Shown: in pieces, positions 1-64,000 of the stretch
Numbering within the stretch: position 1 is the first letter of the stretch
Layout: each line of letters starts with the position of its first letter
Assembly (NCBI GenBank): GCA_900315845.1
Contig: OOHK01000006.1
Span: 62,001 to 126,000, forward strand
Source: Candidatus Avelusimicrobium luingense
GTDB lineage: Bacteria; Elusimicrobiota; Elusimicrobia; Elusimicrobiales; Elusimicrobiaceae
Length of the DNA stretch: 64,000 nucleotides
Direction: 5' to 3'
The notes under the pieces: model-generated
Told to the model about the DNA's origin: nothing
What the model saw: only the letters and a program-made list of their open reading frames with translations
Databases searched by the model: none
Made by a program: the position numbers and the translations under genes

Positions 1-2114
1 GCACCCAGTTTTAACGTGCCCGAGTTTAACGCCACGCTATTGCCGGCCACGGTATCATTAAACTCCACAATGCCCGCACCACCCAACACAATCGCGCCGT
101 TTGATCCGGTGATTTTATCGTCAAATGTAATAGAACTATTCGCCCCGGCGTTCATATTAACGGTTCCGCTGTTGTACAATGCATTTGAAACGCTGTTGGC
201 TTGGTTGCCGCTAAATACGGTGTCTGCGCCATTGGATGAGGTAATAGTTACGGTGCCTGTATTGTAAATAGCGCCCCCGGCGGTTGTAGCACTGTTGGAA
301 GTATAGGTGCCTGATAAGTCGCTGATGGTTCCGGTATTATAGATAGCGCCGCCGTTTGCCGCATTGTTAGAAGTATACGTACCCGCCAATGCGGTAATCG
401 TGCCGACGTTGTTTATCGCACCGCCGTTGCCCGCAGCGCTATTGGAAGTATATGTACCTGCTAAATCTGTAATCGTTCCGGCGTTATAAATAGCACCGCC
501 GTCGGTTGTTGCACCGTTATTTTTAAATGTTGAAGCGGTGTCTACGGATACGGTTTGCCCCGCGGTGTTATAAATAGCCCCCCCATAATCGGCCATGTTA
601 CCGTCAGACGCATTATCTCCGCCGAAAGTAGCACTTATGGCATTAGTAATCGTACCGTTATTATATAAGGCGCCACCGTTACCCGTAGCGCTGTTAGCGG
701 TATAAGTACCGGCAAATGTAGTGATTGTTCCTGTATTGTTTATTGCACCACCGTTACCCGTAGCGCTGTTAGTAGCATACGTACCCGCTAAATCGGCAAT
801 CGTTCCGGCGTTATAAATAGCACCGCCGTCGGTTGTAGCCGTGTTGTTCTTAAATATGGAAGCGGAATCTATGGATACGGTTTGCCCAGCGGCGTTATAA
901 ATAGCACCACCTAAATCGGCAACGTTACCGTCGGCTGCATTATCACCGCCGAACGTCGCACTAATGGCATTGGTGATTACACCGTTATTATATAAGGCAC
1001 CGCCGTTACCCGTAGCGCTGTTAGCGGTATAAGTACCCGCTAAATCTGTAATCGTACCCTCGTTATAAATAGCACCGCCGTTACCTGTGGCTGTATTAGC
1101 AGTAAAAAGGGAATCTGTTATTGCCCCTATGCTTGAACCGCTTGCATTGATGATGGCCGCACCGGATGTATCGGTAGTATTTTGGACAAAGGTTGAACCA
1201 GAAATGGTGTTTACGGTGCCGCCGCTTATGTTATTTAGGGCAGATCCGCTTTGGTTATTATTGTTATAAAATATAGAATTTAATATGGTGCCGATCGTTC
1301 CACCGTTATATATTGTTCCCGTTTGCTGACCGCTAGCTGTAGAAACTGTATTGTTACCGATAAACTGAGAACCGGAAATAAGGTCTATCGTTGTGGTGAT
1401 TTTATTATAAATAGCACTGCCACCGCGATTCTTCACTTCGACTGAGCCGGAAGCCGGAGCGGTGGCTATATTATTATAAAATATAGAATTTAATATTTGA
1501 GTTATTTTATTTGTGCTATCGTTATGAACTGTACCTTGCGGCGAATTGTTCGCGACAAAAACAGAACCGGTGATAGACATGGTCCCTTCTTCTCTGTTTT
1601 GTAATACGCCGTATTGACCGCGGTTATTAAAAAAGACAGAATCAGTAACGGATGTAGTCCCCGCTGATCTGATAAATCCGGCTCTGTCAGTTGTTTTGCC
1701 AAAATTGTCCACGGAATTTCCTACCGCAACGCTGGTAATAATATCCATCCCATCGACGATAGAACTTGAGGTGGTTGTAGTATAAGTGCCGAGATTTTGC
1801 AAGTTAAGAGTTTGGGGATTGTCTACAAAAATTCTTACTTCGTTGGCTGTTGAAGTATTATGTATTCCATAGTGTCCGGTTCCACCATCGATAGTGAGAA
1901 CAGAATTCGTTCCCCCAATATCTCCCAAGACAGTTGAGGATGTTTCGTTGGCATCAAGCGTGTATGTTCTCGGCGTATCTGTTGCTTTTATTGCGTCCAA
2001 AAGCGAAGCATATTCTGCCCCCCACAGGCTATTTACACCGGAAAGGCAGAACGTTTGTATAGTTATTATTACAATTAATATTTTTTTAAATTTTTTTTGA
2101 AAATCTCGCTTCAT
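1..2114 (-). CDS. PMP-like beta-helix autotransporter/adhesin (5' part, runs off the window)
   Basis: The reverse strand is open in one frame from an ATG at 2114 to the window edge, giving about 704 N-terminal residues. I checked the frame near the start and again at position 386. A basic stretch and hydrophobic segment ending near SLWGA make a signal peptide. The rest is a low-complexity Gly/Asn/Thr-rich array with recurring motifs of the type NGGAIYNxGTI and DLxGTYTSN. These resemble the GGA[ILV] and FxxN motifs of chlamydial polymorphic membrane proteins and predict a right-handed beta-helix passenger. A block at 460-712 is repeated at 787-1039 (offset 327 bp, 109 codons). A beta-barrel domain, if present, would lie beyond the left edge. 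A TATAAT hexamer at 2160-2165 (reverse strand) could be the promoter. I see no clear ribosome binding site. Role inferred: surface adhesin. Confidence 0.75.
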   Translation of the reverse strand, partial: MKRDFQKKFKKILIVIITIQTFCLSGVNSLWGAEYASLLDAIKATDTPRTYTLDANETSSTVLGDIGGTNSVLTIDGGTGHYGIHNTSTANEVRIFVDNPQTLNLQNLGTYTTTTSSSIVDGMDIITSVAVGNSVDNFGKTTDRAGFIRSAGTTSVTDSVFFNNRGQYGVLQNREEGTMSITGSVFVANNSPQGTVHNDSTNKITQILNSIFYNNIATAPASGSVEVKNRGGSAIYNKITTTIDLISGSQFIGNNTVSTASGQQTGTIYNGGTIGTILNSIFYNNNNQSGSALNNISGGTVNTISGSTFVQNTTDTSGAAIINASGSSIGAITDSLFTANTATGNGGAIYNEGTITDLAGTYTANSATGNGGALYNNGVITNAISATFGGDNAADGNVADLGGAIYNAAGQTVSIDSASIFKNNTATTDGGAIYNAGTIADLAGTYATNSATGNGGAINNTGTITTFAGTYTANSATGNGGALYNNGTITNAISATFGGDNASDGNMADYGGAIYNTAGQTVSVDTASTFKNNGATTDGGAIYNAGTITDLAGTYTSNSAAGNGGAINNVGTITALAGTYTSNNAANGGAIYNTGTISDLSGTYTSNSATTAGGAIYNTGTVTITSSNGADTVFSGNQANSVSNALYNSGTVNMNAGANSSITFDDKITGSNGAIVLGGAGIVEFNDTVAGNSVALNSGTLKLG
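460..1039. repeat. Internal direct repeat in the adhesin gene (460-712 and 787-1039)
   Basis: Two roughly 253-bp blocks, offset by 327 bp, are highly similar on inspection and stay in frame. Each encodes several GGA-type beta-helix rungs. This is the kind of repeat that changes copy number by slippage or recombination. Confidence 0.7.
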
Positions 2115-2250
2115 ATTTTTTGTGACGAATTTACATCCCTACTTAAAATTTACTTATATATTATATCATATTTCTCGTCAATCTATCGATAAAAAAATGA
2201 TTATTTGGAAAAATCTTATTAGTGAGAATTTCTCAACAGGCGCAGCGTGT

Positions 2251-2841
2251 TTATTTAGCCTTACCGATTACCATATGGGTTAAGGAAAACAAGGCAAGCA
2301 CGTTCGGAATAACCATGAGATTATTAAACATATCGGTCAATTCCCAAACAAAATCACTGGATACCAGCGAGCCCAACATCACAAAACAAAGCGAAATTAA
2401 CGTGTACACCAAAACGGCTTTTTTAGTATTTCTTTTTCTGAATAAATAAAGGGTATTTATCTTGCCGAAGAAATTCCAACAAAGAATAGAAGAAAATGCA
2501 AAAAAGCAAAGACAAATCGCCACAAATATCGCCCCAGTCTCCGTGCCCATAATACTGCCGAAAGCATGTTGCACCAGATTTGTGTAGATAATATTGTAAA
2601 TAATATAGCCAACAACCCGGTTGTGGCTACGGTCGATAACACAATCATCGGCACCCATATTACCAAGAAAGATATTGATTCGGCCTATATAGAAGTCATA
2701 TTTTAAGGGCTCTCTCGCTATTTCAAACCTTCTATCCCCCATCAAAAACCGATACGCAACTAATTTGTTGCAGTACGTACCCGTATTAAATTGATACAAT
2801 ATAAGAGTAGTAATGAGTGATGCGGCTTTTATAGCGCGCAA
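2251..2841 (-). pseudogene. Remnant of an AGCS-type sodium:alanine symporter
   Basis: The last ~110 residues read like the C-terminus of the alanine/glycine:cation symporter family: an AFGSIMG segment, FSSILCWNFFGK (family: F[ST]TILGWxYYG), DFVWELTDMFNNLM and MVIPNVLALFSL. Upstream the match continues in another frame (around 2600-2666, VPMIVLSTVATTGLL), behind an in-frame TAG. The gene is therefore frameshifted. About three quarters of a normal ~450-residue AGCS protein is missing, because the aquaporin gene starts divergently 16 bp beyond the end of this open frame. The first ~75 residues of the open frame do not look like AGCS. Read as decayed, not functional. Confidence 0.7.
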
Positions 2842-2856
2842 ATACTAGGAGAATCT

Positions 2857-3534
2857 ATGAAAAAATATACTGCCGAATTATTAGGTACGTTTGTTTTGAC
2901 TCTCTTTGGTTGCGGTTCTGCGGCCATTGCGGGTGCAACGCTGGGCACCTTAGGAATTGCCTTTGCGTTTGGGTTGTCTATCGTGGCGATGGCTTATGCC
3001 ATTGGCGATATTTCCGGTTGCCATATCAACCCGGCTGTTTCGCTAGGGGTATGGATGAGCGGAAAAATGACCGCCAAAGATTTTTGGGGTTATGTTCTCG
3101 CGCAATGTGTGGGTGCTTTGTTAGCCGCCTTGGTATTAGCCGCCATTATCAACATGACCAACTTGGGTGGTATTAGTGTAACCGGTTTAGGTGCTAACGG
3201 CTACGGTACTGCCTCGGCAGTCGGTTTAAGTGCGTGCGGCGCGTTAATCGTGGAAGTTATTTTAACTTGTATCTTTGTGCTGACCATTTTAGGCGTAACC
3301 TCTAGTGAAAAAACCGCCGCTATTGCCGGATTGGTTATCGGTTTGACGTTGACCTTTGTGCACATTATGGGTATCCCGCTGACCGGCACTTCCGTCAACC
3401 CGGCCCGCAGTTTTGGGCCCGCCTTGGTATTGGGCGGACAAGCCCTGTGCCAATTGTGGGTATTTGTGGTTGGCCCGTTTATCGGGGCTGCGTTGGCGGC
3501 GTTAATCTGGAAAGGATTTAACAAAGCCAAATAA
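2857..3534 (+). CDS. aqpZ: Aquaporin Z-type water channel
   Basis: A 225-residue member of the MIP family, which moves water (or small solutes) across the inner membrane. Both half-helix signatures are present: HINPAVS near residue 63 and SVNPARS near residue 182. Six hydrophobic segments and the length fit AqpZ, which has a narrow pore, better than the longer glycerol facilitators. The start is supported by AGGAG 8 nt upstream of the ATG. The gene stands alone and is closed by a strong terminator at 3551. It abuts the divergent symporter remnant. Confidence 0.93.
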   Translation: MKKYTAELLGTFVLTLFGCGSAAIAGATLGTLGIAFAFGLSIVAMAYAIGDISGCHINPAVSLGVWMSGKMTAKDFWGYVLAQCVGALLAALVLAAIINMTNLGGISVTGLGANGYGTASAVGLSACGALIVEVILTCIFVLTILGVTSSEKTAAIAGLVIGLTLTFVHIMGIPLTGTSVNPARSFGPALVLGGQALCQLWVFVVGPFIGAALAALIWKGFNKAK

Positions 3535-3550
3535 ACCGGTTTAAGTAAGC

Positions 3551-3578
3551 AAAACCCCCGCTTATGAGCGGGGGTTTT
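3551..3578 (+). terminator. Rho-independent terminator after aqpZ
   Basis: Stem CCCCCGCT/AGCGGGGG with a 3-4 nt loop, followed by TTTTATTTT. Confidence 0.9.
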
Positions 3579-3629
3579 ATTTTGCACAAATATCTTTTCA
3601 AGTCTCAAGGCGAGCCTTATCCTCAAAAA

Positions 3630-4181
3630 TTACAGTCGTTCCGCGCCTTGAGGCAAGCGGTTTTTCATTTCTTTTCTGCGATTATAAAATTCGCCGTCTG
3701 CAAAGAAAGTACCGTCCCCGTTAGCATGGATGACGCGGCGCTCTTTTTTACGCGGGTTTTCCCATAGTTGCACACCGTCCAAAACAAGTATGCCATGTTT
3801 TTCTACGTAATCTATCACTTTACATTCTACGGCGGCTAAACAGTCCGCAAGCAGTGGGGATTTTACCTTAGCGGCTTTCTGCTTTTTAAGTTTGAAATGT
3901 TTGAATTTATCACATTCGCAAGCGTGTACCGTACCAATACCGACGGCAGTATCTAACATATCCACGGCGGGCACGCATAGCGTACATTGTTTAGTGCGAA
4001 GAATTGTCTTAAAAGATTCGTTCCAACTGCCTGTGCAAATGGCAATTCTCGGTGTAAAATCTAATACCATTTGCCACGAAATCGTCATCACATTATCTTG
4101 TTTGCCGTCATGCGTGGTAACAAGCAAGACCGCACCGGACTCCAAGTACGTGAACGCTTTTTCTAATTTTCCTTTTCGCAT
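3630..4181 (-). CDS. Flavin reductase-like (FMN-binding split barrel) protein
   Basis: This 183-residue protein resembles the flavin reductase-like/DIM6-NTAB family. It has an early LLVTTHDGKQDNVMTISW segment (family: [VT]T...G..N.MTxSW), then FTPRIAICTG and an NESFKTI stretch. The family binds FMN and often reduces flavins or serves as a redox partner. The substrate cannot be told from sequence. The ATG at 4181 is chosen because AAGGAA lies just upstream, inside the end of the preceding thioesterase gene. A longer reading from 4202 would overlap that gene without its own ribosome site. The two genes are 1 nt apart, so they are probably translationally coupled. Confidence 0.75.
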   Translation of the reverse strand: MRKGKLEKAFTYLESGAVLLVTTHDGKQDNVMTISWQMVLDFTPRIAICTGSWNESFKTILRTKQCTLCVPAVDMLDTAVGIGTVHACECDKFKHFKLKKQKAAKVKSPLLADCLAAVECKVIDYVEKHGILVLDGVQLWENPRKKERRVIHANGDGTFFADGEFYNRRKEMKNRLPQGAERL

Positions 4182-4182
4182 A

Positions 4183-4599
4183 TTATTCCTTACCGGGCAC
4201 AAGTGCGGAAATTTTTTCGTGCAAGGCGGGCATTTCTCTTTTTAATGAAATAATTTTGCCGTTCTTGATAAAACAATGCCCGGAAGAGGCCGTAGAGCAA
4301 AGTTGATGGGTTGTCTTATTGAAAAACTCGTAAGCAAGCACCAACTTTACAGAAGTATATTCTTTCACGGATACGTTAATTTTCACTTCGTCGGCAAAGC
4401 GTACAGGAGCCTTGTATTGCACCGCTATACTGACCACCGGAGAAAAGACCTGTTCGTTTTCTACTTGTTGATATCCCAGGCCCAATTCTTCCAAATATGC
4501 CAAGCGGGCTTCTTCCATCCATTTCACATAATTAGCGTGGTGGATGATACCCATTTGATCCGTTTCGTGGTATTGTGCTTTTTTAACGTAAGAGAACAT
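4183..4599 (-). CDS. Hotdog-fold acyl-CoA thioesterase (YbgC/4HBT type)
   Basis: A 138-residue single-hotdog protein. The catalytic signature is near residues 13-31: ETDQMGIIHHANYVKWMEEAR, with the Asp/His arrangement of 4-hydroxybenzoyl-CoA-type thioesterases. It hydrolyses acyl-CoA thioesters in the cytoplasm; the substrate is not predictable. GAGGATAAT precedes the ATG. It lies 12 bp after the flavodoxin gene and 1 nt before the flavin reductase-like gene, so the three may form one operon. Confidence 0.85.
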   Translation of the reverse strand: MFSYVKKAQYHETDQMGIIHHANYVKWMEEARLAYLEELGLGYQQVENEQVFSPVVSIAVQYKAPVRFADEVKINVSVKEYTSVKLVLAYEFFNKTTHQLCSTASSGHCFIKNGKIISLKREMPALHEKISALVPGKE

Positions 4600-4611
4600 A
4601 TTATCCTCGTA

Positions 4612-5190
4612 CTATTTTAAGGTTTCTATCCACGCTTGTAATTCTTCTACCGACGGATTACCGTTTAGTACATTCCCTTTGATAATTGTAGTGTTGGTAC
4701 TTACACTCGGTTTCAAATCTTTATCGGAATTACCCAGACCGCTACTGCCGGACGTAGCAAAAAGGATAATCGTTTTATTAGAGAAGTCTTGTTTTTCCAA
4801 GAAGGTGGCTATGATATGCGGAGCCGTCCCCCACCAAATCGGAAAGCCGAGAAACACCGTATCATACCCCTCAACGGAAAAGTCATCGCCCAACATTTCC
4901 GGGCGGGAAGTTTTGTTATTCATTTCCACAGACGTGCGGGATTTACTGTTTCGCCAATCCAAGTCCGCATCCGTATAGGGCACCGAGGGTTTGATTTCGT
5001 AAATATCAGCACCGGTAACTTTTGCTAAATTTTCGGCTACTTGTTTAGTCGTTCCGGTAGCCGAAAAATAAGCCACTAATACTTTTTGATCTTGTATCGT
5101 TGATTGCATTTCTATTCCTTTGGTATGTGTATTAGAATCACAGGTCGCAAAAAATACGGCGGTTACTAAAACTAAAAGTAATTTTTTCAT
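4612..5190 (-). CDS. Exported flavodoxin-like protein
   Basis: 192 residues. An N-terminal hydrophobic segment ends in FFATC, a weak lipobox, so the protein is probably a lipoprotein or is at least exported. The flavodoxin domain follows: VLVAYFSATGTTKQVAENLA (FMN phosphate loop, residues ~37-56), then FLGFPIWWGTAPH and FATSGSSGLGNS around the isoalloxazine. This matches the flavodoxin_4 group, which often has a signal peptide. Electron-carrier or quinone/oxidative-stress roles are known for relatives; the specific role here is unknown. GGAGG lies upstream of the ATG. It is probably first in an operon with the thioesterase and flavin reductase-like genes, which makes a shared redox role plausible but unproven. 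Confidence 0.8.
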   Translation of the reverse strand: MKKLLLVLVTAVFFATCDSNTHTKGIEMQSTIQDQKVLVAYFSATGTTKQVAENLAKVTGADIYEIKPSVPYTDADLDWRNSKSRTSVEMNNKTSRPEMLGDDFSVEGYDTVFLGFPIWWGTAPHIIATFLEKQDFSNKTIILFATSGSSGLGNSDKDLKPSVSTNTTIIKGNVLNGNPSVEELQAWIETLK

Positions 5191-5235
5191 AAATCCTCCA
5201 TACGGACATTGTAGCAGTTAGTAGGCTGCTTGTGT

Positions 5236-5264
5236 AAAAAACCGCTCCATAGGGAGCGGTTTTT
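5236..5264 (-). terminator. Terminator downstream of the cstA-like gene
   Basis: Stem ACCGCTCC/GGAGCGGT with A/T runs on both sides. It ends about 20 bp past the stop of the 5284 gene. The symmetric flanks could also terminate transcription in the plus direction. Confidence 0.85.
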
Positions 5265-5283
5265 GATTGACTGTTTAGAATGA

Positions 5284-6735
5284 TTATTTACCCTTTTTCA
5301 TTTTGGCTATCATATAAGAAGATAGCATTACCATCAGCACAAACCCCAACGGCCACGCAATTGTTGCAGGCAAATGCAAACACTCCGGCGCGATTAAGAA
5401 ATAAGTTATACTTACCGTTGTCATAAACATAGCCGGAATTAACGCAATAAAATAATTGCGCTTTTTGCCATACAGATAGAATGTAGCGGCCCACAGGACA
5501 ATCATCGCCAGCGTCTGGTTAGACCAACTGAAATAACGCCAAATAATATCATAAGGAAGTTGGCTGATAATTACACCTGCTAAAAGTAACGGAAGGCTCA
5601 AATACAAGCGTTTTAAGAAAGGTTTTTGATCTACCTTAAACCAATCGGCAAGCACCAACCGCGATGCGCGAAACGCCGTATCTCCCGACGTAATCGGGCA
5701 TACGATTACCCCAATCATTACAAATAAAAGTCCAAAAGAAATAGTACCCCATTTCAAAGGCCCGATTGTTTTTAAGCAAATATCATACACGACGCCTGCT
5801 TGCCCGCTATGTTGCAACATTTCTTGCAAGCCCGTCATCAGACCGCCGGTGCGCTCATAAACGGCACAACCGGCCGCCGCCCAAATCAACGCAATAACGC
5901 CTTCTAAAACCATCGCTCCGTAAAACACCTGACGGGATTGATATTCACTCGTAACACACCGCGCCATTAAGGGCGATTGCGTGGCGTGGAAACCCGATAT
6001 AGCCCCGCACGCTACCGTTACAAACATAAGCGGCCAAATAGGCAAATGCGTGGGATGTAGATTTTGTAATGTAATCTCGGGGATTTGATATCCTTGCGCA
6101 AACATCCCCCCCGTAACGCCAAGCGCCATCAGTATCAAACAAATACCGAATAACGGATAAATCCGCCCGATAATTTTATCAACCGGAAGGAAAGTAGCAA
6201 AGAAATAATACAGAAAAATAAGTGCGAGCCAAAAATATGCGTTTACCAGCAGGCTGCCTTGTGCCGCGTGCCCCTTAAATAAAAATACGAGTAAATTAGC
6301 GGGCCCTACCGCAAACACAGTTCCTACCATCACCAGCAAAATTACGCTGAAAATACGCATAAACATATTGATACGCGGCCCTAAATAAATACCCGTCACT
6401 TCGGAAACCGATTTTCCGTCGTTACGAATGGATAAAAATCCGCACGCGAAATCATGTACGGCCCCGGCGAAAATGGTTCCCAGCGTAATCCATAAAAACA
6501 CACAAGGTCCCCACAACGCACCGGCGATGGCCCCAAACACAGGGCCGAGCCCGGCAATGTTTAGCAGTTGCACAAGCACCATACGCCACAACGGCATAGG
6601 TACATAATCCACTCCGTTAGCAAACCGGATGGCTGGCGTTTGGTCCATAGATGGACCGAAAACGCGTTCCACATATTTGGCATACGTGAAATAAGAAAGG
6701 ATCAAAAGTCCTAAACAAGTAAAAAAACTAATCAT
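5284..6735 (-). CDS. cstA: CstA-family transporter (carbon-starvation protein type)
   Basis: A 483-residue polytopic membrane protein of the CstA family, known for uptake of peptides or pyruvate during starvation. Early family landmarks are YVERVFG, DYVPMP, then LNIAGLGPVFGAIAGALWGP and AVHDFACGF. In the middle is SGFHATQSPLMARC, and later ITSGDTAFRASRL. Roughly 12-14 hydrophobic segments are visible. It is shorter than E. coli CstA (about 700 residues) and matches the short bacterial class lacking the C-terminal extension. The start ATG has only a weak GAGAG upstream. A 26-codon reading frame with a good ribosome site lies just upstream (6813-6893). Confidence 0.88.
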   Translation of the reverse strand: MISFFTCLGLLILSYFTYAKYVERVFGPSMDQTPAIRFANGVDYVPMPLWRMVLVQLLNIAGLGPVFGAIAGALWGPCVFLWITLGTIFAGAVHDFACGFLSIRNDGKSVSEVTGIYLGPRINMFMRIFSVILLVMVGTVFAVGPANLLVFLFKGHAAQGSLLVNAYFWLALIFLYYFFATFLPVDKIIGRIYPLFGICLILMALGVTGGMFAQGYQIPEITLQNLHPTHLPIWPLMFVTVACGAISGFHATQSPLMARCVTSEYQSRQVFYGAMVLEGVIALIWAAAGCAVYERTGGLMTGLQEMLQHSGQAGVVYDICLKTIGPLKWGTISFGLLFVMIGVIVCPITSGDTAFRASRLVLADWFKVDQKPFLKRLYLSLPLLLAGVIISQLPYDIIWRYFSWSNQTLAMIVLWAATFYLYGKKRNYFIALIPAMFMTTVSITYFLIAPECLHLPATIAWPLGFVLMVMLSSYMIAKMKKGK

Positions 6736-6812
6736 AAGTGATTGCTCTCATGTTACCGTGTTTGCAAAAATTGTCCGAAAGAATTTTTTAAGATTTATCT
6801 CTCTTAGCACAG

Positions 6813-6893
6813 TTATCTCTTTTTAGGCAGTTCTTCGTACTGCGCGGAAAGTGGCTGCAAGATAAAATCTGAGTAGTTTTTGCTAGACGGCAT
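6813..6893 (-). CDS. Possible 26-residue small protein or leader peptide upstream of cstA
   Basis: An ATG at 6893 is preceded by AAGGAG at 6 nt, an excellent Shine-Dalgarno match, and opens a 26-codon frame beginning MPSSKNYSDF and ending in LPKKR. It lies in the otherwise empty 235-bp gap, 77 bp before cstA and in the same direction. It does not obviously resemble YbdD, the small partner of E. coli CstA. It may be a small protein, a leader, or chance. The ribosome site is the main support. Confidence 0.4.
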   Translation of the reverse strand: MPSSKNYSDFILQPLSAQYEELPKKR

Positions 6894-6958
6894 TTGATAC
6901 TCCTTATTTTCATTTTACTATATTACCTACACCAACGCCGCCGAAGATTCAAATTTTC

Positions 6959-6964
6959 TACAAT
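6959..6964 (+). promoter_or_regulatory. -10 hexamer of a probable leaderless transcript
   Basis: TACAAT is followed by exactly 6 nt and the ATG at 6971, with no Shine-Dalgarno sequence. Transcription would begin at or next to the A of the start codon. Confidence 0.5.
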
Positions 6965-6970
6965 AAAAAT

Positions 6971-7567
6971 ATGAAAGCATTATTATATATCCACGGAAAA
7001 GGCGGAAACGCCGATGAAGCCGCATATTACAAATCGCTCTTACCAAATTATCACGTCGTCGGTTTAGATTATCACGCCACTACCCCGTGGGAAACGAAAG
7101 ACGAATTGCTGTCATATTATCATTCTTTGGCACGGAAATACGCAAGCATCAGCATGATAGCAAACAGTATCGGAGCGTACTTTGCCATGAACGCGCTGGG
7201 AGCGGAAAAAATCGAGCAGGCCTTTTTCATTTCGCCGATAGTAGATATGGAAGGACTGATTTCCCGTATGATGAGTGCCGCACAAATTACGCCGGAAGAA
7301 TTGGAAAAGAAACAAGAAATTCCGACTGCTTTTGGGGAAACGCTGTCTTGGAAATATCTTTCGTATGTAAAATCACATCCGCTTATTTGGCGCGCGCCTA
7401 CGCATATTTTGTACGGTGAGAAAGATACCCTGATACCTTTAGAAACAATTGCTGCTTTTGCGCATCGTATCCGCGCTTCGCTTACGATTATGAAAAACGG
7501 AGAGCATTGGTTTCACACCGACGAGCAAATGGTTTTTTTGGAACATTGGCTCAAACAATACGTGTGA
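6971..7567 (+). CDS. Small alpha/beta hydrolase (RBBP9/YdeN-like)
   Basis: 198 residues with the alpha/beta-hydrolase layout. YIHGKGGNADEA is the oxyanion-loop region near residue 7. The nucleophile elbow is SMIANSIGAY (AxSxG, Ser near residue 65). The acid is in YGEKDTLIP near residue 150, and the final His is in GEHWFH near residue 178. Substrate unknown; cytoplasmic, since there is no signal peptide. A leaderless start is likely. The gene stands alone, convergent with the kinase gene, with only 29 bp between stops. Confidence 0.8.
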   Translation: MKALLYIHGKGGNADEAAYYKSLLPNYHVVGLDYHATTPWETKDELLSYYHSLARKYASISMIANSIGAYFAMNALGAEKIEQAFFISPIVDMEGLISRMMSAAQITPEELEKKQEIPTAFGETLSWKYLSYVKSHPLIWRAPTHILYGEKDTLIPLETIAAFAHRIRASLTIMKNGEHWFHTDEQMVFLEHWLKQYV

Positions 7568-7596
7568 AACAAATTGATTTTCAATTTTTTACAACT

Positions 7597-8892
7597 TTAT
7601 ATTTCTTGTGCTAATTTGGCAAGGCCAACCAAGGTTTCGTCTGTTTCGGCAGATAAGCATACCGACATAGCCAATTCTTGCTCAAAGAATTTAGCCAACG
7701 CGGGAAGTTTGGCTAATTTGCCGCCGCTTAAAAGCAATTGTTTTCTGCGAGGAGCAAAGCAATCGGCCGCCTGAATATATTGTTGGGCAAAAGATCGGAA
7801 TAATTCGGCCCACAAGACAGGCTCCTTCAAATCAGTCAACGACAATCCGGTTATACCGCCGCCGTTCGTATAATTCCAAGCATCTTGAAAAAAGCCCAAA
7901 TTAAACCGCCCTGATGCTTGTTGAATTTTCTCCAACGGAACTTCCGTAAAACATTTCCACCCGTCTTTACCGGTTAATGTATGATAAAAGTCTATCAAAG
8001 CGGTCAAAACCCGTCCTGCCGGGATATGGGTAATGGTTTGCAATTCAAGCCCGTTTATAAAGTGTCGGCGCTCGGTATCCGAGGTGTTGGGTGCTTGCGT
8101 GCAAATGGCAGATACCTGTGAGCCCGTACCGATATTGAAAGATAACGTTTCCAACGTATTTCCCGCACCGAAAACGGCACATTGATGATCGCCGATAGCC
8201 GTATATACGGGAATATCCCGGTGGTTGATGGTCACTGTTCCGGCGGGAACGGTTTGCGTGGAAACGGTATTAAATACAATATCGGTCACTTTACCTTCCC
8301 GACGCAAAAAAGCACACATATCTTCATCGGGTTGTGCTGACGAAAAACCGATCATCCCGCTTCCTGCGGCCATAGTAATATGCACTCGGTCGGCCGGACG
8401 GCCGATAAGTAACAGGGCTTCGGGCAGAGAAAGCACTTTAATGTAATCGGTAGGATATAAGCGTAAATAATCTAAAATTTTAACAACCGGAAAACAACTG
8501 CGTAAGCGCATACCGGTTTTTTCTTTAAACGTGGTGCCAAAAGCCCCGGCGAACAATTCCCAAGAACTCGGCCCCGCTTTGTGGGGCAACCGGGCGCGTT
8601 CGTCTTGCCAACTGATATATTCGGTAAGCGGTTGGTGGTGTTTATCACACAACACAAATCCGTGCATTTGGCTGCACACAAAAATCCGTTTGAAGTCCTG
8701 CGAAGCGTATAATTTGCATATTTCCGAAAAATCGCGCCAGAGTCCCGCCAAAGGAATTTCAAAATGGGTATCGTGGCAAACGGCAGGAGTGCACGGACGG
8801 CTTTGCACGTTTTGTATCTGTCCGGTAGTATCATCTACCAAGGCCGATTTAATGCGCGTGGCGCCAAAATCCAATAGCAAACTATATGACAT
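7597..8892 (-). CDS. FGGY-family carbohydrate kinase (sedoheptulokinase-like?)
   Basis: 431 residues of the FGGY sugar kinase family, with the sugar-binding N-domain and ATP-binding C-domain. LLDFGATRIKSALVDD is the first phosphate motif near residue 5, SQMHGFVLCD the sugar-site region near 83, then YISWQDERA. IGDHQCAVFG and FNIGTGSQVS lie at the hinge, and LLLSGGKLAKLPALAKF near the C-terminus is the adenosine motif. The arrangement resembles sedoheptulokinase-type members more than glycerol kinases, but substrate assignment from family alone is weak. ATG at 8892 is preferred over TTG at 8895 because GGAG lies 6 nt upstream. It overlaps the cyclase gene by 11 nt and is the last gene of the SDR-cyclase-kinase operon. 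Confidence 0.8.
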   Translation of the reverse strand: MSYSLLLDFGATRIKSALVDDTTGQIQNVQSRPCTPAVCHDTHFEIPLAGLWRDFSEICKLYASQDFKRIFVCSQMHGFVLCDKHHQPLTEYISWQDERARLPHKAGPSSWELFAGAFGTTFKEKTGMRLRSCFPVVKILDYLRLYPTDYIKVLSLPEALLLIGRPADRVHITMAAGSGMIGFSSAQPDEDMCAFLRREGKVTDIVFNTVSTQTVPAGTVTINHRDIPVYTAIGDHQCAVFGAGNTLETLSFNIGTGSQVSAICTQAPNTSDTERRHFINGLELQTITHIPAGRVLTALIDFYHTLTGKDGWKCFTEVPLEKIQQASGRFNLGFFQDAWNYTNGGGITGLSLTDLKEPVLWAELFRSFAQQYIQAADCFAPRRKQLLLSGGKLAKLPALAKFFEQELAMSVCLSAETDETLVGLAKLAQEI

Positions 8893-10030
8893 CAAATTCT
8901 CCGTGCATACAAGTTAGCAATTCTTGGATCAACGTCTCATTTACGTCCAATTTGACAAATACCGTTTCTCCCGGTTTTTTAATAAATACAAAATTAACGG
9001 CATTGCCAATACTCTTTTTATCTTTAAGTAACAACGAAGGCAACTCGTTGACAATGTTTTTTGACAGCCGGGCCGTTTGAAATAAATTCCGTGCCAAACG
9101 GCGGATAGCGTCACAATCTTGTTGGGAAAGCAACCCGCGGCGGCGGCTCATTTCGTTGACGACAAGCACCCCCATCGTAACGGCCTGCCCATGCGGAATC
9201 GCGTAGTCCGATAAAACTTCAATAGCATGCCCTAGCGTATGCCCGTAATTCAGGCTTTTGCGCAGATTAAGTTCAAATTCATCTTTTTCCACAATTTGTT
9301 TTTTTACGCCAAGAGCCCCTAAAATTAAATACCGGAAAGACTCAAAATTATTGACTTCCCCGTCGGCAGATACATATTTGGAAAAGCGGGCTAACAATTC
9401 CGGTCCGCCTGTAATAAAAAGTTTTAGAATTTCCCCCAAGCCGGATTTGATTTCCCGCGCATGCAACGTACGCAAAAAGGCCGGACAAATAATCACTTCG
9501 CGTGGGGCCGAAAAAAGGGCCAACTGATTTTTTGCTTTGTGATAATTGATACCGGTTTTCCCGCCGATGCATGAATCACACATGGAAAGCAATGTCGTCG
9601 GAAAAAACCGCCATGCAATTCCGCGTTTATATACGGCCCCCACAAAAGCCCCGATATCTTCGGTTACCCCGCCACCGACGACAACAAGAGTTTCCCCTTT
9701 ACCAAATCCGTTTTTTTCCAAAAAACCGAGCGCTTGTTCCACTCCGTTATGCAACGTTTTGAATTCTTCATTGGCCTGCACGAACATGACGCGTTTTTCG
9801 TCTATGTGCGAATCGGCAAGATACAAGTTCCATACATTTTGGTCAATCAGTAACAGATTTTTCGGATTTTCGTCCATCATCCGTTGGATAAGTTCAGCGG
9901 GATGATCTGTTTGGGGCAACAAAACCCGGTAATCCCGGGGAACAGAGCGGACGACAAAGGAATCGCTTTCCAAAAAAGCGGAATCAAAAGAAAATGCTTC
10001 GTTTTCTACGGTAAATTGATAGGTACTCAT
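8882..10030 (-). CDS. Sugar-phosphate cyclase (3-dehydroquinate synthase superfamily)
   Basis: 382 residues. The NAD-binding loop is VVVGGGVTEDIGAFVG, followed by FFPTTLLSMCDSCIGGKTGIN. All three zinc ligands of the superfamily can be placed: Glu in SGLGEILK, His in LNYGHTLGHAIE and His in IPHGQAV. The substrate loop reads KNQLALF where AroB usually has KNLIGxF, and the N-terminus is longer than in most AroB proteins. With a sugar kinase and an SDR in the same operon, and no aro gene nearby, it may make a cyclitol (valiolone-type or related) instead of dehydroquinate; AroB itself cannot be excluded. It overlaps the SDR gene by 4 nt (ATGA) and the kinase gene by 11 nt. Confidence 0.8.
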   Translation of the reverse strand: MSTYQFTVENEAFSFDSAFLESDSFVVRSVPRDYRVLLPQTDHPAELIQRMMDENPKNLLLIDQNVWNLYLADSHIDEKRVMFVQANEEFKTLHNGVEQALGFLEKNGFGKGETLVVVGGGVTEDIGAFVGAVYKRGIAWRFFPTTLLSMCDSCIGGKTGINYHKAKNQLALFSAPREVIICPAFLRTLHAREIKSGLGEILKLFITGGPELLARFSKYVSADGEVNNFESFRYLILGALGVKKQIVEKDEFELNLRKSLNYGHTLGHAIEVLSDYAIPHGQAVTMGVLVVNEMSRRRGLLSQQDCDAIRRLARNLFQTARLSKNIVNELPSLLLKDKKSIGNAVNFVFIKKPGETVFVKLDVNETLIQELLTCMHGEFDVI

Positions 10031-10704
10031 ACATGCTGGAAGCCTCCCGCCATAAATCCGCCGTCCACCACAATATCTTGGCCGGTAATATATTGGTTTT
10101 GCTCACTACATAAAAAATAGGCTACGCGCGCGATATCTTCCGGCGCTGCTAAATGCCCAAGCGGAATTTGACGAGCCAATGTTTCTATCATTTGCGCAGT
10201 ATTATTCTTTTGCGTCATGGGCGTCATGACAAACCCCGGGGACAGCGTGTTGCACAAAATACCGTGCGGGCCCAGTTCCAACGCCAACGTTTGAATCAGC
10301 CCGTTCATAGCATGTTTAGACATCGCATACGCGGCCCGCCCTTCGCGGCTGATAGAACCATACAAAGAAGATATACCCAAAATATATCCTTTCTTTTGCT
10401 GTTCAAATTGTTTGCGTAAATGCGCCACTAAAGTAGCAAAACTGGCCGTATTAATTTGATAAGTTTTTTGGATTTCTTGGTTGGTCAGTTGCCCGATCGG
10501 AGCCGGATCGTTATGTCCCGCACAAAAAATCAGGGCGTCCACCGGTGAGGTAAATTTCTCCATATAAGAAACTATGGCTTGCGAATCAGATAGATCCAAT
10601 TCCCGGCTACGCGGAGCCAAGACCGTGTACCCTTGTTGAATAAAAAGCGCTTTTATAGCACTGCCGATAGCCCCGCCACCGCCTAACAGGAATAAAGTTT
10701 TCAT
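10027..10704 (-). CDS. Classical short-chain dehydrogenase/reductase
   Basis: 225 residues with a Rossmann fold. The nucleotide-binding loop is GGGGAIGSA at residues 8-16, then LIFCAGHND (the NNAG position) and catalytic Ser in ISSLYGS. The active-site pair is YAMSK, and the C-terminus VDGGFMAGG is typical. It is an NAD(P)-dependent oxidoreductase whose substrate is likely the product or precursor of the adjacent cyclase. GGAGGATACT precedes the ATG. It is first of three overlapping genes (4 nt overlap with the cyclase), so the three proteins should be made together. Confidence 0.87.
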   Translation of the reverse strand: MKTLFLLGGGGAIGSAIKALFIQQGYTVLAPRSRELDLSDSQAIVSYMEKFTSPVDALIFCAGHNDPAPIGQLTNQEIQKTYQINTASFATLVAHLRKQFEQQKKGYILGISSLYGSISREGRAAYAMSKHAMNGLIQTLALELGPHGILCNTLSPGFVMTPMTQKNNTAQMIETLARQIPLGHLAAPEDIARVAYFLCSEQNQYITGQDIVVDGGFMAGGFQHV

Positions 10705-10771
10705 AGTATCCTCCCAGTGTTACTCACCTTTATTTTAGCAATTAAAGTCATACAAATCCTAGTAGTAAGTG

Positions 10772-11260
10772 TTATTTTTCAAAAGCGATGCGAGGCATAG
10801 TATCCTGAACCACATGGATGATACCACAACGCACAAATCCCAATTTTAACAGTAAATTTTGCATGATTCGGTTATCGGGATGAGTATCCATGCGCAAGTG
10901 TTTACACCGTTGATAACACCAATCAATACAGAACGCGCCTATCCCTTTTACGGAGCCATCCCCCGCTATACGATGGATCACACCGTACGGGCTATCATTT
11001 TGCCATTTTCCGTCTGATATTACAGCATACGTTGGCTCTATATCTTTGCCTTGATTAAAAAAGAAAGTTCCCACAATACGCCCGTTATGTTCGCAAACAT
11101 AACTGTGTCCGGTGACTATATCTTGTTTTACGAGGGAGGACGGCGGCCAAGAATCACGCCATTGGAATGGGTTACCGCTTGCGACCATAAAGGCCCGCGC
11201 CGATTGATATATTTCCAATAAGCGCGGCAAATCAACAAGGGTTGTTTTCCGTATTTGCAT
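10772..11260 (-). CDS. GNAT-family N-acetyltransferase
   Basis: 162 residues of the GNAT fold, which transfers an acyl group from acyl-CoA to an amine. MQIRKTTLVDLPRLLEIYQSAR is the usual beta1-alpha1 start. HRIAGDGSVKGIGAFCIDW is a degenerate acetyl-CoA loop, and RMDTHPDNRIMQNLLLKLGF is the classic C-terminal motif (DTHxDNxxMQxLLxKLGF). ATG at 11260 is chosen for the AAAGG upstream and because the motif begins there; the open frame extends further (to 11347) without resembling the family. Substrate unknown. Confidence 0.85.
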   Translation of the reverse strand: MQIRKTTLVDLPRLLEIYQSARAFMVASGNPFQWRDSWPPSSLVKQDIVTGHSYVCEHNGRIVGTFFFNQGKDIEPTYAVISDGKWQNDSPYGVIHRIAGDGSVKGIGAFCIDWCYQRCKHLRMDTHPDNRIMQNLLLKLGFVRCGIIHVVQDTMPRIAFEK

Positions 11261-11375
11261 AAAACCTTTTTGATGGTAGCATATCCCCCGCCGGCGGCAA
11301 AGGCCCCATTTACGCGAGTCGTCGGAGACGGACTGCCAACCCGGCAAGATCTTATTTGAAAAAAACTGTTCCGCG

Positions 11376-11945
11376 TTATTTTTGAATCAGCCGTTGGGCA
11401 ATTTCTTGACTGAGTTCGGCTAATAATTGGCTATAACCCTGCACTAATTCGTCATACGTTTTGCCAACCGGAACGTCCCGTTTGAACTTATTACGAATTT
11501 GTACCTTATCGGCCTTATCTTTTACCACATACCAAGCCGTAATTTCCGCCTTTTCGCCCAGAACAGCATCCATATTAACAATTTCTACCGTAACAGTTCG
11601 GTCAAATTCTTCCCCTTTGTATCGGTTTTGTTTAATTTGCGCAGACGGAAGAAGCACACTTAAATCTTCCGTTAATACCCGGGTTGCCAAAATGGAAAGA
11701 GATTCCACCCACCGGTGATATTCGGATATGTTAACTTGAGTAGAATTTTTGCGCTGTACTACGATTTGCGGGCGCTCTACATATTTGGGAAGTTGCACCC
11801 GATTCACCCCCACAAAAGTTACATAATCGGCAGAAAGCGCCGGGGTGTCGGTAGGGGTCAGTGTATAAAATTCGGCATTTTTACTTGTTCCGAATATACA
11901 GGCATTAAGCAATAAACAAGGAATAATGATTTTTACGATTCGCAT
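11376..11945 (-). CDS. PqiC/ABC-type transport auxiliary lipoprotein
   Basis: 189 residues. The signal peptide ends in the lipobox LLLNAC, so it should be an outer-membrane or periplasmic lipoprotein. The start of the mature part, EFYTLTP, then VGVNRVQLPKYVERPQIVVQ and YHRWVESL, are the usual marks of the PqiC/YmbA family, which works with MCE proteins. It starts 1 nt after the MCE gene ends and is the last gene of the mlaE-mlaF-mce operon. It probably forms the outer-membrane end of the lipid path, in place of MlaA/MlaC, which are not seen here. Confidence 0.85.
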   Translation of the reverse strand: MRIVKIIIPCLLLNACIFGTSKNAEFYTLTPTDTPALSADYVTFVGVNRVQLPKYVERPQIVVQRKNSTQVNISEYHRWVESLSILATRVLTEDLSVLLPSAQIKQNRYKGEEFDRTVTVEIVNMDAVLGEKAEITAWYVVKDKADKVQIRNKFKRDVPVGKTYDELVQGYSQLLAELSQEIAQRLIQK

Positions 11946-11946
11946 A

Positions 11947-12738
11947 TTATTCTCCTTTTTTTCCTCTGATAAGCGATTCCGGATGTTGTTCCAAATAATC
12001 CGCTAAATTCTGAACGGACCGTGCCGCTTCGGAAACTTCGTGCAACGTTTCATTTAGATTGGAAAGTGTTTCCTCGCTGCTATCCGCCACCCTTTCCAAT
12101 GTTTGATCTAAATTTTTAGAACTGTTTGTTAAAGCGGGTAACAAGATAGGCAATTCTCTGCCCAGCACTTCCGTTACATGGTTAAATTGCGCGATCGTTT
12201 CTTGAATTTGAATTCTGTTAAGTCCGCGCGCTAATTCTTCTTTTTTTGAAAAAACGGTCGGAATTTGTGCGAAACGATCGTTTTTGTGATATTCCATTTT
12301 AACTTCCGTATCCGGCAACATCACTAATTCAATCATCAGTTGGCCCGTCAGATAACTTTGGGTAGCGAGCCGCGCCCGCAGGCCCCGGTTAATCAAATTA
12401 CCCAATAAATTTTCCTTTTTCCAAAATTGTGTCAAAATGGAACCGTCGCTCATAATTCCCACCTGTTTAATGCGAGCATAGACCGCCACATTAAACTGCA
12501 TATTGTTTCTATCGGTTACCAACATAATACGCGTCACTTTACCGACTTCCACCCCTTGGAATAACACCGGGGAGCCTTCCGTCAGGCCCTGTGACGATTC
12601 GTGAAAATACATTACCACAACGTCTTTTGCGTCTGCGTGTATTTTATGAAACACAGAGTGCCCGATTAGGCCTACAAACAACATAAAACCGATGACCAGA
12701 AACAATCCGATCGCTTTTTTATTTGGTTCTTTTTTCAT
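11947..12738 (-). CDS. MCE-domain (MlaD-like) lipid-transport protein
   Basis: 263 residues: an N-terminal transmembrane anchor (residues ~10-30), one MCE domain (about 37-115, with FHESSQGLTEGSPVLFQGVEVGKV and LIELVMLP-like strands), then a long C-terminal helical region (about 160-255) rich in Glu/Leu/Ser that probably forms a coiled coil. MCE proteins form rings carrying phospholipids across the periplasm. The start overlaps the end of the ATPase gene by 20 nt. The long tail is more like PqiB or plant/Mycobacterium MCEs than the short E. coli MlaD. Confidence 0.87.
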   Translation of the reverse strand: MKKEPNKKAIGLFLVIGFMLFVGLIGHSVFHKIHADAKDVVVMYFHESSQGLTEGSPVLFQGVEVGKVTRIMLVTDRNNMQFNVAVYARIKQVGIMSDGSILTQFWKKENLLGNLINRGLRARLATQSYLTGQLMIELVMLPDTEVKMEYHKNDRFAQIPTVFSKKEELARGLNRIQIQETIAQFNHVTEVLGRELPILLPALTNSSKNLDQTLERVADSSEETLSNLNETLHEVSEAARSVQNLADYLEQHPESLIRGKKGE

Positions 12739-13489
12739 GATTAACTCCTCTTGTTAAAAATTCATAAACTTGCCGATTGGGCGGATTTTTTAAGAGTTCA
12801 TTCGGATTTCCTTTTGCCGAAATAGTTTGAACGGTTTTATCTAAAAAAATACTATTTTTCCCAATAGCAAAAATGGAAGGCAATTCATGCGTAACTACAA
12901 TGATAGTAGTGCCTAATGTCGCGTTAATTTGTAAGATCAAATCATCTAAATTTTTAGAACTGATGGGGTCCAAACCGGCAGACGGCTCGTCAAAATAAAC
13001 AATTTCGGGATCCAACGCTAAAGCACGCGCCAGCCCTGCGCGTTTACGCATACCGCCGCTGATTTCGGAAGGGTAGTATGTTTCATAACCGGCCAACCCC
13101 ACCAACGCCAACTTAAACGATACAATTTGGTTGATTTTATCTTGGGAATATGAAGTATATTGCTGCAAGGGCAGGGCCACGTTTTCCGCTAACGTCATAG
13201 AACTAAACAAGGCGCCGCCTTGATACAAAATACCGCTACGCTTCATAATTTCCAATTTTTCTTTCCGGCCGGCCTTTATAAAATCAGTGTCATGTATCCG
13301 AATTTGCCCGTTTAGTGCAGGGATCAGCCCGGTCAGTGTGCGTAACAGCGTGCTTTTTCCGCACCCGGAACCGCCCATAATAATAAAGATATCCCCCTTG
13401 GGAATATCAAAGGACAAATCCTTCATGATTATTTTATTTTCATAACCAATGCTCAGATTTTCTACACGGATTATTGAATTTTGTTTCAT
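12719..13489 (-). CDS. mlaF: MlaF-like ABC transporter ATPase
   Basis: 256 residues of ABC ATPase: Walker A GGSGCGKST near residue 40, Q-loop LYQGGALFSSMT, signature ISGGMRKRAGLARAL, Walker B EIVYFDEPSAGLDP, and switch His in VVTHE. The GGMRKR signature and the FDEPSAGLDPI stretch are typical of MlaF/TTG2A-type ATPases energising MCE systems. ATG at 13489 overlaps the mlaE stop by one base and has AGGA at a normal spacing; an ATG 3 nt earlier is possible but too close to that site. Cytoplasmic face of the inner membrane. Confidence 0.9.
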   Translation of the reverse strand: MKQNSIIRVENLSIGYENKIIMKDLSFDIPKGDIFIIMGGSGCGKSTLLRTLTGLIPALNGQIRIHDTDFIKAGRKEKLEIMKRSGILYQGGALFSSMTLAENVALPLQQYTSYSQDKINQIVSFKLALVGLAGYETYYPSEISGGMRKRAGLARALALDPEIVYFDEPSAGLDPISSKNLDDLILQINATLGTTIIVVTHELPSIFAIGKNSIFLDKTVQTISAKGNPNELLKNPPNRQVYEFLTRGVNHEKRTK

Positions 13490-14574
13490 CATATTCCTAA
13501 CCCTTGCAAAATCACCGTCAGCAGTCCCGTCATAACAATCATCCATACGATAGCATATACCACCGCATGCGTAGTGGCCGCGCCTACGCTATCGGCATTA
13601 CGTCCGCAATGTACTCCAAAATAGCACCCGCATAACGCAATAATATAGCCGAACACAATTCCGTGGAAAACGCCCACCAAAAAATTCGTTATGTTAAAAG
13701 AATTGACGGTATACTTAATATATTCTCCCAACGGAATTTCCCAAAATACCACGCACACAAAACATCCGCCCAAAATACCCATGAAATCCGACAGCAACAC
13801 CAAAATAGGCATAGAAAGCAGCAGTGCATTTACGCGGGGCAACACTAAAAAGTCCGTTCGTGAAATTCCCATAGTTTGCAAGGCGTCCAATTCTTCGTTG
13901 ACTTGCATAGTACCGATGGTGGCCGCGTAGGAGGCCCCTGTCCGGCCGGCCATAATAACCCCCGTCATAATAGCCCCCATAATGCGCGTCATACCGATAG
14001 TAACCAAACTAGCCACATAAACCTGTGCTCCAAAGGTTTTAAGTTGTATGGCTCCCACAAAAGCCAAAATGAGCCCCACCATAAAACTAATGAGTGATAC
14101 GATAAAAATAGATTTGGGGCCGCAATCGGCCAGAATCATCCAGAAATCTTTACTGCGGTACACTGCTTTCCCGACGATTTGCCTTCCCCATGAAGATAGC
14201 GATTCATAAATAAACGTTCCGCCTTTTTTAACGCAACGGCAAAAAATAATTCCCCCCTGTCCGATACGTTCCAAAAAAGAATCTTTCGGGCCAGAAACTT
14301 CCGTTTCTTTAGCGGGAGTTTGAAACGCCAAGCGTAAAAGTTCTTCCATTCCTTCCGGTAACTGCGAATAAGTGATATTATCTTTAGAAATATGCTTTAA
14401 GGCGTTGAAAAGCGTAATGACAAAATCGGGGTTCCACGATTCAATATTTTTCCCCACCAATTTTATTTTCTTATTATCCAGTTGCGACGAAGACAATTCA
14501 ATGTGTTCTGTGCCATCCAAAACACCTTCTAACGTGCAAATGACAGTATCGCTCTGTGTTTTTACTTCAACCAT
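13489..14574 (-). CDS. mlaE: MlaE-like permease with N-terminal STAS domain
   Basis: 361 residues. Residues ~1-95 look like a STAS-type domain (VKTQSDTVICTLEGVLD, then a mixed alpha/beta stretch). The remaining ~250 residues are the MlaE permease: GQIVGKAVYRSKDFW, then FMVGLILAFVGAIQLKTFGA, RTGASYAATIGTMQVNEELDALQTMG and a C-terminal GADSVG-like segment (GRNADSVGAATT). In E. coli the STAS protein MlaB is separate; here it is fused, as in other bacterial groups. First gene of the MCE operon. The start lacks a ribosome site but has TAAAAT exactly 6 nt upstream of the ATG, suggesting a leaderless mRNA. Confidence 0.9.
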   Translation of the reverse strand: MVEVKTQSDTVICTLEGVLDGTEHIELSSSQLDNKKIKLVGKNIESWNPDFVITLFNALKHISKDNITYSQLPEGMEELLRLAFQTPAKETEVSGPKDSFLERIGQGGIIFCRCVKKGGTFIYESLSSWGRQIVGKAVYRSKDFWMILADCGPKSIFIVSLISFMVGLILAFVGAIQLKTFGAQVYVASLVTIGMTRIMGAIMTGVIMAGRTGASYAATIGTMQVNEELDALQTMGISRTDFLVLPRVNALLLSMPILVLLSDFMGILGGCFVCVVFWEIPLGEYIKYTVNSFNITNFLVGVFHGIVFGYIIALCGCYFGVHCGRNADSVGAATTHAVVYAIVWMIVMTGLLTVILQGLGI

Positions 14575-14580
14575 ACAAAC

Positions 14581-14586
14581 ATTTTA
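14581..14586 (-). promoter_or_regulatory. Extended -10 (TGCTAAAAT) for a leaderless mlaE transcript
   Basis: TGC precedes TAAAAT, which is followed by exactly 6 nt and the ATG of mlaE. No Shine-Dalgarno sequence lies between. Confidence 0.55.
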
Positions 14587-14743
14587 GCAGTTATCAGCGC
14601 AAAATAGAAGTTTTGTATTTGAGGCCATGGCTTCTTATATAGGGTTCGGCCCGCAAGAGTATCCCCGGCAAGACGAAAGCGGTTGCTATTACGCCAACAG
14701 AATAAGTACAATGTAGTATCATTTTTTATTAGGAGCGCCCCAT

Positions 14744-15931
14744 ATGGCCCAACGTCAAATAGATCCCGAACAGACAGTCCTTTCTTGTAAATATATAGAA
14801 TCCGGCGTTCGTTTTGTAATTGACGGAGTACGTTGTTGTTGTGCTAACACGTATCAATCTCCGTTAATTTTATCTGCGGATGAAATGAAACAGGGAAAAG
14901 TAACGTATGATTTAGTCGTGCAACGCCGCCGGGAATTGTTTGAGGCATTAAACGGTTGGAACAATAAAGACATCGGTGATTGCGCTCATTGTCAGTTAAA
15001 GTATAAGACGAAATATAAAAATATCAGTTTTGATTATTTGGGCGGGCATGGATTGGCGTTAAGTTCGGGATTTAATATCCAGCACTTCACCCAATGCAAC
15101 TTACGGTGTTCGTATTGTTCCTTTACCCAACAAAACGATTTCAGACCGCCGGTCTACAACAACATTATTGATTTTATTGAATTATTCAGAAAAAAAGGCA
15201 AACTTAAAAAAGGCGAGTGGATTGAATATAACGGCGGAGAGCCGACGCTACTGCCTAATTTTGAAGAACTGCTTAACTACTTGCTGAAATATAAGATAGG
15301 CATGGTGGCTGTTTTTTCCAACGCGGTCAAATATAGCCCGGCGATTTATAACGCATTAAAAGCCAATAAAATCTTTTTAACCACTAGCATTGATGCAGGC
15401 ACACCGGCCACTTTCAAAAAGGTACGCGGGGCAGATGCATACTATCAGGTGCTTGAAAACTGCCTGCGCTACCAACAAAGCGGTACCACAAAACTATTTT
15501 TGAAATATATTCTTTGCGACGAAAACACAACCGAAGATGATTTGCGCGGCTTTGTATTTGCCATGTGTACCATCCGCCCGGCCCGGGTGTATATCTGCCC
15601 CAATTTTTATTACGGGGACAAACAAGTAACTCAAAAAGAAGTAGATTTTGCCGCACGCATGTGGTACTTATTGGAAAAATACGGCTCGCTATCTGTATAT
15701 ATTCAGTCGGACGATATGAAAGGAGATCCCCGGTTTGCCGAGTTCTCCGCCCGCACCCGAAAGGCCTATGCGCAGTTAATTAAACAAGACGGCAGCCGAT
15801 ATTGCAACTTGCCTAAATTTTATTTAATGTGGCGGAAATTCTGTTTTTATATCAATTTTGCCAAAGGGGCCAACCTATTTAAACTAATTCGGTTAAAATT
15901 GGGAAAAATGAGAAAAAACAATGACCAATAA
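14744..15931 (+). CDS. Radical SAM protein with extra N-terminal cysteines
   Basis: 395 residues. The radical SAM signature C-x3-C-x2-C is seen in TQCNLRCSYCSF near residue 122, followed by EYNGGEPTLLPNFEELL, the usual GGEP loop that contacts SAM. Before it are a CCC cluster near residue 30 and CAHCQ near 81, possible extra metal ligands. A [4Fe-4S] cluster would cleave SAM to start radical chemistry; the substrate is not recognisable. An upstream AGGAG supports the ATG. It overlaps the next SDR gene by 11 nt, so the two products probably act in one pathway. A glycosyltransferase converges on the pair, hinting at sugar or envelope chemistry. Confidence 0.85.
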   Translation: MAQRQIDPEQTVLSCKYIESGVRFVIDGVRCCCANTYQSPLILSADEMKQGKVTYDLVVQRRRELFEALNGWNNKDIGDCAHCQLKYKTKYKNISFDYLGGHGLALSSGFNIQHFTQCNLRCSYCSFTQQNDFRPPVYNNIIDFIELFRKKGKLKKGEWIEYNGGEPTLLPNFEELLNYLLKYKIGMVAVFSNAVKYSPAIYNALKANKIFLTTSIDAGTPATFKKVRGADAYYQVLENCLRYQQSGTTKLFLKYILCDENTTEDDLRGFVFAMCTIRPARVYICPNFYYGDKQVTQKEVDFAARMWYLLEKYGSLSVYIQSDDMKGDPRFAEFSARTRKAYAQLIKQDGSRYCNLPKFYLMWRKFCFYINFAKGANLFKLIRLKLGKMRKNNDQ

Positions 15932-16748
15932 ATTAAAAACGGTTTTTATTACCGGTGGAAACCGGGGAATTGGTTTGGAACTATGCAAAAAATTCTCCGA
16001 GCAACACTGGAAAGTATATATGGGAGCCAGAGACATTGCCAAGGCTCGCCAAGCAATTGCGTTGTTAGATCATAAAGACGCTATCATTCCGATTCAAATA
16101 GATGTGTCGGATGAAAACTCCGTTAAACAAGCATTTCTTTCTTATCAACAACTGAAAGATGAAAATGAAACATTGGATGTTTTTATCAATAATGCAGGCG
16201 TTAATTTAGATTGGCACGCGGATAACGATACCTATTGTAAAAGTTTGGAATCGTCTGCCGACATGTTGGAAACTATTTATAAAACCAATGTATTTGCTTC
16301 TATCTTCACCTTAAAACACTTTTTACCGGCTATGGGCAAAGGCACCCGGGTGGTGAACGTGGCTTCCGGCGCGGGAGAATTTTGGGACGCAAATGCCAAC
16401 AAAGATTTCCAAATCGGCTATGCCCCTTCCAAATCGGCTTTAATTATGACTACTAAAAAACTGGCGGCAGCCGTCAAAGATAAGGGGATTTATGTCAACG
16501 CGGTTTGCCCCGATTGGTGTCAAACCGATATGGGCGGACACAACGCCGCTTATACAGCCGAGCAAGGGGCTCTTTCCGTTATCAAGGCCTGTTTTCTAAC
16601 TGTTTCCACTCCGCCCACCGGATGCTATTTTCGCCACGGAAAACGCATCCCTCTAGATGTAAAACCTTATTCGTTGGAATTTTTTAAGATTATTTGGCAC
16701 GATTATTTGTTGGGACGATTTTTTGCAAAAAAATCCATGTGGGGTTAA
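15921..16748 (+). CDS. Short-chain dehydrogenase coupled to the radical SAM gene
   Basis: 275 residues, classical SDR: TGGNRGIG at residues 11-18, INNAGVNLDW, catalytic Ser in NVASGAGEF and the active-site pair in YAPSKSAL. VCPDWCQTDMGG follows the usual PGWVxTDMGG pattern seen in carbonyl reductase-like members. The last ~45 residues are more basic and aromatic than usual and may touch a membrane or partner. It starts inside the end of the radical SAM gene (11 nt overlap). Substrate unknown. Confidence 0.87.
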   Translation: MTNKLKTVFITGGNRGIGLELCKKFSEQHWKVYMGARDIAKARQAIALLDHKDAIIPIQIDVSDENSVKQAFLSYQQLKDENETLDVFINNAGVNLDWHADNDTYCKSLESSADMLETIYKTNVFASIFTLKHFLPAMGKGTRVVNVASGAGEFWDANANKDFQIGYAPSKSALIMTTKKLAAAVKDKGIYVNAVCPDWCQTDMGGHNAAYTAEQGALSVIKACFLTVSTPPTGCYFRHGKRIPLDVKPYSLEFFKIIWHDYLLGRFFAKKSMWG

Positions 16749-16764
16749 GCTGGCAGTTGGCTGA

Positions 16765-17739
16765 TTAGATCTTCCCCTCTCTTCTACGTTTGGCCGTCCG
16801 CAAGGCATGAATAAACCGATCAAAGCGGCTTCCCAACAAAATTTTAAGCGGAAGAATTCCCACCAAATAGAAACCGAACGCCAGCATAAAAATAATTTTT
16901 TGCCACAGGCTGATTCCCCAAAAAATATCCGAGCAGTTATAAACGGAAAATCTATTTTCCACAAAAAAGTATATCATCGCCCAGAAAAAGGAATGGCCCG
17001 TAAAGATATGCCCGCAACATTGATAACGTAATTTCCGGTCATCTAACAATTGAAACGAGTTGATTAAACAGGTGAACAAAGACGGTGTCTTAAAACGATA
17101 ATGAACAAACCGCTTAATACCGCGTGTCATATGAACTTGGGAATTGGTTTTCAGGTCCCAACCTTGATGGACTATATTTTGACTTGTTACTTGGTACGTC
17201 TTGTGTTCATTAAACAAATAGCACGCTAACGCCAAGTGCGGAAACGAATTGGAAATATTGTTATAAGCAACTTGCAACACTTCATCCGTAATATATTCCG
17301 TCTTAAAAATGGCCCCCGGCAAGAAACTCATTTCGTTAAGCACTTCAAAATCAGTCAAGGGTCTTGGCACAGAAAATGTTTTAGACACTAAAATAAAATC
17401 TGTCTCTTTTTCTATTGCCTGCTCTACTTCACTCCAAGCGGACCAATCATACGTATCATCATCCGCCAGTACCCAAACATATTTTTGGCGGGCCAACCCC
17501 AATGCCTTACAGATATTGGCATTTCCACCTATATTTTTTTCATGACGGATATGAGTAAGATTGGGATGTTTGGCAACAAATTCTTGAATAAGTTCGCTGC
17601 TGCCGTCCATAGAAGCATTATCTAAAACCGTAATCGGAAACGATTTGACGGGCGAATGAGCCGCCAAGATCTGCGTCAGCGTACGCTGCAAATAATCTTT
17701 CCGGTTATAGGTAATTAAGTATATTTCCAAAGGCAGCAT
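16765..17739 (-). CDS. Family 2 glycosyltransferase
   Basis: 324 residues with the GT-A fold: EIYLITYNRKDYLQRTL at the start, then LDNASMDGSSELI and WVLADDDTYD, where the DDD is the metal/nucleotide-sugar site. The C-terminal ~80 residues include hydrophobic stretches that could dip into the membrane. It likely adds a sugar to an envelope glycan or lipid. The start at 17739 has AAGGAA at 8 nt; a longer open frame upstream lacks family similarity. It faces the radical SAM/SDR pair, ending 17 bp from the SDR stop. Confidence 0.85.
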   Translation of the reverse strand: MLPLEIYLITYNRKDYLQRTLTQILAAHSPVKSFPITVLDNASMDGSSELIQEFVAKHPNLTHIRHEKNIGGNANICKALGLARQKYVWVLADDDTYDWSAWSEVEQAIEKETDFILVSKTFSVPRPLTDFEVLNEMSFLPGAIFKTEYITDEVLQVAYNNISNSFPHLALACYLFNEHKTYQVTSQNIVHQGWDLKTNSQVHMTRGIKRFVHYRFKTPSLFTCLINSFQLLDDRKLRYQCCGHIFTGHSFFWAMIYFFVENRFSVYNCSDIFWGISLWQKIIFMLAFGFYLVGILPLKILLGSRFDRFIHALRTAKRRREGKI

Positions 17740-17867
17740 ATATTTTTCCTTATCTACACTTATGCTTTGTATTATGTTACAAAATTTTTGTACTTCAGAT
17801 ATATTTATTCCGACTTTTACCGACACACGTAAAATATATTTTATATACTACTTGTAAGGAGATTTGT

Positions 17868-18608
17868 ATGAACGATTTAATGCTGAAAGAAACTTTACAT
17901 ATCCGCTACTCGGATAGCGACTGCAATGGTACCTTAAAACCGTTTTCTTTACTGAATTTCTTCCAAGATTTAGCGGCGGAAAGCGCCGAACGTTTAGGGT
18001 TCGGGTATTCTGCCATTTATCCGCAAAAACTGATGTGGATTTTGTTAAAATATCGCATTGAATTTACCGAATACCCCCACCACGTCAATCAATTAACGAT
18101 TCACACAGAGCCCCGCGGATATAACCGGATGTTTGCCTATCGTAATTTTGAAGTATTGGCTGACGGGAAACCCTGCGGACGAGCATCCAGCATTTGGGCA
18201 CTTGTTCACACTGACACGTTGGCTATTGCCCACGTGGGTGAAATTCTAAAAGATAATGCCAATATGATCAAATTCGTACCTAACGATACGGATTTGAAAT
18301 TCGGAAAAATTCCCCCGCTCACGCAAACCGATTACGAAGAAACTTTTAAGGTGCGTTATAACGATATTGATGTCAACATGCACGCCAATAACGGTAACTA
18401 TATTGTATGGGCCATAGAGCCGTTACCATACGATTGGAAACATGGAAAAAAATTGAAAAATATAGATATCGTTTTCAAAAAAGAAATTAAATGCGGCGAG
18501 CAACTTATCAGCAAAGTACAAAAGTTGGATGAGAACACTACCTTGCACGCCCTTCTGCATGCCCAAACACAGGAAGATTTGTGTTTGATTAAGTGTGACT
18601 GGATGTAA
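17868..18608 (+). CDS. Acyl-ACP thioesterase (FatA/FatB-like double hotdog)
   Basis: 246 residues with two hotdog halves. The first half has IRYSDSDCNGTLKPFSLLNFFQDLA. The second carries the catalytic region VRYNDIDVNMHANNGNYIVWA (family: DxNxHVNNxxY), giving the Asp/Asn/His set. These enzymes release fatty acids from acyl carrier protein in the cytoplasm. AAGGAG precedes the ATG. The gene stands alone between a divergent glycosyltransferase and a terminator. Confidence 0.88.
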   Translation: MNDLMLKETLHIRYSDSDCNGTLKPFSLLNFFQDLAAESAERLGFGYSAIYPQKLMWILLKYRIEFTEYPHHVNQLTIHTEPRGYNRMFAYRNFEVLADGKPCGRASSIWALVHTDTLAIAHVGEILKDNANMIKFVPNDTDLKFGKIPPLTQTDYEETFKVRYNDIDVNMHANNGNYIVWAIEPLPYDWKHGKKLKNIDIVFKKEIKCGEQLISKVQKLDENTTLHALLHAQTQEDLCLIKCDWM

Positions 18609-18663
18609 CGATATCATCACGCGCCGTTGCGTTTTGCGCTCGGTCTCTTATTTTTCCACATAA

Positions 18664-18693
18664 AAAAACACCCCCGGATAAGGGGGTGTTTTC
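18664..18693. terminator. Bidirectional terminator between thioesterase and DUF4402 fragment
   Basis: Stem AACACCCCC/GGGGGTGTT flanked by A-runs on the left and T's on the right. It can serve both converging genes. Confidence 0.85.
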
Positions 18694-18708
18694 AAAACAA
18701 CCTGTTGC

Positions 18709-18969
18709 TTAGTAAGTTACGTTCACCGTGTAGGAACCTTCATATTGTCCTTCGGCTTGGTTCGGGCCTACGGTTAAGGTACCACCTACGTAGATGTCCT
18801 TCGTGGCCACACCCGTTACAGAAGTATCACTTAACGTGAGCGCTACGGGCATTGTTTCGCTACCGCCCTGCTTTTGAATCGTGATTGACGCCGATGCAAA
18901 AGACACGGAGTAAGAAGTAGCGGTTATTCCGCTATACATTACTTGTTTTCTTTCAATTTCATCATACAC
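18709..18969 (-). pseudogene. C-terminal fragment of a DUF4402-type secreted protein
   Basis: 86 codons ending with DIYVGGTLTVGPNQAEGQYEGSYTVNVTY, the characteristic C-terminal beta-strand pattern of DUF4402 proteins (VGGTLTVG.NQ..G.Y.G.[FY].V.V.Y). The signal peptide and the first half of the domain are missing; the N-terminal MYDEIERKQV does not fit the family. A terminator still follows. It is most simply the tail of a gene cut by a rearrangement. A 22-codon tail on the other strand (18972-19040) abuts it. Confidence 0.65.
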
Positions 18970-18971
18970 AA

Positions 18972-19040
18972 ATGAACGGGGCGCATGCCGGACAATTTCT
19001 AGCCAATTTACAACAAGAAATTAACCACGTCCAATATTGA
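18972..19040 (+). pseudogene. Short orphan gene tail (22 codons)
   Basis: Reading from the ATG at 18972 gives 22 codons with a natural amphipathic look (AGQFLANLQQEI) and a stop 30 bp before the next gene. The frame stays open further upstream into the DUF4402 fragment on the other strand. It has no ribosome site. It may be the leftover 3' end of a deleted gene; I do not recognise it. Confidence 0.25.
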
Positions 19041-19069
19041 TATGCTATAATAAAAAAACAGGAAAACAT

Positions 19070-19645
19070 ATGAAAACAATAAATAATGCAAAGGGATTTA
19101 CTCTTTTAGAAATTTTAGTCACTATATTGATTATTGGTGTTTTGGCTTCATTTGGTGTCGTAGAATATCAAAAAGCAATAGAACATTCGCGCGCTTCTCA
19201 AGCCATTGCGTTATTGCGTTCTTTATACCATGCTGAAAAAGTACATCAGTTGCAACATGGCACATTTGCCGATTCGTTGGACCAATTAGATTTTTCGTTT
19301 CAAGGGGATCCTGTCACCTGTGCGCAAAACAACAATTCGCCTTGTTTTGGGTATTATAACACCGAAGCCATACAAAACGGTAACTGGTCTATTGAGTTAG
19401 AAAAAGGAAAAAATCCTTCTATTTCCGTCGGACGCATTTCCGGGCCTTATGCCGGATCCGGGTTCTTTATGCAACTGGAACGTAAAGACGGGATACAATA
19501 CCCCTTGGAACAGTTGGCTTGCATAGAAAACAACTCCGGGAAATTCAAGTATAAAAAGAAAGAAGGTTCTTATTGTGTAGATATCATGGACGGCGAATTT
19601 TACAGCAAAAGCGGAACATCCCGCAAATATGAATTAGCATTTTAG
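19070..19645 (+). CDS. Type IV pilin-like (prepilin) protein
   Basis: 191 residues. After a short basic leader (MKTINNAKG) comes the prepilin peptidase site G|FTLLE and a single hydrophobic helix, the N-terminus of type IV pilins and pseudopilins. The globular part (residues 45-191) contains four cysteines, two of them in a DPVTCAQNNNSPC segment that probably forms a disulfide. ATG at 19070 follows AGGAAAACAT. It differs from the other pilin-like genes here in the helix sequence (LVTILIIGVLASFG rather than [13 protein letters not shown]). Solitary gene with its own terminator. Likely a minor pilin or surface pseudopilin. Confidence 0.85.
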   Translation: MKTINNAKGFTLLEILVTILIIGVLASFGVVEYQKAIEHSRASQAIALLRSLYHAEKVHQLQHGTFADSLDQLDFSFQGDPVTCAQNNNSPCFGYYNTEAIQNGNWSIELEKGKNPSISVGRISGPYAGSGFFMQLERKDGIQYPLEQLACIENNSGKFKYKKKEGSYCVDIMDGEFYSKSGTSRKYELAF

Positions 19646-19660
19646 TTTCCATAAGACATA

Positions 19661-19688
19661 AAAAAGCCCCGCCGAAGCGGGGCTTTTT
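19661..19688. terminator. Bidirectional terminator (GCCCCGC/GCGGGGC)
   Basis: Perfect stem AAAAAGCCCCGC/GCGGGGCTTTTT between converging genes. The same hairpin is found again at 20896. Confidence 0.92.
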
Positions 19689-19694
19689 GACGGT

Positions 19695-20123
19695 TTATTT
19701 TAACTTATATCGCTCTCGTAAATTCGTCTTAAGTTCTTGGGCTTTATAAAGCAAATCCGTCTTTTTAGAGCAACGAATGACAAGCGTAATTTTCGGCTCG
19801 GCATTTTCGAGGCTGGAAAGCGTCCCCCCGAAAATTTTGATACCGGTATCCACTTCTTTTTCCGTAAAATCTTCCGTTTTACGCACGATTTCAAACGATT
19901 GGTAACCGTTTTCCAAACAAACTTCGGCCGCGCGCAAGAGCGCAAAATCGTTGGCTTTGCGGGCGGAAGTATTCTCGTTGCCGTTAAAGAGAACTTCATA
20001 CATACCGTCTTGCAATTTTGTATCAAAAAAGCCGTTAGACGTCTCTTTCTTGGCCTGTTTGTACGGAGTAGCACAGGCGGACAGTAATGCCAAAGCACAC
20101 ATCATCAAAAATATTTTTTTCAT
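19695..20123 (-). CDS. Small lipoprotein (CC0125/CC1285-like)
   Basis: 142 residues. The signal peptide ends in the lipobox LLSAC, and mature CATPYKQA follows. GMYEVLFNGNENTSARKANDFALLRAAEVCLENGYQSFEIV matches the pattern of a family of small bacterial lipoproteins (G.Y.V.F.GN....LLRAAE.....G...F). Function unknown; probably anchored in the outer membrane. The ATG at 20123 is preferred to one 3 nt earlier because of AAGGAG spacing. Confidence 0.8.
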   Translation of the reverse strand: MKKIFLMMCALALLSACATPYKQAKKETSNGFFDTKLQDGMYEVLFNGNENTSARKANDFALLRAAEVCLENGYQSFEIVRKTEDFTEKEVDTGIKIFGGTLSSLENAEPKITLVIRCSKKTDLLYKAQELKTNLRERYKLK

Positions 20124-20234
20124 CATTTCTCCTTTGTAGTATTGTAACACATTCATCAAACATATACTTGACGGTTTTATCTGATATATTGAGTATTTTA
20201 TGGTTGAATTATTATAATAAATGAGAGGATATTT

Positions 20235-20894
20235 ATGAGAAAAATAGGACTTATTGTAGTAAGCATATTAGTTGCACTACCGGTGTTTGCTCAGTTGGAA
20301 CAAGGGCAACATCTCGTCAATGTAAGAGGCGGCATCGGATTTCAGTTACAAAATTCCGGCATTACCTACTCTTCCACGGATGCCAGAGCCGATTGGGGAA
20401 CCGGCGGGACGGAAATCGGACTTTCTTATCATTATTTATTAACCGACCGATTAGGTCTCGGAGCCGATTTTTCCTTCGGGGATTTTGAAGGGGCGAATTT
20501 GACATTTAGTTCTTCCAACCAGTTAGAAGATTCCGTCCACTTAGTCAATTTAATGTTATCGGCGCGTTATACGGCCAACCCGGCCGACCGCATCCGTTTC
20601 TATATACCGCTCGGTGCGGGCGCAACCATTGCCCGGCAAAGTTTGGATATCCACTATTTCGGAAATTCTTATACAAACAAAAAAACCAATACGTCTTTAG
20701 GGCTATTTATCGGGGCCGGGTTGGAATTTGACGTCGGACATTCAGGTTGGAGTTGGGGCGTGGAAGCGCGTTATAATACCTTCTGGTATGACACCGATAA
20801 AATCACGCGACAAGCCCCCGCTCCTATCCACGGAGACGGCAACCGCCGATACGAGTATTTAACATTTAATATCAACATCAGCAAACGCTTTTAA
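20235..20894 (+). CDS. Outer-membrane beta-barrel protein
   Basis: 219 residues with a signal peptide ending ALPVFAQ. The rest alternates polar and hydrophobic residues in strands typical of an 8-10-strand barrel: LVNVRGGIGF, GTEIGLSYHYLLTDRLGLGADFS, HLVNLMLSARYT and the final FNINISKRF, ending in Phe as barrel proteins do for BAM recognition. It resembles OmpW/OmpA-type small barrels. Solitary gene with its own terminator. Confidence 0.82.
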   Translation: MRKIGLIVVSILVALPVFAQLEQGQHLVNVRGGIGFQLQNSGITYSSTDARADWGTGGTEIGLSYHYLLTDRLGLGADFSFGDFEGANLTFSSSNQLEDSVHLVNLMLSARYTANPADRIRFYIPLGAGATIARQSLDIHYFGNSYTNKKTNTSLGLFIGAGLEFDVGHSGWSWGVEARYNTFWYDTDKITRQAPAPIHGDGNRRYEYLTFNINISKRF

Positions 20895-20895
20895 T

Positions 20896-20925
20896 AAAAA
20901 AGCCCCGCCGAAGCGGGGCTTTTTT
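20896..20925 (+). terminator. Terminator identical in core to the one at 19661
   Basis: Stem GCCCCGC/GCGGGGC with loop CGAA and flanking A/T runs, after the barrel gene. It may also end the converging gene at 20943. Confidence 0.92.
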
Positions 20926-20942
20926 ATAAATACTTAGTTGCA

Positions 20943-21449
20943 TTAATATACTTTTGCAATATATTTTCTATGCTCCGGACCGGCAACATACGTCACCTCT
21001 TTTTTGCCTTTGACATAACGTACTTGCTCTTTCGGTTCATTCCAACGCATCTGAACCAAATAAGACGACGTATATTCCCGACCATTTCCGTCTTGGACAA
21101 GTGTTTCCCCGTTTGGAATCAAAACGAATTGAACCGGATGCTGTGCCCAATACTCAATATGGATACCACGGGGCCCATCCAATAACACGTTTAATTTAGT
21201 CGGTGTCGTTTTCTTGGTAGGTTTGAATTGAAGAACAACTCCATCCACTTGTACTTCAGGCTCAAACACTACAATACGCTTGTAAGTCGCATAAGAAGGT
21301 AAATCAACCAGTTGCGCATTGTTAAGAAACGACGTAAACCAGACAGGTTCTGTTACTTCTTTTTTCAATACACGATCGAAGTCAAAAACTTGTGCAAAGC
21401 CGATACTTGCCAAACACATAACGGCAAATAACATCATCGTTTTTTTCAT
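20943..21449 (-). CDS. Secreted protein of unknown function
   Basis: 168 residues with a clear signal peptide (CLASIGFAQ). The mature part has TFSFLNN-like and VVFEPEVQVDGVVLQFKP segments and looks all-beta. I recognise no family. It has its own start with a GGAGAG ribosome site and converges on the barrel gene across a shared terminator. Confidence 0.65.
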   Translation of the reverse strand: MKKTMMLFAVMCLASIGFAQVFDFDRVLKKEVTEPVWFTSFLNNAQLVDLPSYATYKRIVVFEPEVQVDGVVLQFKPTKKTTPTKLNVLLDGPRGIHIEYWAQHPVQFVLIPNGETLVQDGNGREYTSSYLVQMRWNEPKEQVRYVKGKKEVTYVAGPEHRKYIAKVY

Positions 21450-21589
21450 ATTTCTCTCCTTGATCCCATAAATATTTCATAAAGGACTTTAATAGTATAA
21501 TCGTTTTAAGAGTATATTTCAAGGGGGCTGCTTATCAAAGATTGGTATAATATGGAGGATACAAACATCTGATTCAAGAGGAAAATACG

Positions 21590-22267
21590 ATGAAAAAACT
21601 ATTATTCACTTTTATGTTCGTTGCCGGTAGTTTACTCCCCGGATTGGCCGATACTATTTCGTACGACAAAACCGGGTTTGCCCAAATCAGTACCGTCATT
21701 GATGACGCTGCCTATGATATCCGCTATTATTCCCCCAACAATTTTACGGGGAATAAAATAAACGGTTACAAAGCCCCCCGCGCTTACCTGACTAAAGAAG
21801 CATTAGCGGCACTGGCCAAAGCCGCCGATGATTTAAGAGCGCAAGGATACCGCTTGCTAATTTGGGACGCATACCGCCCGCAAAAAGCCGTAGATAATTT
21901 TGTGGCGTGGATCAATAATCCTACTGATCCGGGCGATAAAACTTTTTATCCCGCCTTGCAAAAATCGGATTTACTCGCCGGAAATTACATTATGGCAAAA
22001 TCGGGCCATACCCGCGGTAGCACCGTTGATTTGACGATTATTAAAAAAGACGGCTCATTTGTGGATATGGGCGGCACGTTTGATTTATTCTCGGAAATTT
22101 CCCACCCCGATTATAAAAAAATAACGAAGAAACAAAAGAAAAACCGGAAAATCTTACGCGATGCCATGATAAAAGCAGGGTTTAATCCATTAGACTCCGA
22201 ATGGTGGCATTTTACCTTGAAAGATGAACCGTATAAAGATACATATTTTAACTTTGATGTAGAATAA
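21590..22267 (+). CDS. D-alanyl-D-alanine dipeptidase (VanX/DdpX family)
   Basis: 225 residues with a signal peptide (SLLPGLAD), so periplasmic. DIRYYSPNNFTG and AYRPQKAVDNF are family marks. The zinc site is SGHTRGSTVDLT (SxHxxGxAxD type), with the second His in EWWHFTLK. VanX-like enzymes cleave D-Ala-D-Ala; outside vancomycin clusters they let the cell recycle the dipeptide from peptidoglycan. No van genes are near, so a recycling or scavenging role is likelier than resistance. GAGG precedes the ATG. Confidence 0.9.
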   Translation: MKKLLFTFMFVAGSLLPGLADTISYDKTGFAQISTVIDDAAYDIRYYSPNNFTGNKINGYKAPRAYLTKEALAALAKAADDLRAQGYRLLIWDAYRPQKAVDNFVAWINNPTDPGDKTFYPALQKSDLLAGNYIMAKSGHTRGSTVDLTIIKKDGSFVDMGGTFDLFSEISHPDYKKITKKQKKNRKILRDAMIKAGFNPLDSEWWHFTLKDEPYKDTYFNFDVE

Positions 22268-22277
22268 ACAATCAAGC

Positions 22278-22316
22278 AAAAACCGCTCCTTACACATTGT
22301 AAGGAGCGGTTTTTTT
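22278..22316 (+). terminator. Terminator after the dipeptidase gene
   Basis: Long stem AAAACCGCTCCTTACA/TGTAAGGAGCGGTTTT with a T-run. It can also serve the converging 22332 gene. Confidence 0.9.
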
Positions 22317-22331
22317 ATGAGAAATGCCCGG

Positions 22332-23510
22332 TTAATTGCAAATGGCACCGGTGGGGCAAACAAACCGGCACAAACCGCATCCCACGCAACGCGTTTTATC
22401 TACCGCAATATAACCGTCTTCCAAGCGCAAGGCTTGATGTTCCGATTCCATACAAATAGTTACACATTTGCCGCAACGACCGCAGACATCGTGCTTAAGT
22501 TGCGGATAAGATAACGGCGTTTTTTGCAATTGTTTATGCGAAGAAAGCAGCGAGATGGCCTTATCTTTCAGTTCCCGCACTTCCTTAAACCCTTTTTCAT
22601 TCAAATAGGTCTTCAACCCTTTTACCATCGGCCCGATAACCTTATATCCGTTTAGCATGACTTCCGTACATACTTGTACGGCATCCGAACCGACCGCCAT
22701 ATATTGGACGGCATCTTCCCAAGTAGAAATTCCCCCCATCCCTAAAATAGGCAGGGAACTTGCTTGGCGAATTTGGGCCACGCACCGAAGCCCTATCGGT
22801 TTGACCATCGTTCCCGAACAACCGCCATAGGCAGTTTTGCCGTTGACATTAAGCATCGGTTGAAACGTGTTGATGTCAATCCCCATAAACCCTTGTACGG
22901 TATTGATAGCGGCCAAGCCGTCAGCGCGCGCATGCTCCACAGAGCGGGCAATACGGGCAATATCGGTAACATTGGGTGAAAGTTTTACAAATACGGGTTT
23001 TTGAGCCACTTCTTTTACCCACGTGGTAATTTGGGCAGACACTTCCGCATCTGTACCAATAGCCATACCGATTCCTTTTTCCGGCATACCGTGCGGGCAG
23101 GAAAAATTAAGTTCAAACGCATCGGCAGGTGTATTATTGATTGCTTTTACCAAGTCTTGCCAAGCATCTTTATTCACCGGAGACATAATACTGGCAACAA
23201 TTACTTTACTAGGGTATTTGTGTTTTAAAAATTTAATACCATCACACCAATACTTAACCGTTTGATGACTTAATAATTCTATATTTTGAAACCCGATAAT
23301 GCGTTTTTTATCTTGCAAAACGGCATAACGCGGGCTGGCCTCGTTCATTTCCAAATCGTCGGGCGTAATGGTTTTAAGAACGGCTCCTCCCCATCCCATT
23401 TCAAAGGCCTTGTCAATACTTTCTATCAAAGCCGTCGGCGGCGCGGAAGCAAGCAAAAACGGATTGTCAAAATCAATTCCTAAAAAAGAAGTACGTAAAG
23501 TGTTCGTCAT
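22332..23510 (-). CDS. preA: PreA-like dihydropyrimidine/dihydroorotate dehydrogenase with ferredoxin domain
   Basis: 392 residues. Residues ~5-310 form a dihydroorotate-dehydrogenase-like FMN barrel: GIDFDNPFLLASAPPT, FELNFSCPHGMPEKGIGMAIG, NTVQGFMGIDINTFQPMLNV and ILGMGGISTWEDAVQYM. The C-terminus holds two [4Fe-4S] motifs, CGRCGKCVTIC and CVGCGLCRFVC. This is the layout of PreA, which reduces uracil or thymine with PreT. No preT lies next to it, so the electron donor is open. ATG at 23510 follows GAGGT. Confidence 0.87.
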   Translation of the reverse strand: MTNTLRTSFLGIDFDNPFLLASAPPTALIESIDKAFEMGWGGAVLKTITPDDLEMNEASPRYAVLQDKKRIIGFQNIELLSHQTVKYWCDGIKFLKHKYPSKVIVASIMSPVNKDAWQDLVKAINNTPADAFELNFSCPHGMPEKGIGMAIGTDAEVSAQITTWVKEVAQKPVFVKLSPNVTDIARIARSVEHARADGLAAINTVQGFMGIDINTFQPMLNVNGKTAYGGCSGTMVKPIGLRCVAQIRQASSLPILGMGGISTWEDAVQYMAVGSDAVQVCTEVMLNGYKVIGPMVKGLKTYLNEKGFKEVRELKDKAISLLSSHKQLQKTPLSYPQLKHDVCGRCGKCVTICMESEHQALRLEDGYIAVDKTRCVGCGLCRFVCPTGAICN

Positions 23511-23585
23511 AAAAAGACCTCGCACAGTAAATTCGTTTTATTGTATCAATTTACAGATAATATGTAAAAACTTTTTCGCTTCCAT

Positions 23586-24830
23586 TCAAATCTGCAAGTT
23601 TCGTATCGCCCAATTTTTGGGATACAAATTATTAGCGCGCTCGCCTAAATTTTTCATAAAGCCAAGCGCATATCCCCGATATGTTACCGCCACAAACCCT
23701 TTAGGTGTATCCGGCGGCAAAACTAAACTTTCGCGGTGCAAGTAGCGACGTGCTAGTTCCAATGATAATTCCACGCGCGGGTACTGCATTGACAGGTTTA
23801 GAGAAAGGGCTTGCGCCGCCGAAGGAATAAGTTCCTTACCCTTTTGTTCGGGCGCGGCAAGCCCGTCGGACAGCAAATGAATAAGTGGGTTAGATTGCGC
23901 GTGTTTGCGCGCGGAAGCGGGCAACAAGGCGGGGCTGTACGGTACGCCGTTTTTACGAAGTATGGCCATAAAAAGTCCTTCACTTTTTGTAACGCCGGGA
24001 ATAAACCGATACACCGGTTTGGCCCAATTTTCAAGTAAAGAGCCGGTAATTTGCCACGCGGAGTCAACCGCCACCGGTAAAATTTCCGCCCCTAATTCTT
24101 CAGCAATAAAACGTATGTTTTCTTCGTTTTCCTGCGTGTTAAAAGTACAGGTGCTATAAATAAGCAGTCCCCCCGGGCGCAAACAAGGCCAAATATCCTG
24201 TAAAATTTGGCGTTGGCGTTTTTGGCAATAACGGACATTATCCATACTCCACTCGCTAACGGCGTTACTATCACGGCGAAATAACCCTTCCCCCGAACAA
24301 GGAACGTCCGTCAAAATGATATCAAACGTCCATTTTGTTTTAGTAAAATCATACGGCTGATTATGCGTCACAAGCACATCGGGGTGCCCTTGCTTGAGCA
24401 TATTTTCCAATAAAATGTTAGCGCGTCGGCGGTCAGGCTCATTGGTCACCAGCATAGAACCTTGTGGTAAAGCGGCACGCATGAGCGTAGATTTCCCCCC
24501 CGGGGCGCCGCACAAATCTAACGCTAACACAGGTGACGAAACATATTGGCGAAGCACCTGATCTAAAAATAAAGATCCGGCTTCCTGCACATAATACACG
24601 CCCGCATGAAACAGCGGATCTAACGTAAAATTCGGACGTTCGTTAAGCCAATAGCCATCCTTACACCACGGCACCGCTGTAGCCGATTCAAAAACCGGCT
24701 CGCCATGGTACTTAAACGGGTTAAACCGAACGCTGACGGGAGTCTCTTGCTCAAACGCTTGTAAAAAGCGTTGCCAACGCTCCGGGCCGAATAATGCGGA
24801 AGTATAATCAGTAAATTCTTGCGGTAACAT
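23586..24830 (-). CDS. rsmF: RsmF-like rRNA (cytosine-5) methyltransferase
   Basis: 414 residues of the NOL1/NOP2/Sun family, which methylates C5 of rRNA cytosines with SAM. LDLCGAPGGKSTLM is the SAM site, TDVPCSGEGLFRRD has the Pro-Cys motif, and IYSTCTFNTQENE has the catalytic Thr-Cys. The C-terminal third (RVELSLELARRYLHRE, GFVAVTYRGYALGFMKNLGERANN) matches the PUA-like extension of RsmF. Leaderless start likely (TAAAAT 6 nt upstream). Confidence 0.9.
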   Translation of the reverse strand: MLPQEFTDYTSALFGPERWQRFLQAFEQETPVSVRFNPFKYHGEPVFESATAVPWCKDGYWLNERPNFTLDPLFHAGVYYVQEAGSLFLDQVLRQYVSSPVLALDLCGAPGGKSTLMRAALPQGSMLVTNEPDRRRANILLENMLKQGHPDVLVTHNQPYDFTKTKWTFDIILTDVPCSGEGLFRRDSNAVSEWSMDNVRYCQKRQRQILQDIWPCLRPGGLLIYSTCTFNTQENEENIRFIAEELGAEILPVAVDSAWQITGSLLENWAKPVYRFIPGVTKSEGLFMAILRKNGVPYSPALLPASARKHAQSNPLIHLLSDGLAAPEQKGKELIPSAAQALSLNLSMQYPRVELSLELARRYLHRESLVLPPDTPKGFVAVTYRGYALGFMKNLGERANNLYPKNWAIRNLQI

Positions 24831-24836
24831 AGTATT

Positions 24837-24842
24837 ATTTTA
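24837..24842 (-). promoter_or_regulatory. -10 hexamer for a leaderless rsmF transcript
   Basis: TAAAAT on the reverse strand, exactly 6 nt before the ATG at 24830, with no ribosome site between. Confidence 0.5.
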
Positions 24843-24898
24843 CAATTATTTACTTGTAGAAAAGAGGTTTTTGTATAATAAAACATACGGAGAGATTT

Positions 24899-26416
24899 AT
24901 GCCCATTCAAAATTACAGCCAAGATGTCTTTTTTTATCCGTGGGTAGGTAAGAACTATGGAGACGGCATTAACTTTGCCCCGGACGGCCGGTTAATCTTT
25001 TTTAATAAAGAAGATGAAAAATGGTATTATTACGACGAAAGTAATACGCTCCAAGAAGCCCAAAATATCCCCGTTAATTATCGCCCTTTAAGATTAGAAG
25101 TACTGGGCAAAGAACATTATTGCGAATCGCGTGAAGATTGTGCAGGCAACAACTTTAAGCAACAATTTGACCTAGAAATTCTAGATAAAACGATCTTAAC
25201 CGAGTTAGAAGATATAAATAACAAAGGTAAAATTCGGAATTTTATTAAACATCTTATTATTCGTAGAAAGATACCATCAAGTAGAGGGAACACTCCCTAT
25301 CAAGATAAATTGTATGTTTTGTATTACCTACCGGAATACAACACCTTATATGCTAAAAATAAAGGCACAGAACCAACTACATTCTTAAAACATATACATA
25401 CGCAAGCATTACAGCAGGCCTTTGGGGAAATTCAGAAAGATTTGAAAACGCTAGCCGACCAAACAAAACCGCTACAGAGGATAATCTCTAATTTATCTTC
25501 TCACGATTTACATTTGTGTATGGCTATTGAGAAAATTTTGACTATATGTTCGTTATGGGGAGAACCCCGTAACGAACAAGTGGACGATCTCGTAACTTTT
25601 GCACAAAATTTTAACCGGTTTATCAAAGAAGCAGACGAACATCTCGAATGTCACATGCATGAAAAATTTTGGTGTCCTTGTTGTAAAAAGGAAGAAATAA
25701 AATGCACTTTCTGTGAACAAATGCCGATTTGCCATTATAAAACACAACGGCAAATGTACAATTACACCAAACAAAGCGAAACGGACTCCACGAGCCACAA
25801 TAATTTTCGCAAGGCTCTCAATCATAAAAGTAATGATTCTCCTAAAGTTTGGAATCATGTATTATTTACTAATTTTTACCAACGCAGTATGCCCTATAAA
25901 ATGAATAATTCCGCCGGAGAAATAGCACAGGCATTAAGGGCTTTTGCCGAAATTGTAATACAACATCAACCCGATATTATTATTACATGGGGAAAAGAAG
26001 ATGAACTCCCCATACTTGGTTTGCAAGATCCGACGATTACGTTACGCAAAATGCCAGAAAAGAAGAAACGAAAATATTTCATTCCCCGTTTGCATATTTC
26101 CTATACAAAACAAGAAGAAAAGGATTCAAAATACAATATTCCTTTTACTGTATTAGATTATAATGGAAAACATTGTTTAGTTCTTATGCCCACACATCCG
26201 GGGACAAGTTATAGTTCCACGAAAATCAATACCGTTATCCGATGTGCTTTTAAGTATTATGGCAAACTTATCCAGTGGAATCCAACATTAAATGAAAAAA
26301 ATTTATCCAACCCTATTACTTGTGAATTTTGCTTATGTGAACAACCTTGCAAGCAATATCCAACTTGTCCTCCATTAACTTGGACAAATGAGTCGGACTT
26401 TAACAAGTGCATCTAA
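24899..26416 (+). CDS. Putative UDG-superfamily-like protein with zinc-finger insertion
   Basis: 505 residues, not a family I can name with certainty. Several blocks fit the uracil-DNA-glycosylase fold: FFYPWVGKNYGDG (residues 11-23), LEVLGKEHYC (66-75, motif A-like), WNHVLFTNFYQRS (318-330), HQPDIIITWG (356-365) and VLMPTHPGTSYSS (428-440, motif B-like, HPSP in UDG). Between them is an insertion of about 230 residues with a metal-binding-looking cluster at 251-279 (HLECHMHEKFWCPCC and CTFCEQMPICH). A further Cys-rich tail (CEFCLC, CKQYPTC) ends the protein. Helical stretches fill 165-250. The start has GGAGAG upstream. A role in nucleic-acid binding or defence is plausible; no catalytic claim is made. 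Confidence 0.55.
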   Translation: MPIQNYSQDVFFYPWVGKNYGDGINFAPDGRLIFFNKEDEKWYYYDESNTLQEAQNIPVNYRPLRLEVLGKEHYCESREDCAGNNFKQQFDLEILDKTILTELEDINNKGKIRNFIKHLIIRRKIPSSRGNTPYQDKLYVLYYLPEYNTLYAKNKGTEPTTFLKHIHTQALQQAFGEIQKDLKTLADQTKPLQRIISNLSSHDLHLCMAIEKILTICSLWGEPRNEQVDDLVTFAQNFNRFIKEADEHLECHMHEKFWCPCCKKEEIKCTFCEQMPICHYKTQRQMYNYTKQSETDSTSHNNFRKALNHKSNDSPKVWNHVLFTNFYQRSMPYKMNNSAGEIAQALRAFAEIVIQHQPDIIITWGKEDELPILGLQDPTITLRKMPEKKKRKYFIPRLHISYTKQEEKDSKYNIPFTVLDYNGKHCLVLMPTHPGTSYSSTKINTVIRCAFKYYGKLIQWNPTLNEKNLSNPITCEFCLCEQPCKQYPTCPPLTWTNESDFNKCI

Positions 26417-26430
26417 AGCCCTAATACAGA

Positions 26431-26461
26431 CAGCCCCGGACAAATTAGCCCGGGGCTGTTT
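26431..26461. terminator. Hairpin between the UDG-like gene and the 26484 gene
   Basis: Stem CAGCCCCGG/CCGGGGCTG with a 10-nt loop and only a short T-run; it may serve either converging gene. Confidence 0.65.
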
Positions 26462-26483
26462 ATAGCATTTCGCACGGCTGTGT

Positions 26484-26675
26484 CTAACCCAACAAATGCG
26501 TTAAATCATACCATATACGCGCCACGCGAAACGGGGCTATGACCAACTGATACGCCATGCCTGATAGCAAACACACGCCCAGCCACTGTGCTTGCTTTTG
26601 CCGCGGGGCCGGCACGCAGCGTTGTGCTATAAGCAGAATAAGACACGTTACTAAAATAACCAAAATATATTCCAT
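26484..26675 (-). CDS. Small membrane protein (63 aa)
   Basis: 63 residues starting MEYILVILVTCLILL, a transmembrane helix; a second, weaker hydrophobic segment (LGVCLLSGMAYQLVIAPF) follows. ATG at 26675 is chosen for AAGGAG upstream, inside the gap after the TPR gene (11 bp). Probably co-transcribed with the TPR gene. Function unknown. Confidence 0.65.
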   Translation of the reverse strand: MEYILVILVTCLILLIAQRCVPAPRQKQAQWLGVCLLSGMAYQLVIAPFRVARIWYDLTHLLG

Positions 26676-26686
26676 AGTTTCTCTCC

Positions 26687-27820
26687 TTAAAATAAATCTA
26701 ATATTTCCTGTTCGCACACGCGGTCGCGAAAGTACGGCTCTTGCCGTTGGATTTGGCGCAATTTGACGATATCGTCCTTACGGTTATGACGTTCATAAAA
26801 AGCATACAACTGCTCATAACGCGTTAAAATACGGACGTGTTCCGAACGGTATAATTTTTCGGCCTTGTCCAAATCGCCCAACAACTCATAAATTTTGGCT
26901 TTTTCAGACGGCCGACACTCATCCACACGGCGTAGCGTTCCTTGTTCCACCAAGGCGAGTTCCGCGCGTGCTTCGTGCGTTCGCCCTAAACGGGCATAAA
27001 TTTCGGCACGTTGTAAGTGATATTGGTACAAATCGGGCCATAAAGCAATGGCTTTGGCATTTTCCAGTAACGCTTTTTTCAAATCGCCTTTTTCTATCAG
27101 CCACGCCGCGTGCGTATAATACAACAAATAAAATAGCGGGCGCGCGGCGATATCCGCTTCCAAACTGCCAAGGGCCTCTTGCAAATCTTGCCTAGCGGCC
27201 GTACTATTGCCTAATTGCTTATATACTGCATAGCGCTTATAATACATATCGTGCTGCTCCGGCCGAGACAGATGTGCCAAGGCCAAATCAAATAAGCGGA
27301 ATACTTCATCATATTTTTTTAACTTAAGCAGACAATCAATACGTTCGGGATCATCCGGGTGTAGTTGGTCTAATTCCACACCGATCGCACGCGCATACGT
27401 TGTTTTAGCGCCGTCCTTATTATCCAGCAAAAATAAGCAGCATGCCCTATCTTGCAATAAAATCGCACGCGGCTGGCGTGAAAGTGATATAGGCAAATAA
27501 GGATTATGTTTTATGATATCCGGTCCATCCCATATAAGTCCCAGCAACGTGGCGGCTTTTTTATATTCGCCCTTATCGGCTAACAATTGGGCTTCGTGAC
27601 GCCATCGTTCCCATGGTTCTAACGGTTTGGATGCGGGTTTGGGTTCTTCCCACGCTTCTTTTTCGCAAATATCTTCTATACATTTGGCGCAATAGCCATA
27701 CAGTTGGTATAACTCTTCTTGATGAGGAAACTGCGCAATCAGTTCTTTTATTTGTTGTTGCGCATCCAAGTAATTTTCTTGAGCAATGAGCGTTAAGACA
27801 TTTTGCGGTGTTGTTGACAT
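26687..27820 (-). CDS. TPR-repeat protein
   Basis: 377 residues, almost all helical, with repeating ~34-residue TPR units such as LLADKGEYKKAATLLGLIWDG, ACCLFLLDNKDGAKTTYARAIGVE and AEIYARLGRTHEARAELALVEQG. A CAKCIEDIC segment near residue 45 adds three Cys. No signal peptide, so probably a cytoplasmic protein-protein scaffold. It heads a two-gene unit with the small membrane protein. Partner unknown. AAGGAG precedes the ATG. Confidence 0.82.
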   Translation of the reverse strand: MSTTPQNVLTLIAQENYLDAQQQIKELIAQFPHQEELYQLYGYCAKCIEDICEKEAWEEPKPASKPLEPWERWRHEAQLLADKGEYKKAATLLGLIWDGPDIIKHNPYLPISLSRQPRAILLQDRACCLFLLDNKDGAKTTYARAIGVELDQLHPDDPERIDCLLKLKKYDEVFRLFDLALAHLSRPEQHDMYYKRYAVYKQLGNSTAARQDLQEALGSLEADIAARPLFYLLYYTHAAWLIEKGDLKKALLENAKAIALWPDLYQYHLQRAEIYARLGRTHEARAELALVEQGTLRRVDECRPSEKAKIYELLGDLDKAEKLYRSEHVRILTRYEQLYAFYERHNRKDDIVKLRQIQRQEPYFRDRVCEQEILDLF

Positions 27821-27949
27821 AATTTAGTCTCCTTGATTTAAGATACTATTAGTCTAACAATCCGCGCAGACATCGCCTTGTCGTCTTAATTTTTTGTATA
27901 GGGAAAAGTTTCAAAAAAGAAAACTACAATTGATAAAGAAATCCGATTT

Positions 27950-29074
27950 TTAGTCGCAAATATCCACATCCGGCACGATTTGGATGGCATAGTCCGGATA
28001 AGCGGTTTTGATTTCGCTTTGTAATATTTCTACGGCTTTTTGTGGGGAAATATCAAAACTGAGCACCACATCAAAACGAAGGGTTTTTTCCTCTATATTT
28101 GCATAGAAACCATGTAATTGCAACGCCCAATCGTGCGCCAACACCCTTCCTTGGATATCATTTTGCAGTTGTGCGGCTTTGCCCTGCTTTGTGTTATACG
28201 AATAGACACCGACACCCGTTAAAATAATACCCGTTTGGTGATAGACTTTTTCTTCAATACGACGGGTCAACTGGTCCACCTCGTCCACGCACATGGTATC
28301 AGGCAATTCCAAATGTACGGACGCATAATTTTTATTCGGACCGTAATTGTTAATCATTAAATCATACACGCCACGAACTTCGGGTTCGGTGCCGATAATT
28401 TGTTTGACCAGTTGCGTTGTTTTAGTATCTGCCCGTTGGCCCAAGATATCATGCAGGGTTTCTTGCAACATAGAAAGACCGGCCTTGATAATAACCAAAG
28501 AAATACCCACCCCCACATAGGCCTCTAATGAAAACTGAAATAAAACATAAATAATGGCACAACCCAAAACGGAAACGGACAATATCGCGTCAAAAAAAGC
28601 ATCTGCTCCCGACGCTACAAGTGCCCCGGAACTGACTTTTTGCCCCTGTCTTTTGACATACCGGCCAAGCACTAATTTCACCACAATAGCCGCCACGACA
28701 ACTATAAAAAAACTCTCTGAATAAATAGGAATTTGCGGATGAAAAATCTTTTTTACCGACTCCACAAGTGCCGCAATCCCTGCGTAGGACACAATCGCCG
28801 ACACAAGCATAGCACTAATATATTCAATACGCCCGTGCCCCAGCGGATGTTTTTTATCGGGGGCTTTGTTGGCCAGTTTAACTCCGATAAGCGTAATAAG
28901 CGAAGATAACACATCCGACAAGTTATTGACCGCATCTAATATCACGGCAATAGAATGTGCCAAAACCCCCACGGCAGCTTTGAACGACGCCAGCAGTAGG
29001 TTGGTTGCAATACCGATAATACTTGTCCTTACAATGATTTTTTCCCGCGTCAGCGTATCAGTTATGGTAGTCAT
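27950..29074 (-). CDS. Cation diffusion facilitator transporter (possibly Mn/Fe type)
   Basis: 374 residues of the CDF family, which exports divalent metals in exchange for protons. Six hydrophobic segments are followed by a cytoplasmic ferredoxin-like domain (residues ~210-300). The TM2 site reads DAVNNLSD, so the two ligand positions are Asp and Asn. TM5 reads ADAFFDAILS, giving Asp-Asp where zinc CDFs have His-Asp. This N/D-D-D-D pattern is known from manganese/iron-type members, so zinc is less likely. The C-terminal ~75 residues (after NTKQGKAAQ) add a second ferredoxin-like stretch. Leaderless start likely. Confidence 0.85.
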   Translation of the reverse strand: MTTITDTLTREKIIVRTSIIGIATNLLLASFKAAVGVLAHSIAVILDAVNNLSDVLSSLITLIGVKLANKAPDKKHPLGHGRIEYISAMLVSAIVSYAGIAALVESVKKIFHPQIPIYSESFFIVVVAAIVVKLVLGRYVKRQGQKVSSGALVASGADAFFDAILSVSVLGCAIIYVLFQFSLEAYVGVGISLVIIKAGLSMLQETLHDILGQRADTKTTQLVKQIIGTEPEVRGVYDLMINNYGPNKNYASVHLELPDTMCVDEVDQLTRRIEEKVYHQTGIILTGVGVYSYNTKQGKAAQLQNDIQGRVLAHDWALQLHGFYANIEEKTLRFDVVLSFDISPQKAVEILQSEIKTAYPDYAIQIVPDVDICD

Positions 29075-29080
29075 ATGTAT

Positions 29081-29086
29081 ATTTTA
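29081..29086 (-). promoter_or_regulatory. -10 hexamer (TGATAAAAT) for a leaderless CDF transcript
   Basis: TAAAAT, preceded by TGA, lies exactly 6 nt before the ATG at 29074. Confidence 0.5.
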
Positions 29087-29176
29087 TCACATTAAGATCA
29101 GGCATCCTATTATATAATTCCTTTGCTTGAAATAGATTTTTTTGATAAAATTTCCAAAACAGATAAGGAGAGCAAC

Positions 29177-29458
29177 ATGATAGATAAAAATCTTTTTGTA
29201 AAGGCAATTCACGCGTTGGAAAGTGAAAAGAACCAACTGCAACATACTGCCGTATATGCCGGTTTAATTTGTGTGTTGGAAAGCGTCATGGATTGTCCAT
29301 CCACTCCACAAGGAAAAACATGGTTACGCTGGTGGATGGAAGATAATGATTTTGGGAAGAAACAAGCAACGGTACGTCTAAACAATCACGAGGAAGAAAT
29401 AGAAACCCCCGAAGAATTGTATGATTTCCTCGTGTTTGAAAAAATGAAAGTTAAATAA
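29177..29458 (+). CDS. Small protein of unknown function (93 aa)
   Basis: 93 residues, mainly helical, starting MIDKNLFVKAIHALESEK. WLRWWMEDNDFGKK is notable for its tryptophans. AAGGAGAGCAAC sits before the ATG at 29177, making this start better than the earlier in-frame one. No family recognised, no signal peptide. Solitary, with its own terminator. Confidence 0.7.
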   Translation: MIDKNLFVKAIHALESEKNQLQHTAVYAGLICVLESVMDCPSTPQGKTWLRWWMEDNDFGKKQATVRLNNHEEEIETPEELYDFLVFEKMKVK

Positions 29459-29489
29459 TAATCATTTCTTCCATTTTTATAATAACAAG

Positions 29490-29518
29490 CACCCCCGGGA
29501 GATTCCCCGGGGGTGTTT
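29490..29518. terminator. Terminator between the 93-aa gene and the flotillin gene
   Basis: Stem CACCCCCGGG/CCCGGGGGTG with T's on the plus side; it can act on both converging genes. Confidence 0.85.
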
Positions 29519-29536
29519 CAAATGAACGTATTTGAT

Positions 29537-30970
29537 TTATTTGCCTTGCGGAGCGGACGGTTTAACCGTCGGGAGTTCTCCGTCGGCAACTTTGCCTAAC
29601 ACTTGCGGTAGTTCAATACCCGCTTGTTGGGCTAAATCATGCATCGCCGGGAGCGATTTAATCAAATCGCGCATAAAATTAGCCGTCGTAGAACCTTTAG
29701 AGGAACCGGCAGCGCCGTCCCAAACGGTAATTTTATCAAACTTAATATTTTTAATCGCTTCCACTTGCTTGGCTACGATATTTTCAATCTTTTCAATCAT
29801 CAAAAGACTGGTAGCAATTTCCGGCTTATCGTGCGTAGCACCGATTAAATGTTCGTACCCGCGAGCCTTGGCTTCCAATACCGCACGCACACCTTCTGCT
29901 TCGGCGAAGTACCGCGCTTTAATAGCATCGGCTTGCCCCAAAGCGATACGGCGTTGCTTTTCGGCTTCGGCGTCGGCTTGTACTTGTACTTTCAATTTTT
30001 CTACTTCTTGGCGGGCCAATTCTTCTTTTTTAAGGCGCGCTTCTTCTTGTTCTTTTTGAGCGAGTAACACGTCGCGTTGGGCATTGGCTTTGGCCACTTC
30101 CCCGAGTTTCAAGGCATTAGCCTGTTTGACGGCTAACGTAGCGTTATATTCGGCGATGTTGGCTTTAGCAATGTTTTCCCCTTCTACTGCGCCGGCTTCC
30201 AACGTAGCGGTTTTAATACGCTGTTCTTTTTGGGCGTTGGTTTTACCGATTTGGGTTGCGGCAAATTGTTCCGCCACGCGGACTTCTTTATCCCGGTTGG
30301 CTTCCGCTTCACCGACGGCACCGAATTTTTCCTGTTGGGCCACGTCCACTTTGGCTTTGTTGATGGCTTCGGCGGCTACTTTTTTACCGATAGCGTCAAT
30401 ATAGCCCGATTCATCGGTAATATCTTTAATGTTGACGTTGATAATTTCCAAACCGATTTTATTTAACTCGGTATTGACGTTGGCGTTAATGAGTTCCAAG
30501 AATTTTTCGCGGTCTTGGTTGATTTCTTCAATGGTTAACGTGGCAATGGCCAAACGTAACTGCCCTAAAATGATATCGCTGGCTTGCGCAATAATTTCAT
30601 TTTTGCTTAGGCCGAGCAAACGTTCGGCGGCGTTAATCATAATACCTTCACGGGTAGAAATACCAAACGTAATAGTCGTCGGTACGGCTACACGGATGTT
30701 CCCTTTGGAAAGCGCACCGCGCAAATCAATATCCGTCGTCATCGGCTCCAACGAAAGCACCCCGTAATCTTGTATGAGCGGGATAATAAACGTACCGCCG
30801 CCGTGCACGCATTGGGCCGTCGTATTACCGCCGGTTTTACCATAGACCACGATGATTTTGTTGGAGGGACATCTTTTATATTGGCGAGCGACAAAAACCA
30901 TCACCGCCAAGAAAAGAAATCCGAACGTAACTAACAAACTAACTAAGGCACTATCTTGTAAGATTTCCAT
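29537..30970 (-). CDS. Flotillin-like SPFH-domain protein
   Basis: 477 residues: an N-terminal transmembrane segment (residues 8-28), an SPFH/band-7 domain (about 30-230), then a long Ala/Glu/Lys-rich coiled coil (about 230-400, KANAQRDVLLAQKEQEEARLKKEE) and a short Gly/Ser-rich tail. This is the flotillin/YqiK type that scaffolds membrane microdomains. Paired with an NfeD-like gene 11 bp upstream, as in yuaF-yuaG and yqiJ-yqiK. GGAGAG precedes the ATG. Confidence 0.9.
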   Translation of the reverse strand: MEILQDSALVSLLVTFGFLFLAVMVFVARQYKRCPSNKIIVVYGKTGGNTTAQCVHGGGTFIIPLIQDYGVLSLEPMTTDIDLRGALSKGNIRVAVPTTITFGISTREGIMINAAERLLGLSKNEIIAQASDIILGQLRLAIATLTIEEINQDREKFLELINANVNTELNKIGLEIINVNIKDITDESGYIDAIGKKVAAEAINKAKVDVAQQEKFGAVGEAEANRDKEVRVAEQFAATQIGKTNAQKEQRIKTATLEAGAVEGENIAKANIAEYNATLAVKQANALKLGEVAKANAQRDVLLAQKEQEEARLKKEELARQEVEKLKVQVQADAEAEKQRRIALGQADAIKARYFAEAEGVRAVLEAKARGYEHLIGATHDKPEIATSLLMIEKIENIVAKQVEAIKNIKFDKITVWDGAAGSSKGSTTANFMRDLIKSLPAMHDLAQQAGIELPQVLGKVADGELPTVKPSAPQGK

Positions 30971-30981
30971 TTAACTCTCCT

Positions 30982-31530
30982 TTATTTTTTAGTAATGTAA
31001 ATGATATTTTGCTCTACTTGGTTGATAGTAACATCCGTAAAAGCAGGCAAATTTTCGTCCGATGCATTAGTAGCATCAACGATAGACAAGCGTTTATTTA
31101 ACGTCACTTGAATTTGGCCTTTGCCTTTTGGGGCAAATGCCGTATAGGTTTTGGCGACTTGTCCTTTCAATTCGTTATAATCTACCTTAACGATTTTATT
31201 GAGTTTTTTCGTCATACGCATTAAATAGGCGGAAACAAACATAAAGAACAACCCCACCGCTATTGCTATAATCAGCGACATTCCGGTAGATAAGCCGAAT
31301 TGGCGCATGGCGGCTACACCACTCCAACCAAACCCCATAAAGAAAGCCAACACAGATTGAATAGATAGGAAATTAAACGAAGCATCCGAATCATCTATCG
31401 ACGAAAAATCGCTATCAATTTCCGAATCTGCCCCCCCCATCATAAACAACACCAATTTCAGCACAAACAACAAAGTGGCCAAACAAGCCACCGCAAATAA
31501 AATAGTTTGAAAGTCCATCGGATTTCCCAT
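30982..31530 (-). CDS. NfeD-like membrane protein (YuaF/YqiJ type)
   Basis: 182 residues. TM1 is near residues 8-28, an acidic linker DSEIDSDFSSIDDSDAS follows, then two more hydrophobic segments (58-78 and 84-108) and a C-terminal OB-like beta domain (about 118-182, ELKGQVAKTYTAFAPKGKGQIQVTL). Such proteins pair with flotillins in one operon, as here. AGGAGAAATT lies before the ATG. Confidence 0.85.
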   Translation of the reverse strand: MGNPMDFQTILFAVACLATLLFVLKLVLFMMGGADSEIDSDFSSIDDSDASFNFLSIQSVLAFFMGFGWSGVAAMRQFGLSTGMSLIIAIAVGLFFMFVSAYLMRMTKKLNKIVKVDYNELKGQVAKTYTAFAPKGKGQIQVTLNKRLSIVDATNASDENLPAFTDVTINQVEQNIIYITKK

Positions 31531-31666
31531 AATTTCTCCTAGTAGTAATGAAGATATTATTATTGTAGCACATTGTACTCAAAAAGTAAGTATTTTTTTA
31601 ACGAGAGTCCTTCCCGACGATAAAAACATCAAAGATGTCCCCAAAAATTGCTACAATATAATTTCT

Positions 31667-32971
31667 ATGAAAAAAGAGCCTACTCCCCATTTAAGAGCCT
31701 TAACGCCTCTAGCGGTATTTTTGATTACTTATGTCGGGCTGTCACTTGTTGCCGGAGATTTTTACAAGATTCCCGTTACAGTAGCCTTTGTGCTGGCAAG
31801 TGTCGTGGCTATCGCTATGACGAAACTGCCAACCTTATCTGCCCGCATTGAACGGTTTTGCAAAGGGGCTGCCGATGAAAACATTATGCTCATGGTGCTA
31901 ATTTTTATTTTAGCGGGCGCCTTCGCGCAAACTGCTAAAGCCATGGGAGCGGTAGAAGCCACTGTCAATTTAACCTTAACGATTGTCCCCGGAAACATGT
32001 TAGCGGCAGGACTTTTTTTAGCAGCCTGTGTAATTTCCGTTTCGGTGGGGACTTCGGTAGGAACAATTGTGGCACTCACGCCGGTAGCGGCGGGACTTTC
32101 CCAACAAACCGGGTTACCGCCGGCGCTCATGAGCGCCGTAGTGGTCAGCGGTGCAATGTTTGGGGATAATTTATCCGTGATTTCAGATACCACCATCGTG
32201 GCCACCCGTACACAAGGATGCAAACTGGCTGATAAATTCAAGACCAATTTCAATCTTGTGATGCCGCTGGCGCTTATCACCACTATACTCTATATTTTGA
32301 TTGGAAGCCAAGGGGCGCACTCGTTTGAACCGCAAGCGGTCAATTGGATACATGTTCTTCCCTATGGGGCTGTATTACTGGCCGCAGTAGCCGGAGTAAA
32401 TGTGCTGGTAGTATTATTAGGTGGGCTTGTATTGTGTGGGCTTATCGGTGTACTCAGCCGTGCTTTTAGCGTCTGGGATTGGATAAGTGCTACGGGTGCC
32501 GGTATTAATAATATGGGGGAACTGATTATTGTTACATTACTAGCGGGCGGCATGTTGGAACTTTTGCGCTATAATGGCGGACTCGCGTGGATTATTCGCG
32601 CATGCACCTCTCATATTACCGGACGGAAAGGGGCGGAATTAAGTTTAGCGGCCGTTGTCAGTTTTGCCAATATCTGTACCGCAAACAATACAATTGCCCT
32701 TATTATGGCGGGCCCGATTGCCAAAGAAATCGCCCAAAAATTTCATATTTCCCCTAATCGAGCCGCCAGTTTATTAGATATTTTTTCGTGTGTGACCCAA
32801 GGCATTTTACCTTACGGAGCCCAACTGTTAATGGCAGCAAGTTTATCGGGCATATCGCCGTTGCAAATTATGCGGTACTTATATTATCCGTATATTTTGG
32901 GGATAGGCGCGCTGATAGCCATTGGGCTAAACTTGCCACGTAAATTTACGGTACACGGCGACAAAATCTAA
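31667..32971 (+). CDS. nhaC: NhaC-family Na+/H+ antiporter
   Basis: 434 residues with about 11-12 hydrophobic segments. VSVGTSVGTIVALTPVAAGL and GAMFGDNLSVISDTTIVATRTQG are characteristic of the NhaC family, as is the second-half pair NNMGELIIVTLLAGGML and FANICTANNTIALIMAGPIA. It exchanges sodium for protons at the inner membrane (some relatives take malate/lactate). No ribosome site; TACAAT and TATAAT hexamers lie just upstream, so the mRNA is leaderless or has a leader of only a few bases. Confidence 0.88.
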   Translation: MKKEPTPHLRALTPLAVFLITYVGLSLVAGDFYKIPVTVAFVLASVVAIAMTKLPTLSARIERFCKGAADENIMLMVLIFILAGAFAQTAKAMGAVEATVNLTLTIVPGNMLAAGLFLAACVISVSVGTSVGTIVALTPVAAGLSQQTGLPPALMSAVVVSGAMFGDNLSVISDTTIVATRTQGCKLADKFKTNFNLVMPLALITTILYILIGSQGAHSFEPQAVNWIHVLPYGAVLLAAVAGVNVLVVLLGGLVLCGLIGVLSRAFSVWDWISATGAGINNMGELIIVTLLAGGMLELLRYNGGLAWIIRACTSHITGRKGAELSLAAVVSFANICTANNTIALIMAGPIAKEIAQKFHISPNRAASLLDIFSCVTQGILPYGAQLLMAASLSGISPLQIMRYLYYPYILGIGALIAIGLNLPRKFTVHGDKI

Positions 32972-32993
32972 TACATACGAAATCATAATTTGA

Positions 32994-32999
32994 TAAAAT
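32994..32999 (+). promoter_or_regulatory. Extended -10 (TGATAAAAT) of the tRNA-Arg promoter
   Basis: TGATAAAAT ends 14 nt before the tRNA 5' end, which would put transcription start about 8 nt upstream of the tRNA. Confidence 0.5.
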
Positions 33000-33013
33000 A
33001 GAGATAGATTTAC

Positions 33014-33085
33014 GCGCTCGTAGTTCAATGGATAGAGCGTCAGCCTCCGAAGCTGGAAATGTGGGTTCGACTCCCGCCGAGCGCA
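33014..33085 (+). tRNA. tRNA-Arg (CCG)
   Basis: A 72-nt cloverleaf can be drawn. The acceptor GCGCTCG/CGAGCGC is perfect, the anticodon stem is TCAGC/GCTGG with loop CTCCGAA (anticodon CCG), and the T arm is GTGGG/CCCGC with loop TTCGACT. The discriminator is A and CCA is not encoded. A terminator follows at once. Confidence 0.95.
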
Positions 33086-33090
33086 AATAT

Positions 33091-33117
33091 AAAAACCCCG
33101 CTTTATGCGGGGTTTTT
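33091..33117 (+). terminator. Terminator of tRNA-Arg (copy 1)
   Basis: Stem AAAAACCCCGC/GCGGGGTTTTT, loop TTTAT. An exact copy lies at 33297-33323. Confidence 0.9.
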
Positions 33118-33296
33118 GTATGTAGGCTCGGAGCAGACAAACTGCTTTGTCTGCGTCGGGAGTCGAAAGCCGCAGCCTTATGCGAGTTTGAGTTCTTGCA
33201 AAGCATGAACGAAAGGCGAGCATGGCGAGGCGGGGCCGCGAGCGCCGCGCGTCAGCAAGGCGACTTGTGGCCGACGACATAGCCGAGCGCAAATAT

Positions 33297-33323
33297 AAAA
33301 ACCCCGCTTTATGCGGGGTTTTT
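33297..33323 (+). terminator. Duplicated tRNA-Arg terminator (copy 2)
   Basis: Same hairpin as 33091-33117 inside the second 89-bp repeat. It could also end the converging gene at 33389. Confidence 0.8.
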
Positions 33324-33388
33324 GTATGTAGGCTCGGAGCAGACAAACTGCTTTGTCTGCGTCGGGAGTCACTTTTCAAAATTCAGTT

Positions 33389-34141
33389 TTACAAATACAA
33401 CACTTTAAAACCGATACTTACGCTCCAATCTTTACTCTTCCAGTTTCCAGCCGCATGCGTACCGCTATTGATGTAAAAGGCCGTCCCTTCATTTACCAGC
33501 GTGCCGAGTTCTACTTCCGGTACAAATTCCATTTTGCCGCTTTCGTGGAAATTTTGGTAATAATACCAATTTGTTTGTATCCACCATTTATTTTCGGACA
33601 AATAACTGATATTCCCGCGGATACGTCCGTAATTGATATCCTCGCGGGCATGATCGCCAATTACAGATGCATAGTGCTTATATCCTAACGCCACATAAAA
33701 ACCGCTGCCATTCGTCCAGACACCAAACACCGATGGGCTGGCTTGCAACTGGCCGCTACCCAAGCGCTTATCGGTAGCGGTCGGTGTAATTAGCTCCATT
33801 TTGGCTCCATACCCCAAACTACGGTCGGTTTCCGGTTGCATCCACGTTATGGCAAACAAGATATCCCCCAACCCATTGACCGATTTTTCAGGCGATTCAA
33901 AACGACTCAACGGCACTTCTACCCCCCAGTTCCAGTTTGGGTTAATTACATGATATCCCTTAAAAGTTACCTGTGACGCAGAAACACTTCCGCTGTCATC
34001 TATAACCGTCATGGACGGGTTAACTTCTAACGACGTAATGTTATCCGTCGGCAATACGCCATATTGGCATACTTTCTGCAACTGTCCAAAACCCGGCAAG
34101 GCTGTCATTATTCCCAACAATACCCATACAATTTTTCGCAT
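33389..34141 (-). CDS. Outer-membrane beta-barrel protein
   Basis: 250 residues with a signal peptide (TALPGFGQ). Alternating strands such as WNWGVEVPLSRFES, LGYGAKMELITPTA, GFYVALGYKHYAS and the end DWSVSIGFKVLYL suggest a barrel of about 10-12 strands, near the TtgD/MetA-like transporter-type barrels. Ends in Leu rather than Phe. Solitary, AAGGAG before the ATG. Substrate unknown. Confidence 0.72.
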   Translation of the reverse strand: MRKIVWVLLGIMTALPGFGQLQKVCQYGVLPTDNITSLEVNPSMTVIDDSGSVSASQVTFKGYHVINPNWNWGVEVPLSRFESPEKSVNGLGDILFAITWMQPETDRSLGYGAKMELITPTATDKRLGSGQLQASPSVFGVWTNGSGFYVALGYKHYASVIGDHAREDINYGRIRGNISYLSENKWWIQTNWYYYQNFHESGKMEFVPEVELGTLVNEGTAFYINSGTHAAGNWKSKDWSVSIGFKVLYL

Positions 34142-34222
34142 GTACTTCTCCTTAAATAAGATGATATATTATAATAATACATAGATTTTTTGGCATATTC
34201 AAAAAATAATTAGATTGGTTAT

Positions 34223-35041
34223 ATGGTTACCATTTCATATATTCCCGTAAAAACATTTTTATCTAAAAGTAAAATCTCCGGAGTAGATTATGCTATCAAC
34301 CCGTATATCGGTTGCACGCATAAGTGCATTTATTGTTATGCGGAATATATGCGGAAATTTTCCGGACATGAAGAACCATGGGGCGAGTTTTTAGACGTGC
34401 GTACTTGTAATATACCTTTTCGTCCTATCCAATTATTTCATACGAATGTGCTATTAAGTTCGGTAACAGATCCATACAACCCGTACGAAAGAGAATTTCA
34501 AATTACCCGTAACATTCTTAAGCAACTTAGAGATTGCCAAGCCTATGTGCACATTTTAACAAAATCAGCCCTTGTTATACGCGATTTGGATATCCTTAAA
34601 GAACTGGCCAACAACAGCAGCGTCATGTTTTCGTTTTCTTCAGCAGATGAAACTTTTAGAGAACTGGCAGAACCGGGAGCATCGCCGATTAAAGACAAAA
34701 TTGATGCGCTAAAATTACTGCATGAAAACGGCATACGAACCGGCGTAATGATAGCCCCATTTATGCCGGGAATAACCGATTGGAAAGACATTCTTCAGCA
34801 AACACGTCCCTATACAGATTACTATTATGTGGACAGTTTGAATATGCGCCCGGCTTACCAAAAGCGTGTATTAACGTTTATTGAGAATAATTATCCCCAA
34901 ACATTGCCGTTATATATAGATATTTATATGCATAACAACCATACCTATTGGGAAACTCTCTCCCGAGAAATAAAATCCTATGCACTAACAGAAAAATTAG
35001 ATATTTCCGTGTTTTTTTCATCCCCAAAAAAGACAAACTAA
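34223..35041 (+). CDS. Radical SAM protein (SplB/Rv2578c-like)
   Basis: 272 residues. The C-x3-C-x2-C cluster motif is in NPYIGCTHKCIYCYAEYM near residue 36, followed by SSVTDPYNPYEREFQITRNIL, typical of the spore photoproduct lyase-like radical SAM group (SVTDPYQPxE). VHILTKSALVIRDLDIL also fits. The usual GGE loop is absent in this group. Function outside spore formers is unknown. No ribosome site; a leaderless start is possible but not clear. Confidence 0.82.
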   Translation: MVTISYIPVKTFLSKSKISGVDYAINPYIGCTHKCIYCYAEYMRKFSGHEEPWGEFLDVRTCNIPFRPIQLFHTNVLLSSVTDPYNPYEREFQITRNILKQLRDCQAYVHILTKSALVIRDLDILKELANNSSVMFSFSSADETFRELAEPGASPIKDKIDALKLLHENGIRTGVMIAPFMPGITDWKDILQQTRPYTDYYYVDSLNMRPAYQKRVLTFIENNYPQTLPLYIDIYMHNNHTYWETLSREIKSYALTEKLDISVFFSSPKKTN

Positions 35042-35097
35042 AAAACTGATACTGAATGATTGGCAGAAGTTGTTAAAGTGTTGCCGGGAAAATAAAC

Positions 35098-35127
35098 AAG
35101 GCGGGAAAATATATATTTTCCCGCCTT
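35098..35127. terminator. Long palindrome between radical SAM and SWIB genes
   Basis: AAGGCGGGAAAATA/TATTTTCCCGCCTT is nearly perfect. It lacks a strong T-run but sits where the 35147 gene (reverse) should end. Confidence 0.7.
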
Positions 35128-35146
35128 GCTATTAAACGAATAACCG

Positions 35147-35404
35147 TTATTTAGACAAGTGTTTGGACAAGTATTTGCTCATGTCAAACATGCTGATTTG
35201 TTTTTTGCCTTCAAAAATCGGGGCCAATTTCGCATCAGAGTTGATCATGCGTTTGTTGGTCGTATCTTGAAGACCGTTCTTTTTAATGTAGTCCCACATT
35301 TTTTTGACTACTTCGGTGCGCGGCATTGCCGTCGTTCCCACTACCGCCGCTAATTCAGCGCTGGGGGTTAAAGGTGCCATAAATTTTGCATTTGCTTTTG
35401 CCAT
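35147..35404 (-). CDS. SWIB-domain protein
   Basis: 85 residues forming one SWIB/MDM2-like domain: APLTPSAELAAVVG, RTEVVKKMWDYIKKNGLQD and MINSDAKLAPIF. In bacteria these small proteins occur in several lineages and are thought to bind DNA or a protein partner; the role is unknown. It has an upstream GGAGATC and a hairpin downstream. Solitary gene, downstream of pckA in the same direction. Confidence 0.88.
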   Translation of the reverse strand: MAKANAKFMAPLTPSAELAAVVGTTAMPRTEVVKKMWDYIKKNGLQDTTNKRMINSDAKLAPIFEGKKQISMFDMSKYLSKHLSK

Positions 35405-35494
35405 ACTTAAAGATCTCCTATTTAGTTTAATTTTCTTTATTCTAGTATATTAGGGGCTTGTTATACAACCCACAAGCCCCCATTTTCAAATTAC

Positions 35495-37120
35495 TTACGC
35501 GGCGACTTTCACTTTCGGAGCCGCGGCTAATACTTCTTTGGTGCAGCCGTCTTCGTATTTTTTGAAGTTTTCAATAAACGACCGGGCGAGTGCTTCATAT
35601 TTCGCCATATAGTCTTCTTTATTGTTCCACAAGTTAATGGGGTTCAAAATTTCCGAAGGTACGCCTTCGCAAGACGTCGGGATTTGGAAACCAAATACCG
35701 GGTCGGTAATGAAATCTACTTTGGCGAGTTTGCCGTCTAAAGCAGCATTTAACAACGCACGCGTATATTTAATGCTGATGCGCTTGCCTACGCCGTACGG
35801 ACCACCAATCCAGCCCGTATTAACGAGCCAGCAATCCACATTATGCGCTTGAATTTTCTTTTTCAAAAGTTCCGCATACACAGACGGGTGCAAGGCCATA
35901 AACGGACCGCCGAAACACGTAGAGAACGTGCTGGTCGGTTCTTTGACACCTTTTTCCGTTCCGGCCACTTTGGCGGTATAACCGCTGATAAAGTGATAGA
36001 GCGCTTGATCGGGCGTCAATTTGGAAATAGGCGGCATCACACCAAACGCATCACACGTTAAGAAAATGATGTTTTTGGGGTGGGTAGCGCGTTTAGATTC
36101 TACCGCGTTATCAATAAAGTTAAGCGGATAGCACGCGCGCGTATTTTCGGTTAAGGTATCGTCGTCTAAATCTAATTTACCCGTTTGCGGGTCAAACACG
36201 ACGTTTTCCAACACCGTTCCGAAGCGTTGGGTGGTGGAATAAATTTGCGGTTCGGCTTCCTGGCTTAAGTGAATGACTTTAGCATAGCAGCCGCCTTCAA
36301 AGTTAAATACGCCGTCATCATCCCAACCGTGTTCATCGTCACCGATGAGACCGCGGGTAATATCAGCCGACAAGGTGGTTTTACCCGTACCGGACAAACC
36401 GAAGAAAATGGCGCTGTCGTTTTTGCTTCCTACGTTGGCCGAGCAGTGCATGGTCATAATGCCTTTTTGCGGCAAGAGGAAGTTCATAATCGTGAATAAC
36501 GCTTTTTTGTTTTCTCCGCCGTATTCGCTACCGATAACGAGTACTAATTTTTTAGCGAAGTTAATTAAAATAGCGGTTTCGGAAACGGTACCGTCGGTGG
36601 TCGGATCTACATGCATTTTGGGCAAGCAGATAAGCGTAAATTCCGGCACGAACGATTTAAGTTCTTCCTGTTTGGGTTCAATGAACATATTTTTAACAAA
36701 CAGGTTAGACCAAGCGCACTCGGTAATAGCACGCACTTTTAAGCGCGACGCTTCGCTGGAGCCCACATAGGCATCACGTACAAAAAGGTCTTTATCTGCG
36801 ACGTATTTTTGTACTTTGGCAAAGATTTTATCAAAATATTCGGCTTTAATACCTTTATTGCTTTTGCAATAAAAGAGTTTACCATCAATTTCGGGGGTTT
36901 CCACGAAATAGCGGTCATTGGGGCTACGACCGGTATGTTTGCCGGTGCTTACGCACAACGGGCCGCCATATACGACGTTGCCTTCTTCACGTTTAAGTGA
37001 TTCTTCGTACAAAGCCGGCGTGGAGTAGTTCCAATACACATTTTTAGATGTGCAGATGCCGGCGTGTTCTAATCCAAAGTCGGGCTTAAAAAAGTCCGGT
37101 GTTGCATTTACTTTTTTCAT
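35495..37120 (-). CDS. pckA: ATP-dependent phosphoenolpyruvate carboxykinase
   Basis: 541 residues, the normal length. GGPLCVSTGKHTGRSPNDR is the substrate loop, FFGLSGTGKTTLSAD the kinase P-loop (about residue 250), DDEHGWDDDGVFNFEGGCYAK the metal site. It interconverts oxaloacetate and PEP with ATP. AGAGGAAC lies inside the last codons of aspC, just 0-1 nt before the ATG, so translation is coupled. With aspC upstream, aspartate could be taken to PEP through oxaloacetate, or the reverse in CO2-fixing fermentation. Confidence 0.95.
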   Translation of the reverse strand: MKKVNATPDFFKPDFGLEHAGICTSKNVYWNYSTPALYEESLKREEGNVVYGGPLCVSTGKHTGRSPNDRYFVETPEIDGKLFYCKSNKGIKAEYFDKIFAKVQKYVADKDLFVRDAYVGSSEASRLKVRAITECAWSNLFVKNMFIEPKQEELKSFVPEFTLICLPKMHVDPTTDGTVSETAILINFAKKLVLVIGSEYGGENKKALFTIMNFLLPQKGIMTMHCSANVGSKNDSAIFFGLSGTGKTTLSADITRGLIGDDEHGWDDDGVFNFEGGCYAKVIHLSQEAEPQIYSTTQRFGTVLENVVFDPQTGKLDLDDDTLTENTRACYPLNFIDNAVESKRATHPKNIIFLTCDAFGVMPPISKLTPDQALYHFISGYTAKVAGTEKGVKEPTSTFSTCFGGPFMALHPSVYAELLKKKIQAHNVDCWLVNTGWIGGPYGVGKRISIKYTRALLNAALDGKLAKVDFITDPVFGFQIPTSCEGVPSEILNPINLWNNKEDYMAKYEALARSFIENFKKYEDGCTKEVLAAAPKVKVAA

Positions 37121-38329
37121 TTAGTTCCTCTTAAGAATTTTATCCCCGATTTTCAGTTCATTGGGTTGCGTATTATCCAACGCCCAGCGAATGCGGCGTA
37201 CGCCTTCTATAATAGAAGCCTTATCCGCACAGAAACTGATGCGTAAATATCCGTCTGCCCCGAACGCTACCCCGGGTACTACAGCCACTAACGCTTTTTC
37301 CAGCAAGAACTGCGCGAGTTCCGCCGAAGATTTGTTATAGTGACTAAAATCTACAAATGAGTAGAAAGTTCCCATCGGTTTTTGTACCTTGATATTGGGA
37401 ATCTTGGCTACTTCTTCCAACAACGTATTGCGGTTGTCCTCTAGCACGCGGCACATATCAGCAATACAGCCTTGGTCACCGTTTAAGGCAGCGCAAGCGG
37501 CCGTTTCGGACAAGTCGCTATTGCAGGAAGTGCTTTGTGCTTGCATGCGGCCCATAGCGGCAATTAAATCCTTGCGTGCCGATACGGCCCAACCGATACG
37601 AAGGCCCGTTAAGCCGTACAATTTGGATACACCGTTGATGATAACCATATTGTTACCTTCTTTGGCATATTTGCACGGATTAGGAGTTTTGTTTCCATCA
37701 AAAACGAGTTGGTGGTAAATATCGTCCATCACGAGGAAAATATCATTTTTCTCGGCAAATTCCACAATCGTTTTGATAAATTCTTCGCTATAAATTTGAC
37801 CCGAAGGGTTGCACGGGCTGTTAAGCAAAATGGCTTTCGTTTTAGGCGTAACAGCATCTAAAATTTGTTGGGCTTTAACTTGTAAGCCTTCCGTCGGGCG
37901 CACGCAAACAGGTGTACCGCCGGCCATTTTAATCATTTCCGGATAACTGACCCAATAAGGAGCGGCAAAAATGACTTCGTCGCCTTCGGTTACTGCGGCG
38001 AGTAAAAAGTTAAATAACGCTTGTTTAGCCCCGGCAGAAATTAACACATTAGCCGGTTCAAACGTGCGGCCGTATTGGCGCTCGGTATAACCGATAACGG
38101 CTTTTTTCATAGCCGGTGTACCCGAAGAAGGTGAATATTTAATCTTACGGGTTTTGGCTTGTGCAATAATTGCATCTACTGCGGCTTGCGGAGCCGGATA
38201 GGTCGGCTCTCCGCCGCCTAAGTGAATCACCGGTTCGCCGGCGGCTTTTAGGGCACGCGCAGCGGCGTTGATTTTGAGTGTCGGGGAATCCCCAATCACG
38301 GTAGCAAGTTTACTTAATGTAGTGGCCAT
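37121..38329 (-). CDS. aspC: Aspartate aminotransferase (class I)
   Basis: 402 residues, PLP-dependent. HLGGGEPTYPAP near residue 36, ILLNSPCNPSGQIYSEEF, FLVMDDIYHQLVF and the PLP lysine in NGVSKLYGLTGLRIGWA (Lys about residue 240) are typical of the bacterial AspC (Igamma) class. It interconverts aspartate/2-oxoglutarate and oxaloacetate/glutamate. It overlaps nothing but sits directly before pckA, forming a two-gene operon around oxaloacetate. Confidence 0.9.
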   Translation of the reverse strand: MATTLSKLATVIGDSPTLKINAAARALKAAGEPVIHLGGGEPTYPAPQAAVDAIIAQAKTRKIKYSPSSGTPAMKKAVIGYTERQYGRTFEPANVLISAGAKQALFNFLLAAVTEGDEVIFAAPYWVSYPEMIKMAGGTPVCVRPTEGLQVKAQQILDAVTPKTKAILLNSPCNPSGQIYSEEFIKTIVEFAEKNDIFLVMDDIYHQLVFDGNKTPNPCKYAKEGNNMVIINGVSKLYGLTGLRIGWAVSARKDLIAAMGRMQAQSTSCNSDLSETAACAALNGDQGCIADMCRVLEDNRNTLLEEVAKIPNIKVQKPMGTFYSFVDFSHYNKSSAELAQFLLEKALVAVVPGVAFGADGYLRISFCADKASIIEGVRRIRWALDNTQPNELKIGDKILKRN

Positions 38330-38360
38330 AAATATCCTCTGTTTTCATTGTACCATTTAA

Positions 38361-39188
38361 TTACGCAAGTTGCGTAAGTTTATCTGCAAGCGGAGCAATA
38401 GCCTCCTGCCGCACCGATTCCATTTGCCCATTATCTATGGCCGTGGTAACATCTGGGTTTAACGGCAAACGCACCGCCGGAGAAATACCAAATTCATGCG
38501 CTGTTTTTTCCACTTTAGACGGCCCGAATAACGCTATCTGTTTTCCGCAATCCGGGCATTGTAAATAACTCATATTTTCCACAAGTCCCAAAATCGGCAC
38601 ATTCATTTTTTGTGCCATTTTGACGGCCTTGCCCACTATTAACTGCACCAAATCTTGCGGAGACGACACCATGATAATACCATCCACCGGTAAAGATTGG
38701 AAAACAGTTAAAGTAACATCCCCGGTACCGGGCGGCATATCAATAAAGAGATAATCAATATCTTTCCAAACTACATCTGTCCAAAATTGTTGCACCGTTC
38801 CCGTAATTAACGCGCCGCGCCAAATAACAGGCTCGGTTTCGTTTTCTAATAATAAGTTAAGCGACATAATTTGTATGCCGCTTGCGGTGGTAACGGGATA
38901 AATACCGTCCTGATCCCCGGTGGCGCGTTCGTGCACACCGAACATTTTGGGAATAGACGGGCCGGTAATATCCCCGTCTAAAATACCGCACGCAAACCCG
39001 CGGCGAGTCATCTCGCTAGCGAGTAAGCCGGTAACAAACGATTTTCCGACCCCCCCTTTACCGCTGACTACCCCAATAACGTGTTTAATACGGCTGAGTA
39101 AATGCGGTTTGATTTTGGGCATTTCGCCTTGCCGACTGGAACAATTTGCACCGCAACTGGCGCAATCATGCGAACAATTTTCTGCCAT
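38361..39188 (-). CDS. mrp: Mrp/NBP35-type P-loop ATPase
   Basis: 275 residues. The N-terminus has four Cys, CSHDCASCGANC (NBP35-like cluster), then the deviant Walker A GKGGVGKSF, SGIQIMSLNLLL and IDMPPGTGD. A C-terminal CPDC pair is the shared [4Fe-4S] bridge of Mrp proteins. These ATPases carry Fe-S clusters to target proteins. The N-terminal Cys set is less usual in bacteria but seen in anaerobes. GGGGG before the ATG is an acceptable ribosome site. Confidence 0.9.
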   Translation of the reverse strand: MAENCSHDCASCGANCSSRQGEMPKIKPHLLSRIKHVIGVVSGKGGVGKSFVTGLLASEMTRRGFACGILDGDITGPSIPKMFGVHERATGDQDGIYPVTTASGIQIMSLNLLLENETEPVIWRGALITGTVQQFWTDVVWKDIDYLFIDMPPGTGDVTLTVFQSLPVDGIIMVSSPQDLVQLIVGKAVKMAQKMNVPILGLVENMSYLQCPDCGKQIALFGPSKVEKTAHEFGISPAVRLPLNPDVTTAIDNGQMESVRQEAIAPLADKLTQLA

Positions 39189-39291
39189 AAAATCCCCCTA
39201 ACAATGATATATAGGTATTATAGCAAATACCACTTTTGTCTCCGTAAATATGTTATAATTTTTTCTGTTCTATTAAGAACTAGGAGAAAAT

Positions 39292-40296
39292 ATGACTTAC
39301 GCAAGTTTTTGGAAACGTGTTGCCGCTTATTTTATAGATATAATTATTTACGGGCTTATTAAAACAGCCGGAGCGATATTTCTTGCTGTGCTGTTAGGGA
39401 TAACAGGTATTCTTAATCACACGAATACCATACACGGCCAGTTACAAACCACGTTACTGTGGATGTTTTTTACTATAGCATGCTTTTTGTTGTATTTTGT
39501 TTGGCCGGAAAGTTCTACGGCGCAAGCCACGCTGGGCAAAAGAATCATGGGCTTAAAAGTAACCGACTCCGCCGGCCAACGCATTTCCTTTTGGCGTTCA
39601 TTAGGACGCAACTTGGGGATGTATATTTCCGGTTTGATTTTAGGTATCGGTTATTTAATGTGCTTGTGGACAGAACGCAAACAATGCTTGCATGATATGT
39701 TAGCCGATTGTATAGTGGCGGACACAAAACCGGAAGAAAACTCGGGCTGTGTTGTAGCCGTTGTAATCGGGGTAGTGATATTGTTAGTCGGCACGCTTTT
39801 TGCCGGCATGATCGCCGCTATAGCCATGCCGCAATTCTTCAGGGCGGTAGAAAAAGCCCGTTTGACAGAAGCGGTTACTTTGATGGAAAACATCAATCAA
39901 GCGCAATTGCGGGCCGGCTTGCAATACGATCACTATGTAACGGACTTTAGAGAATTAGATGTCGCCCCGCAAGGAGCCCAAGGAAATGTGTATTACACCG
40001 ACCTTAATCAACAAACAGGCAAACCGGGAAACGGATTTGAGGTAACCTTACACCCGCACAAGATAACTGCCCAACGGATTACTCCATCGGCAAACGGCAT
40101 GAACTATGTATTGAGCCGCTATTACGGCTCCCCAAAGACATCTTGTACCGCTAATAATGAAAGCAGCGTATTTTTATGTGCTGATTTCTGTGGGTTGAAC
40201 AAGGATGACCTTTCGGTAGGGGACACGTGTTGTTCCAACGGAACGGCCTATGAGTGCGACCCAAATGATGGGATAAATTTTTCTTTTGAGCAATAA
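39292..40296 (+). CDS. RDD membrane domain fused to a pilin-like domain
   Basis: 334 residues. Residues 1-145 are an RDD domain: FWKRVAAYFIDIIIYGLI (Arg/Asp pair), then ATLGKRIMGLKVTDSAGQRISF and TERKQCLHDMLADCIV. Residues ~150-334 look like a pilin: a hydrophobic stretch followed by AIAMPQFFRAVEKARLTEAVTLM, the family's ALPQYxxAVEKAR pattern, then a globular part with at least nine Cys. There is no G|FTLxE leader, so it cannot be processed like a prepilin. Normal pilin helix and RDD membrane segments are joined by a short acidic linker (PEENSG). AGGAGAAAAT precedes the ATG. Function unknown; it might hold a pilin-like head outside the inner membrane. Confidence 0.8.
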   Translation: MTYASFWKRVAAYFIDIIIYGLIKTAGAIFLAVLLGITGILNHTNTIHGQLQTTLLWMFFTIACFLLYFVWPESSTAQATLGKRIMGLKVTDSAGQRISFWRSLGRNLGMYISGLILGIGYLMCLWTERKQCLHDMLADCIVADTKPEENSGCVVAVVIGVVILLVGTLFAGMIAAIAMPQFFRAVEKARLTEAVTLMENINQAQLRAGLQYDHYVTDFRELDVAPQGAQGNVYYTDLNQQTGKPGNGFEVTLHPHKITAQRITPSANGMNYVLSRYYGSPKTSCTANNESSVFLCADFCGLNKDDLSVGDTCCSNGTAYECDPNDGINFSFEQ

Positions 40297-40297
40297 T

Positions 40298-40324
40298 AAA
40301 AAAGCACCCGCTAGGGTGCTTTTT
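40298..40324 (+). terminator. Terminator after the RDD-pilin gene
   Basis: Stem AAAGCACCC/GGGTGCTTT with T-run. It is a near-identical copy of the tRNA-Ser terminator at 40508. Confidence 0.88.
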
Positions 40325-40507
40325 AACTGTTCATGGATTTGCCCTACGTCAATTTCCTGACGGGAATTGCGTCCGGGCCCGCTCTCGCGGTTTTTGCCTT
40401 GCTTCGCAAACAAAAACATCGCTGCGAGCTTCAAATCCCGACGCGGCATAAAGCAGTTTATGCCCCGACGCGGCATAAAGCAGTTTATGCCGCTCCACTC
40501 TTTGCCA

Positions 40508-40537
40508 ATAAAAAAGCACCCGTTAGGGTGCTTTTTA
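40508..40537 (-). terminator. Terminator of tRNA-Ser
   Basis: Stem AAAAGCACCC/GGGTGCTTTT, directly after the tRNA 3' end on the reverse strand. Confidence 0.88.
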
Positions 40538-40538
40538 A

Positions 40539-40627
<89 letters not shown>

Positions 40628-40669
40628 AATTATATACACGCCGAGTGGCTGGCCCGTATATCTATATTC

Positions 40670-40675
40670 ATTATA
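40670..40675 (-). promoter_or_regulatory. Extended -10 (TGGTATAAT) of the tRNA-Ser promoter
   Basis: TGG precedes TATAAT on the reverse strand; transcription would start about 36 nt before the tRNA. It lies between the pilin-like gene and the tRNA. Confidence 0.5.
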
Positions 40676-40723
40676 CCAAATTTTACCGTATATGGGCGAC
40701 AGGCCGTCCCCTACGAACCGGTT

Positions 40724-41248
40724 TTAATTTCCGATCAAGTAAAATATATGGTTGCCGGATGCGATACTGCTTGCGCTGGACATAGAAGCGCATACCGGAC
40801 TAGATTGTCCGGCGTGACGGCTCGCACATAAAAGGCCATTCGGTAACCCCGGATAAGAAACGTTATCGTGAATGCGCAATAAATAAAAATCATCATCAAT
40901 ACAGGCCGTGGCCGAACCATGCACCATACATTCGGTACCGTCCGCAAAAGTGGCGGCTACCGTAGTGCCTTGTGTAATTTTAGTAGATTGCCCCAGACTA
41001 ACGGCCGCACCGGAAATATCCAAATCTAACGCCGTCACATCATTGGGATATTCTCCGTTAGCCATATAATATAATTCCGCCCCTTTTTTAAGCGCATCCA
41101 TATACGTAATCATTTGCGTTAGACGGGCTTTTTGCACCGCACGCTTATATTGCGGCAAGGCTACCGCGGCTAATATGCCTATGATAAGCACAACCACTAA
41201 TAATTCAATGAGCGTAAACCCCAAATGACCGGATGATGCTTTTCTCAT
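40724..41248 (-). CDS. Type IV pilin-like protein
   Basis: 174 residues. Leader [10 protein letters not shown] then cleavage site G|FTLIE and the typical hydrophobic helix ending [17 protein letters not shown]. The head contains a few Cys ([26 protein letters not shown]) that probably pair. GGAGTATTG precedes the ATG. It differs from the pilin-like genes at 49794 and 62440 only after about residue 35. Solitary, followed in the same direction by tRNA-Ser without a terminator between. Confidence 0.87.
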
Positions 41249-41356
41249 AACAATACTCCTTTATTTTATACTATCTCATAAATTTAAAAATCAATTATTA
41301 TTATACCAAACAACCCAATGATTTCAAAAAACACCCGCTTTTTCACGCAAATTTAC

Positions 41357-41362
41357 TATAAT
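41357..41362 (+). promoter_or_regulatory. -10 (TATAAT) of a leaderless DUF2207 transcript
   Basis: TATAAT, 6 nt, then the ATG at 41369. The second paralogue has the same TATAAT-N6-ATG arrangement. Confidence 0.6.
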
Positions 41363-41368
41363 TTTGCT

Positions 41369-43177
41369 ATGAAAAAAATTTATTCCCTGTTACTTGTTGC
41401 TTTTCTTCTTCCCACGCTGGGGATAATCTCCAACGCGCAAACGTATGACACGTCGGCAAATGACCCGGAAAAAATCTATCTGTTTGACTCGGATATTACC
41501 GTCCATACAGACGGCTCTATTACCGTCGTTGAAACCATTACCCTTAACGTCAAACACCAAAACATTAACCGCGGTATTTACCGCGATATTCCGTTCTCGC
41601 TCAAAGAATCGATAGAGCCCCTATCCTTAACGTTTGACGGAGTTTCTCACCCATTTTTCATTGAATTTAAAGGCAAAATCCAACGCATTAACTTCGGAGA
41701 TGATAATTATATCCCGTGGGGCAAGCACACCTATACCTTTACCTATAAATTTACAGGCGCGATTGATTTTTACCAAAATCACGATGAACTTTACTGGAAC
41801 GTTACCGGAAGCGATTGGGCTTTCTCCATTGACAAAGCCCGCGTGCACGTAACATTTCCCGAACAAGTACAAATACAAAAAGACGGTATTTCGCTCTATA
41901 CCGGGTACAAAGGCAGCAAAGCCAATTATACCGAAGAAGTAGGAAAACTGACTTACGAAACGACCCGCCCGTTATCCCCGCACGAAGGAATGACCATTGC
42001 TATTCCGTTCTATAAAGGCGTTATACAAAAACCGTCTTCTTTTCAATCATTAAGGCTCTTTTTTGCGCCTGCTTCCATATTGGCGCTACTGTTATTAGTC
42101 GGTCTATTTATCTATTTTATCAGTACGTGGATTATGGTAGGGATAGATCCGTCTTATTTACTTGTACCTCAATACGAGCCGCCGCAAAACATATCGCCGG
42201 CGTTTATGCACTATTTATGTACACAAGAATTGGACACAACCGCCATAGCCTGTATGCTACTGGATTTGGCGATGAAAGGGTATATAGAAATTAAAGAAAA
42301 CAAATCTTTTTTCGCCATGGATAAAGCCACCATTATTTTAAAGAACCGCGATACACTGGATTTACCGGAAGAAGAAGCCGGGTTGATTACGCTTTTATTC
42401 CCGCACGGTACTGATACCTTCAGTTTAGGGCCATATACCGCCCAACGATGGAAACCTTTCCACAAAGGCATAGAAAAATTGTTTAGGCAAAATGCAAAAG
42501 AATATATCATCAGCCATTCATCTTATATCAAAAAAGCCGTTATCGGTATGGTGATATTGGGGCTTGTACCGCCTTTATGTTTAGGGAAAATAGGATTTCC
42601 GCTTATATTTATCAACCTACACTTTGCGGTATTTTTTACACTGACTTCCATTATTCATTCCCGCATAGGTCTTAAAGTTATATTAGGGCTTGCAATCACG
42701 GCATTTTACTCTGCCTTTTGGATTCCGATGTCCTTGCAGGCGGGGCCGGCCGCATTGATTTGTTCGCTATCCTATGTTTTAGGAATGTGGGGGCTGTCTT
42801 TCTACGTAACGCTCATTCGCAACGTAACCGAACGCGGCAAGGAACTCTTTGCGCATATTTACGGTTTTAAGAAATATATGAAAACCGCCGAAATTAACCG
42901 TGTATATGCATCCGACCCGACCAAAGCGGAACAAATTTTCTGTGCGTTTTTACCGTTTGCGTTTGCTTTTGGATTAGAAAACAAATGGATGAAAAAATTT
43001 GAAGGGGTGCTTTCCAAAGCCATTATAGATAAATGCACATCAGCGGCCGGAGGCATGCGGTTTATATCCTCCGGAGGTCTTTCCAAAAGTGTCAGCAGCG
43101 GCGGCGGTGGCGGCGGAAGCCACGGCGGCGGTCATGCCGGCGGCGGTCACGGTGGTGGTGGCGGCGGCGGAAGATAA
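41369..43177 (+). CDS. DUF2207 membrane protein (copy 1)
   Basis: 602 residues. Signal peptide (LPTLGIISNAQ), then an extracytoplasmic DUF2207 domain (about 20-220; FDSDITVHTDGSITVVETITLNVKHQ, NRGIYRDIPF, NYTEEVGKLTYETTRPLSP). A transmembrane segment near 235-260, a cytoplasmic winged part, and a second hydrophobic group near 385-490 follow. The Gly/His/Ser-rich tail ends GGGGGGGR, a hallmark of many DUF2207 proteins. Function unknown. I set the start at 41369, where the signal peptide begins; no ribosome site, -10 at 6 nt. Confidence 0.85.
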   Translation: MKKIYSLLLVAFLLPTLGIISNAQTYDTSANDPEKIYLFDSDITVHTDGSITVVETITLNVKHQNINRGIYRDIPFSLKESIEPLSLTFDGVSHPFFIEFKGKIQRINFGDDNYIPWGKHTYTFTYKFTGAIDFYQNHDELYWNVTGSDWAFSIDKARVHVTFPEQVQIQKDGISLYTGYKGSKANYTEEVGKLTYETTRPLSPHEGMTIAIPFYKGVIQKPSSFQSLRLFFAPASILALLLLVGLFIYFISTWIMVGIDPSYLLVPQYEPPQNISPAFMHYLCTQELDTTAIACMLLDLAMKGYIEIKENKSFFAMDKATIILKNRDTLDLPEEEAGLITLLFPHGTDTFSLGPYTAQRWKPFHKGIEKLFRQNAKEYIISHSSYIKKAVIGMVILGLVPPLCLGKIGFPLIFINLHFAVFFTLTSIIHSRIGLKVILGLAITAFYSAFWIPMSLQAGPAALICSLSYVLGMWGLSFYVTLIRNVTERGKELFAHIYGFKKYMKTAEINRVYASDPTKAEQIFCAFLPFAFAFGLENKWMKKFEGVLSKAIIDKCTSAAGGMRFISSGGLSKSVSSGGGGGGSHGGGHAGGGHGGGGGGGR

Positions 43178-43247
43178 ACCCGTCCTACCAATTTATAATA
43201 AAAGAAGTCTGCCAAAAATACAGACTTCTTTTTGCTTACGGATTTAC

Positions 43248-43253
43248 TATAAT
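43248..43253 (+). promoter_or_regulatory. -10 (TATAAT) of a leaderless DUF2207 transcript (copy 2)
   Basis: TATAAT, 6 nt, then the ATG at 43260; same layout as copy 1. Confidence 0.6.
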
Positions 43254-43259
43254 CTTGTT

Positions 43260-45212
43260 ATGAAAAAAATTTATTCTCTGTTACTTGCTGTTTTTTTTCT
43301 TCCCGCGTTGGGGATTGTGTCCGGCGCGCAAACGTATGACACATCGGCAAACGACCCGGAAAAAATCTATCTGTTTGACTCGGATATTACCGTCCATACA
43401 GACGGCTCTATTACCGTTGTTGAAAACATTACCCTTAACGTCAAACATCAAAACATTAACCGCGGTATTTACCGCGATATCCCCGTTTCCCGCACAGAAA
43501 AAGTGCTACCTGTTTCGTTGCAATTTGACGGACAAGAACATCCGTTTTTTGTAGAGAAAAATAACAGCATATTAACTATCAATTTCGGAGATGATAATTA
43601 TATCCCCGTCGGCAAACATACCTATACCTTTACGTACACATTTATCGGAGCCGTTGATTCTTATAAGGACTACGACGAGCTCTATTGGAACGTTACCGGA
43701 AACAATTGGGCTTTCTCCATGGATAAAGCTCGCGTGCACGTAACATTTCCCGAACAAGTAAAAGTACAAAAAGACGGTATTTCGCTCTATACAGGGCCCA
43801 AAGGCGGCAAAGCCAATCATACTGAAGAAGTAGGAAAACTGACTTACGAAACAACCCGCCCGTTATCACCGCGCGAAGGGATGACCATTGCTATTCCGTT
43901 TGATAAAGGGGTTGTCTCTATTTTATCGGCAAACATGCTGGCGGATAAATTTCGTGCCGAGCGGATTTTTTGGTTTCGCTTACTCCGCGCCCCGTTACGT
44001 ATTGCGATCATCCTCGGTGTGTTTTTAATTTGCTTTATGGCAATTACTTGGTGGACGAAAGGCCGAGATCCCTTTTATACGCTCGTTCCGCAGTATGAAC
44101 CGCCGCGCGAGTTTTCCCCCGCTTTTATATACTATTTAGAACACTTACGAATCAATACCGCCATGCATACGTGTTCGCTACTTCATTTGGCGCTTAACGG
44201 ATATATAAAAATCACTCCTTTAGACCGCAACAAAACCAAACTAACCCGGTTACGCCAAGATACGGACGGCTTACCCGTTGAAGAAAAAATTGTGCTTAAG
44301 CAGTTATTTCCCAAAGATACCGAAACGCGCACGTTGGCGCCGTACTCAGCCGAAGATATTTTTCACCACATTGACACCAAAACCGACGACGAATTTCAAA
44401 AGATGGCCGAACCTTTCATCAATCAAAATACTCCCTATGTAAAAACGGTATTTCGTCTTTTGTGTTTATTAGGATTGTTACCCGGATTAGCGGGCATACT
44501 GGGAGCCGTTACATTGATTTACAATCCCGGCGTTTGGGAAATGTTTAACGATACCGGAGTATTTATTTCTTCAATTGACGAAGGCAACATTACGCTGCTT
44601 ATTTTACCGTTTATCGGGGCGATATTCTTATCCCTGTTTAATATTGTTTTAGCAACTATGCCGAAACAGATTCAACCGAAATGGGGTATCCTTCCGATGT
44701 TGTTTCCTACCCAACTATTTGCTGCGATACTTATTGCTATGCAAAACACGCGTTACAGTATATTTTGTCAACTAATATTTGTTAGTATCGTGCTTTTGTT
44801 TAGTTTATATACGTATCTCATACGTAACGTAACACAGCAGGGCCAGCAACTCTATACCGAATTGTATGGGTTCAAGCATTATTTGCGCGTTGCCGAAACG
44901 TACCGCACTTTAGCGTCCAACCCACAAAATGCGGAAACTATTTTCTGCAATTTTTTGCCTTATGCCTTTGCGCTGGGGTTAAAAAACCAATGGATAAAGA
45001 ATTTCAAAGGTATTTTATCACAAGCGGTATTGGAACGCTGCACAGAAGCAGCCGGCGGGACTCATTTTATCACAAGCGACTTATCCCGCGCCGTTTCCAG
45101 CGCAAGCAGTAGCCGCCCCAGTGAAAGTAGCCGTAGCAGTGGCGGTGGCGGGAGCCACGGAGGAGGAAGTTCCGGCGGCGGTCACGGCGGTGGTGGCGGC
45201 GGCGGAAGATAA
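43260..45212 (+). CDS. DUF2207 membrane protein (copy 2)
   Basis: 650 residues, a tandem paralogue of the preceding gene. The first ~50 mature residues are almost identical, also at DNA level; the middle (after the first TM) is clearly diverged. Tail: a Ser/Arg-rich stretch, then GGGGSHGGGSSGGGHGGGGGGGR. ATG at 43260 is chosen over upstream in-frame codons, which would read backwards through the previous Gly-rich tail. Leaderless start likely. Confidence 0.85.
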   Translation: MKKIYSLLLAVFFLPALGIVSGAQTYDTSANDPEKIYLFDSDITVHTDGSITVVENITLNVKHQNINRGIYRDIPVSRTEKVLPVSLQFDGQEHPFFVEKNNSILTINFGDDNYIPVGKHTYTFTYTFIGAVDSYKDYDELYWNVTGNNWAFSMDKARVHVTFPEQVKVQKDGISLYTGPKGGKANHTEEVGKLTYETTRPLSPREGMTIAIPFDKGVVSILSANMLADKFRAERIFWFRLLRAPLRIAIILGVFLICFMAITWWTKGRDPFYTLVPQYEPPREFSPAFIYYLEHLRINTAMHTCSLLHLALNGYIKITPLDRNKTKLTRLRQDTDGLPVEEKIVLKQLFPKDTETRTLAPYSAEDIFHHIDTKTDDEFQKMAEPFINQNTPYVKTVFRLLCLLGLLPGLAGILGAVTLIYNPGVWEMFNDTGVFISSIDEGNITLLILPFIGAIFLSLFNIVLATMPKQIQPKWGILPMLFPTQLFAAILIAMQNTRYSIFCQLIFVSIVLLFSLYTYLIRNVTQQGQQLYTELYGFKHYLRVAETYRTLASNPQNAETIFCNFLPYAFALGLKNQWIKNFKGILSQAVLERCTEAAGGTHFITSDLSRAVSSASSSRPSESSRSSGGGGSHGGGSSGGGHGGGGGGGR

Positions 45213-45221
45213 AATTTGATA

Positions 45222-45251
45222 AAACTCCCCGGGCTTATGCTCGGGGAGTTT
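45222..45251. terminator. Terminator after the DUF2207 pair and the 36-aa gene
   Basis: Stem AACTCCCCG/CGGGGAGTT; it lies between two converging reading frames and can serve both. Confidence 0.8.
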
Positions 45252-45361
45252 CATTTTTCCGCAACAATAAATTGGTGGCTATATTTTTCCAAATTTTCGC
45301 TTACCCAAAAATCTTCAAACAACTTCCGGGCTTGCGTGGCGTAATCATTTAGAAGTGGCAT
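45251..45361 (-). CDS. Possible 36-aa small protein, divergent from fmt
   Basis: An ATG at 45361 opens 36 codons starting MPLLNDYATQARKLFEDFW and ending in a stop that abuts the terminator at 45251. TATACT lies exactly 6 nt before the ATG, matching the leaderless pattern of nearby genes. The sequence is amphipathic with tryptophan and phenylalanine pairs. It is too short to assign; it could be a small protein or the tail of a lost gene. The shared layout and terminator raise it above chance. Confidence 0.4.
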   Translation of the reverse strand: MPLLNDYATQARKLFEDFWVSENLEKYSHQFIVAEK

Positions 45362-45408
45362 TTTTAGAGTATACAAAAATCGACGCACTATTTGATAAAA
45401 TTAAATAT

Positions 45409-46365
45409 ATGGTTAAACTGAACACGATTTTTTTCGGTACGCCCGATATTTCCGTGCCGTTTTTACAACGCACCCACGAACTTACGAACGTAAAACTCGT
45501 CGTTACGCAAGCCGATAAACCGCGCGGACGCGGGATGGAAGTATCCGCTTGCCCCGTCAAACAAATGGCACAAAATTTGGGGCTTCCGGTTTTATCACCC
45601 GAAAAATTAAAAGACAGTTTTGATGAAATTTCAAAAATTCCTTTTGATGTAGGTATCGTCGTAGCGTACGGAAAAATTTTCCGCCCGAATTTTATTGCGC
45701 TACCTAAATTGGGGCTGATCAATGTACATTTTTCTTTACTGCCGCACTTACGCGGCGCGGCCCCTGTACAACAAGCGTTACTGCAAGGTTATACCCAAAC
45801 CGGCGTTTCCACTTTTTGGATAAACGAAGGAATGGATGACGGGCCGTTATTTCTGCAAAAAAAATTAGATATTGCCCCGCAAGACAATGCCAAAACGTTG
45901 TTTGAAAAATTAACCGCGCTTGGGTTAGAGGCTTTGCAAGAAACAATTTTACAATTAGAGCAAGGTAATATACTCCGCACGCCGCAACAAGGCGTGCCCA
46001 CCCTTGCCCCGATGCTTCAAAAAGAAGATGCACTTTTGCATCCGGCCGATTTAACCGCCACACAATTACATAACCGCGTGCGCGGACTTGCGTGCGGGCC
46101 TAAGCCCAAAATTCCGTTTTTGCATAACGGGAAATCAGATTGGTTACTAGTGTTACAAACCCAACCGGAACAAAACACCGACACCCAAGCCCCCGGCACC
46201 GTATTGGCTATTGAGAGAAACCGCGGAATTTTAGTAAAATGTAAAGAGGGTGCGGTGTGGATCAGTCAAGTACAACCCGCCGGTAAAAAACCCATGCCCG
46301 CAGCAGATTTTGCAAACGGACGCGCCTTACATACAGGCGATTTGATTTTTGTAGAAAAATTATGA
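45409..46365 (+). CDS. fmt: Methionyl-tRNA formyltransferase
   Basis: 318 residues, the usual length. FFGTPDISVPFL opens the formyl-THF domain; NVHFSLLPHLRGAAPVQQALLQG holds the catalytic Asn/His region with SLLPxxRGAAPI, followed by MDDGPLF. A C-terminal OB-like part (VRGLACGPKPKI, ADFANGRALHTGD) ends the protein. It formylates initiator Met-tRNA. The next gene overlaps by 4 nt (ATGA). ATG at 45409 has TAAAAT 7 nt upstream and no ribosome site; an in-frame GTG at 45355 gives extra residues unlike Fmt. Confidence 0.93.
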   Translation: MVKLNTIFFGTPDISVPFLQRTHELTNVKLVVTQADKPRGRGMEVSACPVKQMAQNLGLPVLSPEKLKDSFDEISKIPFDVGIVVAYGKIFRPNFIALPKLGLINVHFSLLPHLRGAAPVQQALLQGYTQTGVSTFWINEGMDDGPLFLQKKLDIAPQDNAKTLFEKLTALGLEALQETILQLEQGNILRTPQQGVPTLAPMLQKEDALLHPADLTATQLHNRVRGLACGPKPKIPFLHNGKSDWLLVLQTQPEQNTDTQAPGTVLAIERNRGILVKCKEGAVWISQVQPAGKKPMPAADFANGRALHTGDLIFVEKL

Positions 46366-47366
46366 CACAAAACGAACAAAATTTTGACGATTTTTTAAAT
46401 AACAAGCCCAAAAAATCACGCCGGCTTACCAAATGGGTTATCGCCTTGGTAGTGCTTGCGTTTTTTGTTGCCTTACTTTTCGTATCGGCCGACTGGGTGA
46501 TGGGCGCACTCGTGCATACGCGCAAAGAAGTGTCCGTGCCCGACTTAACCAAAAAACCCGTTTCGCAAGCATTAGGCTTGCTCGCCGCACAAAATTTAGC
46601 CATTAAACAAGCGGGCGTAGAATTTGCCCAGAATGTTCCCCCCGGCTCTGTACTTCGTCAAATTCCATCTGCCGGTTCAACCGTGCGGGAAGGCCGCGTG
46701 ATTCGTGTATGGATCAGCCAAGGGGATGAAATGGTCTTTGTACCGACGTTAGTTGGCACCGACTTACGAAGCGCGCAACTAGCCGTACGTCAAGCAGGGT
46801 TAAGCGTAGGCAAGGTGGAAAATGCCTATTCGCTTACGTATGAAAAAGGGCTGATCGTCGCGCAAAATCCCAAAGCAGACAGTATGGTACAAAAAGGAGA
46901 AACCGTTTCGCTGATTATTTCCAACGGTCAACCGCCATCCAGCGTTGTATTAGTACCTAATTTCAAAGGCAAAAATTTATCCGAAGCCACGCTGTGGGCC
47001 AGTGCGCAAAACATCAATTTAATTATCAAAGAAGATCCGACCAGCGCATTTCGTAACGGCACGATTGCGGCACAACGTCCGGCGGCAGATAGTCAAACTG
47101 CCCCCGGTACAAACGTAGAAGTTACCGTCAGCCGCCGCCCGATTAGTGATGATGAAAAAGTATATCACCTGCACTACGAAATGCCGCAAGGTAAAAACGC
47201 CAGTCATGTGCGCGTAGTGCTGGAAGATGAGACGGGTGAAAATGAAATTTTGAATGAAACCAAGCAACCCGGCTCTAAAATCAATTTGGAAATTCCGTAT
47301 GCGGGCACCGCTACTTTACGCATCTTTACCGACGGAGTGTTAGTACGGGAACGGGAGATTTTATAA
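46362..47366 (+). CDS. Membrane-anchored PASTA-domain protein
   Basis: 334 residues: a short cytoplasmic head with KPKKSRR, a transmembrane helix (about 25-48), then three PASTA repeats (about 56-121, 124-192 and 196-265; VSVPDLTKKPVSQALGLL, VFVPTLVGTDLRSAQLAVRQAGL, VLVPNFKGKNLSEATLWA). A further beta domain closes the protein. PASTA units bind peptidoglycan fragments, normally in PknB-type kinases or PBPs. There is no kinase domain here, so it may be a wall sensor or anchor. It overlaps fmt by 4 nt. Confidence 0.87.
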   Translation: MTQNEQNFDDFLNNKPKKSRRLTKWVIALVVLAFFVALLFVSADWVMGALVHTRKEVSVPDLTKKPVSQALGLLAAQNLAIKQAGVEFAQNVPPGSVLRQIPSAGSTVREGRVIRVWISQGDEMVFVPTLVGTDLRSAQLAVRQAGLSVGKVENAYSLTYEKGLIVAQNPKADSMVQKGETVSLIISNGQPPSSVVLVPNFKGKNLSEATLWASAQNINLIIKEDPTSAFRNGTIAAQRPAADSQTAPGTNVEVTVSRRPISDDEKVYHLHYEMPQGKNASHVRVVLEDETGENEILNETKQPGSKINLEIPYAGTATLRIFTDGVLVREREIL

Positions 47367-47368
47367 AA

Positions 47369-48049
47369 ATGACTTCCAAAATTCCCCCCGCAAATGGTAA
47401 AATATATGTTGCGCCGTCTTTATTGTCTGCCGATTTGTGGCAGTTAGGGCAAGACGTGCAACGTGTAGAACTGGCCGGAGCCGATTGGTTACATGTGGAC
47501 GTAATGGACGGACACTTTGTACCGAATTTAAGTTTTGGGCCGGCATTAGTGCGTTCTTTGAAGAAAAACACTTCCTTACCGCTGGATGTGCATTTGATGG
47601 TGGAACATCCGGCCCGGTTTATTGAGCCGTTTACTAAAGCCGGGGCTGATTTACTGACCGTACATTTGGAAGCGCAAGATGATGTAAAAGATGTGTTGAA
47701 ACAAATTCATGCGCTGGGAATAAAAGTGGGTGTATCTATTAAACCCGACACCGATGTCCGGTCCATTATTCCGGTATTGGAAGAAACCGATTTGATTTTA
47801 GTAATGAGTGTATATCCGGGCTTTGGCGGGCAAGAATTTTTGCCCGAGGCGCCCGAAAGAATACGGCAAATTCGCCAACTGATAACGAAAACAAACCGTC
47901 CGGTTTGGTTGGAAGTGGATGGCGGTATTAACGCGCAAACCGCGCGCGAAGTTGTACAAGCGGGGGCAGATGTGTTAGTAGCCGGAAATGCAATTTTTAG
48001 TGCAAAAGATCCTGCTGTGGCCCTTAAACAAATTAAGCAGGCATCTTAG
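47369..48049 (+). CDS. rpe: Ribulose-phosphate 3-epimerase
   Basis: 226 residues, TIM barrel: APSLLSADL, DWLHVDVMDGHFVPNLSFGP, VDVHLMVEHP-like LDVHLMVEHPARFI, MSVYPGFGGQEF and EVDGGINAQTA. It interconverts ribulose-5-P and xylulose-5-P, linking the two branches of the pentose phosphate pathway. The start follows the PASTA gene by 2 bp. The first 11 residues are a short extension. Confidence 0.94.
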   Translation: MTSKIPPANGKIYVAPSLLSADLWQLGQDVQRVELAGADWLHVDVMDGHFVPNLSFGPALVRSLKKNTSLPLDVHLMVEHPARFIEPFTKAGADLLTVHLEAQDDVKDVLKQIHALGIKVGVSIKPDTDVRSIIPVLEETDLILVMSVYPGFGGQEFLPEAPERIRQIRQLITKTNRPVWLEVDGGINAQTAREVVQAGADVLVAGNAIFSAKDPAVALKQIKQAS

Positions 48050-48106
48050 TACATTTAATATCAACCTTTTGCACCAATGCAGAAGGTACATAAGGAGAGT
48101 CATACA

Positions 48107-48355
48107 ATGGCAGTAGTAATTAGATTACAACGGGTAGGCAAAAAAGCCCAACCTCAATACAGAGTCGTCGCAATTGAAAAGAAATCAGCGGTCGGCCAAG
48201 AAGCAAAAGAAGTGTTAGGGCAATATCACCCGTGCAATCCGAACGCCGCCGAACAAATTAAACTCAATATGCCCCGTGTGGAATATTGGATGAAAATCGG
48301 CGCCAAACCGTCGGAAACCGTCGCTAGTTTGATTAAAAAAGCCAGCGCCAAATAA
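48107..48355 (+). CDS. rpsP: 30S ribosomal protein S16
   Basis: 82 residues, normal length. VIRLQRVGKKAQPQYRVVAIEKKS is the standard N-terminus, and VEYWMKIGAKPSETVASLIKKA the C-terminus. AAGGAGAGTC precedes ATG at 48107; an earlier in-frame start at 48077 lacks this. First gene of the rpsP-khpA-trmD-rplS operon. Confidence 0.95.
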   Translation: MAVVIRLQRVGKKAQPQYRVVAIEKKSAVGQEAKEVLGQYHPCNPNAAEQIKLNMPRVEYWMKIGAKPSETVASLIKKASAK

Positions 48356-48370
48356 TCAACGGGGCTTGTT

Positions 48371-48601
48371 ATGAAAGAACTAGCCACGTTAATTTTGAAA
48401 TCGCTTTCTTCTACGCCTCAAGACGTAGTTGTAGAAGAAAAGGTAGAAGACAATCGGATTTTCTTGTCCACGAAAGTGGGCTCGGCTGATAAAGGTAAAA
48501 TCATTGGCAAAGACGGTTGTATCATCAAAGCCGTACGCACGGTTTTGAGTGCCGCCGGAGCCAAGCAGGATAAAAAAGTTACCCTAAAGTTGGAAGACTA
48601 A
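48371..48601 (+). CDS. khpA: KH-domain RNA-binding protein KhpA
   Basis: 76 residues with one KH domain: VGSADKGKIIGKDGCIIKAVRTVLSAAG (GxxG loop GKDG). Small KH proteins next to rpsP and trmD are typically KhpA, which binds RNA and, with KhpB, affects cell division in some species. It overlaps the trmD start by one base. Confidence 0.93.
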   Translation: MKELATLILKSLSSTPQDVVVEEKVEDNRIFLSTKVGSADKGKIIGKDGCIIKAVRTVLSAAGAKQDKKVTLKLED

Positions 48602-49317
48602 TGAAAATTGACGTTATCACCGCTTTTGAAGAAATGATAGACCAAACGCTTTCCCACAGTATTGTCGGGCGGGCGCGCAAAGCGGGGATAATCAAGTTGG
48701 CAACGTTAAGTCCGCGGGTATTCACAACGGACAAACACCAAACGATTGACGATCGCCCCTATGGTGGCGGGCCCGGAATGTTAATGAAGGCCGAACCGCT
48801 GTATCAGGCGATTAAAAAGTTACGTAAAAAAACATCTTTCGTAATTTTAACCAGCCCGCGCGGGCAAACCTTTGACCAAACCTTGGCCAAAAAGTTAGCC
48901 AAAAAGCGCCACCTGATTTTTGTGTGCGGGCATTACGAAGGAATAGATGCGCGGATTTATCCGCAGGTGGATTTAGAAGTATCTTTGGGCAATTTTATTT
49001 TGACGGGCGGAGAACTTGCCGCTTGCACCATGATAGACGCGATTACGCGGTTGCAGAAAGGCACTTTTAAGAAGCAAGACGTAACGACCAGTGAATCGTT
49101 TGAAGAAGGGCTGTTAGAAGCCCCCCAGTACACCCGCCCGGAAGTTTGGCGGGGATTACGAGTACCCGAGGTTTTACTGAACGGAAACCATAAAGAAATC
49201 GCCGCGTGGAAACACGAACAGGCACTCAGATTAACAAAACAATTAAGGCCCGATTTACTAACCGCCTCTCAACCGGTAAAAAAGGCCGTAAAGAAAAAAA
49301 CAATTCGGAGGAAGTAG
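48601..49317 (+). CDS. trmD: tRNA (guanine-N1-)-methyltransferase
   Basis: 238 residues of TrmD, which makes m1G37 in tRNAs. [50 protein letters not shown] and [24 protein letters not shown] form the trefoil-knot SAM site. The tail is basic ([12 protein letters not shown]). It starts at the khpA stop and is followed 4 bp later by rplS. rimM, usual upstream, is missing. Confidence 0.95.
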
Positions 49318-49321
49318 TTTT

Positions 49322-49702
49322 ATGAATATCAACGATATTAAACACAATCTCAAAACCAATGTCCCGTCTTTCAAAGCCGGCGACACGGTACGTGTCAAAG
49401 TAAAAGTAGTAGAAGGCGACACGGAACGCTTACAAGCGTTTGACGGCGTAGTTATTGCCCGCAAAGGCAGCGGCATTGGCGAGACTTTTACCGTACGCAA
49501 AGTATCCTTTGGCGTAGGCGTGGAACGCATTTTCCCGGTGCACTCTCCCCGGGTGGACAGCATTGAAGTACTCAAAATCGGCAAAGTACGCCGCGCTAAA
49601 CTCAATTACTTGACCAAACTGTCCGGTAAAGCGGCCCGCTTACAAGAACTTAAAAAACCCACCGAGACTACCACGGAAGCCCCGGTGCAAGAGGCGAAAT
49701 AA
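49322..49702 (+). CDS. rplS: 50S ribosomal protein L19
   Basis: 126 residues. [67 protein letters not shown] matches L19 closely. The C-terminal Thr/Glu-rich tail is a short extension. Last gene of the operon, followed by a strong terminator. Confidence 0.95.
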
Positions 49703-49734
49703 TTATCTAAGGATAATTAAAAACTCCGAATATA

Positions 49735-49763
49735 CCCCCCGGATAAACGCGTTATCCGGGGGT
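49735..49763. terminator. Bidirectional terminator after rplS
   Basis: Stem CCCCCGGATAA/TTATCCGGGGG, shared with the converging pilin-like gene. Confidence 0.9.
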
Positions 49764-49793
49764 TTATTGTCTGTAAATTGTCTGTAAATAGTT

Positions 49794-50345
49794 TTAAGGC
49801 AAGGCAAACAAATGAGCATTAGAAACATATTCCGAGATCCATTTTCCACGAAATAGTTTTTGGCAATAGATTCCTTTTGTAAGCACATAAGTTCCGGCAG
49901 TCCGTTCGTAACAATATAGGGTATTGGGTGACACCGTTGACAAATTTCCTACATTTTGAAAAATAGCAAAACCGGCTCCGGCATATTGTCCAGCAGTCCG
50001 TATGGCTACGATACCCTGTACTCCCGCGGTTTCTTGAATGGCAACCCCCCACTCCGTATTAGTAGGACAACCATCGTAAAGTTGAGCACAAAGATGTTGT
50101 GTTTTTTGCGCATCGGATAGTCCAATATCCAAACTATCTACATCCGCATATGTAACGTATGTACCGTTTGCTATATGATATGCCTCTGCTGCCTGAGCCA
50201 ATGATTTAACCAGTGTTATTCCTTGTACGGCTTTACTTTTTTCTACCGCTTTTTGATATTGCGGGAGTGCCACTGCCGCCAAAATACCGATAATGAGTAC
50301 AACAACTAAAAGTTCAATAAGCGTAAATGCTTGTTTGTTTTTCAT
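49794..50345 (-). CDS. Type IV pilin-like protein
   Basis: 183 residues. Very short leader MKNKQA, then FTLIE: the residue before the cleavage point is Ala rather than the usual Gly. The helix and ALPQYQKAVEKSKAVQG follow as in the sibling at 62440. Cys pairs are seen in HLCAQLYDGC and LYCYERTAGTYVLTKGIYC. Solitary gene, transcribed toward rplS. AGAGGG lies upstream of the ATG. Confidence 0.85.
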   Translation of the reverse strand: MKNKQAFTLIELLVVVLIIGILAAVALPQYQKAVEKSKAVQGITLVKSLAQAAEAYHIANGTYVTYADVDSLDIGLSDAQKTQHLCAQLYDGCPTNTEWGVAIQETAGVQGIVAIRTAGQYAGAGFAIFQNVGNLSTVSPNTLYCYERTAGTYVLTKGIYCQKLFRGKWISEYVSNAHLFALP

Positions 50346-50444
50346 ACATTTATCCCTCTTTTTACAAAATGTTCCAACAAATAAAATCTAGCAAAAAAAA
50401 AACGATGTCAAGTCTTACACAAGAACAAGCACACAACACAACAA

Positions 50445-50474
50445 AAATGCCCCGCTAAAATCAGCGGGGCATTG
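50445..50474 (-). terminator. Terminator after the Pal-like gene
   Basis: Stem ATGCCCCGCT/AGCGGGGCAT between the lipoprotein gene and the next gene. Confidence 0.85.
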
Positions 50475-50499
50475 TCATCACAACTATCCTATTTATGTC

Positions 50500-51033
50500 C
50501 TAATAAATTGCGTGCCAACTGCGTTTGGTGATCTTGAAATCTACACGACGGTTCGCGCGGCGTCCTTCGGATGAGTTATCCAACGTAATCGGGCGAGATT
50601 TGCCGTATGAGTGGATACGGATACGTTCGGCATTGATACCGCGGCTGACTAAATACGACTTCATAGCGGCCGCCCTGGAGCCGGCAATCCAGTAATTATA
50701 CTCATCAGACCCAACAATATCCGCATGGCCTTCAATAATCAGGTGCAAGGTAGTATCGTCTTGCAATACGGTAACCAGTTTATCCAATATAGGATAAGCA
50801 TCTTCCGGCGGGCGGATAGAGTCAAATTCGTAATGCACTGACGGAATCTGTAATGTTTTGCCCATCTGTTTAGCCGATTGGGCCGACAAGCGTTCATTTT
50901 TAATTTGTTGTTCCTGAATAGCCGGGTCGGTCTTTTTCGGACGGGAAAGATCATCTTCCTCCGTTTGAGCAGAAGCACACGCGGTGAGTACCGCTGCACT
51001 TAATATAAGTAAAAAAAGTTTCCAATTCTTCAT
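50500..51033 (-). CDS. Pal/OmpA-type lipoprotein
   Basis: 177 residues. Signal peptide with lipobox VLTAC, a polar linker, and an OmpA-like domain (about 70-170): HYEFDSIRPPEDAYPIL, IIEGHADIVGSDEYNYWIAGSRAAAMKSYLVSRGI and IHSYGKSRPI then RRANRRVDFKI. It binds peptidoglycan and anchors the outer membrane. Start at 51033 has AGGAGG 5 nt upstream. No tol genes are close, so Pal itself cannot be confirmed. Confidence 0.87.
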   Translation of the reverse strand: MKNWKLFLLILSAAVLTACASAQTEEDDLSRPKKTDPAIQEQQIKNERLSAQSAKQMGKTLQIPSVHYEFDSIRPPEDAYPILDKLVTVLQDDTTLHLIIEGHADIVGSDEYNYWIAGSRAAAMKSYLVSRGINAERIRIHSYGKSRPITLDNSSEGRRANRRVDFKITKRSWHAIY

Positions 51034-51390
51034 AATTCCTCCTGTGCTTATTATAGCACAATACATTAATTTGCGTAATAAAATTTATTTTATCCAAGTT
51101 ATTCACATACTGTGGATAACTTGTGGATAACCCGCTTTATACTCTACATTTTAGGGGTTTTTACGATACCCCTTTTCGGCTTTATACCCGGTTTTGGACT
51201 ATAGGCTGTGGATAACTTCTTTTTTCTGTGGATAACTTTAAAACTAAACCCGAAAAATAAAGGAAAATTTTATTTTCCCCGACGGAGAATTTATAAATTA
51301 CCACTTTTTCCCTTTTTTTCGGTCAAAAGAAAAAACCTGTTGACAAGTCCCTCTTTTTTTGCCTAAAACAGCCTTTTTTGTGCGTTTTTC
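51034..51390. other. Gene-free region with DnaA-box cluster; candidate replication origin
   Basis: 357 bp without a gene. It holds five perfect TTATNCACA boxes: 51099-51107 on the plus strand, and 51111-51119, 51122-51130, 51207-51215 and 51227-51235 on the minus strand. Rightwards follows an AT-rich, T-rich stretch (about 51240-51380) that could unwind. No dnaA, gyrB or rpmH is near. The rpsP-rplS operon would run head-on to a fork from here, which argues against an origin. The dense boxes argue for one or for a DnaA-titration site. Confidence 0.6.
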
Positions 51391-52356
51391 TTATTTTTTA
51401 AGCCGAATTTTTACAGAAAATGGATTTTTATCCACAGATTGATAAATTTTTACCTTGCCGGGCTCTGCTCCGGCCAGCACACGGAACACCCCTTGCATGG
51501 GATCCCATGCCAAAAACGGCGGGCTTATCCGTACCGAAACCGGAACATAGTGAAATAGCGAATTATCCGCCAGCACCGCCCAAACACGTAAAGGTATATC
51601 TTTCGGGGCAGATAACGATATATGGTTAAATAATACGTCGGCCTTGAGTGTTTTAAGTTGCACTTGCGCTTGAGAAGCCCACAAATATTGCGTATTAACC
51701 GGATTTAACCAAAACGATGTTGTATCGTCGTAACGCAAAGCAAAATCAGGGCCATAGATTTTACCGTTTTGCTCTAAAACTTGTTGAGCCCGGGCCAGTT
51801 CTTCTTGCGTACCGACCCCTAATATCCGCACCGACGGTACCGGGACATTTTCCCACACATTACCGGGATGAATAAGCGCCACCGCACCGAACAAATTCGG
51901 GTTTTGAGCGACGCGTAGTGCAATTTTAGCCGCGTTTGGCCCTTGTACGGCCAAAATACGGTTTTCCGGGCCGTTTTTTGTTAAATAGTTAGCATCGGTA
52001 TAAGGAAGTATTTCATCCGATAAAAACCGTACAATTTTATCGGCTTTTTGCGTATAATCTTGCTCGGTAAAATTGATTCCCACCACAATAGCCGGATTCC
52101 CTTTTTGATAGGCGGCTACGAAAGACGCATCCTCTTTAGGCACCAATCCCAAGGCTACTATCACCGGATAATTTTGTTTAAGCGGCACGGAATCTTCCGG
52201 TAAGAAAAACGATACCGTATAGGTATTTCCCAACGATTCCGACGGGAAATTCACCATTGTTTCCCGCCCGGGGTGAATAAACAAAAGCGATTCATCTTGC
52301 GCCTGTATTAAGGGCGCGACACACAACAAACACAGTAATAAAAATAGTTTTTTCAT
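51391..52356 (-). CDS. Secreted esterase-fold protein, apparently without a nucleophile
   Basis: 321 residues with a signal peptide (CVAPLIQAQ). The layout resembles esterase D/enterochelin-esterase-like hydrolases: VSFFLPEDSVPLKQNYPVIVALG at the start and YTDANYLTKNGPENRILAVQGPNAAKIALRVAQNPNLFGA in the middle. The elbow reads VQGPNAAKIAL where active relatives have GxSxGG, so Ser is replaced by Asn. It is probably inactive, perhaps a binding protein. The start has TAAAAT at 6 nt and no ribosome site. Confidence 0.65.
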   Translation of the reverse strand: MKKLFLLLCLLCVAPLIQAQDESLLFIHPGRETMVNFPSESLGNTYTVSFFLPEDSVPLKQNYPVIVALGLVPKEDASFVAAYQKGNPAIVVGINFTEQDYTQKADKIVRFLSDEILPYTDANYLTKNGPENRILAVQGPNAAKIALRVAQNPNLFGAVALIHPGNVWENVPVPSVRILGVGTQEELARAQQVLEQNGKIYGPDFALRYDDTTSFWLNPVNTQYLWASQAQVQLKTLKADVLFNHISLSAPKDIPLRVWAVLADNSLFHYVPVSVRISPPFLAWDPMQGVFRVLAGAEPGKVKIYQSVDKNPFSVKIRLKK

Positions 52357-52362
52357 AGTTGT

Positions 52363-52368
52363 ATTTTA
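52363..52368 (-). promoter_or_regulatory. Extended -10 (TGCTAAAAT) for a leaderless transcript
   Basis: TGCTAAAAT, 6 nt, then the ATG at 52356. Same arrangement as upstream of mlaE. Confidence 0.55.
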
Positions 52369-52452
52369 GCATTTGTCCGGCGGAATTGCCTAGTGAATAT
52401 CAATTTAACCCGGCTTGCAATAATGTTATAATAAGTAAATAAGGAGTTATCT

Positions 52453-53490
52453 ATGAAAAAATTATTATTACTTATTTTAAGTTTTTGTCTTACCGGTGTT
52501 GTCCAAGCGGCAACCCCGACCTTGCAAACTGTTTTACCGCTACTGCAAAAACACCAGCGCACCGCCGCGGAAAATCAACAAGTCTTATCGTTATTTCGCA
52601 CCGCTAAAGATCCTAATATCATTTTTGCCGCCGGAGCCAGTTTAGTAAAAATTCCGCCGCAAAAAAATCAGGAGCCCGCTTTATTTAGTATTTTAATGCG
52701 CCAGCAAGATCCGCTTAAACAAACTTTCGCGGCGATTATTCTTATTGCGATGGGCAACACGCACGAAGAATTGGCCCCCACCCTAGAAACTGCGTTAAAC
52801 AGTAAAGACCCCGTCTTGCGCGCTTACACAGCCGCCGCGTACGCATTTATCCAACCGAAAAACACAAACTATACCGACGAAATTGTACGGTTATATATCT
52901 TTGATAACGATTTTGCTTCGCGCGCGCTCAATGTATTAAACGGTAATGAAACCAACCCGCTTAAAACGCTTAAAAAAGCCGCTGTTTCCACAGATCCTCA
53001 AGTCCGCGCTGCTGCGGCCTCGTGGTTGGGCAATTTGCACACCCAAGCATCCGCCAAGCAACTCTTAAAAATGGCGAAGAAAGAAACGGACCCCGCCACA
53101 CAAGCCGCTATCGCAACGGCTTTAGCCGCCCAACGAGAATATACATTACCGGACGTTAGCAAAGCATTAAGCAAAAATTTCAATTCTCCTTACGCTAACA
53201 CTGCTGCTTTAGCCCTTGGTTTTATGACGGGCAACGGTATAGATGCCGTACGCAAAAACTTAATAAGCACCAATACCAATGCTCATATCAATGCTTCCCG
53301 TGCAGCGGCATATATGGCCAATGTTTTATCCAATCCGGATGCGTTTGCTTATTCGTCCGATCGTGTATTTGATATTCATTTGTTAAAAGGACTCATCGCT
53401 CCGTTAAAAGCACTGGAAACATCCGGCAACAACGACGAAAAAACCTTTGCGGCCAACGCACTGCGCCAAATTGAAAAACTGATGGAGTAA
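52453..53490 (+). CDS. Exported HEAT-repeat protein
   Basis: 345 residues with a signal peptide (TGVVQAAT). About eight helical pairs resemble HEAT repeats: LKQTFAAIILIAMGNTHEELAPTLETALNSKD, LRAYTAAAYAFIQPKNTN, VRAAAASWLGNLHTQASAKQLLKMAKKE and TQAAIATALAAQREYTL. Probably a periplasmic scaffold. AAGGAG precedes the ATG. It lies 3 bp before dut, so the two are co-transcribed. Confidence 0.8.
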   Translation: MKKLLLLILSFCLTGVVQAATPTLQTVLPLLQKHQRTAAENQQVLSLFRTAKDPNIIFAAGASLVKIPPQKNQEPALFSILMRQQDPLKQTFAAIILIAMGNTHEELAPTLETALNSKDPVLRAYTAAAYAFIQPKNTNYTDEIVRLYIFDNDFASRALNVLNGNETNPLKTLKKAAVSTDPQVRAAAASWLGNLHTQASAKQLLKMAKKETDPATQAAIATALAAQREYTLPDVSKALSKNFNSPYANTAALALGFMTGNGIDAVRKNLISTNTNAHINASRAAAYMANVLSNPDAFAYSSDRVFDIHLLKGLIAPLKALETSGNNDEKTFAANALRQIEKLME

Positions 53491-53493
53491 CTT

Positions 53494-53922
53494 ATGCAAC
53501 CTGTCATTAAAGTAAAAAAATTAGATTCACAAGCCAAATTACCCCTTCGGGCCCACGATACCGATTCCGGTGCCGATTTATTTGCACTTACCCGCACCGT
53601 TTTACCCCCCCACGCCGTCACACATGTTCATACGGGCGTATGCGTGGAACTGCCGGAGCAAACTTCCGGTATTATTTGGGGAAAGAGTTCGGTAGAGAGT
53701 AAAGGTATCAAAGCCATGGCAGGACTTGTAGATGCCCCGTACCGCGGTGAACTAATTGTCTGTATGTATAACTTAAATGACACGGAATTTGTGTTTGAAG
53801 CCGGACAAAAAGTAGCACAACTAGTCGTCTTACCAACATTATATCCGTCTTTTGTGCAGGCCGAAGAAATCAGCCAAACTTCGCGCGGCAGCGGCGGTTT
53901 CGGCAGCACGGGCAGTAAATAA
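53494..53922 (+). CDS. dut: Deoxyuridine 5'-triphosphate nucleotidohydrolase
   Basis: 142 residues, normal for the trimeric dUTPase. Five motifs visible: AHDTDSGADLFA (I), IIWGKSSVESKGI (II), GLVDAPYRGELIVCMYN (III), AQLVVLP (IV) and SRGSGGFGSTG (V). It turns dUTP into dUMP and pyrophosphate, keeping uracil out of DNA. Follows the HEAT gene by 3 bp; a terminator follows. Confidence 0.95.
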   Translation: MQPVIKVKKLDSQAKLPLRAHDTDSGADLFALTRTVLPPHAVTHVHTGVCVELPEQTSGIIWGKSSVESKGIKAMAGLVDAPYRGELIVCMYNLNDTEFVFEAGQKVAQLVVLPTLYPSFVQAEEISQTSRGSGGFGSTGSK

Positions 53923-53940
53923 ATTAGTTTTCATACCCAC

Positions 53941-53969
53941 AAAAAACCCGGCCAACAGACCGGGTTTTT
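53941..53969. terminator. Bidirectional terminator after dut
   Basis: Stem AAAAACCCGG/CCGGGTTTTT between dut and the converging pilin-like gene. Confidence 0.9.
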
Positions 53970-53986
53970 CGTTTTCAAAATAGTGT

Positions 53987-54442
53987 CTATCTTGTCTCAA
54001 ATCCGGAATCCTGTAACGTTTTGCAAATGTAAGAACCCATATCCGTTTCCGACTTGCAAATGGACTTGCCGTGTTTATCTTCGGAAAAACGATTATATAT
54101 CGTCAGATGATATAATTTTTCTCCTCCGGAGATACGGTCTATCTCCAACGATTTTCCGCCACTGATATCGTACACAAAATCTTTGGTTTGGAAGGTACTA
54201 TCATCAATCCATTGTCCCCCGCCGACTTGAACATCTAAAAATTGTTTTGTAGTCGGCCATACATTGGGATTAGTTAAAAAAGCCCTGTTCATAGCGTCCA
54301 CAATAGTTCGGGCGGTAGATAATACTTCAACCGTGCGGGAGCGCTCCACCGATTTGCTATATTGCGGCAATGCAATAGCGGCCAACATCCCGGCAATAAA
54401 TACTACAATCAACAATTCTGTTAATGTAAAACCTTGTTTCAT
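53987..54442 (-). CDS. Type IV pilin-like protein (short)
   Basis: 151 residues. Leader MKQG, cleavage site G|FTLTE, then a slightly different helix (LLIVVFIAGMLAAIALPQYSKSVERSRTVE). The head is short with two Cys near the end (CKSETDMGSYIC). GGAGAATT precedes the ATG. The helix is more diverged than that of its siblings and the head lacks their repeated middle motif. Solitary. Confidence 0.85.
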   Translation of the reverse strand: MKQGFTLTELLIVVFIAGMLAAIALPQYSKSVERSRTVEVLSTARTIVDAMNRAFLTNPNVWPTTKQFLDVQVGGGQWIDDSTFQTKDFVYDISGGKSLEIDRISGGEKLYHLTIYNRFSEDKHGKSICKSETDMGSYICKTLQDSGFETR

Positions 54443-54535
54443 AAATTCTCCTATTAAGTAAGTTTCTTTTATGGTATAAAATAGCCGAGGCGAAAAACAA
54501 GTATTTTTTCATCATAGGAAACGGCTAAAATTTGC

Positions 54536-54541
54536 TATGAT
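54536..54541 (+). promoter_or_regulatory. Extended -10 (TGCTATGAT) for kdsA
   Basis: TGCTATGAT is followed by 7 nt and the ATG at 54549, with no ribosome site. The mRNA is leaderless or has a leader of one base. Confidence 0.5.
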
Positions 54542-54548
54542 GTAATAT

Positions 54549-55376
54549 ATGCAAAAAACCATTAAAATCGGCACCTATCAAATTTCCAACACACGCCCGC
54601 TGGCCTTCATGGCGGGAACGTGTGTAATTGAAAGTGAAAAACATTATTTAGACACCGCCAAAAAACTTCAACATATTTTAGCGGCCACCAAACACCCGTT
54701 TATTTTGAAAGCCTCTTTTGATAAAGCCAACCGCACGTCGGTAAATGCGTATCGCGGGCCGGGGTTGGAAAAAGGAATCGCTATTTTGCAAAAAGCGAAA
54801 GAACTAACCGGACTTCCCATTTTAGTAGATGTACATGAACCGTTCCAAGCGCAGGCCGTCGCGCGCGTAGCCGATGTGTTACAAATTCCGGCGTTTTTAT
54901 GCCGCCAAACCGATTTGTTACTTGCCTGTGCCGATACCGGCAAAGTGATTAACGTCAAAAAAGGTCAATTCTTAGCCCCCGGTGCTATGGAACAAGTGAT
55001 TAAAAAAATAGAATCTCGCGGTAATCACCGCATTATGCTCACGGAACGCGGAGCGAGTTTCGGTTATGGTGATTTGGTGGTAGATATGCGCTCTTTAGAA
55101 ATTATGAAAGGATTTGGATACCCGGTTATTTTTGATGCCACGCACTCGGTACAACGCCCCGGCGCACTCGGCACAGCCACCGGTGGCAATCGTGCGATGG
55201 CCCCGGTACTTGCCAAAGCAGCGGTAGCACTAGGAATTGCAGGGGTGTTCTTTGAAGCCCACCCCACGCCGGACACCGCCCTTTCCGACGGGCCAAACTC
55301 GTTAGATTTCAAATTAACCGCCAAGATGGCACAACAACTCTGCCAAATTGACAAATTAGTCAAACGGTTCAAATAA
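54549..55376 (+). CDS. kdsA: 3-deoxy-8-phosphooctulonate synthase
   Basis: 275 residues. FILKASFDKANRTSVNAYRGPGLEKGIAIL, ILVDVHEPFQAQAVARVADVLQIPAFLCRQTDLL, FDATHSVQRPG and FFEAHPTPDTALSDGPNS match KdsA, which joins PEP and arabinose-5-P into Kdo-8-P for LPS. Cysteine near residue 29 (GTCVIE) is at the place seen in metal-dependent KdsA, and Asn/Cys switching there distinguishes classes; assignment is tentative. Heads the operon kdsA-lptC-lptA-lptB; overlaps lptC by 1 nt. Confidence 0.94.
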   Translation: MQKTIKIGTYQISNTRPLAFMAGTCVIESEKHYLDTAKKLQHILAATKHPFILKASFDKANRTSVNAYRGPGLEKGIAILQKAKELTGLPILVDVHEPFQAQAVARVADVLQIPAFLCRQTDLLLACADTGKVINVKKGQFLAPGAMEQVIKKIESRGNHRIMLTERGASFGYGDLVVDMRSLEIMKGFGYPVIFDATHSVQRPGALGTATGGNRAMAPVLAKAAVALGIAGVFFEAHPTPDTALSDGPNSLDFKLTAKMAQQLCQIDKLVKRFK

Positions 55377-55903
55377 TGAAAAAATGGATTTTCTTTAGTT
55401 CACTTCTAGTATTAGCGGCCTGTGCAAAACAGGAGCCCTTTGCACCCAATGAAAATACGGACGTGCAAATGGCACACCGTGTATCTATTTTTGAATCTAA
55501 AGATAGTCAAAAACAATGGTTGCTGACCGCCGACGCGGTAGATTTTTCAGGGCTGACTACCGCCACGTTAAAAAACCCGCAATTACTGCTTAAACAAGAC
55601 GGTAAAGACAGCGCAATCGTAAGCGGCGACACGGGCACGTTTGATTATCCTAACAAACTCATTACGATTGAAGGTGATGCTAAAATTAACGCGGTTATGG
55701 AAAAAACACTTATTTCCACCGAACGATTTTTTTATGATGTGAACAAAGACCGCGTATGGTCCGACAGAAAAACAACTATTACCCGCGGGAGTGCTAAATC
55801 AGTAGCGCGCGGGGGTATAGAAACCGATTCAAAACTCATTAAAATCGAACTTAAACAACAAACCACCCGCGTTCCCAAAAACGCCAGTGAATTAAAAAGA
55901 TAA
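55376..55903 (+). CDS. lptC: LptC-like lipoprotein of LPS export
   Basis: 175 residues. The N-terminus MKKWIFFSSLLVLAAC has a lipobox, unlike E. coli LptC, which is a transmembrane protein. The body has repeated beta strands as in LptC/OstA: DVQMAHRVSIFESKDSQKQWLLTADAVDF, then IVSGDTGTFDYPNKLITIEGDAKI. Starts at the kdsA stop and ends where lptA begins, so all are co-translated. It should link LptB-FG to the LptA bridge. Confidence 0.82.
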   Translation: MKKWIFFSSLLVLAACAKQEPFAPNENTDVQMAHRVSIFESKDSQKQWLLTADAVDFSGLTTATLKNPQLLLKQDGKDSAIVSGDTGTFDYPNKLITIEGDAKINAVMEKTLISTERFFYDVNKDRVWSDRKTTITRGSAKSVARGGIETDSKLIKIELKQQTTRVPKNASELKR

Positions 55904-56799
55904 TGCATAAAACTTTATTATTGACATTACTTTGCAGCCTGTGTTTGGCGAGTGCTTGCCGGACGGTAAAAATAGACACTCCTGTCACTAAAACCGTTCA
56001 TCCCAAGCCGACTATTTTACAAGCCAAACAATCGCTGGCTACTAAAAAACTATCCAATAGCGATATTCCCCCCGTTTTGGGCGGGCTTGTCAAAAGCGAT
56101 AGTTGGGTCATCTATAAAGATAAACAACAAGAAGAATTTGTCGGCAACGTCTCTTACGATAACGGCGCCTATATTTTCCGCGCCGACTATGCCTTATCCG
56201 AACGAGCCAAAAATATGTTTTCCGCACGCGGCAATGTCTTTTTACGCCAAAATAACCCCGACGGGGTATTTTATGAAGTCCACGCCGCACGCGGATTTTA
56301 CAATTACAATACGCAAACCGGGCAACTCTACGGAAATAAAAAAGAACCGGTCCGTTTAATTTACTACGACGGAAAAGGACAAACCGTTACCGCAACGGCC
56401 AAGCAGGCTCAATTTAATTTAAACGAACGCATCTATATTTTATCCGGCGATGCTTATATTTTACGCGAAACGAAGGAAGAAACACTAACGGTTACCGCAC
56501 AAAAAGTAACGCTTAAACAATTTCAAAATTATGCACTTTTGGAAGGCGGAGCCACTTTAAGCGATACCAAACGCACCTTGTCCGCCGATACCATTGAATA
56601 TGACGGCGAGCATAATTCCGCCGTAGCATACGGGCAACGCCCTTTATTACAAGGCGAAACCGAGCAAGGCACATTCGCCGTTATCGCCGATCAAGTACAA
56701 AGCGATAAAGACGGACAACAAATCAATTTGTCGGGAAAAGTACAAGGGTGGATTGTTTCGCCCGAAATTAATGATTCAAAAATCAATACGAAATTTTAG
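55903..56799 (+). CDS. lptA: LptA/OstA-like LPS-transport protein
   Basis: 298 residues, longer than E. coli LptA (185). The N-terminus MHKTLLLTLLCSLCLASAC looks like a lipoprotein signal. Long beta-jellyroll repeats follow: NVSYDNGAYIFRADYALSERAKNMFSARGNVFL, VTATAKQAQFNLNERIYILSGDAYILRETK and RTLSADTIEYDGEHNSAVAYG. These form the LPS bridge across the periplasm. 9 bp before lptB. Confidence 0.82.
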   Translation: MHKTLLLTLLCSLCLASACRTVKIDTPVTKTVHPKPTILQAKQSLATKKLSNSDIPPVLGGLVKSDSWVIYKDKQQEEFVGNVSYDNGAYIFRADYALSERAKNMFSARGNVFLRQNNPDGVFYEVHAARGFYNYNTQTGQLYGNKKEPVRLIYYDGKGQTVTATAKQAQFNLNERIYILSGDAYILRETKEETLTVTAQKVTLKQFQNYALLEGGATLSDTKRTLSADTIEYDGEHNSAVAYGQRPLLQGETEQGTFAVIADQVQSDKDGQQINLSGKVQGWIVSPEINDSKINTKF

Positions 56800-56808
56800 G
56801 AACTAACT

Positions 56809-57528
56809 ATGCAACTACGTAGCGAAAAAATTGTCAAAGTATATAAAGACCGTATGGTCGTAAAAGGCGTGGATATTCACGTTAAATCAGGTGAAATTGT
56901 CGGCTTGCTGGGGCCTAACGGCGCCGGGAAAACCACCTCTTTTTATATGCTCGTCGGGTTTATCCGGCCCACGGAAGGGCGCGTATTTATTGACGATGAC
57001 GATGTCACTTCGTTACCGATGTATGAACGGGCGCGCCACGGATTAGGCTATTTAGCCCAAGAACCCACCATTTTTAAGGGGCTAACGGTAGAAGAAAATT
57101 TGTTGGCTATATTAGAGCGTATTTCCAATGATAAACATGCCCAAAAGCACCGCGTAGAAGAATTGTTAAACGAATTTGGCTTAACTAAACTGGCCAAGCA
57201 AAAAGCGTGGACTTTATCCGGCGGTGAAAAACGGCGTATGGAAATTGCACGTTGTATGATCAGCAACCCTAAAATCATTTTGTTAGATGAGCCGTTTGTC
57301 GGTATTGACCCAATTACGGTGGCGGATTTACGCCAAATGATTTTTAAACTTAAAGATAAAGGTATCGGCGTTTTAATCACCGATCACAACGTGCGCGAAA
57401 CCTTGCCGCTAACAGAACGCGCTTATCTTATTTACGACGGGAAAATATTAGTAGAAGGCGACCAAAACACCTTGCTTAATGATACCAATGCCCGCCGCTT
57501 ATATTTAGGCGAAGATTTCAAAATGTAG
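56809..57528 (+). CDS. lptB: LPS-export ABC ATPase LptB
   Basis: 239 residues. Walker A GPNGAGKTT near residue 38, Q-loop AQEPTIFKGLTVEENL, signature LSGGEKRRMEIARCM, Walker B IILLDEPFVGIDPITV, switch His in LITDHNVRETL. LptB shows the GLLGPNGAGKTTSFYMLVG and DHNVRETL stretches closely. It powers LPS extraction with LptF/LptG, not found in this window. Confidence 0.95.
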   Translation: MQLRSEKIVKVYKDRMVVKGVDIHVKSGEIVGLLGPNGAGKTTSFYMLVGFIRPTEGRVFIDDDDVTSLPMYERARHGLGYLAQEPTIFKGLTVEENLLAILERISNDKHAQKHRVEELLNEFGLTKLAKQKAWTLSGGEKRRMEIARCMISNPKIILLDEPFVGIDPITVADLRQMIFKLKDKGIGVLITDHNVRETLPLTERAYLIYDGKILVEGDQNTLLNDTNARRLYLGEDFKM

Positions 57529-57533
57529 TTCTC

Positions 57534-57688
57534 GCCGAACGGGCACGCGGCCTTAAACCGCTTTCTGCTTTTTTACTACCTTCCGTCAGACGGTTTGTTT
57601 GTTAGTTTACAACGATTAAATGCCGAACGGGCACGCGGCCTTAAACCGCTTTGTGCCTTTTTACTACCTTCTGTCAGACGGTTTGTTT
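57534..57688. repeat. Tandem pair of 67-bp repeats after lptB
   Basis: Copies at 57534-57600 and 57622-57688 (88-bp period) differ by a few bases. Each holds a hairpin (GGCACGCGG CCTTAAA CCGC in copy 2), and ends with a CNGTCAGACGG segment. The core TAAACCGCTTT resembles the AAACTGCTTT core of the tRNA-adjacent elements. No gene is visible in 57529-57782. Confidence 0.7.
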
Positions 57689-57731
57689 ATAACCATTAGA
57701 AGTCGGATAGGCATTTGGATACAAGGTACAT

Positions 57732-57769
57732 AAAAAAATACCGCTTTGTTTAACAAAGCGGTATTTTTC
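57732..57769. terminator. Bidirectional terminator downstream of the repeats
   Basis: Long perfect stem ATACCGCTTTGTT/AACAAAGCGGTAT with A/T runs; it ends lptB and the converging 57783 gene. Confidence 0.9.
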
Positions 57770-57782
57770 TTTTATAACATTC

Positions 57783-59078
57783 TTACGGAAAAGCAGGTTC
57801 TGTACCATAGTTCCAACATTTGTGCCTTATGGGTACACATTTCTTACAATGCAAGGGATTGGCATGCATGCAAGGCATGGTAGAACGCGTTTCCCGAGTT
57901 GTATAAGAATTCCCTTTATGAGAGATTAAGTTACAAGAAGGCACAATAGGCATTAGTTGGGTAGAGCATTCGCCATTTGTTGCAGCGCCCCAATCTTCAT
58001 AAGTTCTCCAATGCATACACGGTTCATAATCCCACCGCAATGATGAGGTACCCATTCCTTGATTACAGGTTGTATATTCTCTTCTAACGGCCGTTCCTCT
58101 CCATTCAGTGCTTCCTAAAGCCGCCGAACAAGATTTAGTTTGTGCAAACAAAGGCGTATGAGGAGACTCATATACTATACAATGGCTCAAATCTTCATCA
58201 TTTGTCCACGTACAGGGCTCACTGTTACAATTACAAGAAGGAGTCGGTATAGCCTGCCCGCAAACGCCCATAGTCATAGGATCAACTAAACCTGTGGCAC
58301 GGGTAATAAATCTTCCCGGGGCGGCTCCTTGCCAAGACACATATGTAAGGTACGAACCGAACTGTGCGCGAAATTCATGCCCAGTTTCCGGCGAATTAGC
58401 CAACGTCAATACATCTTGTAACGTACAGGCACGAGGTTGAGTCGGGCGAGTGCTTTCCTCACAACCTAAAACCCCACCACACGTTAAATATACAGACTTG
58501 GTTGTACTTTTACCCAATGCTATTTCTGCCCATTCCATCTTACCGGAACTTCCGGAATACGCAGTTTTACAAGAAGGGAATGTCTTTTGGGTAGTACTTC
58601 CGGTTAAACCAAACAATTTTAACGTGCCCGACACATACATCGTATTACTGTTCATACTATATGAATTGCTTATTTGCGGAATATAGACTTTATTAAAAAG
58701 CAACTGGGCCCCCTCACGATTGGTCGAGGAGCCGCCCCCTATTTCCACAGACGGAACTGTTTGTTTAGTAATAGCCAACGTCGTTCCTTCGGGGGCTTCT
58801 AAATTTAATGTCCCGCTTTTCATAATGAATTGACCGGGCGTTGTTCCATTAGCCGCTACCACATTAAGAGCGCGGGTAGAATTAGGCATAGAAGAACTAC
58901 CCAATTCCAACTGACATTCTTGCGAAGTCAAGCCGATATCCATTTGTTGGGCTACATTTACATTGCTATACGATACATACGGTACCGGGAAGTATGTTAC
59001 CATACTGATATTATTTTTTTGCTGGGCAAAACACAATACCGGTAACAATACAAAAAAGAACACAGAAAACTTTTTCAT
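57783..59078 (-). CDS. Cys-rich secreted protein with MVTYFPVPY motif
   Basis: 431 residues. Signal peptide (VLCFAQ), then ISMVTYFPVPYVSYSNVNVAQQMDIG. The middle (about 30-190) is Ser/Thr/Gly-rich and looks like beta structure. The last half has over twenty Cys (CNCNSEPC, CMHANPLHCKKC), likely disulfide-bonded or metal-binding. I know of no named family. The reverse-strand start has AGGAGTG. It may be a surface protein; the association with pilin-like genes nearby is unproven. Confidence 0.65.
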   Translation of the reverse strand: MKKFSVFFFVLLPVLCFAQQKNNISMVTYFPVPYVSYSNVNVAQQMDIGLTSQECQLELGSSSMPNSTRALNVVAANGTTPGQFIMKSGTLNLEAPEGTTLAITKQTVPSVEIGGGSSTNREGAQLLFNKVYIPQISNSYSMNSNTMYVSGTLKLFGLTGSTTQKTFPSCKTAYSGSSGKMEWAEIALGKSTTKSVYLTCGGVLGCEESTRPTQPRACTLQDVLTLANSPETGHEFRAQFGSYLTYVSWQGAAPGRFITRATGLVDPMTMGVCGQAIPTPSCNCNSEPCTWTNDEDLSHCIVYESPHTPLFAQTKSCSAALGSTEWRGTAVRREYTTCNQGMGTSSLRWDYEPCMHWRTYEDWGAATNGECSTQLMPIVPSCNLISHKGNSYTTRETRSTMPCMHANPLHCKKCVPIRHKCWNYGTEPAFP

Positions 59079-59167
59079 ATATTCACTCCTGAAAATAAAT
59101 TATACTTTCCTTAACTTATATTTTAACTAAATTTTACAAAAAATCAATATATTTTTTACAATTCCTA

Positions 59168-59704
59168 CTAGGAAGCGTACGGCGTAGCCCCTTCTGTATA
59201 CAAATCTAACGATTCGCAAACGGCTTTGCTCGACGCAATATCCCCCGGACTATAACAAGCTAGCGAGGCGCCTTTCCCGGCGGTGCCTTTTACATACGGA
59301 TTCCAAATAATATAATCGTATTTACTTTCCGCTCCTGTACGTTTGGCCGTTACACCCGGGCAAGGCGTTCCCGGAATAAGCACTCCGGTAGCATCGTTAA
59401 TAGAATAAGTAAAATCACGTGTCATAATCTTCGTTTCATTACCACTCACAATCGTTGCCGAAGTATGCGCTAAGGTTACAGACAACTTTTGAAACCCTTG
59501 CGGACACACATTATCCACACTACCTGTCCGCCCGGCAGAATACGTATATACAGCATCATTAAATGCTTTTAGGGCTGTCATGGCTTCCGTGGCTCTGGCA
59601 CGCTCTAACGAACGCATATATTGCGGCAAGGCCATGCTAGTCAAAACACCGATAATAACCACCGCTACTAACAACTCCATCATGGTAAAACCTTTTTGAT
59701 TCAT
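59168..59704 (-). CDS. Type IV pilin-like protein
   Basis: 178 residues. Leader MNQKG, cleavage site G|FTMME, helix LLVAVVIIGVLTSMALPQYMRSLERARATEAM. The head has conserved-looking PQGFQKLSVTLAHTS and Cys pairs (PCPGVT, LACYSPGDIASSKAVC). GGAGAAA precedes the ATG. Solitary, 16 bp before dapL in the same direction's downstream position, so it could be read with dapL. Confidence 0.86.
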   Translation of the reverse strand: MNQKGFTMMELLVAVVIIGVLTSMALPQYMRSLERARATEAMTALKAFNDAVYTYSAGRTGSVDNVCPQGFQKLSVTLAHTSATIVSGNETKIMTRDFTYSINDATGVLIPGTPCPGVTAKRTGAESKYDYIIWNPYVKGTAGKGASLACYSPGDIASSKAVCESLDLYTEGATPYAS

Positions 59705-59720
59705 ATTTTCTCCTTAATTA

Positions 59721-60950
59721 CTAAAATTGCAACTGTGCTACACGCAAAGCGGCTTGTTCGGTCAGTACCGCCGTATTAAAGGCGGTTAATCGGAAAAATC
59801 CTTCACCGCATGCGCCAAACCCCACTCCCGGCGTACCGACAACTTGCGCCTCTGTTAATAGTTTATCAAAAAACGACCATGAATCAAGCCCCTTTGGCGT
59901 TTTAAGCCAAATATACGGGGCATTTTCCCCACCGTACGCCGTAATTCCGGCTTTACGCAACGCCGTTAAAATAACACGGGCATTTTGTTGGTAACGACCG
60001 ATCACTTCTTGAATTTGCATGCGTCCCTGTTGGGAATAGACGGCTTGCGCCGCGCGTTGGACAATATACGGCACGCCGTTAAATTTGGTAGTTTGCCGCC
60101 GCAGCCACAATGCATTTAAGGACGCAAGCGATCCGTCCGGCGCGGTGACTTTGACGGCTTTGGGCACCACCGTATAGGCACAACGCGTACCGGTAAATCC
60201 TGCCGTTTTGGAAAACGACCGGAACTCTACCGCCACTTCTTGCGCGCCGTCAATTTCGTAAATAGAGTGCGGAATATCATTTTGTGTGATATACGCTTCA
60301 TAAGCCGAATCATACAAAATAATACTGTGATGTTCGCGTGCATAATCTACCCAGCGTTGCAGTTGTGCTTTGGTAAGTGCCGTGCCGGTGGGATTATTGG
60401 GCGAACACAAATAAATAATATCGGCGTGTTCGGCAGGAAGTTGCGGTGCGAAATTTGTTTCTTCGGTGCAAGGCAAATAAATAATACCGCCGTAACGTCC
60501 GTTTTGGTACATCTGCGTGCGTCCCGCCATGACGTTGGTATCTAAATAGACCGGATAAACCGGATCTTGCAACGCCACTTTGGCAGACGGCGCAAATAAT
60601 TCCTGAAAATTGGCCACATCGCTTTTGGCGCCGTCGCTAACAAAAATTTCATCGGCCGACAGGTTAATACCGCGTGACAAATAATCGCCCTGTAAAATGG
60701 CTTCGCGCAAGAAAGCATATCCTTGTTCCGGGCCATAACCGCGGAAAGTTTCCGCTTGACCCATTTCGTCGCACGCGCGGTGGAGCGCTTCAATAACCGC
60801 GGGGACGAGCGGTTGCGACACATCACCAATACCCAAACTAATTACTTGTTTATCCGGGTGGGCTTCTTTATAAGCGGCTACTTTTTTGGCAATCGTGGAA
60901 AACAAATAACTACCCTGTAATTTAAAATAGTGTTCGTTGGCCGTTGTCAT
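59721..60950 (-). CDS. dapL: LL-diaminopimelate aminotransferase
   Basis: 409 residues, normal length. [57 protein letters not shown] and [18 protein letters not shown] fit DapL. The PLP lysine is in [21 protein letters not shown]. It makes LL-DAP from tetrahydrodipicolinate in one step, skipping the acyl route. ATG at 60950 follows AGGAGA; the longer reading reaches back into dapF. 4-nt ATGA overlap with dapF. Confidence 0.92.
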
Positions 60951-61777
60951 AGTAAAAAATCTCCTGTAAAAACTTCTTGGGCGGGCCCGGTCATCCATAT
61001 ATTTTGTTGTTCGGGCCATGAAATTTGCAAATCACCGCCGTCTAATTTAACGGTAATATCGTTAGCGGTTTTGTGGTTTAATATACATGCTACCGCTGTC
61101 GCACAAGAGCCGGTTCCGCACGCTTGCGTAATACCCGCGCCGCGTTCCCACACGCGCATACGGACGGTGTGCTCATCTAATACTTGCACAAATTCCACGT
61201 TGGTTTTACGCGGGAACAACGGATGCTTTTCCAATTCCGGCCCCCATGTGGATAGCGGCACTTTTGACATATCATCCACAAAAATGACAATATGCGGGTT
61301 CCCCATAGAAACGGCCGTCCCCGTAAAACTTTTTCCGCACGCTTCCAACGTTACGCCAATGGCTTGTTCGGTAGCGTTTCCTTGCATAGGGATTTCCCCC
61401 CGTGTAAGACGGGGTTTGCCCATATCTACGCGCACGAGTCCGCGCGCGGAGTCTATCATTTCGGTACGGATAATCCCGGCCAATGTTTCTAATGAAATTT
61501 GATTTTTTTGGCAACCCAAATGGCGGTGCAAATGTAAAGGCACACAGCGTGACGCATTGCCGCACATCTCGGCTTCGCTACCGTCTGCATTGATAATACG
61601 CATACGCACGTCGGCTTTATCTGACGGCAAAAGCAACACAAGTCCGTCTGCGCCTATTCCTAACCGGCGGTCGCACACGCGGCGCGCCAAGGCAGCCGGA
61701 TCGCTAACGGACAACGCTGTTTTACCGTCTAAAAAAACAAAATCGTTTCCCAACCCGTTATATTTCGTAAAATACAT
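60947..61777 (-). CDS. dapF: Diaminopimelate epimerase
   Basis: 276 residues. Catalytic Cys pair: the first in [15 protein letters not shown], the second in [29 protein letters not shown] starts the protein. It converts LL-DAP to meso-DAP for peptidoglycan and lysine. dapL follows with a 4-nt overlap, so the last two steps are coupled. Leaderless start likely (TAAAAT, 6 nt, ATG). Confidence 0.94.
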
Positions 61778-61783
61778 AATTTT

Positions 61784-61789
61784 ATTTTA
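61784..61789 (-). promoter_or_regulatory. -10 hexamer for a leaderless dapF-dapL transcript
   Basis: TAAAAT on the reverse strand, 6 nt before the dapF ATG at 61777; no ribosome site. Confidence 0.5.
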
Positions 61790-61835
61790 TAAAAGATGAC
61801 GCTGTTTTTGCTACTATATTTTAGGGAGAACGATT

Positions 61836-62390
61836 ATGGAATTAGAACAAGTTATCACAACGCGCCGCAGTGTGCGAAAATATCAAAACAAACCCGTTGA
61901 ACGGGAAAAAATTAACGCGTGTTTGGAAGCGGCACGGCTCGCGCCGTCGGCGTGCAACTCGCAACCGTGGGAATTTATTGTCATAGACGACCCGAAAGTC
62001 AAGGCAGACTTTTGTCGCGAAGCATTTAGCGGCACGTACAAAATGAGTGCATGGGTAGAAAATGCCCCGGTAATTGTAGCCGCCGTATCGGACAAGGGCA
62101 GTTTTATCAGCCGTATGGGCGGCTTCCTACGAAAGACCGAGTTTTATTTGGTAGATCACGGTATTGCCTGTGAGCATTTTGTTTTGCGCGCGTGGGATCT
62201 GGGGCTTGGCACTTGTTGGATTGGGTGGGTTAATTCGGACAAAGCCGGAAAGTTTTTTCATCTGCCTACCAACAAACGCATTGAACACTTGATTGCGGTA
62301 GGATATCCGGCACCGGAAGCCGCGCAAGCCAAAGTTCACCCGCGAAAACCGTTTGATGAAATCGTGCATTACAACGAATATAAGAAATAA
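61836..62390 (+). CDS. Nitroreductase-family flavoprotein
   Basis: 184 residues. TTRRSVRKYQNKPVEREKINACLEAARLAPSACNSQPWEF is the FMN-binding start, and GLGTCWIGWVNSDKAGKFFHLP the C-terminal motif. These FMN enzymes reduce nitro compounds, quinones or flavins with NAD(P)H; substrate unknown. AGGGAGAAC precedes the ATG. Solitary, own terminator. Confidence 0.9.
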   Translation: MELEQVITTRRSVRKYQNKPVEREKINACLEAARLAPSACNSQPWEFIVIDDPKVKADFCREAFSGTYKMSAWVENAPVIVAAVSDKGSFISRMGGFLRKTEFYLVDHGIACEHFVLRAWDLGLGTCWIGWVNSDKAGKFFHLPTNKRIEHLIAVGYPAPEAAQAKVHPRKPFDEIVHYNEYKK

Positions 62391-62391
62391 A

Positions 62392-62421
62392 AAACCCCCG
62401 GGCCATACACCCGGGGGGTTT
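62392..62421. terminator. Terminator after the nitroreductase gene
   Basis: Stem AACCCCCGGG/CCCGGGGGGTT-like with A/T flanks; shared with the converging pilin-like gene. Confidence 0.85.
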
Positions 62422-62439
62422 ACTTACAAATTCAACACA

Positions 62440-62961
62440 TTACATGGGATAATGACGCACGTTACTTTGATCAAGTGTCATATCTTGGGCATGCATTACT
62501 TTTTTACAAAAACTTCCGGCCTCTTCCTTGTAATAAGCATGCCACTCTTGGCAATCTAATTCACCCGTTTGAAAATTTATCGCAAAGCCACACCCTTTGT
62601 ATTTGCCGGATATAAAATAGGCTACCGTTGCATTGGTTTCAAACCGAACTTCAAACGATTTATTACGGACGATAACGGGAGCAGTGGTACTTCCATGCAA
62701 TACCGTGCCATCCGTAAAGCCATCAAAACTGACAGCAAGTTCATCTTTATGTTGAACCCGGGTACCGTTTGCTATAAAATACGCATATTGAGCCGATGCC
62801 ACACTGCGCAAAAAAGCCTGCATATTGGCTACACGACTTTTTAATACGGCTTTTTGATATTGCGGCAACGCCACCGCCGCCAAAATACCGATAATTAAAA
62901 CTACCACTAACAACTCTATCAGGGTAAAACCACTTAAACGACCGGGGATTCTATTTTCCAT
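62440..62961 (-). CDS. Type IV pilin-like protein
   Basis: 173 residues. Leader MENRIPGRLSG, cleavage site G|FTLIE, then the same hydrophobic helix as the genes at 40724 and 49794, ALPQYQKAVLKSRVANMQAF. The head has GCGFAINFQTGELDCQEWHAYYKEEAGSFC, giving a Cys pair. AAGGAATTTG precedes the ATG. Solitary, with a terminator shared with the nitroreductase gene. Confidence 0.87.
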   Translation of the reverse strand: MENRIPGRLSGFTLIELLVVVLIIGILAAVALPQYQKAVLKSRVANMQAFLRSVASAQYAYFIANGTRVQHKDELAVSFDGFTDGTVLHGSTTAPVIVRNKSFEVRFETNATVAYFISGKYKGCGFAINFQTGELDCQEWHAYYKEEAGSFCKKVMHAQDMTLDQSNVRHYPM

Positions 62962-63025
62962 ATCAAATTCCTTTTGTTAATATGTTCCTATAATTAAACT
63001 GTAGCAAAAAAACGGCAGAAAGTAA

Positions 63026-63066
63026 AAAATTCCCGTTTCCTTAATCAAAAAGAAACGGGAATTTTT
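63026..63066 (-). terminator. Terminator after thrS
   Basis: Stem AAAAATTCCCGTTTC/GAAACGGGAATTTTT, directly downstream of the thrS stop on the reverse strand. Confidence 0.88.
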
Positions 63067-63084
63067 CAAACAGATACTTCTATA

Positions 63085-64000
63085 TTATTTCAGCAAGTTT
63101 TTCAAACTAAACGTTTGGACTTCTTCTTGCATTTTGGCAATTACGTCGGCCACTTTTAAGGGCTGCGTATTTGTGCCGTCTTTTAAGCGCAAGGTAAGCG
63201 TGCCGTTGGCGGCTTCGTTCTTACCGATAATGGCCGTGTACGGAATACGTTCCATATGCGCTTCGCGAATTTTGAGGCCCAATTTTTCGGGGCGCATATC
63301 CAATTGCGGACGCAAACCCGCTTCACGCATTTTTTGCGCCACTTCTTGGGCAAACGGAATTTGCTCGTCGGTAAGCGTTAAGATTTTTACTTGCACAGGC
63401 GCCAACCACAACGGGAACCAACCCGCGAAGTGTTCAATGATGACTCCCGTAAAGCGCTCAATACTGCCAAACATGGCACGGTGCACCATAATCGGGCGCT
63501 CACGTCCTTCGGGGGCGACATATTCCAAGTCAAACCGTTGCGGCAAATTGAAGTCAAACTGGATGGTGGACAACTGCCACAAACGACCGATAGCATCCAT
63601 TACTTTGATATCAATTTTCGGCCCATAGAAAGCGGCTTCTCCGGCGTGGGTGGTATAGGGGATATTGCTTTCTTCCAATACTTTTTTAAGTGCGTTTTCG
63701 GCACGTTCCCACTCTTTGACATCACCGGTAAAATGCTCCGGGTGTTCGGGGTCGCGCGTGGAAAGTTCCACCGCATATTTTTCAAAACCAAACGTCTTGA
63801 AAATATGTTTGGCATAATCAAACGCTTGCTTGACTTCGTCTTCCACTTGTTCGGGCGTGCAGAAAATATGTGCATCGTCTTGCGTAAATCCGCGCACACG
63901 CATTAACCCGTGTAACGCACCCGAGCGTTCGTAGCGATATACGGTTCCTAATTCACTAAAACGCAAGGGCAAATCGCGGTAACTGCGCAAGTGGGTTTTA
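63085..64000 (-). CDS. thrS: Threonyl-tRNA synthetase, C-terminal part (runs off the window)
   Basis: About 305 C-terminal residues; the frame stays open to the right edge and reads K-T-H-L-R-S-Y before the first in-window methionine-like codon. LRFSELGTVYRYERSGALHGLMRVRGFTQDDAHIFC (class II motif 2), then AAFYGPKIDIKV, RERPIMVHRAMFGSIERFTGVIIEHFAGWFPLWLAPVQV (motif 3) and the anticodon domain (VKILTLTDEQIPFAQEV to the end). It charges tRNA-Thr. The N-terminal TGS/editing domains lie outside. Confidence 0.95.
   Translation of the reverse strand, partial: KTHLRSYRDLPLRFSELGTVYRYERSGALHGLMRVRGFTQDDAHIFCTPEQVEDEVKQAFDYAKHIFKTFGFEKYAVELSTRDPEHPEHFTGDVKEWERAENALKKVLEESNIPYTTHAGEAAFYGPKIDIKVMDAIGRLWQLSTIQFDFNLPQRFDLEYVAPEGRERPIMVHRAMFGSIERFTGVIIEHFAGWFPLWLAPVQVKILTLTDEQIPFAQEVAQKMREAGLRPQLDMRPEKLGLKIREAHMERIPYTAIIGKNEAANGTLTLRLKDGTNTQPLKVADVIAKMQEEVQTFSLKNLLK

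What the first reader, a model, noticed from the sequence alone, without database searches (positions are those of the whole stretch)
6959..61789. Leaderless genes: a -10 hexamer exactly 6 nt before the start codon
TAAAAT-N6-ATG occurs at mlaE (14574), rsmF (24830), cdf (29074), the 52356 gene and dapF (61777). TATAAT-N6-ATG occurs at both DUF2207 genes, TACAAT at 6971 and TATACT at the 36-aa frame (45361). kdsA and fmt have 7 nt. None has a ribosome site, whereas other genes here have strong AGGAG sites. Several hexamers are preceded by TGN (extended -10).
Basis: partly seen in the sequence, partly recalled or inferred. Interest (0 to 1): 0.75.

Follow-up and report, generated by a model that had tools for sequence, protein, structure and literature searches.

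The report
Leaderless genes in a gut Elusimicrobium
In this uncultured Elusimicrobium-like bacterium roughly one gene in thirteen seems to be copied into RNA starting at its start codon, with no ribosome-binding leader; the arrangement is known from other bacteria, and here it appears as a conserved trait of a group for which my searches found no report of it.

Summary
Confirmed. The window lies in an uncultured Elusimicrobium-like genome (1.46 Mb). In the 53% examined, 39 of 749 called starts have TANAAT exactly 6 nt upstream (other spacings 0-10); dinucleotide shuffles give 3.1. A promoter matrix trained only on leadered sites of other genes peaks at 6-7 nt, is depleted at 11-14 and rises again from 15 nt, where SD sites appear. 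In three species of the genus 24 of 28 orthologues of leaderless candidates have a -10 hexamer 6-10 nt before the start, against 16 of 183 for other genes; conservation covers about 14 bp, AAAWTTGN-TANAAT, and the -35 zone is near background. In 149 genomes of the phylum TATAAT-N6-ATG exceeds TATAAT-N12-ATG 2.2- to 4.1-fold in the window's class and 1.2-fold elsewhere. dapF keeps the layout in 38 of 43 distinct sequences; in four others a -10-like box remains but 24-25 nt with a G-rich tract precede ATG.

Best reading: leaderless or near-leaderless mRNAs from compact extended -10 promoters that also drive SD-led genes: a known kind, in a lineage where I found no report. Weak points: no RNA data; cdf and rsmF are mostly not leaderless in relatives; ungated pattern counts are much less clear.

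The parts
61784..61797 (-). Promoter element of dapF: TAAAAT hexamer 61784-61789, 6 nt before ATG 61777
   Evidence: layout in 38 of 43 distinct upstream sequences, own included
60947..61777 (-). dapF, predicted leaderless (start aligns with residue 1 of its relatives)
14581..14594 (-). Promoter element of mlaE: TAAAAT hexamer 14581-14586, preceded by TGC, 6 nt before ATG 14574
   Evidence: MlaE, Pfam; 4 of 5 sequences, own included
24837..24850 (-). Promoter element of rsmF: TAAAAT hexamer 24837-24842, 6 nt before ATG 24830
   Evidence: 5 of 12 sequences, own included
29081..29094 (-). Promoter element of the cation-efflux gene (cdf): TAAAAT hexamer 29081-29086, 6 nt before ATG 29074
   Evidence: 2 of 8 sequences, own included
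52363..52376 (-). Promoter element of the 321-aa gene at 52356, no Pfam match: TAAAAT hexamer 52363-52368
   Evidence: one orthologue with the hexamer at 7-10 nt
6951..6964 (+). Promoter element of the 198-aa gene at 6971, no Pfam match: TACAAT hexamer 6959-6964
41349..41362 (+). Promoter element of the first DUF2207 gene: TATAAT 41357-41362, ATG 41369 (ORF 41369-43177)
43240..43253 (+). Promoter element of the second DUF2207 gene: TATAAT 43248-43253, ATG 43260 (ORF 43260-45212); this start removes the 89-nt overlap of the longest ORF (43089) with the first gene
45388..45401 (+). Promoter element of fmt: TAAAAT 45396-45401, 7 nt before ATG 45409
   Evidence: Formyl_trans_N and C; 17 of 19 sequences in the genus, own included
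54528..54541 (+). Promoter element of kdsA (DAHP_synth_1 family): AAATTTGC then TATGAT 54536-54541, 7 nt before ATG 54549
31644..31657 (+).
45251..45373 (-). 36-aa frame (ATG 45361) and its TATACT hexamer 45368-45373: possibly the remnant of a leaderless gene that is 418 aa long in one relative

Best explanation
A class of genes in this Elusimicrobium-like bacterium is transcribed from a compact extended -10 promoter (AAAWTTGN-TANAAT, no conserved -35) placed so that RNA polymerase starts on, or within about 3 nt of, the A of the ATG. The mRNA then has no leader and no Shine-Dalgarno site, and the ribosome with initiator tRNA must recognise the 5'-terminal AUG. The same promoter motif, 15 or more bp further upstream, stands before ordinary SD-led genes, and the 16S anti-SD is intact, so both modes coexist. 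Shown by sequence: the motif, its spacing, the two-peaked spacing distribution, its conservation and its taxonomic spread. Inferred: the actual 5' ends and the route of initiation.
For: Peak at exactly 6 nt: 39 of 749 starts, shuffles 3.1. By start codon, TANAAT at 6 nt: 37 of 580 ATG, 0 of 49 GTG, 1 of 98 TTG. A matrix trained only on leadered sites of non-candidate genes finds 35 sites at 6 nt and 11 at 7 nt; best site per gene: 54 genes at 6-10 nt with 0 SD, 3 at 11-14, 192 at 15-59 with 122 SD; 44 of 44 at 6-7 nt start with ATG against 158 of 192. Context: 28 of 48 exact candidates have a divergent upstream gene, 188 of 749 overall. Orthologues: 24 of 28 against 16 of 183. In 14 pairs identity is 0.33 at -50..-21, 0.85 at -20..-13, 0.92 at -12..-7. 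dapF 38 of 43, fmt 17 of 19 in the genus. Class-wide excess over N12. Anti-SD tail intact.
Against: No RNA or protein data. Absence of SD here is partly forced by geometry; one of the 67 candidates does carry an SD match. T at -1 (45 of 48) is not specific: 342 of 531 other ATG starts have it. The 11-14 nt zone holds 9 sites with the independent matrix at threshold 8, so it is depleted, not empty. Ungated counts are weak. cdf and rsmF are mostly not leaderless in relatives and fmt is in 0 of 9 order-level relatives. G046, of the same order, has only 6 and 5 of 215 at 6 and 7 nt. My gene caller is home-made and missed the second DUF2207 gene.
Confidence: 0.9

Rival explanations
1. The promoters are real but the start codons are misassigned: translation begins at a later in-frame ATG, with a leader and an SD site.
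For: Start prediction is error-prone; both DUF2207 ORFs and fmt have longer mechanical alternatives.
Against: Starts were chosen by coding score, without the promoter, and 48 of 67 candidates coincide exactly with the ATG 6 nt after the hexamer. In dapF and fmt the alignment with relatives begins at residue 1 in nearly all rows.
Confidence: 0.04
2. AT-rich upstream DNA yields chance TA-rich hexamers; there is no special class.
For: TANNNT has a background of about 21 of 731 at 6 nt; raw pattern counts without genes are weak. Single weak sites such as TAGATT at 34223 may be chance.
Against: 38 observed against 3.1 expected for TANAAT; cross-species conservation with a matched control; the genome sampled from another class, G089, with lower G+C (36%), has 1 of 155 at 6 nt.
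Confidence: 0.01
3. A dedicated sigma factor or regulon marks the leaderless genes.
For: Three frames (573, 389 and 204 aa) carry sigma70 regions 2 and 4. Leadered promoters show a weak -35-like excess (29 of 192 against 11-13 in control zones) that leaderless ones lack (3 of 54 against 1-6).
Against: The same 14-bp motif was learned from 169 leadered sites of other genes. Pfam scans of 30 of the 59 candidates outside the window (picked by me) and of window genes give mixed housekeeping families.
Confidence: 0.05

Closest known systems
Leaderless (TA-led) genes of Actinobacteria and Deinococcus-Thermus (Zheng et al. 2011, PMC3160421: abstract, passages and section 7 seen)
   Same: A -10-like TA signal about 10 bp before the start codon, coexisting with SD-led genes; TG before the box noted there in several low-GC genomes.
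   Different: Lower share here (about 7% by prediction, against around 20% and 40% there); Elusimicrobia is not among the groups listed there; an AAAWTTG element precedes the hexamer here.
-10-motif adjacent to ORFs in Deinococcus radiodurans (PMC12340547: section 11 and passages seen)
   Same: TANNNT about 6-7 bp before the ORF, conserved among relatives, shown there to act as a promoter with a spacing requirement.
   Different: Nearly one third of genes there; commonest form TACACT there, TATAAT and TAAAAT here; tested by reporters there, sequence only here.
Leaderless transcriptome of Mycobacterium tuberculosis (PMC3898074: passages seen)
   Same: Conserved -10 and no conserved -35; leaderless transcripts for 26% of genes with a primary TSS.
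   Different: 5' ends mapped there, predicted here. TGN in 7% of TANNNT promoters there; in 23 of 54 leaderless and 82 of 192 leadered promoters here.

Membership tests
Bacterial leaderless (TA-led) genes | -10-like hexamer at the spacing that puts the transcription start on the start codon, above chance | tested here: met
Bacterial leaderless (TA-led) genes | mRNA 5' end at the A of AUG | not testable with these tools
   no RNA data
Bacterial leaderless (TA-led) genes | No Shine-Dalgarno site | tested here: met
   0 of 54 genes at 6-10 nt against 122 of 192 at 15-59 nt; 1 of 67 looser candidates has an SD match; partly forced by geometry
Bacterial leaderless (TA-led) genes | Preference for AUG starts | tested here: met
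   44 of 44 at 6-7 nt against 158 of 192 at 15-59 nt; TANAAT at 6 nt before 37 of 580 ATG, 0 of 49 GTG, 1 of 98 TTG starts
Bacterial leaderless (TA-led) genes | Layout conserved in orthologues | tested here: met
   24 of 28 against 16 of 183; varies by gene
Bacterial leaderless (TA-led) genes | Coexists with SD-led genes and an intact anti-SD | tested here: met
   16S tail GGATCACCTCCTTT; SD match in 338 of 682 other genes
Extended -10 promoters without a -35 box | TGN before the hexamer | tested here: met
   23 of 54 leaderless, 82 of 192 leadered; a minority, but the most frequent bases at those positions are T and G
Extended -10 promoters without a -35 box | No -35 signal | tested here: met
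   Leaderless: 3 of 54 against 1-6 in control zones; leadered promoters do show a weak excess, 29 of 192 against 11-13. -35 zone identity 0.39 against 0.35 far upstream in 37 leadered pairs
Extended -10 promoters without a -35 box | Use by the housekeeping sigma factor | not testable with these tools
   candidates carrying regions 2 and 4 exist

The most novel reading that the evidence does not exclude
In the class Elusimicrobia the main promoter is a compact 14-bp element that hardly needs a -35 box. Genes switch mode by short insertions or deletions between an intact -10 box and the ATG, and the leaderless mode is old in the class.
Probability: 0.5. Interest if true: 0.6.

Novelty: new member of a known kind. 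Interest (0 to 1): 0.45.

Why it matters
It adds a lineage of mostly uncultured bacteria to those predicted to use leaderless expression, and gives a rule, -10 hexamer 6-7 nt before ATG, that corrects start codons in their genomes; here it settles fmt and both DUF2207 genes. dapF across the genus offers a natural series in which a G-rich leader stands between a retained -10-like box and the ATG, a testable record of how genes move between leaderless and SD-led translation.

Tried and rejected
T at -1 as an initiator signature: dropped as evidence, because 342 of 531 other ATG starts also have it.

A matrix trained on the leaderless starts themselves is circular at 6 nt. I replaced it by one trained on leadered sites of non-candidate genes, and used the first one otherwise only on other genomes.

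A special sigma factor: not favoured, since leadered genes share the motif. Ribosomal S1: a 402-aa frame holds three of the six S1-domain matches; no conclusion drawn.

The 36-aa frame: a first search gave nothing below E 0.5, but that set did not hold the fmt neighbourhood, as the empty fmt search in the same call shows. Repeated on 29 fmt loci of relatives, the best hit (19 residues, 47%, E 0.19) lies at the same place and strand in L296, behind TATACT-N6-ATG, at the head of a 418-aa frame. That frame's remainder finds no match in the window. So my first rejection was withdrawn.

Results against: ungated counts; G046 shows 6 and 5 of 215 at 6 and 7 nt and 0 and 2 with the G000 matrix, although its whole-genome pattern counts are 63 against 16; N12 is a single control spacing.

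Rows dropped: loci whose alignment began after residue 12 or lacked 30 nt upstream, identical upstream sequences, and by title or position L098, L100 and L102-L106; loci L108-L154 were not given. Same-genus dapF matches without a locus were not seen. Pfam was run on 30 of 59 outside candidates. DUF2207, kdsA and the 6971 gene were not compared across species.
Full report
Source. The window is C2:62001-126000 of an assembly of 1,463,713 bp in 8 contigs. Of the 23 closest named records for its DapF (L075-L097, 59-73% identity), 21 titles name Elusimicrobium, Elusimicrobiaceae, Elusimicrobiales or Elusimicrobia and two 'uncultured bacterium'; several name rumen, rectum or colon. The window's own name is not given.

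Observation. All listed hexamers are present at the stated spacings. Pfam identifies MlaE, RsmF, cation efflux, two DUF2207 proteins and a DAHP_synth_1 protein taken as KdsA, and Fmt. The genes at 6971 and 52356 match no Pfam family at E 1e-5. For fmt, ATG 45409 gives MVKLNTIFFGTPDISV and aligns from residue 1 in most relatives; the longest mechanical ORF starts at GTG 45355.

More than chance. With 749 called genes TANAAT lies at 6 nt before 39, and before 0-10 at any other spacing from 0 to 39. Shuffles give 3.13 +/- 1.82 for 38 observed of 731. TAAAAT, TATAAT and TACAAT each peak there (15, 16, 7). Without gene calling the picture is weaker: TATAAT-N6-ATG 32 and N7 21 against 2-14 elsewhere, but TATAAT-N6-GTA, the control, 21; raw TAAAAT and TANNNT show no clear peak.

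What the motif is. Aligned at the 48 candidates whose called start is exactly the ATG 6 nt after the hexamer, conservation runs from about -20 to -6: AAAWTTGN-TANAAT and then a purine, with nothing at the -35 position. A matrix trained on 169 sites 15-45 nt before non-candidate genes recovers the same motif and, applied to all genes, gives 35 sites at 6 nt and 11 at 7 nt (threshold 8). Best site per gene, 725 genes: 14 at 0-5 nt, 34 at 6, 10 at 7, 10 at 8-10, 3 at 11-14, 33 at 15-19, 53 at 20-29, 76 at 30-44, 30 at 45-59, and 462 with none. The gap at 11-14 nt corresponds to leaders of about 5-8 nt; counting all sites it holds 9 at threshold 8, so it is depleted, not empty. With the other matrix, in three species of the genus: 47 sites at 6-10 nt, 1 at 11-14, 13 at 15-19 (summed; 357, 217 and 151 genes). 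These species are relatives, so not fully independent.

A -35 box: leaderless promoters show none (3 of 54 with a TTGA-like site in the -35 zone, 1-6 in control zones); leadered ones show a weak excess (29 of 192 against 11-13).

Share. 54 of 725 genes (7%) have their best site at 6-10 nt; 67 of 749 (9%) pass the looser hexamer test. These are predictions.

Conservation. For 28 orthologue pairs (24 genes, so not all independent) of candidates with G034, G029 and G030, 24 have a hexamer at 6-10 nt; for 183 pairs of other genes, 16 do (Fisher p 4e-17). Of the 4 misses, 3 show a near-hexamer by eye and 1 has an SD. In the 14 pairs with 6 nt on both sides identity is 0.33 at -50..-21, 0.85 at -20..-13, 0.92 at -12..-7 and 0.52 at -6..-1; the hexamer value is inflated by selection, the -20..-13 value is not. 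In 37 leadered promoter pairs the -35 zone is 0.39 against 0.35 far upstream; there the motif itself was selected by score.

Window genes across relatives (distinct upstream sequences, own included; loose hexamer at 5-10 nt). dapF 38 of 43: 24 at 6 nt, 6 at 7, 2 at 8, 6 at 9; the other five are 2 with an SD match and 3 'other'. In four of those five (L091, L069, L093, L095) TACAAT or TAAAAT remains, with 24-25 nt carrying GGGAG or GGGGG before the ATG: a change of mode in one direction or the other. mlaE 4 of 5. fmt 17 of 19 in the genus and 0 of 9 in the other family of the order. rsmF 5 of 12. cdf 2 of 8, where in most other rows the alignment begins at residue 9-10 and the true start probably lies further upstream, so the cdf comparison is unsure. 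The loose criterion has a chance rate, for which 16 of 183 (5 spacings) is a guide.

The 36-aa frame. In L296 (relative G004), next to fmt and on the opposite strand as in the window, TATACT-N6-ATG precedes a 418-aa frame whose N-terminus shares LFEDF and little else with the window frame. The window frame may be the remnant of that gene; an intact-looking copy exists in that relative. One relative of 29 loci is thin evidence.

Spread. TATAAT-N6-ATG against TATAAT-N12-ATG in 149 genomes drawn from the phylum: genus 1448 against 354 (30 of 30 genomes higher), other genera of the family 691 against 229 (13 of 13), rest of the order 724 against 287 (14 of 14), rest of the class 303 against 135 (11 of 14), other classes 3413 against 2902 (60 of 78; 4 reach twofold). 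These are ungated counts with one control spacing.

Mechanism. Shown: promoter position and conservation. Recalled: sigma70 polymerase starts about 7 nt downstream of the -10 hexamer, so a 6-nt gap puts +1 on the A of ATG; leaderless mRNAs are bound through the 5' AUG with initiator tRNA. Inferred: that this happens here. The 16S tail is canonical; three frames carry sigma70 regions 2 and 4.

Function. Pfam scans of 30 of the 59 candidates outside the window give SmpB, ClpP, MnmE, a Mur ligase, a cytidylyltransferase, Tgt, CinA, a MutY-like glycosylase (named by me from its domains), TatD, a biotin ligase and others; 2 of 30 match nothing. No matched scan of other genes was made, so no enrichment is claimed.

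Literature. 'leaderless' with 'Elusimicrobi' is held by two papers. The PMC10783764 passages that name the phylum give its anti-SD, not leaderless genes; the other paper was seen in the listing only. Zheng et al. 2011 do not list the phylum among groups with leaderless genes. A search on metagenomes listed six papers, not read. The 2025 Deinococcus paper scanned bacteria broadly, and its supplement, not seen, may include this phylum. The claim is only 'not found in these searches'.

On recount the gene total became 725, the overlap of the DUF2207 ORFs 89 nt, the -35 statement was weakened for leadered promoters, the ungated controls were added, and the 36-aa frame was re-examined.

Noticed in passing
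L031:8766-8842: Two leaderless candidates face away from each other with only 75 bp between their start codons, each with its own hexamer 6 nt before ATG.
   Followed up: no
L069, L091, L093, L095, upstream of dapF: A TACAAT/TAAAAT box is retained but 24-25 nt carrying a G-rich tract separate it from the ATG, suggesting a switch between leaderless and leadered expression.
   Followed up: partly
window 41349-43271: Both tandem DUF2207 genes begin with nearly the same promoter and start (TTTAC-TATAAT-N6-ATGAAAAAAATT): perhaps a duplication that carried its promoter along.
   Followed up: no
780 kb sample, ATG starts: T at -1 is common also before non-candidate ATG starts (342 of 531); unexplained, possibly a translation preference.
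   Followed up: no
window 45251-45361 and L296:197-1453: The 36-aa frame beside fmt sits where relative G004 has a 418-aa frame on the same strand, both behind TATACT-N6-ATG.
   Followed up: partly
L286, L292 (G022 C33): A second, partial rsmF-like match lies about 3 kb downstream of the first in one relative.
   Followed up: no
window 45222-45252: A GC-rich inverted repeat between the second DUF2207 gene and fmt looks like an intrinsic terminator, read by eye.
   Followed up: no
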